From Nephrocerus scutellatus (taxonomy: Eukaryota; Arthropoda; Insecta; Diptera; Pipunculidae), in the NCBI GenBank assembly GCA_947095585.1, contig OX352766.1:20326939-20390938 (forward strand): a stretch of 64,000 nt of DNA. Reading direction: 5' to 3'. Position 1 is the first letter of the stretch; every line of letters begins with the position of its first letter. Made by a program: the position numbers and the translations under genes. Below the pieces are notes generated by a model that worked only from the letters and a program-made list of their open reading frames with translations, did not search any database and had not been told where the DNA came from. Shown here piece by piece: positions 1 through 64,000 of the stretch.

Positions 1-1505
1 AGCAAAAAGTTAGAAATCCCGTCAATGCCCGATGATTTTTTTGAGTTTCCACTCATTATTAAATCACTGACTATAGCTGTTTTGGTAAACATTTCAACGT
101 CTACGGGCGCTCTAGCGGGGTTTTCTTCACTAAACCGCACTACAGGATTACTTGCAGAAGTGACGTCTTCCACAAGACTTTCCACCTCTTCCAAAAAATC
201 TGGAAGATGCGTTGGTGGTCGGTCCGTAAAACTCCTTTCAAAATGGCAGGCAAAGGCTTCGGCTTTTTCAACAGGACTGGATGCTACTTGATCTCCAAAC
301 GTGATACTTTCTGGAATGGAAATACACTTTCCGACCAGAGCGTTCAGCTTCTTAAAAGCATCATGACCTGGTTTGATGTTCTGGAGTCGTTTGGTCAGGT
401 CATCTTCCTGGTACTTCCGTAGTGCTTGACGAAGCATGTTCACTGTACAACGCAGTTGCGAAAGTACAGACTGGTATTCGTCATTGACTGTATTAAGAGT
501 CCTGTTAAAAATCCTCTGAAGGCGCTTCCTCAGCCGTTGCTTGTGAGCATATATTGCCTGTATATGTCCAGGCAGGTGTTGGAAGCGATCCCTGCTGGTG
601 CGTATTGTTTTCTGCCGATTGATGGCTGTGTTTACCGCATTCTCGAAATTTCTTATAGCATCATTAATTTCGTAATTCTCCAGATTTCTGCAGTCTGCTG
701 GCATTGTTAAATCAGCTTCAACTTCAGATCTAAACCGGTTCCAGTTTACTTTCCTGAAGTTGATGTGTAGTTCAGATGGTGGTGTGACTTTCAAAATTCG
801 CTGATTCAACCTAACTCGAAGCTCTATGGCCATATGATCCGAGTCGCTATCGTGCGCCAAACATGAATAATTTGTTAATTCTGGAAGGATATTAATAAAA
901 TTTGTAGTTGCCAGAAAGAAATCCAGAGTTGACGGTGTCCGAGGGTACGTCTTCCGGGGCTGAGAAACTACAGCCATGGTATGCTGATGAGGATTTGAAT
1001 CCAGCCAATCTGCAATAGCCTTTCCTTGACTGTTGCACACTTCATCTTGCCATCGGGTGTGTCTAGCGTTAAAGTCCCCTCCAACCACACAGTATGTGTG
1101 CCTAGAGGAGATGCCGCAGACAGTTTGCAGATCCCGTTGGATGTCTTCCCTCGTTGCGTTACAGTGATTGTATACAGATATCACCAGCAATGTCTCAACC
1201 TCGTTGACTTTGATGCTGACAGCTGTTGCTTCTATGCTACGCAGCCCACTGATTTCTACCTTCTCGCCTGCCATAGTGTCCTTGATAAGGACCGCCGTCC
1301 CAGAGCGTCCACTGCTTTTGTCGACCCTGTGGATATTGTATCCGTCTGGACTGAACGGGTTTCTCCCTGTGAGGTTTGTTTCCTGTAAAAGAAGAATGTC
1401 AGGTTTATTAGTTTTAATAAATAATTTAAGTGTGATACGCCTTGCTAAAGAATAAATGGAGTTCACATTATATGAGAATATACTTATCCTGCTTATTGTG
1501 AACAT
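1..1505 (-). CDS. Retrotransposon ORF2: APE endonuclease and start of reverse transcriptase (partial)
   Basis: The ORF2 polyprotein provides the endonuclease that nicks target DNA and the reverse transcriptase that copies the element RNA at the nick. The frame starts at ATG 1505-1503, overlapping the last 13 bases of ORF1 in another frame, and stays open for about 501 codons to the window edge. Endonuclease motifs appear in order: LLLQETN, VISVYNH, GGDFNARH, TPSTLDFFL and DSDSDHMAIELR, together the active-site set of the exonuclease-endonuclease-phosphatase fold. A connecting region follows. The beginning of the reverse transcriptase is reached at MSGNSKKSSGIDGISNFLL near the left edge. The start was chosen because it is the first ATG in the frame; translation could also use termination-reinitiation after ORF1. 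No stop was found by hand translation. Confidence 0.85.
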   Translation of the reverse strand, partial: MFTISRISIFSYNVNSIYSLARRITLKLFIKTNKPDILLLQETNLTGRNPFSPDGYNIHRVDKSSGRSGTAVLIKDTMAGEKVEISGLRSIEATAVSIKVNEVETLLVISVYNHCNATREDIQRDLQTVCGISSRHTYCVVGGDFNARHTRWQDEVCNSQGKAIADWLDSNPHQHTMAVVSQPRKTYPRTPSTLDFFLATTNFINILPELTNYSCLAHDSDSDHMAIELRVRLNQRILKVTPPSELHINFRKVNWNRFRSEVEADLTMPADCRNLENYEINDAIRNFENAVNTAINRQKTIRTSRDRFQHLPGHIQAIYAHKQRLRKRLQRIFNRTLNTVNDEYQSVLSQLRCTVNMLRQALRKYQEDDLTKRLQNIKPGHDAFKKLNALVGKCISIPESITFGDQVASSPVEKAEAFACHFERSFTDRPPTHLPDFLEEVESLVEDVTSASNPVVRFSEENPARAPVDVEMFTKTAIVSDLIMSGNSKKSSGIDGISNFL

Positions 1506-3034
1506 AATTCACAAATAAGTCGACCCAAAACGGTTGTTTTGGACCTGTCATCAAGGCTGCTATAATTAGCAGGCACGACTTTTCTTGCCTTCTGCAAAAT
1601 TGTAAAAAGGTCTGCGCCGAATAACCTTTCAGTGTCGTCAAAAATATTAGTTTTTTCAGTAGATGGAGCCGTTTTTAAAGCTTGCTTCTTCACTGGTTTA
1701 CTGCATTCTTGGATGGTTGGTGGTGGTTTGTTGCTAGTTGCTGGCTTGCTAGCAACTGCATTACCCATAGCAGCTATACTAGCAAAGCTAACTCCTTTCA
1801 CTATCGCTTTTGCAGCAGATTTCTGGGCGAACTTATGCTGCTCAATCTTCTTTTGGGCGGTTTTTACTTTTTCCGCCATTTTTTCTTTATATTTAGGACA
1901 TCCCCGATAGTTTGCAGGATGTCCAGTTTTTTGACAATTTGTGCAGAAAACGTTGTCGTCTTTATTGTTGTCAGCATTTCTCGGGCATTGTCCAGGTAAG
2001 TGCTCGTCCTTGCACTTAACACATCTATATTTCATACCGCAATTGCTTGCGACATGTCCAAACTTTTGGCAATTTTTGCATTGGGTAATGCCTGCTGGTT
2101 TTAGCTTTTCCCAATGCACCAGCTGGTTCATCAGGAGGGTTTTTGAGCATACTGCTGCCTTATCGCAGTTCTTCTCAAGCTCTACAATGAAATGGTTAAA
2201 TTTCCTGTCGTTCCTCTGTGATTTGAAGGGTTTGACCTCCACTACAGGGACACCCTCTGCCGTCAACGCTTCCATGACATCCTCAGTGTCAAAGGAGTGG
2301 TGAATACCTTTAAGGACCAACAATTCTTTCCTGTCCTCCTTAGTGGTATAGGTGTTGAATTCAGTCTTTCCCGACTGTAGGAAAGACCGAATTCGCTGGT
2401 GGCCGTCTTTGTTCATGGCCGTAACGACCGATTTGCTGCTATTGATGTTGCGAATTCTGCAACTAATATTGGCACTCTTCGTGAACTTTGAGAGTTCAGC
2501 GACGTTCAGTCTGAAGCAGACAATTGGTGGCATAGCAAATGGTTTAGTTGTTGGTCCAGTACTCTGAGTGCTAATGTTCCCTTGAGCGGTTGGTTGGGAT
2601 GACTGCACCGTTCTACGTTGCACCTCATTTGGTTTTGTTGTATGCTCGACAACAACTGGTTTTGGCGCAATCCTGACATCATTAGCTACTGCAGCCGGAG
2701 ATGAAGTTGGTGGTGATGAAGGCCTGGAACTAGCAGACAATCTTCTTCTTTTTGCCTTTACTGGCATGGTTTCGGGAGATGATCGATCTTTGCGACTATC
2801 TTCTTCGCTAAAATTGTCCTCTCCGCCACTACTGGCTTCGGACGCTTCATTATCCGATTCCTCGACAACGCTCATTGTTTCCTCCTCTGAAGTCGCTGAA
2901 TCGCACAGCTGGTTCACTTCATCCAGCCTTCGGTACAATGACAACAGGAAATCCCCACCATGGTTGGTGACTTGTTCCTTAATTAAGGATAAGACCTCGT
3001 TGACTTTTTCCTTCCTTTTTGCTTTTTTCCCCAT
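1493..3034 (-). CDS. Retrotransposon ORF1: gag-like nucleic-acid-binding protein with three zinc knuckles
   Basis: An intact 513-residue protein that would coat the element RNA into a ribonucleoprotein. Residues 1-115 are charged and Ser/Glu-rich, with a basic KAKRRRL patch near 93-99 that could be a nuclear localisation signal. Residues about 170-315 look like the RNA-recognition-like/PRE_C2HC region typical of Jockey gag proteins. Three cysteine-histidine knuckles follow: residues 319-332 (CX2CX4HX4C), 338-350 (CX2CX3HX4C) and 364-379 (CX2CX4HX6C). A lysine/alanine-rich tail completes it. The frame is undamaged, and only 13 bases overlap the start of ORF2. This intactness contrasts with the frameshifted ORF1 remnants in the spacers (7783 and 15736), suggesting a younger insertion. 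Confidence 0.92.
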   Translation of the reverse strand: MGKKAKRKEKVNEVLSLIKEQVTNHGGDFLLSLYRRLDEVNQLCDSATSEEETMSVVEESDNEASEASSGGEDNFSEEDSRKDRSSPETMPVKAKRRRLSASSRPSSPPTSSPAAVANDVRIAPKPVVVEHTTKPNEVQRRTVQSSQPTAQGNISTQSTGPTTKPFAMPPIVCFRLNVAELSKFTKSANISCRIRNINSSKSVVTAMNKDGHQRIRSFLQSGKTEFNTYTTKEDRKELLVLKGIHHSFDTEDVMEALTAEGVPVVEVKPFKSQRNDRKFNHFIVELEKNCDKAAVCSKTLLMNQLVHWEKLKPAGITQCKNCQKFGHVASNCGMKYRCVKCKDEHLPGQCPRNADNNKDDNVFCTNCQKTGHPANYRGCPKYKEKMAEKVKTAQKKIEQHKFAQKSAAKAIVKGVSFASIAAMGNAVASKPATSNKPPPTIQECSKPVKKQALKTAPSTEKTNIFDDTERLFGADLFTILQKARKVVPANYSSLDDRSKTTVLGRLICELCSQ

Positions 3035-3264
3035 GATATAGGGCTGATTGAAGGAAAACCTTTTCTGAAAATAAATTCTAATAACTGGAAAAGAAAAATA
3101 TTCCTGAAATTAAAAAATAATTAGTGAAATAATAAAAAAATAAAAAGTAATAGGTAGCGAAATGCTCGCTTTTGGTTTTGGGTTTTTTTTTAATCGGTAG
3201 CAGGTAGCTAGACGATATGATGCGTGATCTGCGTGTGCTCGTGTTGAGCGCTCGATGATGACTG
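3035..3264 (-). promoter_or_regulatory. Retroelement 5' UTR and probable internal promoter
   Basis: This is the untranslated leader of copy A. Its minus-strand start CAGTCA resembles the fly initiator consensus, and Jockey-group elements are known to carry internal Pol II promoters at their extreme 5' end. The same leader, diverged, begins the spacer copies at 7557 and 15510 with GAGTCATAATC. Orientation points away from the H2B gene, toward ORF1. Promoter activity is inferred, not shown. Confidence 0.55.
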
Positions 3265-3528
3265 TTTGATGTTTGCTGGAAGCGAATGCTATATTTATAC
3301 CTTTCAAGCATACACGAAACGTACTCATTGTTGTATATTTTGTCGTTTTTCTCTCGTTGAAAGAGCAACAAAGCAAAATGAAACATGCGTTCTAAAAATA
3401 CATATAATCATGGCATGTTTGAGTTTTAGTCATAGTTATTGTGGAATCGGTGTAGTGAACAACTGTGGCGAGTTTATAGTTATTGGTTATTCTATTCTAT
3501 TTGTTGAGAGTTGAGTTAAATTTTCATA
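3265..3528. promoter_or_regulatory. H2B side of the H2A/H2B divergent promoter, cut by copy A
   Basis: The segment matches 13925-14188, the intact intergenic region in unit 2. It retains the minus-strand TATAAATA (3292-3299) that would serve H2A, but H2A itself is displaced by copy A. It also retains the H2B leader up to ATG 3529. The 82-residue reading frame across it is present in both units and has no recognisable content. Confidence 0.7.
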
Positions 3529-3617
3529 ATGCCGCCAAAGACAAGTGGAAAAGCAGAAAAGAAAGCTGGAAAGGCCCAGAAAAATATTACTAAGCCTGGT
3601 AAAAAGAACAAGCGCAA

Positions 3618-3631
3618 GAGGAAGGAAAGCT
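3618..3631 (+). repeat. Left target-site duplication of copy B
   Basis: GAGGAAGGAAAGCT occurs here and at 6323-6336, flanking the element exactly. The duplication plus 2691 inserted bases accounts for the 2705-bp excess of this histone unit over unit 2. Confidence 0.93.
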
Positions 3632-6602
<2,971 letters not shown>

Positions 6603-6656
6603 TAAATTTCGGCGTCATCTTATCTTTGTCTTTTTTAAGACACCACCAAATAAAAA

Positions 6657-6672
6657 GGCCCTTTTCAGGGCC
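6657..6672 (+). promoter_or_regulatory. Histone mRNA 3' stem-loop, H2B unit 1
   Basis: GGCCCT-TTTC-AGGGCC forms the 6-bp stem and 4-base loop of the metazoan replication-dependent histone 3' end, followed by ACAAA. Stem-loop-binding protein and U7 snRNP direct cleavage just downstream in known systems. It lies about 50 bases after the H2B stop. Confidence 0.95.
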
Positions 6673-7129
6673 ACAAAATGATTCAACAAACAATATGTAA
6701 CTCGAACGCAATTTAATTAGTATATTTATGTACTAATTGTTATCAACTAAAAACTTCAATATAATGTACCTACCTACATACAAAACATAATAAAATAAAA
6801 TTGGAAAACCTCATAAAGACTACGTTAGTTAGTGTATGGTGTCATCTTAAATGAAAATGATTATGGCTTCATATAAATTCTGTACTCTTGGTACGGTACT
6901 GCTGCTATAGCTTCGTAAAAATTTGGTACAATGAGATTGAACATGTTTATTAGTCACATTAGGTGTGTGGTACAAAGATAAATAATAATTGAAAAAACCT
7001 CTAAAGTCTACTGTTCAAACCACAATCATATAAAAAAATTCTGAAGGGTACTGACAAATTTGAAAATTCTTATTAGAAATGTATATATTCCAGTTGGAAT
7101 TGGTACGATTGTCTGTAGCTATGTATTTT

Positions 7130-7176
7130 GCATTAAAACAGCTAAACCGTCAGACAATGACTGATTAACAAATAAT
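7130..7176 (+). repeat. Single arm of a MITE-like inverted-repeat family
   Basis: The stretch GCATTAAAACA, GCTAAACCGTCAGACAATG, ACTGATTAACAAATAAT is nearly the same as the arm at 11235-11283 and as the reverse complement of 11350-11405. Here only one arm is present. Confidence 0.6.
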
Positions 7177-7435
7177 GTTAAGCAATTATGCCCATTTCAT
7201 AATGTAATATTTATAAACAAAACTAATTTAATAAAAAAAATTCAGTTTTACCAGTTTTTTTTCTTTTTCTGATGGTCCTTATGGTGTTTTTTGAGACTTT
7301 TGAGGGTCTTTTGGGAGTCTTCTGGGCATCTTTTGGAAGTGTTTTAGAGGTCTATTTTTTGTTTTGAAACGACAAAGAATTATAACTTCTAACGCGCGTA
7401 CATAAGCACACGCGTCCACTTTTTTATGTTATGCT

Positions 7436-7497
7436 GTTATCAGTCAATATATGGAGATGCAGTGTATTAACCAGCATCATAATCTATTTTAAGGACG
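7436..7497. repeat. Diverged copy of H3 3' flanking sequence
   Basis: The string AGTCAAT, then AGATG, TGTATTAAC, AGCA, CATAAT and ATTTTA follows the same order as 11710-11772, which covers the 3' flank and stop codon of H3. I judge roughly three quarters of positions to match by eye. Similarity ends just inside the H3 coding end, so no coding sequence survives. Confidence 0.5.
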
Positions 7498-7556
7498 TTT
7501 TTCTTTTTTATAATATAATTGTGTAACCTAATGAAAATGTTTGTCATTCATACATA

Positions 7557-9222
7557 GAGTCATAATCAAGCGCTCAACACGAGCACACGCAGATCACGCA
7601 TAATATCGTCTAGCTACCTGCTAACCGATTAAAAAAAAACCCAAAACCAAAAGCGAGCATTTCGCTACCTGCTACTTTTTTATTTTTTATTATTTCACTA
7701 ATTATTTTTTAATTTCAAAAATATTTTTTTTCCAGTTATTAGCAATTTATTTTCAGAAAAGAGTTTCCTTTCGATCAGCTCTATGAAATAGGGAAAAAAG
7801 CAAAAACTAAGGAAAAAGTCAACGAGGTCTTATCCTTCATTAAGCAACAAGTCACCAAAGATGGTGGGGATTTCCTCTTGTCGTTGTACCAAAGGCTAGA
7901 TGAAGTGAACCAGCTGTGCGATTCAGCGACTTCAGAGGAGGAAAATATGAGTGCTGTCGAGGAATCGGATACTGAAGCGTCCGAATCCAGCAGCGAAGGA
8001 GAGGATAATTCTAGCGACGAAGATAGTCGCAAGGAACGATCATCTCCCGAAACCATGCCAGTAAAGGCAAAAAGAAGATTGTCTGCCAGTTCCAGACCAT
8101 CATCACCACCAACTTCATCTCCGCCTGGAGTAGCCATAATGTCAGGATTGCGCCAAAACCAATTGTTGTGGAGAAAACAACAAAACCAAAAGAGGTGCAA
8201 CGTAAAACTGTGCAGGCATCACAACCAACCGCTCAAGGAAACATAATCACACAGAGTACTGGAGCAGCAACAAAACCATTTGCTATGCCACCAATAGTCT
8301 GCTTCAGACTGAACGTCGCTGAACTCTCAAAGTTCACGAAGAGTGCCAATTTTAGTTGCAGAATTCGCAACATCAATAGCAGCAAATCGGTCGTTACAGC
8401 CATGAACAAAGACGGCCACCAGCGAATTCGGTCTTTCCTACAGTCGGGAGAGACCAAACGGCTCTAGAACATCAAACCAGGTCCTGATGATTTTAAGAAG
8501 CTGAACTCTCTGGTCGGAAAGCGTATTTCTATTCCAGAGAGTATCACGTTTGCAGATAAAGTAGCATCCAGTCCTGTTGAAAAAGCCGAAGCCTTTGCCT
8601 GCCATTTTGAAAGGAGCTTTACGGACCGACCACCAACGCATCTTCCAGATTTTTTGGAAGAGGTGGAAAGTCTTGTGGAAGACGCCACTTCTGCAAGTAA
8701 TCCTGTAGTGCGGTTAAGTGAAGAAAACCCCGCTAACGCACCCGTAGAAGTGGATATGTTTACCTGAACAGCTGTTGTCAGTAATTTAATTATGAGTGGA
8801 AACTCAAAAAAATCATCGGGCATTGACGGGATTTCTAACTTTTTGCTTAAAAAGTTACCGGGTATGGCAATCTTGATGTTAACCATCATTTTCAACAATT
8901 GCCTTAACAATGGTTAGTTTCCAGACAACTGGAAGGTGGCCAAAGTAATACCCAATATTCGGAGTCGTTGATCCGTAAAAAGATCAATATACGTTTTGTT
9001 CGGAAGAAGCCTTATTCCTTCCTTTTAATTCGGTTTCCGAGAGAAGCACTTTACGATGCACCCTCTGCTGTAACTTCACTGTAATGTCACTCGAGGACTG
9101 AACGTTAAAAGCAGTACAGTAGCCTGTTTGCTAGACATCGAAAAAGCCTTCGATAGTGTATGGATCAACGGGCTACTGTTCAAACTTATTAGATTTGGTT
9201 TCCCCAATTATATTGTGAAATT
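7557..9222 (+). mobile_element. Old Jockey-like copy D in H2B-H1 spacer (unit 1)
   Basis: Plus-strand relic of the same family: 5' leader (7557-7782), ORF1 remnant, then a junction at about 8455-8462 where ORF1 near residue 222 (FLQSG) joins ORF2 at the KRLQNIKPG segment, removing the rest of ORF1 and the whole endonuclease. The RT region is stop-ridden and ends at YKLIRFGFPNYIVK near 9222. Loss of the 3' end is unlike retrotransposition truncation, which removes the 5' end, so later deletion is implied. The same structure sits at the same place in unit 2. Confidence 0.9.
7783..9222 (+). pseudogene. Fused ORF1/ORF2 remnant in copy D (unit 1)
   Basis: The ORF1 start region reads ATG AAA TAG, a stop at codon 3. 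The N-terminal ORF1 region is recognisable from GDFLLSLYQRLDEVNQLC, and a one-base deletion near 8132 shifts the frame before the second part (8168-8467). After the internal deletion junction an in-frame TAG follows ETKRL. The ORF2 part carries TGA at about 8765 and TAG at about 8914 where other copies have sense codons, and most of the early RT is deleted near 8950. No functional protein is possible. Confidence 0.9.
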
Positions 9223-10319
9223 ACTCTCTTCTGAGACAGCAGTTGGCCTCTGATTGAATGTTAATTGTTGAATAATTTTGTAAAAAATTGTAGCTTTTGT
9301 AATATTTCAATAGTTCGAGAATAACTAATTTTAATAAAATGAATATGAACGACGATAAATGTGAATTCGCTTTGAGCAATCTTGTGCATTAACTGACTTA
9401 TACTCTTATAATGTTAATTACAGCATCATTATGTTAAAAACAATTTCCGTTTTTAACTTTTTAACCATCTGTATACCGTAAACTTAAAGTTTAAATATTT
9501 TTATAATTAATATACTTAAATAGGAAGAATTAAGCGATAATTCTAATTAATGCGACTTCGTTTTGGGATGGTGTAAATTTTCTTGTGTTTTGAATGAGAG
9601 ACTTTTGTAATGTTAATTATAGCTTCATTTTTATACAATTTGAATCTTTTACAATTGTTTAATCATTCGTAGCTAACCGGTAAAATATTGATGTAAACAG
9701 TATATTTAAATCACAAGAATAAAAAGATTATAATTCTAAAAATGCGTCTTTGTTTTGTGAAGCTCGGTGTTCATTGACTGAGAGACTGGCATTTTTATAA
9801 TGTTAAATTTAGCTTCATTTTTATATAAAAAATTATCTTTTATAATTTTTTCCTTATTTATATATAGTAAACTATCAGTAAAAAGGGATGTATATAGTTA
9901 ATATATGTATATAATATGAATAAAACGATTATAAATCCAAAAGATGGGATTTCGTTTTGTGAAAATCTGTGTTTAAAATGATTTTTTTTAGAAGATTATT
10001 ACTTAAATATATTAAAGCTAATATCTGCAATACAAGGAAATATTGTCTAATTTAAATAACAAAAAATAAATTACTGTAATACTTTTTATTATAATTAAAA
10101 AAAGGAAAAACAGTTCAAACTTTTGTGCACAAAATACCAAATGACACTGAAATGAAAATTTCTTAATATAGTCTTCTCTAGGCGATTCTCAACTTTTCAA
10201 GTACGGTATACCATACGCCTTATTGATATTAAAAAATTTAAAACTTAAATCTTGGCGATCGTGCTGTTTGCTAGTTATTAGATATACGGAAATCGTGTTT
10301 TTTTTTTCAAGAATTAAAA
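9223..10319. other. Spacer upstream of H1
   Basis: Very AT-rich and without a credible gene. The left two thirds consist of degenerate tandem repeats (separate entry). The right part, about 10000-10319, is the H1 upstream region: no canonical TATAAA lies at a sensible distance from ATG 10320. A near-palindrome GTACGGTATACCATACG sits around 10200-10216. Confidence 0.6.
9340..9985 (+). repeat. Degenerate tandem repeats of about 190 bp upstream of H1
   Basis: Four anchor points of the form cGATtATAAttct..aTGcg..TTCGTTTtG occur near 9351, 9534, 9726 and 9926, spaced about 183, 192 and 200 bases. Between them the string ATAATGTTAATTAYAGCWTCATT recurs near 9410, 9608 and 9797. The units are well diverged, so amplification is old. 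Confidence 0.7.
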
Positions 10320-11012
10320 ATGTCTGATACTGTTGTAGCCGCTTCCCCTGTCGCAGTTGCCGTTGGCGCTGAGAAAAAAGTTGTCAAGAAGACTGCTGGT
10401 GCTGCCAAGAAACCGTCAGCGACACCGGCTCATCCGCCAACTCAAGAAATGGTCGATGCATCGATTAAGACTCTTAAGGAACGTGGTGGCTCATCACTTT
10501 TGGCTATTAAGAAATATATTGCTGCCACATACAAGGTTGATGTCCAAAAATTAGCTCCTTTCATTAAAAAGTATTTGAAAAATGGCGTTGTCAGTGGAAA
10601 ATTGATCCAAACCAAAGGTAAGGGTGCCTCTGGCTCGTTTAAATTATCAGCTGCTGCTAGTAAGGAACCTAAAGCGCCAAAGGCAAAATCCTCTGAGAAG
10701 AAGAAGGCAGTCACCGCAGCGAAAAAGAAGCCAGCAACAGCAGTCAAAAAAGTTACTGCCTCATCTGGCGAGAAGAAAGTGAAAAAATCTGCAGCTACTA
10801 AAAAAGTGGTAGAGAAGAAAAAAACTGAAAAAGCTAAAGCTAAAAACATTAAGAAGGCAGGTGGTGCTGTTAAGGCTAAAACACCGAAACCAAAAGCTAC
10901 TGCTTCAAGTGTTAAGGCAAAGGCTGCTGCTAAACCAAAAGCTGTTATCGCTCCTGCAGTTAAACCGAAAAAAGTCGCTTCAGCAGCGAAGAAAGCAGCA
11001 CCTAAAAAGTAA
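10320..11012 (+). CDS. His1: Histone H1, unit 1
   Basis: Linker histone of 230 residues that binds nucleosomal dyad and linker DNA. Residues 1-37 form a short basic N-terminal tail. The winged-helix globular domain covers about 38-110, from [20 protein letters not shown] through [18 protein letters not shown], a highly conserved insect H1 signature. Residues 111-230 are the Lys/Ala/Pro-rich tail. It is shorter than the Drosophila melanogaster protein of about 256 residues, from memory. The ATG is the first in frame and gives MSDTVVA, the normal insect H1 start. It is transcribed on the same strand as H2B and H4. No intron is present, and the stem-loop follows 65 bases after the stop. Confidence 0.97.
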
Positions 11013-11076
11013 ATTGTTCACTTTTTGGTTTTCAAGACGGTCAGGAAATAATCGTTTTGAAGTTAAAATAACAAAA

Positions 11077-11092
11077 AGCCCTTTTCAGGGCT
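11077..11092 (+). promoter_or_regulatory. Histone mRNA 3' stem-loop, H1 unit 1
   Basis: AGCCCT-TTTC-AGGGCT is the histone stem-loop with an A-U closing pair, followed by ACCAAA. The purine-rich AAAGAGAAAAA at about 11108-11118 is a candidate downstream element for U7 snRNP. Confidence 0.93.
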
Positions 11093-11675
11093 ACCAAAAC
11101 TTTAACCAAAGAGAAAAATAAGTTTCAATAGACTGAATTTCTTTATTTTACATGACATTGACATAACATAGACAACTAGGTATTTCTTTTCTAATAGGCC
11201 ACATCTCATAAAAAGCAACAATTTGACGTATTTTGCATTTAAACAGGAAAGCCGTCAGACTTAATGACTGATTAACAAATAAATTGTGATGATAAATAAT
11301 AATGCTGATTTTTTAATGAGATATTTTTTTTTAACAAAAATGATAAAAAATTATTTGTTAATCAGTTATTGTCTGACGGTTTAGCATATTAAGGTGTTTT
11401 AATGCTATATATATAGCCAAACAAAAACATTTTTTCTGAAAAATTCTGAACGAATAAAAATTTACCTTGAGCAGAGCTAGCTGAAGCTACTGATTATATG
11501 GCAATCAGAATACTACTAGGAAAAATGAAAAATTAAAAAAAAACGAAAAGTTCATCCATATACAGATTTTGTGACACCTCAATTACGAGTAGCGAGTAAT
11601 CTAATAAAATAATTAGTAAATAATATGTTTATTTAAAACTAAGATGATATCTTCCCTTTATAAATTATATTTTGT
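11093..11675. other. H1-H3 convergent spacer
   Basis: AT-rich region between the 3' ends of H1 (+) and H3 (-). No coding potential recognised. Its main structure is the inverted repeat at 11235-11405. Confidence 0.6.
11235..11405. repeat. MITE-like inverted repeat between H1 and H3
   Basis: The left arm (11235-11283) contains CCGTCAGAC, AATGACTGATTAACAAATAA; the right arm (11350-11405) is its reverse complement with a few differences, TTATTTGTTAATCAGT then ATTGTCTGACGG. A loop of about 65 AT-rich bases separates them. The right arm carries an extra CTTAATAT block near its outer end. A lone arm lies at 7130. No transposase and no clear target duplication were seen, so a small non-autonomous element or fold-back is likely but unproven. 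Confidence 0.6.
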
Positions 11676-11691
11676 GGTCCTGAAAAGGACC
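11676..11691 (-). promoter_or_regulatory. Histone mRNA 3' stem-loop, H3 unit 1
   Basis: On the minus strand GGTCCT-TTTC-AGGACC followed by ACAAAA. It lies about 75 bases after the H3 stop. Confidence 0.95.
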
Positions 11692-11765
11692 GATTTTATT
11701 TAATTTTTTTTATCACCAGTCAATTATGCAGATGTAATGTATTAACTAGCAACATAATTGCCATT

Positions 11766-12799
<1,034 letters not shown>

Positions 12800-12841
12800 A
12801 TTCTATTCAATCATTTGCGTTCTATCAGTAAAATATCAATC

Positions 12842-12857
12842 GGTCCTTTTCAGGACC
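12842..12857 (+). promoter_or_regulatory. Histone mRNA 3' stem-loop, H4 unit 1
   Basis: GGTCCT-TTTC-AGGACC followed by ACAAAA. AAAGAAGATA at about 12873 is a candidate purine-rich downstream element. Confidence 0.95.
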
Positions 12858-13439
12858 ACAAAATAAATTCATAAAGAAGATACTTTTTAGGTTTCAATAG
12901 TTTTTTAAAAATGTCCGTATAGAATTATTATTTATTATAATTGAAATTTTTACTTTGGCTTTTTGCAACACTTGAGAATAATTTAAAAAATTCATAATGA
13001 AATGCGGACGTTCTCTGTCTGCCATATTGCTGTTCTCCTCTTTCAATGTGTCGTCGCCCAATCAAAATTTAAGTATTCCTTTGTTATTAATTAAAACTCG
13101 TGTTGCTAAGCTACGCAATTTCTATAATCAAGCAATTAAATTAAATTTAATAATAATATCGTATATTATCATGGTTGTGAAACAGTTTTCGCTGTAAAAT
13201 GCTAAGTTGCTGTGTGCTGACCACAAAACTAATATTATAATCTAATCACCACACCAAACTCAATATTTCAACCAATTGCACAAAAATAATATCGTATACA
13301 CTAGTGTTGTGAAAAGTAAATTAGTAGTTGAATTGTAATGATAATTTCTTTAAATTAGTAACCTTTATTTCTTTTATGTTTTGTAATTCTATTCTTTTTG
13401 ATATTAATAAAAGTTATCCCTTCTCATAAGAAAATTTGT
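12858..13439. other. H4-H2A convergent spacer, unit 1
   Basis: AT-rich sequence between two gene 3' ends. A 66-codon frame at 12997-13197 is shared by both units but shows no recognisable domain and lies between convergent terminators; I do not call it a gene. ATAATATCGTATA occurs twice (about 13152 and 13287). Confidence 0.55.
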
Positions 13440-13455
13440 CGTCCTGAAAAGGACG
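13440..13455 (-). promoter_or_regulatory. Histone mRNA 3' stem-loop, H2A unit 1
   Basis: On the minus strand CGTCCT-TTTC-AGGACG followed by ACAAATTT. Confidence 0.95.
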
Positions 13456-13499
13456 GTTTTTTTTAGTAATTTGTTCGTTTCTCTTTTGCGCACAGAAAT

Positions 13500-14188
<689 letters not shown>

Positions 14189-14560
14189 ATGCCGCCAAAG
14201 ACAAGTGGAAAAGCAGAAAAGAAAGCTGGAAAGGCCCAGAAAAATATTACTAAACCTGGTAAAAAGAACAAGCGCAAGAGGAAGGAAAGCTACGCAATTT
14301 ACATTTACAAAGTGTTGAAGCAAGTCCATCCAGATACTGGTATCTCATCAAAAGCCATGAGTATCATGAACAGTTTTGTCAATGATATTTTTGAACGTAT
14401 CGCTGCCGAAGCCTCCCGCTTGGCACATTACAACAAACGTTCGACAATCACAAGTCGGGAAATACAGACTGCTGTTCGTCTTTTACTTCCCGGAGAGTTG
14501 GCCAAGCATGCGGTCAGTGAAGGAACAAAAGCTGTTACTAAATATACCAGCTCTAAGTAA
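14189..14560 (+). CDS. His2B: Histone H2B, unit 2 (intact)
   Basis: Core histone of 123 residues, [20 protein letters not shown] to VTKYTSSK. The fold region from [20 protein letters not shown] onward is the standard insect sequence, and the ubiquitylation-site lysine in AVTKYTSSK is present. The tail ([15 protein letters not shown]) differs from Drosophila melanogaster. It is the reference for the broken copy at 3529. Confidence 0.98.
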
Positions 14561-14611
14561 ATTTCGGCGTCATCTTATCTTTGTCTTTTTTAAGACACCA
14601 CCAAATAAAAA

Positions 14612-14627
14612 GGCCCTTTTCAGGGCC
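14612..14627 (+). promoter_or_regulatory. Histone mRNA 3' stem-loop, H2B unit 2
   Basis: GGCCCT-TTTC-AGGGCC plus ACAAA, offset 7955 from the unit 1 copy. Confidence 0.95.
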
Positions 14628-15509
14628 ACAAAATGATTCAACAAACAATATGTAACTCGAACGCAATTTAATTAGTATATTTATGTACTAATTGTTATCA
14701 ACTAAAAACTTCAATATAATGTACCTACCTACATACAAAACAATAAAATAAAATTGGAAAACCTCATAAAGACTACGTTAGTTAGTGTATGGTGTCATCT
14801 TAAATGAAAATGATTATGGCTTCATATAAATTCTGTACTCTTGGTACGGTACTGCTGCTATAGCTTCGTAAAAATTTGGTACAATGAGATTGAACATGTT
14901 TATTAGTCACATTAGGTGTGTGGTACAAAGATAAATAATAATTGAAAAAACCTCTAAAGTCTACTGTTCAAACCACAATCATATAAAAAAATTCTGAAGG
15001 GTACTGACAAATTTGAAAATTCTTATTAGAAATGTATATATTCCAGTTGGAATTGGTACGATTGTCTGTAGCTATGTATTTTGCATTAAAACAGCTAAAC
15101 CGTCAGACAATGACTGATTAACAAATAATGTTAAGCAATTATGCCCATTTCATAATGTAATATTTATAAACAAAACTAATTTAATAAAAAAAATTCAGTT
15201 TTACCAGTTTTTTTTCTTTTTCTGATGGTCCTTATGGTGTTTTTTGAGACTTTTGAGGGTCTTTTGGGAGTCTTCTGGGCATCTTTTGGAAGTGTTTTAG
15301 AGGTCTATTTTTTGTTTTGAAACGACAAAGAATTATAACTTCTAACGCGCGTACATAAGCACACGCGTCCACTTTTTTATGTTATGCTGTTATCAGTCAA
15401 TATATGGAGATGCAGTGTATTAACCAGCATCATAATCTATTTTAAGGACGTTTTTCTTTTTTATAATATAATTGTGTAACCTAATGAAAATGTTTGTCAT
15501 TCATACATA
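14628..15509. other. H2B-H1 spacer, left part, unit 2
   Basis: Near-exact repeat of 6673-7556, two bases shorter at about 14741 (ACAATAAAAT against ACATAATAAAAT). It contains the same lone inverted-repeat arm and diverged H3 flank. Confidence 0.6.
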
Positions 15510-17175
15510 GAGTCATAATCAAGCGCTCAACACGAGCACACGCAGATCACGCATAATATCGTCTAGCTACCTGCTAACCGATTAAAAAAAAACCCAAAAC
15601 CAAAAGCGAGCATTTCGCTACCTGCTACTTTTTTATTTTTTATTATTTCACTAATTATTTTTTAATTTCAAAAATATTTTTTTTCCAGTTATTAGCAATT
15701 TATTTTCAGAAAAGAGTTTCCTTTCGATCAGCTCTATGAAATAGGGAAAAAAGCAAAAACTAAGGAAAAAGTCAACGAGGTCTTATCCTTCATTAAGCAA
15801 CAAGTCACCAAAGATGGTGGGGATTTCCTCTTGTCGTTGTACCAAAGGCTAGATGAAGTGAACCAGCTGTGCGATTCAGCGACTTCAGAGGAGGAAAATA
15901 TGAGTGCTGTCGAGGAATCGGATACTGAAGCGTCCGAATCCAGCAGCGAAGGAGAGGATAATTCTAGCGACGAAGATAGTCGCAAGGAACGATCATCTCC
16001 CGAAACCATGCCAGTAAAGGCAAAAAGAAGATTGTCTGCCAGTTCCAGACCATCATCACCACCAACTTCATCTCCGCCTGGAGTAGCCATAATGTCAGGA
16101 TTGCGCCAAAACCAATTGTTGTGGAGAAAACAACAAAACCAAAAGAGGTGCAACGTAAAACTGTGCAGGCATCACAACCAACCGCTCAAGGAAACATAAT
16201 CACACAGAGTACTGGAGCAGCAACAAAACCATTTGCTATGCCACCAATAGTCTGCTTCAGACTGAACGTCGCTGAACTCTCAAAGTTCACGAAGAGTGCC
16301 AATTTTAGTTGCAGAATTCGCAACATCAATAGCAGCAAATCGGTCGTTACAGCCATGAACAAAGACGGCCACCAGCGAATTCGGTCTTTCCTACAGTCGG
16401 GAAAGACCAAACGGCTCTAGAACATCAAACCAGGTCCTGATGATTTTAAGAAGCTGAACTCTCTGGTCGGAAAGCGTATTTCTATTCCAGAGAGTATCAC
16501 GTTTGCAGATAAAGTAGCATCCAGTCTTGTTGGAAAAGCCGAAGCCTTTGCCTGCCATTTTGAAAGGAGCTTTACGGACCGACCACCAACGCATCTTCCA
16601 GATTTTTTGGAAGAGGTGGAAAGTCTTGTGGAAGACGCCACTTCTGCAAGTAATCCTGTAGTGCGGTTAAGTGAAGAAAACCCCGCTAACGCACCCGTAG
16701 AAGTGGATATGTTTACCTGAACAGCTGTTGTCAGTAATTTAATTATGAGTGGAAACTCAAAAAAATCATCGGGCATTGACGGGATTTCTAACTTTTTGCT
16801 TAAAAAGTTACCGGGTATGGCAATCTTGATGTTAACCATCATTTTCAACAATTGCCTTAACAATGGTTAGTTTCCAGACAACTGGAAGGTGGCCAAAGTA
16901 ATACCCAATATTCGGAGTCGTTGATCCGTAAAAAGATCAATATACGTTTTGTTCGGAAGAAGCCTTATTCCTTCCTTTTAATTCGGTTTCCGAGAGAAGC
17001 ACTTTACGATGCACCCTCTGCTGTAACTTCACTGTAATGTCACTCGAGGACTGAACGTTAAAAGCAGTACAGTAGCCTGTTTGCTAGACATCGAAAAAGC
17101 CTTCGATAGTGTATGGATCAACGGGCTACTGTTCAAACTTATTAGATTTGGTTTCCCCAATTATATTGTGAAATT
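15510..17175 (+). mobile_element. Old Jockey-like copy D in H2B-H1 spacer (unit 2)
   Basis: Same boundaries, internal deletion and stops as 7557-9222 at a constant offset of 7953, with only a few substitutions (for example GAAAGACC against GAGAGACC at the deletion junction). The shared damage shows a single insertion and decay event spread by unit duplication or conversion. Confidence 0.9.
15736..17175 (+). pseudogene. Fused ORF1/ORF2 remnant in copy D (unit 2)
   Basis: Carries the same early stop, frameshift, ORF1-ORF2 deletion junction and RT stops as the unit 1 relic. Small differences such as FSNKTGC against FFNRTGC in the antisense reading show slight divergence since duplication. Confidence 0.88.
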
Positions 17176-18272
17176 ACTCTCTTCTGAGACAGCAGTTGGC
17201 CTCTGATTGAATGTTAATTGTTGAATAATTTTGTAAAAAATTGTAGCTTTTGTAATATTTCAATAGTTCGAGAATAACTAATTTTAATAAAATGAATATG
17301 AACGACGATAAATGTGAATTCGCTTTGAGAAATCTTGTGCATTAACTGACTTATACTCTTATAATGTTAATTACAGCATCATTATGTTAAAAACAATTTC
17401 CTTTTTTAACTTTTTAACCATCTGTATACCGTAAACTTAAAGTTTAAATATTTTTATAATTAATATACTTAAATAGGAAGAATTAAGCGATAATTCTAAT
17501 TAATGCGACTTCGTTTTGGGATGGTGTAAATTTTCTTGTGTTTTGAATGAGAGACTTTTGTAATGTTAATTATAGCTTCATTTTTTTACAATTTGAATCT
17601 TTTACAATTGTTTAATCATTCGTAGCTAACCGGTAAAATATTGATGTAAACAGTATATTTAAATCACAAGAATAAAAAGATTATAATTCTAAAAATGCGT
17701 CTTTGTTTTGTGAAGCTCGGTGTTCATTGACTGAGAGACTGGCATTTTTATAATGTTAAATTTAGCTTCATTTTTATATAAAAAATTAACTTTTATAATT
17801 TTTTCCTTATTTATATATAGTAAACTATCAGTAAAAAGGGATGTATATAGTTAATATATGTATATAATATGAATAAAACGATTATAAATCCAAAAGATGG
17901 GATTTCGTTTTGTGAAAATCTGTGTTTAAAATGATTTTTTTTAGAAGATTATTACTTAAATATATTAAAGCTAATATCTGCAATACAAGGAAATATTGTC
18001 TAATTTAAATAACAAAAAATAAATTACTGTAATACTTTTTATTATAATTAAAAAAAGGAAAAACAGTTCAAACTTTTGTGCACAAAATACCAAATGACAC
18101 TGAAATGAAAATTTCTTAATATAGTCTTCTCTAGGCGATTCTCAACTTTTCAAGTACGGTATACCATACGCCTTATTGATATTAAAAAATTTAAAACTTA
18201 AATCTTGGCGATCGTGCTGTTTGCTAGTTATTAGATATACGGAAATCGTGTTTTTTTTTTCAAGAATTAAAA
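17176..18272. other. Spacer upstream of H1, unit 2, with degenerate repeats
   Basis: Counterpart of 9223-10319. The four degenerate units of about 190 bp lie at 17293-17938. A few point differences, for example GAGAAATCTTG against GAGCAATCTTG. No gene. Confidence 0.6.
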
Positions 18273-18965
18273 ATGTCTGATACTGTTGTAGCCGCTTCCC
18301 CTGTCGCAGTTGCCGTTGGCGCTGAGAAAAAAGTTGTCAAGAAGACTGCTGGTGCTGCCAAGAAACCGTCAGCGACACCGGCTCATCCGCCAACTCAAGA
18401 AATGGTCGATGCATCGATTAAGACTCTTAAGGAACGTGGTGGCTCATCACTTTTGGCTATTAAGAAATATATTGCTGCCACATACAAGGTTGATGTCCAA
18501 AAATTAGCTCCTTTCATTAAAAAGTATTTGAAAAATGGCGTTGTCAGTGGAAAATTGATCCAAACCAAAGGTAAGGGTGCCTCTGGCTCGTTTAAATTAT
18601 CAGCTGCTGCTAGTAAGGAACCTAAAGCGCCAAAGGCAAAATCCTCTGAGAAGAAGAAGGCAGTCACCGCAGCGAAAAAGAAGCCAGCAACAGCAGTCAA
18701 AAAAGTTACTGCCTCATCTGGCGAGAAGAAAGTGAAAAAATCTGCAGCTACTAAAAAAGTGGTAGAGAAGAAAAAAACTGAAAAAGCTAAAGCTAAAAAC
18801 ATTAAGAAGGCAGGTGGTGCTGTTAAGGCTAAAACACCGAAACCAAAAGCTACTGCTTCAAGTGTTAAGGCAAAGGCTGCTGCTAAACCAAAAGCTGTTA
18901 TCGCTCCTGCAGTTAAACCGAAAAAAGTCGCTTCAGCAGCGAAGAAAGCAGCACCTAAAAAGTAA
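18273..18965 (+). CDS. His1: Histone H1, unit 2
   Basis: Encodes the same 230-residue linker histone as 10320-11012, with globular domain at about 38-110 and a Lys/Ala-rich tail. Upstream and downstream context is also the same, including the TATA-less 5' region. Confidence 0.97.
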
Positions 18966-19029
18966 ATTGTTCACTTTTTGGTTTTCAAGACGGTCAGGAA
19001 ATAATCGTTTTGAAGTTAAAATAACAAAA

Positions 19030-19045
19030 AGCCCTTTTCAGGGCT
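19030..19045 (+). promoter_or_regulatory. Histone mRNA 3' stem-loop, H1 unit 2
   Basis: AGCCCT-TTTC-AGGGCT followed by ACCAAA. Confidence 0.93.
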
Positions 19046-19629
19046 ACCAAAACTTTAACCAAAGAGAAAAATAAGTTTCAATAGACTGAATTTCTTTATT
19101 TTACATGACATTGACATAACATAGACAACTAGGTATTTCTTTTCTAATAGGCCACATCTCATAAAAAGCAACAATTTGACGTATTTTGCATTTAAACAGG
19201 AAAGCCGTCAGACTTAATGACTGATTAACAAATAAATTGTGATGATAAATAATAATGCTGATTTTTTAATGAGATATTTTTTTTTAACAAAAATGATAAA
19301 AAATTATTTGTTAATCAGTTATTGTCTGACGGTTTAGCATATTAAGGTGTTTTAATGCTATATATATAGCCAAACAAAAACATTTTTTCTGAAAAATTCT
19401 GAACGAATAAAAATTTACCTTGAGCAGAGCTAGCTGAAGCTACTGATTATATGGCAATCAGAATACTACTAGGAAAAATGAAAAATTAAAAAAAAAACGA
19501 AAAGTTCATCCATATACAGATTTTGTGACACCTCAATTACGAGTAGCGAGTAATCTAATAAAATAATTAGTAAATAATATGTTTATTTAAAACTAAGATG
19601 ATATCTTCCCTTTATAAATTATATTTTGT
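19046..19629. other. H1-H3 spacer, unit 2, with MITE-like inverted repeat
   Basis: Repeats 11093-11675 with one extra A in a homopolymer near 19490. The inverted repeat lies at about 19188-19358. No gene. Confidence 0.6.
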
Positions 19630-19645
19630 GGTCCTGAAAAGGACC
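19630..19645 (-). promoter_or_regulatory. Histone mRNA 3' stem-loop, H3 unit 2
   Basis: Minus-strand GGTCCT-TTTC-AGGACC plus ACAAAA. Confidence 0.95.
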
Positions 19646-19719
19646 GATTTTATTTAATTTTTTTTATCACCAGTCAATTATGCAGATGTAATGTATTAAC
19701 TAGCAACATAATTGCCATT

Positions 19720-20753
<1,034 letters not shown>

Positions 20754-20795
20754 ATTCTATTCAATCATTTGCGTTCTATCAGTAAAATATCAATC

Positions 20796-20811
20796 GGTCC
20801 TTTTCAGGACC
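20796..20811 (+). promoter_or_regulatory. Histone mRNA 3' stem-loop, H4 unit 2
   Basis: GGTCCT-TTTC-AGGACC plus ACAAAA. Confidence 0.95.
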
Positions 20812-21393
20812 ACAAAATAAATTCATAAAGAAGATACTTTTTAGGTTTCAATAGTTTTTTAAAAATGTCCGTATAGAATTATTATTTATTATAATTGAAA
20901 TTTTTACTTTGGCTTTTTGCAACACTTGAGAATAATTTAAAAAATTCATAATGAAATGCGGACGTTCTCTGTCTGCCATATTGCTGTTCTCCTCTTTCAA
21001 TGTGTCGTCGCCCAATCAAAATTTAAGTATTCCTTTGTTATTAATTAAAACTCGTGTTGCTAAGCTACGCAATTTCTATAATCAAGCAATTAAATTAAAT
21101 TTAATAATAATATCGTATATTATCATGGTTGTGAAACAGTTTTCGCTGTAAAATGCTAAGTTGCTGTGTGCTGACCACAAAACTAATATTATAATCTAAT
21201 CACCACACCAAACTCAATATTTCAACCAATTGCACAAAAATAATATCGTATACACTAGTGTTGTGAAAAGTAAATTAGTAGTTGAATTGTAATGATAATT
21301 TCTTTAAATTAGTAACCTTTATTTCTTTTATGTTTTGTAATTCTATTCTTTTTGATATTAATAAAAGTTATCCCTTCTCATAAGAAAATTTGT
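20812..21393. other. H4-H2A convergent spacer, unit 2
   Basis: Repeats 12858-13439. Nothing beyond the small frame noted there. Confidence 0.55.
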
Positions 21394-21409
21394 CGTCCTG
21401 AAAAGGACG
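21394..21409 (-). promoter_or_regulatory. Histone mRNA 3' stem-loop, H2A unit 2
   Basis: Minus-strand CGTCCT-TTTC-AGGACG. Retained although the gene body is broken. Confidence 0.93.
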
Positions 21410-21453
21410 GTTTTTTTTAGTAATTTGTTCGTTTCTCTTTTGCGCACAGAAAT

Positions 21454-23000
<1,547 letters not shown>

Positions 23001-23200
23001 NNNNNNNNNNNNNNNNNNNNNNNNNNNNNNNNNNNNNNNNNNNNNNNNNNNNNNNNNNNNNNNNNNNNNNNNNNNNNNNNNNNNNNNNNNNNNNNNNNNN
23101 NNNNNNNNNNNNNNNNNNNNNNNNNNNNNNNNNNNNNNNNNNNNNNNNNNNNNNNNNNNNNNNNNNNNNNNNNNNNNNNNNNNNNNNNNNNNNNNNNNNN
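23001..23200. other. Assembly gap
   Basis: Exactly 200 N. A round number usually means unknown true length. The order and orientation of the histone locus and the satellite array across it are therefore unproven. Confidence 0.98.
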
Positions 23201-23250
23201 AGAAATACTGAGTTGTAGACTATTAGTTGTAGACGATTTTGTGTTGTGTG
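23201..23250 (-). repeat. Inverted 50-bp fragment of the satellite unit at the gap edge
   Basis: This is the exact reverse complement of 23842-23891 in the first unit, joined directly to the normal unit start AAAAATATATATTACT at 23251. Confidence 0.93.
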
Positions 23251-23468
23251 AAAAATATATATTACTATACAAGTAGCTTTTCCCGGGTAGGCAGTTTTAA
23301 GTAATTTAAATTCAAATTTTTAAATTTTACGTTTCCTGGCTTCTCTGGGAACCTTTTGCTTTTCCCTATCACAAAAAATTGTTCCCAGAATCCTTTGGAC
23401 TCACGGAACCTAACAGCATCCTAAATTAATAATTAAAATGTTATTAATTGATATTACATCCAACTAAA

Positions 23469-23548
23469 TATTTGATCTTGAATTGGTTGGCCTCAACCCA
23501 ATTCCTGGTCACATCAAGTTAAACCATACGTTTACACTTGATCAAATA
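23469..23548 (+). other. Nested inverted repeats, possible structured RNA (unit 1; recurs every 2267 bp)
   Basis: TATTTGATC (23469-23477) pairs with GATCAAATA (23540-23548). Inside are GAATTGGTTG with CAACCCAATTC (23480-23489/23494-23504, one bulge) and ATCAAGTTAAAC with GTTTACACTTGAT (23513-23524/23530-23542, one bulge). Together they could form a three-way junction. The third helix competes with the outer stem for three bases. Function unknown. Confidence 0.45.
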
Positions 23549-23582
23549 ATGTCATTTATACACAATAACATTCAATGATGTA

Positions 23583-23607
23583 TGCATGTCCTTACGATAT
23601 ACATGCA
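23583..23607 (+). repeat. Small perfect inverted repeat in satellite unit
   Basis: TGCATGT and ACATGCA flank an 11-base loop. A second one, CCACAT/ATGTGG, lies around 23722-23755. Both recur in all units. Confidence 0.4.
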
Positions 23608-24524
23608 CGCATCACCGAATGTTCACAAATCGACGCGTTGTCTGCAGCTTATTCAGGTATAGATCTTCTCAAAACATCCACACTGGCAGAATATATATTA
23701 TTTTTATATATTATTCGCCACCACATAGGTTTTCATTCCCACTGTCATGTGGTAAAAAAATTATGCTCACGAATTAAGACTACCAGACGGACATCTAAGA
23801 TGTACGCTGGCACTCATAATTCTTAAATTACTTCTCGAAAAACACACAACACAAAATCGTCTACAACTAATAGTCTACAACTCAGTATTTCTGGGTATTT
23901 GCCGCTGCAAAACTAGACACAATTAGCGCATGGCGCCCACACCAAAACACACAGGCTGTCCTTCTTAAAAGCAATGCTTCGATCATGTATGCATATCTTC
24001 AACCCTTATCGCGTTTGCATTTTGCAACGTACAAGGATAGATACTCAGCCTAGCTTCGACACAAGATATCATCACAGATATCATTCAAGTCTCAACAACA
24101 AAACGATACACTCGTTTTCCGCGTGTGTTAGGTGTGATCAACAACCAAGTTTTTCTCGTTATTTAAACTTATCCAAAATCACAGTTACAAATAGCATGTT
24201 CGGTGTCCAAGTCTTTTGTTTCTTAAAACAGACATGGCTCCTTTAGTTACACTATCTCAGTGATAAACAGTGTTGTGAAAATTATATATTTGGTTTTAAA
24301 AAACATGAAAGAAAGGAAAAAACTAACCACATTGGACGTCAGGATTTAAAACACAAAAATATCCAATAAATTCAACACCTCAAAAATGCATGGTATGTTA
24401 TCTAATATATATTTTTTATGGTATTACATATTTAAACCCATATATTACACTTTAATTACACACCCTTCACCCTATGTCTTGGTTTCGTACCAAATCAGAC
24501 CCTTCCCAACTCAGGCCGAGTAAA

Positions 24525-24569
24525 GCTCGCTGATGAGACCTCGTGGTGGAGGTCGAAAACGTTCCGAGC
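24525..24569 (+). ncRNA. Hammerhead self-cleaving ribozyme motif, type I, satellite unit 1
   Basis: All conserved parts are present. Stem I is GCTCG (24525-24529) with CGAGC (24565-24569). The core is CTGATGA (24530-24536). Stem II is GACCTC/GAGGTC (24537-24542/24549-24554), closed by loop GTGGTG, with the required G10.1-C11.1 pair. GAAA follows (24555-24558). Stem III is minimal, AACGTT, with A15.1-U16.1, and the cleavage triplet is TTC, predicting cleavage after C24564. This is the standard architecture of animal satellite hammerheads with very short helix III. An alternative hairpin CGAG-TAAAG-CTCG (24517-24529) would compete for the stem I 5' strand. Copies begin at 24525 + 2267n (n = 0-17); 17 keep the core and stem II intact, and unit 15 is altered. 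Cleavage activity is inferred. Confidence 0.85.
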
Positions 24570-24576
24570 CACCAAA

Positions 24577-24595
24577 AAAGCAACTTAGTTGCTTT
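24577..24595 (+). other. Perfect 8-bp hairpin just after the ribozyme
   Basis: AAAGCAAC-TTA-GTTGCTTT begins 12 bases after the predicted cleavage site and is followed by A-rich sequence. A second hairpin, TCCGT/ACGGA, lies at 24627-24641. They could shape the 5' end of the cleaved monomer. Present in every unit. Confidence 0.5.
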
Positions 24596-24831
24596 AAAAA
24601 AACCCTTTACGGGACTAGGAAAATCTTCCGTCTTAAACGGATGATTAACAAATATACGGCCTATCTGTCTGCCTCTTAAGATATCACATACTCTTACATT
24701 TGTCATTATTAATTATTTATTTATTACTATTACTATATTTTTGCATTTAACTTATACTACATAAAATTTTCATCTCATTAACCATATTCTTATATAATCA
24801 TATAATATGGTTACAATTATACAAATCTTGA

Positions 24832-25186
24832 AATCTAAACCTATTCTAAATCAAAACCTAAATCTAAATCTAAATCTATTTCTAAATCTAATTCTAAATC
24901 TAAACCTATTCTAATTCCAAACCTATTATAAATCTAAATCTATATCTTAATCTAAATCTAAACCTAAATCTAAATCTAAACCGAAATCTCAATCTAAACC
25001 TAATTCTAAATCTGAATCTATAAATCTAAACCTCAATCTATATCTAAATCTAAACCAAAATCTAAGTCTGAACCCAACTCTAAATCTAAACCAAAACCTA
25101 AATCTAAATCTAAAGCTAAATCTATTTCTAAATCTTAAACAAAACCTACACCTAAATCTAAACTTATTCTAAAACTAAATCTATAT
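24832..25186 (+). repeat. Degenerate TCTAAA/CCTAAA hexamer tract, unit 1
   Basis: About 355 bases made almost wholly of six-base steps with consensus (T/C)CTAAA, interrupted by single-base changes (TATTTCTAAA, CAATCTAAA, CCGAAA). The complementary strand reads TTTAGA/TTTAGG. It recurs with the same pattern of errors in every unit, so it is old relative to the array amplification. Confidence 0.9.
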
Positions 25187-25201
25187 GTTATTCTCAACTG
25201 G

Positions 25202-25517
25202 ATACCATGGTTGTGGAACCAAAAAACCCACAAACCATCTGGTATAAAACTTTCGTTTGTCGCAATCAGGTTAGCACGAGGGCACCACAAAAAGGGCCCC
25301 CGTAGGATGAAAAAAGTAGCTGCCTGGTGTGTGGACCTTCCACGGGGGAATACATTACTTGATGTACTCCCCTTTGGGAATACATTGCCAGAGTCATCAC
25401 ACACCCAGGACCCTTCTTAAAGGCCTTGGACGTGCTGCAGGTCTACGAATCCCCTTTTGAGGGGGTACACTGCCTGGTCATCAGAACGTCCGGGACCCTT
25501 TACCGCTCACTAAAACG
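25202..25517 (+). other. GC-richer multi-hairpin block at unit end, unit 1
   Basis: Strong inverted repeats in succession: ATACCATGG..TTGTGG with CCACAAACCAT..GGTAT (25202-25245), ACGAGGGC/GCCCCCGT (25276-25303, one mismatch), GGGGAATACAT/ATGTACTCCCC (25345-25372, one mismatch) and CCCC/GGGG (25451-25464). It also contains degenerate direct repeats with the theme TGCCtGgTCATCA...CCgGGACCC near 25310, 25388 and 25471. Small frames here (69 and 89 codons) lie on opposite strands over the same hairpins and look fortuitous. This block could hold a promoter or a folded RNA domain. Confidence 0.55.
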
Positions 25518-28500
25518 AAAAATATATATTACTATACAAGTAGCTTTTCCCGGGTAGGCAGTTTTAAGTAATTTAAATTCAAATTTTTAAATTTTACGTT
25601 TCCTGGCTTCTCTGGGAACCTTTTGCTTTTCCCTATCACAAAAAATTGTTCCCAGAATCCTTTGGACTCACGGAACCTAACAGCATCCTAAATTAATAAT
25701 TAAAATGTTATTAATTGATATTACATCCAACTAAATATTTGATCTTGAATTGGTTGGCCTCAACCCAATTCCTGGTCACATCAAGTTAAACCATACGTTT
25801 ACACTTGATCAAATAATGTCATTTATACACAATAACATTCAATGATGTATGCATGTCCTTACGATATACATGCACGCATCACCGAATGTTCACAAATCGA
25901 CGCGTTGTCTGCAGCTTATTCAGGTATAGATCTTCTCAAAACATCCACACTGGCAGAATATATATTATTTTTATATATTATTCGCCACCACATAGGTTTT
26001 CATTCCCACTGTCATGTGGTAAAAAAATTATGCTCACGAATTAAGACTACCAGACGGACATCTAAGATGTACGCTGGCACTCATAATTCTTAAATTACTT
26101 CTCGAAAAACACACAACACAAAATCGTCTACAACTAATAGTCTACAACTCAGTATTTCTGGGTATTTGCCGCTGCAAAACTAGACACAATTAGCGCATGG
26201 CGCCCACACCAAAACACACAGGCTGTCCTTCTTAAAAGCAATGCTTCGATCATGTATGCATATCTTCAACCCTTATCGCGTTTGCATTTTGCAACGTACA
26301 AGGATAGATACTCAGCCTAGCTTCGACACAAGATATCATCACAGATATCATTCAAGTCTCAACAACAAAACGATACACTCGTTTTCCGCGTGTGTTAGGT
26401 GTGATCAACAACCAAGTTTTTCTCGTTATTTAAACTTATCCAAAATCACAGTTACAAATAGCATGTTCGGTGTCCAAGTCTTTTGTTTCTTAAAACAGAC
26501 ATGGCTCCTTTAGTTACACTATCTCAGTGATAAACAGTGTTGTGAAAATTATATATTTGGTTTTAAAAAACATGAAAGAAAGGAAAAAACTAACCACATT
26601 GGACGTCAGGATTTAAAACACAAAAATATCCAATAAATTCAACACCTCAAAAATGCATGGTATGTTATCTAATATATATTTTTTATGGTATTACATATTT
26701 AAACCCATATATTACACTTTAATTACACACCCTTCACCCTATGTCTTGGTTTCGTACCAAATCAGACCCTTCCCAACTCAGGCCGAGTAAAGCTCGCTGA
26801 TGAGACCTCGTGGTGGAGGTCGAAAACGTTCCGAGCCACCAAAAAAGCAACTTAGTTGCTTTAAAAAAACCCTTTACGGGACTAGGAAAATCTTCCGTCT
26901 TAAACGGATGATTAACAAATATACGGCCTATCTGTCTGCCTCTTAAGATATCACATACTCTTACATTTGTCATTATTAATTATTTATTTATTACTATTAC
27001 TATATTTTTGCATTTAACTTATACTACATAAAATTTTCATCTCATTAACCATATTCTTATATAATCATATAATATGGTTACAATTATACAAATCTTGAAA
27101 TCTAAACCTATTCTAAATCAAAACCTAAATCTAAATCTAAATCTATTTCTAAATCTAATTCTAAATCTAAACCTATTCTAATTCCAAACCTATTATAAAT
27201 CTAAATCTATATCTTAATCTAAATCTAAACCTAAATCTAAATCTAAACCGAAATCTCAATCTAAACCTAATTCTAAATCTGAATCTATAAATCTAAACCT
27301 CAATCTATATCTAAATCTAAACCAAAATCTAAGTCTGAACCCAACTCTAAATCTAAACCAAAACCTAAATCTAAATCTAAAGCTAAATCTATTTCTAAAT
27401 CTTAAACAAAACCTACACCTAAATCTAAACTTATTCTAAAACTAAATCTATATGTTATTCTCAACTGGATACCATGGTTGTGGAACCAAAAAACCCACAA
27501 ACCATCTGGTATAAAACTTTCGTTTGTCGCAATCAGGTTAGCACGAGGGCACCACAAAAAGGGCCCCCGTAGGATGAAAAAAGTAGCTGCCTGGTGTGTG
27601 GACCTTCCACGGGGGAATACATTACTTGATGTACTCCCCTTTGGGAATACATTGCCAGAGTCATCACACACCCAGGACCCTTCTTAAAGGCCTTGGACGT
27701 GCTGCAGGTCTACGAATCCCCTTTTGAGGGGGTACACTGCCTGGTCATCAGAACGTCCGGGACCCTTTACCGCTCACTAAAACGAAAAATATATATTACT
27801 ATACAAGTAGCTTTTCCCGGGTAGGCAGTTTTAAGTAATTTAAATTCAAATTTTTAAATTTTACGTTTCCTGGCTTCTCTGGGAACCTTTTGCTTTTCCC
27901 TATCACAAAAAATTGTTCCCAGAATCCTTTGGACTCACGGAACCTAACAGCATCCTAAATTAATAATTAAAATGTTATTAATTGATATTACATCCAACTA
28001 AATATTTGATCTTGAATTGGTTGGCCTCAACCCAATTCCTGGTCACATCAAGTTAAACCATACGTTTACACTTGATCAAATAATGTCATTTATACACAAT
28101 AACATTCAATGATGTATGCATGTCCTTACGATATACATGCACGCATCACCGAATGTTCACAAATCGACGCGTTGTCTGCAGCTTATTCAGGTATAGATCT
28201 TCTCAAAACATCCACACTGGCAGAATATATATTATTTTTATATATTATTCGCCACCACATAGGTTTTCATTCCCACTGTCATGTGGTAAAAAAATTATGC
28301 TCACGAATTAAGACTACCAGACGGACATCTAAGATGTACGCTGGCACTCATAATTCTTAAATTACTTCTCGAAAAACACACAACACAAAATCGTCTACAA
28401 CTAATAGTCTACAACTCAGTATTTCTGGGTATTTGCCGCTGCAAAACTAGACACAATTAGCGCATGGCGCCCACACCAAAACACACAGGCTGTCCTTCTT

Positions 28501-31500
28501 AAAAGCAATGCTTCGATCATGTATGCATATCTTCAACCCTTATCGCGTTTGCATTTTGCAACGTACAAGGATAGATACTCAGCCTAGCTTCGACACAAGA
28601 TATCATCACAGATATCATTCAAGTCTCAACAACAAAACGATACACTCGTTTTCCGCGTGTGTTAGGTGTGATCAACAACCAAGTTTTTCTCGTTATTTAA
28701 ACTTATCCAAAATCACAGTTACAAATAGCATGTTCGGTGTCCAAGTCTTTTGTTTCTTAAAACAGACATGGCTCCTTTAGTTACACTATCTCAGTGATAA
28801 ACAGTGTTGTGAAAATTATATATTTGGTTTTAAAAAACATGAAAGAAAGGAAAAAACTAACCACATTGGACGTCAGGATTTAAAACACAAAAATATCCAA
28901 TAAATTCAACACCTCAAAAATGCATGGTATGTTATCTAATATATATTTTTTATGGTATTACATATTTAAACCCATATATTACACTTTAATTACACACCCT
29001 TCACCCTATGTCTTGGTTTCGTACCAAATCAGACCCTTCCCAACTCAGGCCGAGTAAAGCTCGCTGATGAGACCTCGTGGTGGAGGTCGAAAACGTTCCG
29101 AGCCACCAAAAAAGCAACTTAGTTGCTTTAAAAAAACCCTTTACGGGACTAGGAAAATCTTCCGTCTTAAACGGATGATTAACAAATATACGGCCTATCT
29201 GTCTGCCTCTTAAGATATCACATACTCTTACATTTGTCATTATTAATTATTTATTTATTACTATTACTATATTTTTGCATTTAACTTATACTACATAAAA
29301 TTTTCATCTCATTAACCATATTCTTATATAATCATATAATATGGTTACAATTATACAAATCTTGAAATCTAAACCTATTCTAAATCAAAACCTAAATCTA
29401 AATCTAAATCTATTTCTAAATCTAATTCTAAATCTAAACCTATTCTAATTCCAAACCTATTATAAATCTAAATCTATATCTTAATCTAAATCTAAACCTA
29501 AATCTAAATCTAAACCGAAATCTCAATCTAAACCTAATTCTAAATCTGAATCTATAAATCTAAACCTCAATCTATATCTAAATCTAAACCAAAATCTAAG
29601 TCTGAACCCAACTCTAAATCTAAACCAAAACCTAAATCTAAATCTAAAGCTAAATCTATTTCTAAATCTTAAACAAAACCTACACCTAAATCTAAACTTA
29701 TTCTAAAACTAAATCTATATGTTATTCTCAACTGGATACCATGGTTGTGGAACCAAAAAACCCACAAACCATCTGGTATAAAACTTTCGTTTGTCGCAAT
29801 CAGGTTAGCACGAGGGCACCACAAAAAGGGCCCCCGTAGGATGAAAAAAGTAGCTGCCTGGTGTGTGGACCTTCCACGGGGGAATACATTACTTGATGTA
29901 CTCCCCTTTGGGAATACATTGCCAGAGTCATCACACACCCAGGACCCTTCTTAAAGGCCTTGGACGTGCTGCAGGTCTACGAATCCCCTTTTGAGGGGGT
30001 ACACTGCCTGGTCATCAGAACGTCCGGGACCCTTTACCGCTCACTAAAACGAAAAATATATATTACTATACAAGTAGCTTTTCCCGGGTAGGCAGTTTTA
30101 AGTAATTTAAATTCAAATTTTTAAATTTTACGTTTCCTGGCTTCTCTGGGAACCTTTTGCTTTTCCCTATCACAAAAAATTGTTCCCAGAATCCTTTGGA
30201 CTCACGGAACCTAACAGCATCCTAAATTAATAATTAAAATGTTATTAATTGATATTACATCCAACTAAATATTTGATCTTGAATTGGTTGGCCTCAACCC
30301 AATTCCTGGTCACATCAAGTTAAACCATACGTTTACACTTGATCAAATAATGTCATTTATACACAATAACATTCAATGATGTATGCATGTCCTTACGATA
30401 TACATGCACGCATCACCGAATGTTCACAAATCGACGCGTTGTCTGCAGCTTATTCAGGTATAGATCTTCTCAAAACATCCACACTGGCAGAATATATATT
30501 ATTTTTATATATTATTCGCCACCACATAGGTTTTCATTCCCACTGTCATGTGGTAAAAAAATTATGCTCACGAATTAAGACTACCAGACGGACATCTAAG
30601 ATGTACGCTGGCACTCATAATTCTTAAATTACTTCTCGAAAAACACACAACACAAAATCGTCTACAACTAATAGTCTACAACTCAGTATTTCTGGGTATT
30701 TGCCGCTGCAAAACTAGACACAATTAGCGCATGGCGCCCACACCAAAACACACAGGCTGTCCTTCTTAAAAGCAATGCTTCGATCATGTATGCATATCTT
30801 CAACCCTTATCGCGTTTGCATTTTGCAACGTACAAGGATAGATACTCAGCCTAGCTTCGACACAAGATATCATCACAGATATCATTCAAGTCTCAACAAC
30901 AAAACGATACACTCGTTTTCCGCGTGTGTTAGGTGTGATCAACAACCAAGTTTTTCTCGTTATTTAAACTTATCCAAAATCACAGTTACAAATAGCATGT
31001 TCGGTGTCCAAGTCTTTTGTTTCTTAAAACAGACATGGCTCCTTTAGTTACACTATCTCAGTGATAAACAGTGTTGTGAAAATTATATATTTGGTTTTAA
31101 AAAACATGAAAGAAAGGAAAAAACTAACCACATTGGACGTCAGGATTTAAAACACAAAAATATCCAATAAATTCAACACCTCAAAAATGCATGGTATGTT
31201 ATCTAATATATATTTTTTATGGTATTACATATTTAAACCCATATATTACACTTTAATTACACACCCTTCACCCTATGTCTTGGTTTCGTACCAAATCAGA
31301 CCCTTCCCAACTCAGGCCGAGTAAAGCTCGCTGATGAGACCTCGTGGTGGAGGTCGAAAACGTTCCGAGCCACCAAAAAAGCAACTTAGTTGCTTTAAAA
31401 AAACCCTTTACGGGACTAGGAAAATCTTCCGTCTTAAACGGATGATTAACAAATATACGGCCTATCTGTCTGCCTCTTAAGATATCACATACTCTTACAT

Positions 31501-34500
31501 TTGTCATTATTAATTATTTATTTATTACTATTACTATATTTTTGCATTTAACTTATACTACATAAAATTTTCATCTCATTAACCATATTCTTATATAATC
31601 ATATAATATGGTTACAATTATACAAATCTTGAAATCTAAACCTATTCTAAATCAAAACCTAAATCTAAATCTAAATCTATTTCTAAATCTAATTCTAAAT
31701 CTAAACCTATTCTAATTCCAAACCTATTATAAATCTAAATCTATATCTTAATCTAAATCTAAACCTAAATCTAAATCTAAACCGAAATCTCAATCTAAAC
31801 CTAATTCTAAATCTGAATCTATAAATCTAAACCTCAATCTATATCTAAATCTAAACCAAAATCTAAGTCTGAACCCAACTCTAAATCTAAACCAAAACCT
31901 AAATCTAAATCTAAAGCTAAATCTATTTCTAAATCTTAAACAAAACCTACACCTAAATCTAAACTTATTCTAAAACTAAATCTATATGTTATTCTCAACT
32001 GGATACCATGGTTGTGGAACCAAAAAACCCACAAACCATCTGGTATAAAACTTTCGTTTGTCGCAATCAGGTTAGCACGAGGGCACCACAAAAAGGGCCC
32101 CCGTAGGATGAAAAAAGTAGCTGCCTGGTGTGTGGACCTTCCACGGGGGAATACATTACTTGATGTACTCCCCTTTGGGAATACATTGCCAGAGTCATCA
32201 CACACCCAGGACCCTTCTTAAAGGCCTTGGACGTGCTGCAGGTCTACGAATCCCCTTTTGAGGGGGTACACTGCCTGGTCATCAGAACGTCCGGGACCCT
32301 TTACCGCTCACTAAAACGAAAAATATATATTACTATACAAGTAGCTTTTCCCGGGTAGGCAGTTTTAAGTAATTTAAATTCAAATTTTTAAATTTTACGT
32401 TTCCTGGCTTCTCTGGGAACCTTTTGCTTTTCCCTATCACAAAAAATTGTTCCCAGAATCCTTTGGACTCACGGAACCTAACAGCATCCTAAATTAATAA
32501 TTAAAATGTTATTAATTGATATTACATCCAACTAAATATTTGATCTTGAATTGGTTGGCCTCAACCCAATTCCTGGTCACATCAAGTTAAACCATACGTT
32601 TACACTTGATCAAATAATGTCATTTATACACAATAACATTCAATGATGTATGCATGTCCTTACGATATACATGCACGCATCACCGAATGTTCACAAATCG
32701 ACGCGTTGTCTGCAGCTTATTCAGGTATAGATCTTCTCAAAACATCCACACTGGCAGAATATATATTATTTTTATATATTATTCGCCACCACATAGGTTT
32801 TCATTCCCACTGTCATGTGGTAAAAAAATTATGCTCACGAATTAAGACTACCAGACGGACATCTAAGATGTACGCTGGCACTCATAATTCTTAAATTACT
32901 TCTCGAAAAACACACAACACAAAATCGTCTACAACTAATAGTCTACAACTCAGTATTTCTGGGTATTTGCCGCTGCAAAACTAGACACAATTAGCGCATG
33001 GCGCCCACACCAAAACACACAGGCTGTCCTTCTTAAAAGCAATGCTTCGATCATGTATGCATATCTTCAACCCTTATCGCGTTTGCATTTTGCAACGTAC
33101 AAGGATAGATACTCAGCCTAGCTTCGACACAAGATATCATCACAGATATCATTCAAGTCTCAACAACAAAACGATACACTCGTTTTCCGCGTGTGTTAGG
33201 TGTGATCAACAACCAAGTTTTTCTCGTTATTTAAACTTATCCAAAATCACAGTTACAAATAGCATGTTCGGTGTCCAAGTCTTTTGTTTCTTAAAACAGA
33301 CATGGCTCCTTTAGTTACACTATCTCAGTGATAAACAGTGTTGTGAAAATTATATATTTGGTTTTAAAAAACATGAAAGAAAGGAAAAAACTAACCACAT
33401 TGGACGTCAGGATTTAAAACACAAAAATATCCAATAAATTCAACACCTCAAAAATGCATGGTATGTTATCTAATATATATTTTTTATGGTATTACATATT
33501 TAAACCCATATATTACACTTTAATTACACACCCTTCACCCTATGTCTTGGTTTCGTACCAAATCAGACCCTTCCCAACTCAGGCCGAGTAAAGCTCGCTG
33601 ATGAGACCTCGTGGTGGAGGTCGAAAACGTTCCGAGCCACCAAAAAAGCAACTTAGTTGCTTTAAAAAAACCCTTTACGGGACTAGGAAAATCTTCCGTC
33701 TTAAACGGATGATTAACAAATATACGGCCTATCTGTCTGCCTCTTAAGATATCACATACTCTTACATTTGTCATTATTAATTATTTATTTATTACTATTA
33801 CTATATTTTTGCATTTAACTTATACTACATAAAATTTTCATCTCATTAACCATATTCTTATATAATCATATAATATGGTTACAATTATACAAATCTTGAA
33901 ATCTAAACCTATTCTAAATCAAAACCTAAATCTAAATCTAAATCTATTTCTAAATCTAATTCTAAATCTAAACCTATTCTAATTCCAAACCTATTATAAA
34001 TCTAAATCTATATCTTAATCTAAATCTAAACCTAAATCTAAATCTAAACCGAAATCTCAATCTAAACCTAATTCTAAATCTGAATCTATAAATCTAAACC
34101 TCAATCTATATCTAAATCTAAACCAAAATCTAAGTCTGAACCCAACTCTAAATCTAAACCAAAACCTAAATCTAAATCTAAAGCTAAATCTATTTCTAAA
34201 TCTTAAACAAAACCTACACCTAAATCTAAACTTATTCTAAAACTAAATCTATATGTTATTCTCAACTGGATACCATGGTTGTGGAACCAAAAAACCCACA
34301 AACCATCTGGTATAAAACTTTCGTTTGTCGCAATCAGGTTAGCACGAGGGCACCACAAAAAGGGCCCCCGTAGGATGAAAAAAGTAGCTGCCTGGTGTGT
34401 GGACCTTCCACGGGGGAATACATTACTTGATGTACTCCCCTTTGGGAATACATTGCCAGAGTCATCACACACCCAGGACCCTTCTTAAAGGCCTTGGACG

Positions 34501-37500
34501 TGCTGCAGGTCTACGAATCCCCTTTTGAGGGGGTACACTGCCTGGTCATCAGAACGTCCGGGACCCTTTACCGCTCACTAAAACGAAAAATATATATTAC
34601 TATACAAGTAGCTTTTCCCGGGTAGGCAGTTTTAAGTAATTTAAATTCAAATTTTTAAATTTTACGTTTCCTGGCTTCTCTGGGAACCTTTTGCTTTTCC
34701 CTGTCACAAAAAATTGTTCCCAGAATCCTTTGGACTCACGGAACCTAACAGCATCCTAAATTAATAATTAAAATGTTATTAATTGATATTACATCCAACT
34801 AAATATTTGATCTTGAATTGGTTGGCCTCAACCCAATTCCTGGTCACATCAAGTTAAACCATACGTTTACACTTGATCAAATAATGTCATTTATACACAA
34901 TAACATTCAATGATGTATGCATGTCCTTACGATATACATGCACGCATCACCGAATGTTCACAAATCGACGCGTTGTCTGCAGCTTATTCAGGTATAGATC
35001 TTCTCAAAACATCCACACTGGCAGAATATATATTATTTTTATATATTATTCGCCACCACATAGGTTTTCATTCCCACTGTCATGTGGTAAAAAAATTATG
35101 CTCACGAATTAAGACTACCAGACGGACATCTAAGATGTACGCTGGCACTCATAATTCTTAAATTACTTCTCGAAAAACACACAACACAAAATCGTCTACA
35201 ACTAATAGTCTACAACTCAGTATTTCTGGGTATTTGCCGCTGCAAAACTAGACACAATTAGCGCATGGCGCCCACACCAAAACACACAGGCTGTCCTTCT
35301 TAAAAGCAATGCTTCGATCATGTATGCATATCTTCAACCCTTATCGCGTTTGCATTTTGCAACGTACAAGGATAGATACTCAGCCTAGCTTCGACACAAG
35401 ATATCATCACAGATATCATTCAAGTCTCAACAACAAAACGATACACTCGTTTTCCGCGTGTGTTAGGTGTGATCAACAACCAAGTTTTTCTCGTTATTTA
35501 AACTTATCCAAAATCACAGTTACAAATAGCATGTTCGGTGTCCAAGTCTTTTGTTTCTTAAAACAGACATGGCTCCTTTAGTTACACTATCTCAGTGATA
35601 AACAGTGTTGTGAAAATTATATATTTGGTTTTAAAAAACATGAAAGAAAGGAAAAAACTAACCACATTGGACGTCAGGATTTAAAACACAAAAATATCCA
35701 ATAAATTCAACACCTCAAAAATGCATGGTATGTTATCTAATATATATTTTTTATGGTATTACATATTTAAACCCATATATTACACTTTAATTACACACCC
35801 TTCACCCTATGTCTTGGTTTCGTACCAAATCAGACCCTTCCCAACTCAGGCCGAGTAAAGCTCGCTGATGAGACCTCGTGGTGGAGGTCGAAAACGTTCC
35901 GAGCCACCAAAAAAGCAACTTAGTTGCTTTAAAAAAACCCTTTACGGGACTAGGAAAATCTTCCGTCTTAAACGGATGATTAACAAATATACGGCCTATC
36001 TGTCTGCCTCTTAAGATATCACATACTCTTACATTTGTCATTATTAATTATTTATTTATTACTATTACTATATTTTTGCATTTAACTTATACTACATAAA
36101 ATTTTCATCTCATTAACCATATTCTTATATAATCATATAATATGGTTACAATTATACAAATCTTGAAATCTAAACCTATTCTAAATCAAAACCTAAATCT
36201 AAATCTAAATCTATTTCTAAATCTAATTCTAAATCTAAACCTATTCTAATTCCAAACCTATTATAAATCTAAATCTATATCTTAATCTAAATCTAAACCT
36301 AAATCTAAATCTAAACCGAAATCTCAATCTAAACCTAATTCTAAATCTGAATCTATAAATCTAAACCTCAATCTATATCTAAATCTAAACCAAAATCTAA
36401 GTCTGAACCCAACTCTAAATCTAAACCAAAACCTAAATCTAAATCTAAAGCTAAATCTATTTCTAAATCTTAAACAAAACCTACACCTAAATCTAAACTT
36501 ATTCTAAAACTAAATCTATATGTTATTCTCAACTGGATACCATGGTTGTGGAACCAAAAAACCCACAAACCATCTGGTATAAAACTTTCGTTTGTCGCAA
36601 TCAGGTTAGCACGAGGGCACCACAAAAAGGGCCCCCGTAGGATGAAAAAAGTAGCTGCCTGGTGTGTGGACCTTCCACGGGGGAATACATTACTTGATGT
36701 ACTCCCCTTTGGGAATACATTGCCAGAGTCATCACACACCCAGGACCCTTCTTAAAGGCCTTGGACGTGCTGCAGGTCTACGAATCCCCTTTTGAGGGGG
36801 TACACTGCCTGGTCATCAGAACGTCCGGGACCCTTTACCGCTCACTAAAACGAAAAATATATATTACTATACAAGTAGCTTTTCCCGGGTAGGCAGTTTT
36901 AAGTAATTTAAATTCAAATTTTTAAATTTTACGTTTCCTGGCTTCTCTGGGAACCTTTTGCTTTTCCCTATCACAAAAAATTGTTCCCAGAATCCTTTGG
37001 ACTCACGGAACCTAACAGCATCCTAAATTAATAATTAAAATGTTATTAATTGATATTACATCCAACTAAATATTTGATCTTGAATTGGTTGGCCTCAACC
37101 CAATTCCTGGTCACATCAAGTTAAACCATACGTTTACACTTGATCAAATAATGTCATTTATACACAATAACATTCAATGATGTATGCATGTCCTTACGAT
37201 ATACATGCACGCATCACCGAATGTTCACAAATCGACGCGTTGTCTGCAGCTTATTCAGGTATAGATCTTCTCAAAACATCCACACTGGCAGAATATATAT
37301 TATTTTTATATATTATTCGCCACCACATAGGTTTTCATTCCCACTGTCATGTGGTAAAAAAATTATGCTCACGAATTAAGACTACCAGACGGACATCTAA
37401 GATGTACGCTGGCACTCATAATTCTTAAATTACTTCTCGAAAAACACACAACACAAAATCGTCTACAACTAATAGTCTACAACTCAGTATTTCTGGGTAT

Positions 37501-40500
37501 TTGCCGCTGCAAAACTAGACACAATTAGCGCATGGCGCCCACACCAAAACACACAGGCTGTCCTTCTTAAAAGCAATGCTTCGATCATGTATGCATATCT
37601 TCAACCCTTATCGCGTTTGCATTTTGCAACGTACAAGGATAGATACTCAGCCTAGCTTCGACACAAGATATCATCACAGATATCATTCAAGTCTCAACAA
37701 CAAAACGATACACTCGTTTTCCGCGTGTGTTAGGTGTGATCAACAACCAAGTTTTTCTCGTTATTTAAACTTATCCAAAATCACAGTTACAAATAGCATG
37801 TTCGGTGTCCAAGTCTTTTGTTTCTTAAAACAGACATGGCTCCTTTAGTTACACTATCTCAGTGATAAACAGTGTTGTGAAAATTATATATTTGGTTTTA
37901 AAAAACATGAAAGAAAGGAAAAAACTAACCACATTGGACGTCAGGATTTAAAACACAAAAATATCCAATAAATTCAACACCTCAAAAATGCATGGTATGT
38001 TATCTAATATATATTTTTTATGGTATTACATATTTAAACCCATATATTACACTTTAATTACACACCCTTCACCCTATGTCTTGGTTTCGTACCAAATCAG
38101 ACCCTTCCCAACTCAGGCCGAGTAAAGCTCGCTGATGAGACCTCGTGGTGGAGGTCGAAAACGTTCCGAGCCACCAAAAAAGCAACTTAGTTGCTTTAAA
38201 AAAACCCTTTACGGGACTAGGAAAATCTTCCGTCTTAAACGGATGATTAACAAATATACGGCCTATCTGTCTGCCTCTTAAGATATCACATACTCTTACA
38301 TTTGTCATTATTAATTATTTATTTATTACTATTACTATATTTTTGCATTTAACTTATACTACATAAAATTTTCATCTCATTAACCATATTCTTATATAAT
38401 CATATAATATGGTTACAATTATACAAATCTTGAAATCTAAACCTATTCTAAATCAAAACCTAAATCTAAATCTAAATCTATTTCTAAATCTAATTCTAAA
38501 TCTAAACCTATTCTAATTCCAAACCTATTATAAATCTAAATCTATATCTTAATCTAAATCTAAACCTAAATCTAAATCTAAACCGAAATCTCAATCTAAA
38601 CCTAATTCTAAATCTGAATCTATAAATCTAAACCTCAATCTATATCTAAATCTAAACCAAAATCTAAGTCTGAACCCAACTCTAAATCTAAACCAAAACC
38701 TAAATCTAAATCTAAAGCTAAATCTATTTCTAAATCTTAAACAAAACCTACACCTAAATCTAAACTTATTCTAAAACTAAATCTATATGTTATTCTCAAC
38801 TGGATACCATGGTTGTGGAACCAAAAAACCCACAAACCATCTGGTATAAAACTTTCGTTTGTCGCAATCAGGTTAGCACGAGGGCACCACAAAAAGGGCC
38901 CCCGTAGGATGAAAAAAGTAGCTGCCTGGTGTGTGGACCTTCCACGGGGGAATACATTACTTGATGTACTCCCCTTTGGGAATACATTGCCAGAGTCATC
39001 ACACACCCAGGACCCTTCTTAAAGGCCTTGGACGTGCTGCAGGTCTACGAATCCCCTTTTGAGGGGGTACACTGCCTGGTCATCAGAACGTCCGGGACCC
39101 TTTACCGCTCACTAAAACGAAAAATATATATTACTATACAAGTAGCTTTTCCCGGGTAGGCAGTTTTAAGTAATTTAAATTCAAATTTTTAAATTTTACG
39201 TTTCCTGGCTTCTCTGGGAACCTTTTGCTTTTCCCTATCACAAAAAATTGTTCCCAGAATCCTTTGGACTCACGGAACCTAACAGCATCCTAAATTAATA
39301 ATTAAAATGTTATTAATTGATATTACATCCAACTAAATATTTGATCTTGAATTGGTTGGCCTCAACCCAATTCCTGGTCACATCAAGTTAAACCATACGT
39401 TTACACTTGATCAAATAATGTCATTTATACACAATAACATTCAATGATGTATGCATGTCCTTACGATATACATGCACGCATCACCGAATGTTCACAAATC
39501 GACGCGTTGTCTGCAGCTTATTCAGGTATAGATCTTCTCAAAACATCCACACTGGCAGAATATATATTATTTTTATATATTATTCGCCACCACATAGGTT
39601 TTCATTCCCACTGTCATGTGGTAAAAAAATTATGCTCACGAATTAAGACTACCAGACGGACATCTAAGATGTACGCTGGCACTCATAATTCTTAAATTAC
39701 TTCTCGAAAAACACACAACACAAAATCGTCTACAACTAATAGTCTACAACTCAGTATTTCTGGGTATTTGCCGCTGCAAAACTAGACACAATTAGCGCAT
39801 GGCGCCCACACCAAAACACACAGGCTGTCCTTCTTAAAAGCAATGCTTCGATCATGTATGCATATCTTCAACCCTTATCGCGTTTGCATTTTGCAACGTA
39901 CAAGGATAGATACTCAGCCTAGCTTCGACACAAGATATCATCACAGATATCATTCAAGTCTCAACAACAAAACGATACACTCGTTTTCCGCGTGTGTTAG
40001 GTGTGATCAACAACCAAGTTTTTCTCGTTATTTAAACTTATCCAAAATCACAGTTACAAATAGCATGTTCGGTGTCCAAGTCTTTTGTTTCTTAAAACAG
40101 ACATGGCTCCTTTAGTTACACTATCTCAGTGATAAACAGTGTTGTGAAAATTATATATTTGGTTTTAAAAAACATGAAAGAAAGGAAAAAACTAACCACA
40201 TTGGACGTCAGGATTTAAAACACAAAAATATCCAATAAATTCAACACCTCAAAAATGCATGGTATGTTATCTAATATATATTTTTTATGGTATTACATAT
40301 TTAAACCCATATATTACACTTTAATTACACACCCTTCACCCTATGTCTTGGTTTCGTACCAAATCAGACCCTTCCCAACTCAGGCCGAGTAAAGCTCGCT
40401 GATGAGACCTCGTGGTGGAGGTCGAAAACGTTCCGAGCCACCAAAAAAGCAACTTAGTTGCTTTAAAAAAACCCTTTACGGGACTAGGAAAATCTTCCGT

Positions 40501-43500
40501 CTTAAACGGATGATTAACAAATATACGGCCTATCTGTCTGCCTCTTAAGATATCACATACTCTTACATTTGTCATTATTAATTATTTATTTATTACTATT
40601 ACTATATTTTTGCATTTAACTTATACTACATAAAATTTTCATCTCATTAACCATATTCTTATATAATCATATAATATGGTTACAATTATACAAATCTTGA
40701 AATCTAAACCTATTCTAAATCAAAACCTAAATCTAAATCTAAATCTATTTCTAAATCTAATTCTAAATCTAAACCTATTCTAATTCCAAACCTATTATAA
40801 ATCTAAATCTATATCTTAATCTAAATCTAAACCTAAATCTAAATCTAAACCGAAATCTCAATCTAAACCTAATTCTAAATCTGAATCTATAAATCTAAAC
40901 CTCAATCTATATCTAAATCTAAACCAAAATCTAAGTCTGAACCCAACTCTAAATCTAAACCAAAACCTAAATCTAAATCTAAAGCTAAATCTATTTCTAA
41001 ATCTTAAACAAAACCTACACCTAAATCTAAACTTATTCTAAAACTAAATCTATATGTTATTCTCAACTGGATACCATGGTTGTGGAACCAAAAAACCCAC
41101 AAACCATCTGGTATAAAACTTTCGTTTGTCGCAATCAGGTTAGCACGAGGGCACCACAAAAAGGGCCCCCGTAGGATGAAAAAAGTAGCTGCCTGGTGTG
41201 TGGACCTTCCACGGGGGAATACATTACTTGATGTACTCCCCTTTGGGAATACATTGCCAGAGTCATCACACACCCAGGACCCTTCTTAAAGGCCTTGGAC
41301 GTGCTGCAGGTCTACGAATCCCCTTTTGAGGGGGTACACTGCCTGGTCATCAGAACGTCCGGGACCCTTTACCGCTCACTAAAACGAAAAATATATATTA
41401 CTATACAAGTAGCTTTTCCCGGGTAGGCAGTTTTAAGTAATTTAAATTCAAATTTTTAAATTTTACGTTTCCTGGCTTCTCTGGGAACCTTTTGCTTTTC
41501 CCTATCACAAAAAATTGTTCCCAGAATCCTTTGGACTCACGGAACCTAACAGCATCCTAAATTAATAATTAAAATGTTATTAATTGATATTACATCCAAC
41601 TAAATATTTGATCTTGAATTGGTTGGCCTCAACCCAATTCCTGGTCACATCAAGTTAAACCATACGTTTACACTTGATCAAATAATGTCATTTATACACA
41701 ATAACATTCAATGATGTATGCATGTCCTTACGATATACATGCACGCATCACCGAATGTTCACAAATCGACGCGTTGTCTGCAGCTTATTCAGGTATAGAT
41801 CTTCTCAAAACATCCACACTGGCAGAATATATATTATTTTTATATATTATTCGCCACCACATAGGTTTTCATTCCCACTGTCATGTGGTAAAAAAATTAT
41901 GCTCACGAATTAAGACTACCAGACGGACATCTAAGATGTACGCTGGCACTCATAATTCTTAAATTACTTCTCGAAAAACACACAACACAAAATCGTCTAC
42001 AACTAATAGTCTACAACTCAGTATTTCTGGGTATTTGCCGCTGCAAAACTAGACACAATTAGCGCATGGCGCCCACACCAAAACACACAGGCTGTCCTTC
42101 TTAAAAGCAATGCTTCGATCATGTATGCATATCTTCAACCCTTATCGCGTTTGCATTTTGCAACGTACAAGGATAGATACTCAGCCTAGCTTCGACACAA
42201 GATATCATCACAGATATCATTCAAGTCTCAACAACAAAACGATACACTCGTTTTCCGCGTGTGTTAGGTGTGATCAACAACCAAGTTTTTCTCGTTATTT
42301 AAACTTATCCAAAATCACAGTTACAAATAGCATGTTCGGTGTCCAAGTCTTTTGTTTCTTAAAACAGACATGGCTCCTTTAGTTACACTATCTCAGTGAT
42401 AAACAGTGTTGTGAAAATTATATATTTGGTTTTAAAAAACATGAAAGAAAGGAAAAAACTAACCACATTGGACGTCAGGATTTAAAACACAAAAATATCC
42501 AATAAATTCAACACCTCAAAAATGCATGGTATGTTATCTAATATATATTTTTTATGGTATTACATATTTAAACCCATATATTACACTTTAATTACACACC
42601 CTTCACCCTATGTCTTGGTTTCGTACCAAATCAGACCCTTCCCAACTCAGGCCGAGTAAAGCTCGCTGATGAGACCTCGTGGTGGAGGTCGAAAACGTTC
42701 CGAGCCACCAAAAAAGCAACTTAGTTGCTTTAAAAAAACCCTTTACGGGACTAGGAAAATCTTCCGTCTTAAACGGATGATTAACAAATATACGGCCTAT
42801 CTGTCTGCCTCTTAAGATATCACATACTCTTACATTTGTCATTATTAATTATTTATTTATTACTATTACTATATTTTTGCATTTAACTTATACTACATAA
42901 AATTTTCATCTCATTAACCATATTCTTATATAATCATATAATATGGTTACAATTATACAAATCTTGAAATCTAAACCTATTCTAAATCAAAACCTAAATC
43001 TAAATCTAAATCTATTTCTAAATCTAATTCTAAATCTAAACCTATTCTAATTCCAAACCTATTATAAATCTAAATCTATATCTTAATCTAAATCTAAACC
43101 TAAATCTAAATCTAAACCGAAATCTCAATCTAAACCTAATTCTAAATCTGAATCTATAAATCTAAACCTCAATCTATATCTAAATCTAAACCAAAATCTA
43201 AGTCTGAACCCAACTCTAAATCTAAACCAAAACCTAAATCTAAATCTAAAGCTAAATCTATTTCTAAATCTTAAACAAAACCTACACCTAAATCTAAACT
43301 TATTCTAAAACTAAATCTATATGTTATTCTCAACTGGATACCATGGTTGTGGAACCAAAAAACCCACAAACCATCTGGTATAAAACTTTCGTTTGTCGCA
43401 ATCAGGTTAGCACGAGGGCACCACAAAAAGGGCCCCCGTAGGATGAAAAAAGTAGCTGCCTGGTGTGTGGACCTTCCACGGGGGAATACATTACTTGATG

Positions 43501-46500
43501 TACTCCCCTTTGGGAATACATTGCCAGAGTCATCACACACCCAGGACCCTTCTTAAAGGCCTTGGACGTGCTGCAGGTCTACGAATCCCCTTTTGAGGGG
43601 GTACACTGCCTGGTCATCAGAACGTCCGGGACCCTTTACCGCTCACTAAAACGAAAAATATATATTACTATACAAGTAGCTTTTCCCGGGTAGGCAGTTT
43701 TAAGTAATTTAAATTCAAATTTTTAAATTTTACGTTTCCTGGCTTCTCTGGGAACCTTTTGCTTTTCCCTATCACAAAAAATTGTTCCCAGAATCCTTTG
43801 GACTCACGGAACCTAACAGCATCCTAAATTAATAATTAAAATGTTATTAATTGATATTACATCCAACTAAATATTTGATCTTGAATTGGTTGGCCTCAAC
43901 CCAATTCCTGGTCACATCAAGTTAAACCATACGTTTACACTTGATCAAATAATGTCATTTATACACAATAACATTCAATGATGTATGCATGTCCTTACGA
44001 TATACATGCACGCATCACCGAATGTTCACAAATCGACGCGTTGTCTGCAGCTTATTCAGGTATAGATCTTCTCAAAACATCCACACTGGCAGAATATATA
44101 TTATTTTTATATATTATTCGCCACCACATAGGTTTTCATTCCCACTGTCATGTGGTAAAAAAATTATGCTCACGAATTAAGACTACCAGACGGACATCTA
44201 AGATGTACGCTGGCACTCATAATTCTTAAATTACTTCTCGAAAAACACACAACACAAAATCGTCTACAACTAATAGTCTACAACTCAGTATTTCTGGGTA
44301 TTTGCCGCTGCAAAACTAGACACAATTAGCGCATGGCGCCCACACCAAAACACACAGGCTGTCCTTCTTAAAAGCAATGCTTCGATCATGTATGCATATC
44401 TTCAACCCTTATCGCGTTTGCATTTTGCAACGTACAAGGATAGATACTCAGCCTAGCTTCGACACAAGATATCATCACAGATATCATTCAAGTCTCAACA
44501 ACAAAACGATACACTCGTTTTCCGCGTGTGTTAGGTGTGATCAACAACCAAGTTTTTCTCGTTATTTAAACTTATCCAAAATCACAGTTACAAATAGCAT
44601 GTTCGGTGTCCAAGTCTTTTGTTTCTTAAAACAGACATGGCTCCTTTAGTTACACTATCTCAGTGATAAACAGTGTTGTGAAAATTATATATTTGGTTTT
44701 AAAAAACATGAAAGAAAGGAAAAAACTAACCACATTGGACGTCAGGATTTAAAACACAAAAATATCCAATAAATTCAACACCTCAAAAATGCATGGTATG
44801 TTATCTAATATATATTTTTTATGGTATTACATATTTAAACCCATATATTACACTTTAATTACACACCCTTCACCCTATGTCTTGGTTTCGTACCAAATCA
44901 GACCCTTCCCAACTCAGGCCGAGTAAAGCTCGCTGATGAGACCTCGTGGTGGAGGTCGAAAACGTTCCGAGCCACCAAAAAAGCAACTTAGTTGCTTTAA
45001 AAAAACCCTTTACGGGACTAGGAAAATCTTCCGTCTTAAACGGATGATTAACAAATATACGGCCTATCTGTCTGCCTCTTAAGATATCACATACTCTTAC
45101 ATTTGTCATTATTAATTATTTATTTATTACTATTACTATATTTTTGCATTTAACTTATACTACATAAAATTTTCATCTCATTAACCATATTCTTATATAA
45201 TCATATAATATGGTTACAATTATACAAATCTTGAAATCTAAACCTATTCTAAATCAAAACCTAAATCTAAATCTAAATCTATTTCTAAATCTAATTCTAA
45301 ATCTAAACCTATTCTAATTCCAAACCTATTATAAATCTAAATCTATATCTTAATCTAAATCTAAACCTAAATCTAAATCTAAACCGAAATCTCAATCTAA
45401 ACCTAATTCTAAATCTGAATCTATAAATCTAAACCTCAATCTATATCTAAATCTAAACCAAAATCTAAGTCTGAACCCAACTCTAAATCTAAACCAAAAC
45501 CTAAATCTAAATCTAAAGCTAAATCTATTTCTAAATCTTAAACAAAACCTACACCTAAATCTAAACTTATTCTAAAACTAAATCTATATGTTATTCTCAA
45601 CTGGATACCATGGTTGTGGAACCAAAAAACCCACAAACCATCTGGTATAAAACTTTCGTTTGTCGCAATCAGGTTAGCACGAGGGCACCACAAAAAGGGC
45701 CCCCGTAGGATGAAAAAAGTAGCTGCCTGGTGTGTGGACCTTCCACGGGGGAATACATTACTTGATGTACTCCCCTTTGGGAATACATTGCCAGAGTCAT
45801 CACACACCCAGGACCCTTCTTAAAGGCCTTGGACGTGCTGCAGGTCTACGAATCCCCTTTTGAGGGGGTACACTGCCTGGTCATCAGAACGTCCGGGACC
45901 CTTTACCGCTCACTAAAACGAAAAATATATATTACTATACAAGTAGCTTTTCCCGGGTAGGCAGTTTTAAGTAATTTAAATTCAAATTTTTAAATTTTAC
46001 GTTTCCTGGCTTCTCTGGGAACCTTTTGCTTTTCCCTATCACAAAAAATTGTTCCCAGAATCCTTTGGACTCACGGAACCTAACAGCATCCTAAATTAAT
46101 AATTAAAATGTTATTAATTGATATTACATCCAACTAAATATTTGATCTTGAATTGGTTGGCCTCAACCCAATTCCTGGTCACATCAAGTTAAACCATACG
46201 TTTACACTTGATCAAATAATGTCATTTATACACAATAACATTCAATGATGTATGCATGTCCTTACGATATACATGCACGCATCACCGAATGTTCACAAAT
46301 CGACGCGTTGTCTGCAGCTTATTCAGGTATAGATCTTCTCAAAACATCCACACTGGCAGAATATATATTATTTTTATATATTATTCGCCACCACATAGGT
46401 TTTCATTCCCACTGTCATGTGGTAAAAAAATTATGCTCACGAATTAAGACTACCAGACGGACATCTAAGATGTACGCTGGCACTCATAATTCTTAAATTA

Positions 46501-49500
46501 CTTCTCGAAAAACACACAACACAAAATCGTCTACAACTAATAGTCTACAACTCAGTATTTCTGGGTATTTGCCGCTGCAAAACTAGACACAATTAGCGCA
46601 TGGCGCCCACACCAAAACACACAGGCTGTCCTTCTTAAAAGCAATGCTTCGATCATGTATGCATATCTTCAACCCTTATCGCGTTTGCATTTTGCAACGT
46701 ACAAGGATAGATACTCAGCCTAGCTTCGACACAAGATATCATCACAGATATCATTCAAGTCTCAACAACAAAACGATACACTCGTTTTCCGCGTGTGTTA
46801 GGTGTGATCAACAACCAAGTTTTTCTCGTTATTTAAACTTATCCAAAATCACAGTTACAAATAGCATGTTCGGTGTCCAAGTCTTTTGTTTCTTAAAACA
46901 GACATGGCTCCTTTAGTTACACTATCTCAGTGATAAACAGTGTTGTGAAAATTATATATTTGGTTTTAAAAAACATGAAAGAAAGGAAAAAACTAACCAC
47001 ATTGGACGTCAGGATTTAAAACACAAAAATATCCAATAAATTCAACACCTCAAAAATGCATGGTATGTTATCTAATATATATTTTTTATGGTATTACATA
47101 TTTAAACCCATATATTACACTTTAATTACACACCCTTCACCCTATGTCTTGGTTTCGTACCAAATCAGACCCTTCCCAACTCAGGCCGAGTAAAGCTCGC
47201 TGATGAGACCTCGTGGTGGAGGTCGAAAACGTTCCGAGCCACCAAAAAAGCAACTTAGTTGCTTTAAAAAAACCCTTTACGGGACTAGGAAAATCTTCCG
47301 TCTTAAACGGATGATTAACAAATATACGGCCTATCTGTCTGCCTCTTAAGATATCACATACTCTTACATTTGTCATTATTAATTATTTATTTATTACTAT
47401 TACTATATTTTTGCATTTAACTTATACTACATAAAATTTTCATCTCATTAACCATATTCTTATATAATCATATAATATGGTTACAATTATACAAATCTTG
47501 AAATCTAAACCTATTCTAAATCAAAACCTAAATCTAAATCTAAATCTATTTCTAAATCTAATTCTAAATCTAAACCTATTCTAATTCCAAACCTATTATA
47601 AATCTAAATCTATATCTTAATCTAAATCTAAACCTAAATCTAAATCTAAACCGAAATCTCAATCTAAACCTAATTCTAAATCTGAATCTATAAATCTAAA
47701 CCTCAATCTATATCTAAATCTAAACCAAAATCTAAGTCTGAACCCAACTCTAAATCTAAACCAAAACCTAAATCTAAATCTAAAGCTAAATCTATTTCTA
47801 AATCTTAAACAAAACCTACACCTAAATCTAAACTTATTCTAAAACTAAATCTATATGTTATTCTCAACTGGATACCATGGTTGTGGAACCAAAAAACCCA
47901 CAAACCATCTGGTATAAAACTTTCGTTTGTCGCAATCAGGTTAGCACGAGGGCACCACAAAAAGGGCCCCCGTAGGATGAAAAAAGTAGCTGCCTGGTGT
48001 GTGGACCTTCCACGGGGGAATACATTACTTGATGTACTCCCCTTTGGGAATACATTGCCAGAGTCATCACACACCCAGGACCCTTCTTAAAGGCCTTGGA
48101 CGTGCTGCAGGTCTACGAATCCCCTTTTGAGGGGGTACACTGCCTGGTCATCAGAACGTCCGGGACCCTTTACCGCTCACTAAAACGAAAAATATATATT
48201 ACTATACAAGTAGCTTTTCCCGGGTAGGCAGTTTTAAGTAATTTAAATTCAAATTTTTAAATTTTACGTTTCCTGGCTTCTCTGGGAACCTTTTGCTTTT
48301 CCCTATCACAAAAAATTGTTCCCAGAATCCTTTGGACTCACGGAACCTAACAGCATCCTAAATTAATAATTAAAATGTTATTAATTGATATTACATCCAA
48401 CTAAATATTTGATCTTGAATTGGTTGGCCTCAACCCAATTCCTGGTCACATCAAGTTAAACCATACGTTTACACTTGATCAAATAATGTCATTTATACAC
48501 AATAACATTCAATGATGTATGCATGTCCTTACGATATACATGCACGCATCACCGAATGTTCACAAATCGACGCGTTGTCTGCAGCTTATTCAGGTATAGA
48601 TCTTCTCAAAACATCCACACTGGCAGAATATATATTATTTTTATATATTATTCGCCACCACATAGGTTTTCATTCCCACTGTCATGTGGTAAAAAAATTA
48701 TGCTCACGAATTAAGACTACCAGACGGACATCTAAGATGTACGCTGGCACTCATAATTCTTAAATTACTTCTCGAAAAACACACAACACAAAATCGTCTA
48801 CAACTAATAGTCTACAACTCAGTATTTCTGGGTATTTGCCGCTGCAAAACTAGACACAATTAGCGCATGGCGCCCACACCAAAACACACAGGCTGTCCTT
48901 CTTAAAAGCAATGCTTCGATCATGTATGCATATCTTCAACCCTTATCGCGTTTGCATTTTGCAACGTACAAGGATAGATACTCAGCCTAGCTTCGACACA
49001 AGATATCATCACAGATATCATTCAAGTCTCAACAACAAAACGATACACTCGTTTTCCGCGTGTGTTAGGTGTGATCAACAACCAAGTTTTTCTCGTTATT
49101 TAAACTTATCCAAAATCACAGTTACAAATAGCATGTTCGGTGTCCAAGTCTTTTGTTTCTTAAAACAGACATGGCTCCTTTAGTTACACTATCTCAGTGA
49201 TAAACAGTGTTGTGAAAATTATATATTTGGTTTTAAAAAACATGAAAGAAAGGAAAAAACTAACCACATTGGACGTCAGGATTTAAAACACAAAAATATC
49301 CAATAAATTCAACACCTCAAAAATGCATGGTATGTTATCTAATATATATTTTTTATGGTATTACATATTTAAACCCATATATTACACTTTAATTACACAC
49401 CCTTCACCCTATGTCTTGGTTTCGTACCAAATCAGACCCTTCCCAACTCAGGCCGAGTAAAGCTCGCTGATGAGACCTCGTGGTGGAGGTCGAAAACGTT

Positions 49501-52500
49501 CCGAGCCACCAAAAAAGCAACTTAGTTGCTTTAAAAAAACCCTTTACGGGACTAGGAAAATCTTCCGTCTTAAACGGATGATTAACAAATATACGGCCTA
49601 TCTGTCTGCCTCTTAAGATATCACATACTCTTACATTTGTCATTATTAATTATTTATTTATTACTATTACTATATTTTTGCATTTAACTTATACTACATA
49701 AAATTTTCATCTCATTAACCATATTCTTATATAATCATATAATATGGTTACAATTATACAAATCTTGAAATCTAAACCTATTCTAAATCAAAACCTAAAT
49801 CTAAATCTAAATCTATTTCTAAATCTAATTCTAAATCTAAACCTATTCTAATTCCAAACCTATTATAAATCTAAATCTATATCTTAATCTAAATCTAAAC
49901 CTAAATCTAAATCTAAACCGAAATCTCAATCTAAACCTAATTCTAAATCTGAATCTATAAATCTAAACCTCAATCTATATCTAAATCTAAACCAAAATCT
50001 AAGTCTGAACCCAACTCTAAATCTAAACCAAAACCTAAATCTAAATCTAAAGCTAAATCTATTTCTAAATCTTAAACAAAACCTACACCTAAATCTAAAC
50101 TTATTCTAAAACTAAATCTATATGTTATTCTCAACTGGATACCATGGTTGTGGAACCAAAAAACCCACAAACCATCTGGTATAAAACTTTCGTTTGTCGC
50201 AATCAGGTTAGCACGAGGGCACCACAAAAAGGGCCCCCGTAGGATGAAAAAAGTAGCTGCCTGGTGTGTGGACCTTCCACGGGGGAATACATTACTTGAT
50301 GTACTCCCCTTTGGGAATACATTGCCAGAGTCATCACACACCCAGGACCCTTCTTAAAGGCCTTGGACGTGCTGCAGGTCTACGAATCCCCTTTTGAGGG
50401 GGTACACTGCCTGGTCATCAGAACGTCCGGGACCCTTTACCGCTCACTAAAACGAAAAATATATATTACTATACAAGTAGCTTTTCCCGGGTAGGCAGTT
50501 TTAAGTAATTTAAATTCAAATGTTTAAATTTTACGTTTCCTGGCTTCTCTGGGAACCTTTTGCTTTTCCCTATCACAAAAAATTGTTCCCAGAATCCTTT
50601 GGACTCACGGAACCTAACAGCATCCTAAATTAATAATTAAAATGTTATTAATTGATATTACATCCAACTAAATATTTGATCTTGAATTGGTTGGCCTCAA
50701 CCCAATTCCTGGTCACATCAAGTTAAACCATACGTTTACACTTGATCAAATAATGTCATTTATACACAATAACATTCAATGATGTATGCATGTCCTTACG
50801 ATATACATGCACGCATCACCGAATGTTCACAAATCGACGCGTTGTCTGCAGCTTATTCAGGTATAGATCTTCTCAAAACATCCACACTGGCAGAATATAT
50901 ATTATTTTTATATATTATTCGCCACCACATAGGTTTTCATTCCCACTGTCATGTGGTAAAAAAATTATGCTCACGAATTAAGACTACCAGACGGACATCT
51001 AAGATGTACGCTGGCACTCATAATTCTTAAATTACTTCTCGAAAAACACACAACACAAAATCGTCTACAACTAATAGTCTACAACTCAGTATTTCTGGGT
51101 ATTTGCCGCTGCAAAACTAGACACAATTAGCGCATGGCGCCCACACCAAAACACACAGGCTGTCCTTCTTAAAAGCAATGCTTCGATCATGTATGCATAT
51201 CTTCAACCCTTATCGCGTTTGCATTTTGCAACGTACAAGGATAGATACTCAGCCTAGCTTCGACACAAGATATCATCACAGATATCATTCAAGTCTCAAC
51301 AACAAAACGATACACTCGTTTTCCGCGTGTGTTAGGTGTGATCAACAACCAAGTTTTTCTCGTTATTTAAACTTATCCAAAATCACAGTTACAAATAGCA
51401 TGTTCGGTGTCCAAGTCTTTTGTTTCTTAAAACAGACATGGCTCCTTTAGTTACACTATCTCAGTGATAAACAGTGTTGTGAAAATTATATATTTGGTTT
51501 TAAAAAACATGAAAGAAAGGAAAAAACTAACCACATTGGACGTCAGGATTTAAAACACAAAAATATCCAATAAATTCAACACCTCAAAAATGCATGGTAT
51601 GTTATCTAATATATATTTTTTATGGTATTACATATTTAAACCCATATATTACACTTTAATTACACACCCTTCACCCTATGTCTTGGTTTCGTACCAAATC
51701 AGACCCTTCCCAACTCAGGCCGAGTAAAGCTCGCTGATGAGACCTCGTGGTGGAGGTCGAAAACGTTCCGAGCCACCAAAAAAGCAACTTAGTTGCTTTA
51801 AAAAAACCCTTTACGGGACTAGGAAAATCTTCCGTCTTAAACGGATGATTAACAAATATACGGCCTATCTGTCTGCCTCTTAAGATATCACATACTCTTA
51901 CATTTGTCATTATTAATTATTTATTTATTACTATTACTATATTTTTGCATTTAACTTATACTACATAAAATTTTCATCTCATTAACCATATTCTTATATA
52001 ATCATATAATATGGTTACAATTATACAAATCTTGAAATCTAAACCTATTCTAAATCAAAACCTAAATCTAAATCTAAATCTATTTCTAAATCTAATTCTA
52101 AATCTAAACCTATTCTAATTCCAAACCTATTATAAATCTAAATCTATATCTTAATCTAAATCTAAACCTAAATCTAAATCTAAACCGAAATCTCAATCTA
52201 AACCTAATTCTAAATCTGAATCTATAAATCTAAACCTCAATCTATATCTAAATCTAAACCAAAATCTAAGTCTGAACCCAACTCTAAATCTAAACCAAAA
52301 CCTAAATCTAAATCTAAAGCTAAATCTATTTCTAAATCTTAAACAAAACCTACACCTAAATCTAAACTTATTCTAAAACTAAATCTATATGTTATTCTCA
52401 ACTGGATACCATGGTTGTGGAACCAAAAAACCCACAAACCATCTGGTATAAAACTTTCGTTTGTCGCAATCAGGTTAGCACGAGGGCACCACAAAAAGGG

Positions 52501-55500
52501 CCCCCGTAGGATGAAAAAAGTAGCTGCCTGGTGTGTGGACCTTCCACGGGGGAATACATTACTTGATGTACTCCCCTTTGGGAATACATTGCCAGAGTCA
52601 TCACACACCCAGGACCCTTCTTAAAGGCCTTGGACGTGCTGCAGGTCTACGAATCCCCTTTTGAGGGGGTACACTGCCTGGTCATCAGAACGTCCGGGAC
52701 CCTTTACCGCTCACTAAAACGAAAAATATATATTACTATACAAGTAGCTTTTCCCGGGTAGGCAGTTTTAAGTAATTTAAATTCAAATTTTTAAATTTTA
52801 CGTTTCCTGGCTTCTCTGGGAACCTTTTGCTTTTCCCTATCACAAAAAATTGTTCCCAGAATCCTTTGGACTCACGGAACCTAACAGCATCCTAAATTAA
52901 TAATTAAAATGTTATTAATTGATATTACATCCAACTAAATATTTGATCTTGAATTGGTTGGCCTCAACCCAATTCCTGGTCACATCAAGTTAAACCATAC
53001 GTTTACACTTGATCAAATAATGTCATTTATACACAATAACATTCAATGATGTATGCATGTCCTTACGATATACATGCACGCATCACCGAATGTTCACAAA
53101 TCGACGCGTTGTCTGCAGCTTATTCAGGTATAGATCTTCTCAAAACATCCACACTGGCAGAATATATATTATTTTTATATATTATTCGCCACCACATAGG
53201 TTTTCATTCCCACTGTCATGTGGTAAAAAAATTATGCTCACGAATTAAGACTACCAGACGGACATCTAAGATGTACGCTGGCACTCATAATTCTTAAATT
53301 ACTTCTCGAAAAACACACAACACAAAATCGTCTACAACTAATAGTCTACAACTCAGTATTTCTGGGTATTTGCCGCTGCAAAACTAGACACAATTAGCGC
53401 ATGGCGCCCACACCAAAACACACAGGCTGTCCTTCTTAAAAGCAATGCTTCGATCATGTATGCATATCTTCAACCCTTATCGCGTTTGCATTTTGCAACG
53501 TACAAGGATAGATACTCAGCCTAGCTTCGACACAAGATATCATCACAGATATCATTCAAGTCTCAACAACAAAACGATACACTCGTTTTCCGCGTGTGTT
53601 AGGTGTGATCAACAACCAAGTTTTTCTCGTTATTTAAACTTATCCAAAATCACAGTTACAAATAGCATGTTCGGTGTCCAAGTCTTTTGTTTCTTAAAAC
53701 AGACATGGCTCCTTTAGTTACACTATCTCAGTGATAAACAGTGTTGTGAAAATTATATATTTGGTTTTAAAAAACATGAAAGAAAGGAAAAAACTAACCA
53801 CATTGGACGTCAGGATTTAAAACACAAAAATATCCAATAAATTCAACACCTCAAAAATGCATGGTATGTTATCTAATATATATTTTTTATGGTATTACAT
53901 ATTTAAACCCATATATTACACTTTAATTACACACCCTTCACCCTATGTCTTGGTTTCGTACCAAATCAGACCCTTCCCAACTCAGGCCGAGTAAAGCTCG
54001 CTGATGAGACCTCGTGGTGGAGGTCGAAAACGTTCCGAGCCACCAAAAAAGCAACTTAGTTGCTTTAAAAAAACCCTTTACGGGACTAGGAAAATCTTCC
54101 GTCTTAAACGGATGATTAACAAATATACGGCCTATCTGTCTGCCTCTTAAGATATCACATACTCTTACATTTGTCATTATTAATTATTTATTTATTACTA
54201 TTACTATATTTTTGCATTTAACTTATACTACATAAAATTTTCATCTCATTAACCATATTCTTATATAATCATATAATATGGTTACAATTATACAAATCTT
54301 GAAATCTAAACCTATTCTAAATCAAAACCTAAATCTAAATCTAAATCTATTTCTAAATCTAATTCTAAATCTAAACCTATTCTAATTCCAAACCTATTAT
54401 AAATCTAAATCTATATCTTAATCTAAATCTAAACCTAAATCTAAATCTAAACCGAAATCTCAATCTAAACCTAATTCTAAATCTGAATCTATAAATCTAA
54501 ACCTCAATCTATATCTAAATCTAAACCAAAATCTAAGTCTGAACCCAACTCTAAATCTAAACCAAAACCTAAATCTAAATCTAAAGCTAAATCTATTTCT
54601 AAATCTTAAACAAAACCTACACCTAAATCTAAACTTATTCTAAAACTAAATCTATATGTTATTCTCAACTGGATACCATGGTTGTGGAACCAAAAAACCC
54701 ACAAACCATCTGGTATAAAACTTTCGTTTGTCGCAATCAGGTTAGCACGAGGGCACCACAAAAAGGGCCCCCGTAGGATGAAAAAAGTAGCTGCCTGGTG
54801 TGTGGACCTTCCACGGGGGAATACATTACTTGATGTACTCCCCTTTGGGAATACATTGCCAGAGTCATCACACACCCAGGACCCTTCTTAAAGGCCTTGG
54901 ACGTGCTGCAGGTCTACGAATCCCCTTTTGAGGGGGTACACTGCCTGGTCATCAGAACGTCCGGGACCCTTTACCGCTCACTAAAACGAAAAATATATAT
55001 TACTATACAAGTAGCTTTTCCCGGGTAGGCAGTTTTAAGTAATTTAAATTCAAATTTTTAAATTTTACGTTTCCTGGCTTCTCTGGGAACCTTTTGCTTT
55101 TCCCTATCACAAAAAATTGTTCCCAGAATCCTTTGGACTCACGGAACCTAACAGCATCCTAAATTAATAATTAAAATGTTATTAATTGATATTACATCCA
55201 ACTAAATATTTGATCTTGAATTGGTTGGCCTCAACCCAATTCCTGGTCACATCAAGTTAAACCATACGTTTACACTTGATCAAATAATGTCATTTATACA
55301 CAATAACATTCAATGATGTATGCATGTCCTTACGATATACATGCACGCATCACCGAATGTTCACAAATCGACGCGTTGTCTGCAGCTTATTCAGGTATAG
55401 ATCTTCTCAAAACATCCACACTGGCAGAATATATATTATTTTTATATATTATTCGCCACCACATAGGTTTTCATTCCCACTGTCATGTGGTAAAAAAATT

Positions 55501-56262
55501 ATGCTCACGAATTAAGACTACCAGACGGACATCTAAGATGTACGCTGGCACTCATAATTCTTAAATTACTTCTCGAAAAACACACAACACAAAATCGTCT
55601 ACAACTAATAGTCTACAACTCAGTATTTCTGGGTATTTGCCGCTGCAAAACTAGACACAATTAGCGCATGGCGCCCACACCAAAACACACAGGCTGTCCT
55701 TCTTAAAAGCAATGCTTCGATCATGTATGCATATCTTCAACCCTTATCGCGTTTGCATTTTGCAACGTACAAGGATAGATACTCAGCCTAGCTTCGACAC
55801 AAGATATCATCACAGATATCATTCAAGTCTCAACAACAAAACGATACACTCGTTTTCCGCGTGTGTTAGGTGTGATCAACAACCAAGTTTTTCTCGTTAT
55901 TTAAACTTATCCAAAATCACAGTTACAAATAGCATGTTCGGTGTCCAAGTCTTTTGTTTCTTAAAACAGACATGGCTCCTTTAGTTACACTATCTCAGTG
56001 ATAAACAGTGTTGTGAAAATTATATATTTGGTTTTAAAAAACATGAAAGAAAGGAAAAAACTAACCACATTGGACGTCAGGATTTAAAACACAAAAATAT
56101 CCAATAAATTCAACACCTCAAAAATGCATGGTATGTTATCTAATATATATTTTTTATGGTATTACATATTTAAACCCATATATTACACTTTAATTACACA
56201 CCCTTCACCCTATGTCTTGGTTTCGTACCAAATCAGACCCTTCCCAACTCAGGCCGAGTAAA

Positions 56263-56307
56263 GCTCGCTGATGACACCTCGTGGTGGAGGTCGAAAACGT
56301 TCCGAGC
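56263..56307 (+). ncRNA. Variant hammerhead in satellite unit 15
   Basis: Same motif as in unit 1, except that C replaces G at 56275. This is position 10.1, which pairs with C11.1 at the base of stem II next to the catalytic core. The change makes a C-C mismatch at a pair known to matter strongly for cleavage, so this copy is predicted to be slow or inactive. Confidence 0.8.
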
Positions 56308-59300
56308 CACCAAAAAAGCAACTTAGTTGCTTTAAAAAAACCCTTTACGGGACTAGGAAAATCTTCCGTCTTAAACGGATGATTAACAAATATACGGCCT
56401 ATCTGTCTGCCTCTTAAGATATCACATACTCTTACATTTGTCATTATTAATTATTTATTTATTACTATTACTATATTTTTGCATTTAACTTATACTACAT
56501 AAAATTTTCATCTCATTAACCATATTCTTATATAATCATATAATATGGTTACAATTATACAAATCTTGAAATCTAAACCTATTCTAAATCAAAACCTAAA
56601 TCTAAATCTAAATCTATTTCTAAATCTAATTCTAAATCTAAACCTATTCTAATTCCAAACCTATTATAAATCTAAATCTATATCTTAATCTAAATCTAAA
56701 CCTAAATCTAAATCTAAACCGAAATCTCAATCTAAACCTAATTCTAAATCTGAATCTATAAATCTAAACCTCAATCTATATCTAAATCTAAACCAAAATC
56801 TAAGTCTGAACCCAACTCTAAATCTAAACCAAAACCTAAATCTAAATCTAAAGCTAAATCTATTTCTAAATCTTAAACAAAACCTACACCTAAATCTAAA
56901 CTTATTCTAAAACTAAATCTATATGTTATTCTCAACTGGATACCATGGTTGTGGAACCAAAAAACCCACAAACCATCTGGTATAAAACTTTCGTTTGTCG
57001 CAATCAGGTTAGCACGAGGGCACCACAAAAAGGGCCCCCGTAGGATGAAAAAAGTAGCTGCCTGGTGTGTGGACCTTCCACGGGGGAATACATTACTTGA
57101 TGTACTCCCCTTTGGGAATACATTGCCAGAGTCATCACACACCCAGGACCCTTCTTAAAGGCCTTGGACGTGCTGCAGGTCTACGAATCCCCTTTTGAGG
57201 GGGTACACTGCCTGGTCATCAGAACGTCCGGGACCCTTTACCGCTCACTAAAACGAAAAATATATATTACTATACAAGTAGCTTTTCCCGGGTAGGCAGT
57301 TTTAAGTAATTTAAATTCAAATTTTTAAATTTTACGTTTCCTGGCTTCTCTGGGAACCTTTTGCTTTTCCCTATCACAAAAAATTGTTCCCAGAATCCTT
57401 TGGACTCACGGAACCTAACAGCATCCTAAATTAATAATTAAAATGTTATTAATTGATATTACATCCAACTAAATATTTGATCTTGAATTGGTTGGCCTCA
57501 ACCCAATTCCTGGTCACATCAAGTTAAACCATACGTTTACACTTGATCAAATAATGTCATTTATACACAATAACATTCAATGATGTATGCATGTCCTTAC
57601 GATATACATGCACGCATCACCGAATGTTCACAAATCGACGCGTTGTCTGCAGCTTATTCAGGTATAGATCTTCTCAAAACATCCACACTGGCAGAATATA
57701 TATTATTTTTATATATTATTCGCCACCACATAGGTTTTCATTCCCACTGTCATGTGGTAAAAAAATTATGCTCACGAATTAAGACTACCAGACGGACATC
57801 TAAGATGTACGCTGGCACTCATAATTCTTAAATTACTTCTCGAAAAACACACAACACAAAATCGTCTACAACTAATAGTCTACAACTCAGTATTTCTGGG
57901 TATTTGCCGCTGCAAAACTAGACACAATTAGCGCATGGCGCCCACACCAAAACACACAGGCTGTCCTTCTTAAAAGCAATGCTTCGATCATGTATGCATA
58001 TCTTCAACCCTTATCGCGTTTGCATTTTGCAACGTACAAGGATAGATACTCAGCCTAGCTTCGACACAAGATATCATCACAGATATCATTCAAGTCTCAA
58101 CAACAAAACGATACACTCGTTTTCCGCGTGTGTTAGGTGTGATCAACAACCAAGTTTTTCTCGTTATTTAAACTTATCCAAAATCACAGTTACAAATAGC
58201 ATGTTCGGTGTCCAAGTCTTTTGTTTCTTAAAACAGACATGGCTCCTTTAGTTACACTATCTCAGTGATAAACAGTGTTGTGAAAATTATATATTTGGTT
58301 TTAAAAAACATGAAAGAAAGGAAAAAACTAACCACATTGGACGTCAGGATTTAAAACACAAAAATATCCAATAAATTCAACACCTCAAAAATGCATGGTA
58401 TGTTATCTAATATATATTTTTTATGGTATTACATATTTAAACCCATATATTACACTTTAATTACACACCCTTCACCCTATGTCTTGGTTTCGTACCAAAT
58501 CAGACCCTTCCCAACTCAGGCCGAGTAAAGCTCGCTGATGAGACCTCGTGGTGGAGGTCGAAAACGTTCCGAGCCACCAAAAAAGCAACTTAGTTGCTTT
58601 AAAAAAACCCTTTACGGGACTAGGAAAATCTTCCGTCTTAAACGGATGATTAACAAATATACGGCCTATCTGTCTGCCTCTTAAGATATCACATACTCTT
58701 ACATTTGTCATTATTAATTATTTATTTATTACTATTACTATATTTTTGCATTTAACTTATACTACATAAAATTTTCATCTCATTAACCATATTCTTATAT
58801 AATCATATAATATGGTTACAATTATACAAATCTTGAAATCTAAACCTATTCTAAATCAAAACCTAAATCTAAATCTAAATCTATTTCTAAATCTAATTCT
58901 AAATCTAAACCTATTCTAATTCCAAACCTATTATAAATCTAAATCTATATCTTAATCTAAATCTAAACCTAAATCTAAATCTAAACCGAAATCTCAATCT
59001 AAACCTAATTCTAAATCTGAATCTATAAATCTAAACCTCAATCTATATCTAAATCTAAACCAAAATCTAAGTCTGAACCCAACTCTAAATCTAAACCAAA
59101 ACCTAAATCTAAATCTAAAGCTAAATCTATTTCTAAATCTTAAACAAAACCTACACCTAAATCTAAACTTATTCTAAAACTAAATCTATATGTTATTCTC
59201 AACTGGATACCATGGTTGTGGAACCAAAAAACCCACAAACCATCTGGTATAAAACTTTCGTTTGTCGCAATCAGGTTAGCACGAGGGCACCACAAAAAGG

Positions 59301-61789
59301 GCCCCCGTAGGATGAAAAAAGTAGCTGCCTGGTGTGTGGACCTTCCACGGGGGAATACATTACTTGATGTACTCCCCTTTGGGAATACATTGCCAGAGTC
59401 ATCACACACCCAGGACCCTTCTTAAAGGCCTTGGACGTGCTGCAGGTCTACGAATCCCCTTTTGAGGGGGTACACTGCCTGGTCATCAGAACGTCCGGGA
59501 CCCTTTACCGCTCACTAAAACGAAAAATATATATTACTATACAAGTAGCTTTTCCCGGGTAGGCAGTTTTAAGTAATTTAAATTCAAATTTTTAAATTTT
59601 ACGTTTCCTGGCTTCTCTGGGAACCTTTTGCTTTTCCCTATCACAAAAAATTGTTCCCAGAATCCTTTGGACTCACGGAACCTAACAGCATCCTAAATTA
59701 ATAATTAAAATGTTATTAATTGATATTACATCCAACTAAATATTTGATCTTGAATTGGTTGGCCTCAACCCAATTCCTGGTCACATCAAGTTAAACCATA
59801 CGTTTACACTTGATCAAATAATGTCATTTATACACAATAACATTCAATGATGTATGCATGTCCTTACGATATACATGCACGCATCACCGAATGTTCACAA
59901 ATCGACGCGTTGTCTGCAGCTTATTCAGGTATAGATCTTCTCAAAACATCCACACTGGCAGAATATATATTATTTTTATATATTATTCGCCACCACATAG
60001 GTTTTCATTCCCACTGTCATGTGGTAAAAAAATTATGCTCACGAATTAAGACTACCAGACGGACATCTAAGATGTACGCTGGCACTCATAATTCTTAAAT
60101 TACTTCTCGAAAAACACACAACACAAAATCGTCTACAACTAATAGTCTACAACTCAGTATTTCTGGGTATTTGCCGCTGCAAAACTAGACACAATTAGCG
60201 CATGGCGCCCACACCAAAACACACAGGCTGTCCTTCTTAAAAGCAATGCTTCGATCATGTATGCATATCTTCAACCCTTATCGCGTTTGCATTTTGCAAC
60301 GTACAAGGATAGATACTCAGCCTAGCTTCGACACAAGATATCATCACAGATATCATTCAAGTCTCAACAACAAAACGATACACTCGTTTTCCGCGTGTGT
60401 TAGGTGTGATCAACAACCAAGTTTTTCTCGTTATTTAAACTTATCCAAAATCACAGTTACAAATAGCATGTTCGGTGTCCAAGTCTTTTGTTTCTTAAAA
60501 CAGACATGGCTCCTTTAGTTACACTATCTCAGTGATAAACAGTGTTGTGAAAATTATATATTTGGTTTTAAAAAACATGAAAGAAAGGAAAAAACTAACC
60601 ACATTGGACGTCAGGATTTAAAACACAAAAATATCCAATAAATTCAACACCTCAAAAATGCATGGTATGTTATCTAATATATATTTTTTATGGTATTACA
60701 TATTTAAACCCATATATTACACTTTAATTACACACCCTTCACCCTATGTCTTGGTTTCGTACCAAATCAGACCCTTCCCAACTCAGGCCGAGTAAAGCTC
60801 GCTGATGAGACCTCGTGGTGGAGGTCGAAAACGTTCCGAGCCACCAAAAAAGCAACTTAGTTGCTTTAAAAAAACCCTTTACGGGACTAGGAAAATCTTC
60901 CGTCTTAAACGGATGATTAACAAATATACGGCCTATCTGTCTGCCTCTTAAGATATCACATACTCTTACATTTGTCATTATTAATTATTTATTTATTACT
61001 ATTACTATATTTTTGCATTTAACTTATACTACATAAAATTTTCATCTCATTAACCATATTCTTATATAATCATATAATATGGTTACAATTATACAAATCT
61101 TGAAATCTAAACCTATTCTAAATCAAAACCTAAATCTAAATCTAAATCTATTTCTAAATCTAATTCTAAATCTAAACCTATTCTAATTCCAAACCTATTA
61201 TAAATCTAAATCTATATCTTAATCTAAATCTAAACCTAAATCTAAATCTAAACCGAAATCTCAATCTAAACCTAATTCTAAATCTGAATCTATAAATCTA
61301 AACCTCAATCTATATCTAAATCTAAACCAAAATCTAAGTCTGAACCCAACTCTAAATCTAAACCAAAACCTAAATCTAAATCTAAAGCTAAATCTATTTC
61401 TAAATCTTAAACAAAACCTACACCTAAATCTAAACTTATTCTAAAACTAAATCTATATGTTATTCTCAACTGGATACCATGGTTGTGGAACCAAAAAACC
61501 CACAAACCATCTGGTATAAAACTTTCGTTTGTCGCAATCAGGTTAGCACGAGGGCACCACAAAAAGGGCCCCCGTAGGATGAAAAAAGTAGCTGCCTGGT
61601 GTGTGGACCTTCCACGGGGGAATACATTACTTGATGTACTCCCCTTTGGGAATACATTGCCAGAGTCATCACACACCCAGGACCCTTCTTAAAGGCCTTG
61701 GACGTGCTGCAGGTCTACGAATCCCCTTTTGAGGGGGTACACTGCCTGGTCATCAGAACGTCCGGGACCCTTTACCGCTCACTAAAACG

Positions 61790-64000
61790 AAAAATATATA
61801 TTACTATACAAGTAGCTTTTCCCGGGTAGGCAGTTTTAAGTAATTTAAATTCAAATTTTTAAATTTTACGTTTCCTGGCTTCTCTGGGAACCTTTTGCTT
61901 TTCCCTATCACAAAAAATTGTTCCCAGAATCCTTTGGACTCACGGAACCTAACAGCATCCTAAATTAATAATTAAAATGTTATTAATTGATATTACATCC
62001 AACTAAATATTTGATCTTGAATTGGTTGGCCTCAACCCAATTCCTGGTCACATCAAGTTAAACCATACGTTTACACTTGATCAAATAATGTCATTTATAC
62101 ACAATAACATTCAATGATGTATGCATGTCCTTACGATATACATGCACGCATCACCGAATGTTCACAAATCGACGCGTTGTCTGCAGCTTATTCAGGTATA
62201 GATCTTCTCAAAACATCCACACTGGCAGAATATATATTATTTTTATATATTATTCGCCACCACATAGGTTTTCATTCCCACTGTCATGTGGTAAAAAAAT
62301 TATGCTCACGAATTAAGACTACCAGACGGACATCTAAGATGTACGCTGGCACTCATAATTCTTAAATTACTTCTCGAAAAACACACAACACAAAATCGTC
62401 TACAACTAATAGTCTACAACTCAGTATTTCTGGGTATTTGCCGCTGCAAAACTAGACACAATTAGCGCATGGCGCCCACACCAAAACACACAGGCTGTCC
62501 TTCTTAAAAGCAATGCTTCGATCATGTATGCATATCTTCAACCCTTATCGCGTTTGCATTTTGCAACGTACAAGGATAGATACTCAGCCTAGCTTCGACA
62601 CAAGATATCATCACAGATATCATTCAAGTCTCAACAACAAAACGATACACTCGTTTTCCGCGTGTGTTAGGTGTGATCAACAACCAAGTTTTTCTCGTTA
62701 TTTAAACTTATCCAAAATCACAGTTACAAATAGCATGTTCGGTGTCCAAGTCTTTTGTTTCTTAAAACAGACATGGCTCCTTTAGTTACACTATCTCAGT
62801 GATAAACAGTGTTGTGAAAATTATATATTTGGTTTTAAAAAACATGAAAGAAAGGAAAAAACTAACCACATTGGACGTCAGGATTTAAAACACAAAAATA
62901 TCCAATAAATTCAACACCTCAAAAATGCATGGTATGTTATCTAATATATATTTTTTATGGTATTACATATTTAAACCCATATATTACACTTTAATTACAC
63001 ACCCTTCACCCTATGTCTTGGTTTCGTACCAAATCAGACCCTTCCCAACTCAGGCCGAGTAAAGCTCGCTGATGAGACCTCGTGGTGGAGGTCGAAAACG
63101 TTCCGAGCCACCAAAAAAGCAACTTAGTTGCTTTAAAAAAACCCTTTACGGGACTAGGAAAATCTTCCGTCTTAAACGGATGATTAACAAATATACGGCC
63201 TATCTGTCTGCCTCTTAAGATATCACATACTCTTACATTTGTCATTATTAATTATTTATTTATTACTATTACTATATTTTTGCATTTAACTTATACTACA
63301 TAAAATTTTCATCTCATTAACCATATTCTTATATAATCATATAATATGGTTACAATTATACAAATCTTGAAATCTAAACCTATTCTAAATCAAAACCTAA
63401 ATCTAAATCTAAATCTATTTCTAAATCTAATTCTAAATCTAAACCTATTCTAATTCCAAACCTATTATAAATCTAAATCTATATCTTAATCTAAATCTAA
63501 ACCTAAATCTAAATCTAAACCGAAATCTCAATCTAAACCTAATTCTAAATCTGAATCTATAAATCTAAACCTCAATCTATATCTAAATCTAAACCAAAAT
63601 CTAAGTCTGAACCCAACTCTAAATCTAAACCAAAACCTAAATCTAAATCTAAAGCTAAATCTATTTCTAAATCTTAAACAAAACCTACACCTAAATCTAA
63701 ACTTATTCTAAAACTAAATCTATATGTTATTCTCAACTGGATACCATGGTTGTGGAACCAAAAAACCCACAAACCATCTGGTATAAAACTTTCGTTTGTC
63801 GCAATCAGGTTAGCACGAGGGCACCACAAAAAGGGCCCCCGTAGGATGAAAAAAGTAGCTGCCTGGTGTGTGGACCTTCCACGGGGGAATACATTACTTG
63901 ATGTACTCCCCTTTGGGAATACATTGCCAGAGTCATCACACACCCAGGACCCTTCTTAAAGGCCTTGGACGTGCTGCAGGTCTACGAATCCCCTTTTGAG
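61790..64000 (+). repeat. Last, incomplete satellite unit (unit 18)
   Basis: 2211 of 2267 bases are present. The cut is made by the window edge, so the array continues to the right. Its hammerhead starts at 63064. Confidence 0.95.

Follow-up and report, generated by a model that had tools for sequence, protein, structure and literature searches.

A tandem array of 2267-bp units in the window (the whole 64,000-nt stretch of fly DNA that was analysed) was initially annotated as carrying a hammerhead ribozyme (HHR) in every unit, which raises the question of whether this motif can cut RNA and whether satellite RNA is processed by it inside the fly. Judged from the sequence, the best reading is a type I, newt-like HHR in a fly satellite whose unit is well above the reported 150–450 bp. 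The intact units probably each encode a type I HHR able to cut, and processing of satellite RNA by this ribozyme in the fly is a more tentative proposal, with the balance tilted somewhat against it. Self-cleaving satellites are already known; what is new is the unit length. Coordinates of all features are collected in Table 1.

Table 1. Features of the hammerhead satellite, in window coordinates
Feature	Position	Strand	Remark
Tandem array, ~18 units of 2267 bp, direct orientation	23251..64000	+	lag-2267 identity; continues past window end
Single 2267-bp unit, with HHR stem I taken as its start	24525..26791	+	
Small hairpin ACUC-AGGCC-GAGU, upstream of stem I	24509..24521	+	
Stem I, 5′ strand GCUCG	24525..24529	+	
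Invariant core CUGAUGA	24530..24536	+	
Stem II GACCUC/GAGGUC	24537..24554	+	G10.1-C11.1 at base; loop II GUGGUG 24543-24548
Invariant GAAA	24555..24558	+	A15.1 = 24558
Palindromic tetraloop ACGU, U16.1 (24563), C17 (24564)	24559..24564	+	letters read from sequence; predicted cleavage after 24564
Stem I, 3′ strand CGAGC	24565..24569	+	
CACCA, complementary to loop II UGGUG (24544-24548)	24570..24574	+	putative stem I-II pseudoknot; 5 Watson-Crick bp, duplex -5.9 kcal/mol
HHR copy n=1	26792..26841	+	identical over 50 nt
HHR copy n=2	29059..29108	+	identical
HHR copy n=3	31326..31375	+	identical
HHR copy n=4	33593..33642	+	identical
HHR copy n=5	35860..35909	+	identical
HHR copy n=6	38127..38176	+	identical
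HHR copy n=7	40394..40443	+	identical
HHR copy n=8	42661..42710	+	identical
HHR copy n=9	44928..44977	+	identical
HHR copy n=10	47195..47244	+	identical
HHR copy n=11	49462..49511	+	identical
HHR copy n=12	51729..51778	+	identical
HHR copy n=13	53996..54045	+	identical
HHR copy n=14	56263..56312	+	G10.1->C at 56275 without compensating change; core pair lost, or base-call error
HHR copy n=15	58530..58579	+	identical
HHR copy n=16	60797..60846	+	identical
HHR copy n=17	63064..63113	+	identical

The exact 2267-bp periodicity was borne out, with the motif present once per tandem unit and at all 18 predicted sites (24525+2267n, n=0..17). That every unit carries the ribozyme holds for 17 of these 18 copies, which are identical over 50 nt and retain all invariant core bases (CUGANGA, GAAA, UH, G10.1-C11.1 and A15.1-U16.1), but not for the copy at 56263, which has G10.1->C. 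Among the 17 complete gap-free units compared, three substitutions and four distinct sequences were found, with one of the three substitutions falling in the HHR core. As the copies are near-identical, their repetition gives no independent evidence; their near-identity is most simply caused by DNA-level amplification and homogenisation, not by RNA. An apparent orientation switch lies at position 23250, next to the array. Pieces of a non-LTR element are present in the histone region. A histone H1 search gave 1354 proteins, and among the best 120 of these the top named hits came from schizophoran flies (Scaptodrosophila, Teleopsis, Stomoxys and Drosophila), in keeping with a fly genome.

The unit is long and mostly featureless, with a G-poor plus strand (290 G versus 499 C) whose folding is weak overall (−0.204 kcal/mol per nt for the 2267-nt unit as a circle). 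It is overlapped by 47 stop-to-stop open reading frames (ORFs) of at least 30 aa, edge repeats counted; the five longest of these (109, 93, 93, 85 and 81 aa) contained no Pfam family above cut-off, and a match to AFG1_ATPase in one unit ORF was dismissed as being at chance level (E 0.14). No candidate homologues of two translated unit ORFs were found among 5.8 billion proteins, and a BLASTN comparison of the unit with window positions 1-23000 gave a best E of only 0.53. A hairpin of the unit had 0 matches in viral_contigs, and the exact HHR pattern had 0 in viral_contigs and genome_contigs; as these collections are viral and prokaryote, the lack of matches tells little about animals.

Core letters and positions are those originally claimed (CTGATGA at 24530-24536, GAAA at 24555-24558 and C17 at 24564), and the two base-paired stems were confirmed, stem I at 5 bp and stem II at 6 bp, with both ends of the motif lying within stem I as in type I. 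G10.1 and C11.1 correspond to 24537 and 24554, and A15.1 and U16.1 to 24558 and 24563; the numbering of U16.1 and C17 and the predicted cleavage site after 24564 follow established HHR numbering. Two features were missing from the initial annotation, namely the complementarity between loop II and CACCA and the one-pair stem III. Within one copy, stem III consists of a single A-U pair (A15.1-U16.1) and the tetraloop ACGU, that is, fewer than two pairs; accepted amphibian HHRs also have a one-pair stem III, so that its shortness does not exclude the motif from the HHR family. The 5-bp complementarity between loop II and the 3′ flank could dock stem I onto stem II, much as in published pseudoknots that speed up cleavage. 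Stem I-II pseudoknots are described in PMC3088659 as predicted in ~40% of natural HHRs, of all three types, and shortening of the pseudoknot in a type II construct is given there as lowering the rate ~20-fold and then >100-fold.

Context folds and cofolds were computed with energies that take no account of the pseudoknot or of tertiary contacts. Stems I and II were retained in the lowest-energy fold of the 93-, 241- and 501-nt contexts, and also at the junction when the 2267-nt circle was folded; in the 123-nt context an alternative fold was better by 0.9 kcal/mol. When two copies of 45 or 93 nt each were cofolded, the AACGUU/AACGUU helix was absent from the lowest-energy structure, the AACGUU self-duplex being worth −3.5 kcal/mol. 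The nested HHR took 0.2 to 6.7% of the ensemble in the four contexts when its core was kept unpaired. The gain in stability of the fold over shuffles was modest (z of −2.03, −1.33, −1.88 and −2.68 for four stretches).

With a descriptor that was fixed after the motif had been seen, a simulation of 3700 Mb of sequence, one strand scanned, gave 9 matches (stem I of at least 5 bp, stem II of at least 6 bp, short stem III), a chance rate of 0.0024 per Mb per strand or ~1.1e-5 per unit on both strands, the pseudoknot left aside. Among 142,375 dinucleotide shuffles of the unit, scanned on both strands with any stem III by a descriptor likewise fixed afterwards, 18 strand-scans matched (~1.3e-4 per unit). 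When a loop and a flank were drawn at random from the unit, they paired over at least 5 bp in ~1% of cases, and a loose HHR descriptor had no match on the minus strand of the unit or on either strand of window positions 1-23000. The covariance check that had been proposed for the motif went against it, in that none of the Rfam HHR models attained its cut-off: the score was 15.5 bits for RF00163 (Hammerhead_1), versus a gathering cut-off (the detection threshold) of 34, and 22.3 bits for RF03152 (RAGATH-1-hammerhead), or 16.7 bits without most of the 5′ hairpin, versus 56.3. Membership of the RAGATH-1-hammerhead family was rejected: the score falls far short of the threshold, and in that model stem III is long and stem II is annotated with a single pair.

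These figures bear on whether a hammerhead-like stretch arose by chance in one ancestral unit and was then copied, which we consider quite unlikely. The copies effectively amount to a single sequence, the Rfam scores are sub-threshold, and a 500-Mb genome would hold ~2 matches at 0.0024 per Mb per strand, or ~0.02 with the pseudoknot; however, the expectation per unit is ~1e-5 even before the pseudoknot, and the match sits in a tandem repeat, which PMC7229834 describes as a frequent setting of animal type I HHRs. A weightier alternative, to which we give a substantial chance though one short of even, is that the motif is a true hammerhead by descent, left by a Penelope-like element or a short retrozyme inside sequence later amplified as satellite, with transcription and cutting having no role in the array. 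In Penelope-like elements, pLTRs that bear minimal hammerheads without stem III flank the reverse transcriptase and GIY-YIG domains. Minimal HHRs, usually without helix III, are stated in PMC6155905 to occur in all available Penelope-like elements; for one such element, the account in PMC11167929 has HHR mutants leaving in vitro insertion unaffected and no RNA-seq reads starting or ending at the cut site. The near-identical units and the orientation switch look like DNA-level amplification as well. On the other hand, no reverse transcriptase or GIY-YIG match was present in the five longest of the 47 unit ORFs, a comparison that a non-coding remnant would escape, and the pseudoknot complementarity exceeds the minimal form described. 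Since a passenger of this kind might nevertheless cleave, this alternative overlaps with the best reading.

It is unlikely that the array is a large animal retrozyme, in which a resident retroelement would turn 2267-nt circular RNAs back into DNA that re-inserts as tandem arrays. Rolling-circle copying would yield head-to-tail units, yet the unit is ~6-13 times longer than the retrozyme circRNAs of 170-400 nt reported in PMC7229834, and the weakly folding plus strand differs from the highly self-paired circRNAs reported.

Under the preferred reading of a newt-like HHR able to cut, the single pair and palindromic tetraloop of stem III imply that two copies per transcript should be required, or at least favoured, for cleavage. 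The plus strand would be transcribed across two or more units, and adjacent copies may pair via AACGUU/AACGUU into a shared 6-bp stem III, forming a double hammerhead. Each HHR would then cut after C24564 (+2267n), and the 2267-nt monomers released, with 5′-OH and 2′,3′-cyclic-phosphate ends, might be closed into circles by RtcB or a similar tRNA ligase, a reaction demonstrated in vitro with two animal retrozymes. The G-poor plus strand, the Rfam scores below cut-off, the better alternative fold of the 123-nt context, the low ensemble shares, the cofold result and the core substitution count against this reading; in many animals, a shortage of G is not typical of sense strands with strong transcription. 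Consensus-fitting, repeat-type HHRs of Aedes and Nematostella showed no in vitro cleavage as tested in the experiments described in PMC3088659. An snRNA-type promoter, as found in newt satellite 2, was considered from TTCCCAACT at 24503-24511, which presumably resembles the PSEA core of Drosophila. With agreement over nine letters only, this idea was set aside.

To our knowledge, little is known of the role of genomic hammerheads in animal satellites. A recently homogenised fly array would let one ask whether satellite RNA is processed, forms circles or has the hammerhead as a passenger, and its unit length would test over what distance two hammerheads can act together as a dimer. In a far-reaching and improbable version, this would be the animal hammerhead satellite with the longest unit known, in which double hammerheads spanning 2.27 kb yield unit-length circular RNAs ~10 times the size of other animal retrozyme circles, and the newt-like stem III evolved independently, coupled to a pseudoknot-type tertiary clamp.

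As for known systems, the initial annotation had said that a 2.27-kb unit in a fly would be unusual, which stands for the unit length but not for the presence of HHRs, since these were published from Aedes aegypti (PMC3088659) and insects are among the animals listed with small HHR repeats in PMC7229834. The Aedes aegypti HHRs are likewise dipteran and have a palindromic stem/loop III able to pair in a dimer, as described in PMC3088659, yet they sit with interspersed repeats rather than in a tandem satellite, and their dimeric stem III is of 10 bp versus a predicted 6 bp in the fly; the Aedes RNA assayed there failed to cleave in vitro. The cave cricket Dolichopoda likewise has an insect satellite with an HHR, pDo500, for which PMC2837043 reports in vitro self-cleavage and monomer processing. 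Its unit is ~500 bp versus 2267 bp, its proposed double hammerhead has the strands sharing stems I and II instead of stem III, and compensatory changes among species were seen for it (PMC2837043). Minimal HHRs with a very short stem III are also described in PMC8490949 for the Schistosoma satellites W25.2, W26.2, W27.2 and W36.2; three of five W-element candidates tested cleaved, the other two having core or site defects, and HHR-bearing units of 335 and 403 bp are among the lengths given, with other W elements reaching 1206 bp. The minimal hammerheads of Penelope-like elements, with stem III very short or absent, are comparable to the fly motif. Their dimeric cleavage was reportedly described by Lunse et al. 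in 2017. Unlike those elements, the satellite gave no match to a Penelope-type domain in its five longest ORFs.

A close likeness is to the newt/axolotl satellite (HHR_Amex1), with which the fly array appears to share a type I HHR per tandem unit and a stem III of one pair topped by a palindromic tetraloop, the axolotl/newt form that PMC7229834 describes as poorly active alone. Dimeric cleavage, efficient in the amphibian HHRs (PMC7229834), is a feature of that satellite and a prediction for the fly one. The stem I-II contact is an apparent Watson-Crick pseudoknot in the fly versus conserved loop 1-2 contacts in newt/axolotl. The newt/axolotl repeats are ~330 bp, and the putative type I HHR of the fly lies, as was claimed at the outset, in a unit far above the 150–450 bp that PMC7229834 gives for animal HHR repeats. 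Units of a few hundred bp are typical of newt-type satellites and animal retrozymes, a size range that the 2267-bp fly unit does not fit.

The hammerhead motif (GCUCG-CUGAUGA-GACCUC-GUGGUG-GAGGUC-GAAA-ACGU-UC-CGAGC) contains, as the initial annotation had stated, the complete set of invariant hammerhead bases and two paired stems; stem I measures 5 bp, stem II 6 bp, and stem III is a single A-U pair with the cap ACGU. The exact 2267-bp periodicity that it had described was also confirmed, all 18 predicted sites being occupied and 17 of them identical across 50 nt. Its statement that every unit carries the ribozyme holds for presence but not for integrity: one copy harbours a substitution that destroys the core base pair at the base of stem II (G10.1-C11.1). 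This is one of just three substitutions among the 17 complete gap-free units compared, which comprise four distinct sequences; such near-perfect uniformity means recent amplification, strong homogenisation or smoothing of the copies by assembly. With a loose descriptor, no match turned up on the unit's minus strand or on either strand of 1-23000, and the hammerhead pattern had no copies in the viral and prokaryote sequence collections.

Only one copy was counted as evidence, because the copies are in effect one sequence. With stem thresholds chosen after the motif was seen, a first-order Markov simulation of 3700 Mb, run at the strand-averaged composition of the unit, yielded 761 loose matches (stems of at least 4 bp). 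Stem III was short in 153 of these matches. Stems of at least 5 and at least 6 bp occurred in 48, and nine of the 48 had a short stem III like that of the fly motif (0.0024 per Mb, or ~1.1e-5 per unit over both strands). Likewise, dinucleotide shuffles of the unit (n=142375) gave 188 strand-scans with the loose form and 18 with stems of at least 5 and at least 6 bp and any stem III. The covariance search that had been proposed as a check remained sub-threshold: no hammerhead matched at the Rfam gathering level, and with relaxed thresholds RAGATH-1-hammerhead scored 22.3 bits (cut-off 56.3; E of 1, 2301 bases scanned) and Hammerhead_1 15.5 bits (cut-off 34; E of 0.23, 101 bases, 4227 families), the latter being absent from the relaxed-threshold results for the 2301-base stretch. 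As the sole model, scaled to the unit, Hammerhead_1 would reach roughly 1e-3 (from 0.23/4227). Covariance support is thus suggestive, and not significant in a blind scan.

The lowest-energy folds of the 93-, 241- and 501-nt contexts include stems I and II and add a short pairing within the core, 0.6 kcal mol−1 better than the open core; in the 123-nt context an alternative fold beats the hammerhead by 0.9 kcal mol−1. The ensemble share with the core held open was 4.2, 0.2, 2.8 and 6.7% for 93, 123, 241 and 501 nt, respectively, under models that take no account of pseudoknots, Mg2+ or tertiary contacts. Compared with shuffles, the four folded stretches had z of −2.03, −1.33, −1.88 and −2.68, and stems I and II formed again at the cleavage-site junction when the 2267-nt circle was folded. 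Loop II (GUGGUG) includes UGGUG, the exact complement of CACCA directly 3′ of stem I (5 bp; −5.9 kcal mol−1 as a duplex); when loop and flank were drawn at random from the unit, 0.97% of 200000 draws paired at least as well. This geometry is a putative type I counterpart of the type II pseudoknot, in which loop I pairs with nucleotides just downstream of stem II (Perreault et al. 2011; PMC3088659). The same source reports stem I-II pseudoknots for all three types, in ~40% of representatives, and a type II construct in which pseudoknot shortening lowered the rate ~20-fold and then >100-fold.

Coordinates of features in the window
Feature	Position	Strand	Remarks
Non-LTR retroelement pieces	1493-6304; 21954-22766		presumably Jockey-like
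CCHC knuckle and reverse transcriptase	1496-3034; 4167-5408		above Pfam cut-off
Retroelement ORF	5456-6304	opposite to H2B	adjoins H2B ORF
H2B ORF	6315-6605		lacks N-terminal part
H2B copy	14189-14560		has N-terminal part
Partial reverse transcriptase	21957-22766		below Pfam cut-off
Assembly gap	23001-23200		200 N
Reversed unit segment	23201-23250		reverse complement of 26110-26159
Tandem array	23251 to window's end		2267-bp unit
TTCCCAACT	24503-24511		upstream of hammerhead; may resemble the core of fly snRNA promoter element PSEA
Reference unit	24525-26791	+
Hammerhead copies	24525 + 2267n (n=0..17)	+	18/18 found
G10.1/C11.1	24537/24554	+	reference copy
Predicted cleavage	after C24564	+
CACCA	24570-24574	+
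(AAATCT)n tract	24831-25183		353 bp, degenerate
Structured stretch	25230-25515	+
Core-defective copy	56263	+	G→C at 56275

The left part of the window is a histone gene cluster with repeats of 7953/7954 bp, within which the retroelement pieces lie. Its adjacency to the satellite rests on scaffolding because of the gap, and the reverse-complementary segment directly right of the gap makes the array orientation appear switched there, apparently by a real inversion or an assembly fault. In base composition the unit (A 780, C 499, G 290, T 698) is rich in A+T and poor in G, and the (AAATCT)n tract recurs in each copy. The structured stretch (MFE −96.8 kcal mol−1; z −2.38; 2 of 200 shuffles as low) had no Rfam match at the gathering level. 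Stop-to-stop ORFs in the unit reach at most 109 aa; no Pfam family exceeded its cut-off in the five longest unit ORFs, a protein search with two unit ORFs found no homologue, and a hairpin of the unit had no copies in the viral collection.

Observed in the window are the sequence and its possible pairings, and on these the unit probably encodes a type I hammerhead able to cut. Cutting would rely mainly on double hammerheads formed in transcripts of at least two units. The palindrome AACGUU could let two copies, 2267 nt from one neighbour to the next, share a 6-bp stem III (−3.5 kcal mol−1 for the bare hexamer). Cleavage would then yield 2267-nt monomers, and these could, by analogy with animal retrozymes, be sealed by a tRNA ligase; transcription, cleavage and circularisation of unit RNA are what we infer. 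RtcB is reported to have closed axolotl and mussel monomers into circles in vitro (PMC7229834).

The chief alternative is a passenger ribozyme, one that may for instance have come from a Penelope-like element. Hammerheads of such elements are described as usually without helix III (PMC6155905), and for one Penelope-like element PMC11167929 reports that hammerhead mutants left insertion in vitro unaffected and that no RNA-seq reads started or ended at the cut site. The passenger and processing readings part over RNA processing and agree on the hammerhead fold, so that their probabilities overlap. A chance resemblance to the hammerhead is the least likely reading, and an improbable one. When two copies, each of 45 or 93 nt, were cofolded, the lowest-energy structures had pairings other than the AACGUU/AACGUU helix, and repeat-type hammerheads of Aedes and Nematostella did not cleave in the assay of Perreault et al., who suggest a possible need for dimers (PMC3088659); both results weigh somewhat against a cutting hammerhead and slightly in favour of chance.

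Hammerhead satellites are known in animals. The 2267-bp unit of the fly contrasts with ~330 bp in newts and salamanders, ~500 bp in the cave cricket (PMC2837043) and 335 and 403 bp among the schistosome units (PMC8490949); for animal hammerhead repeats, with insects among the animals listed, 150-450 bp is given (PMC7229834), which bears out the view that known units are far shorter. That the fly case is unusual stands as to size, since a search of an open-access literature collection returned no hammerhead satellite unit >2 kb; the same search returned none in a schizophoran fly. Flies in the wide sense are, however, not new ground for hammerheads: Aedes aegypti is reported to carry repeat-associated ones with a palindromic stem III (PMC3088659).
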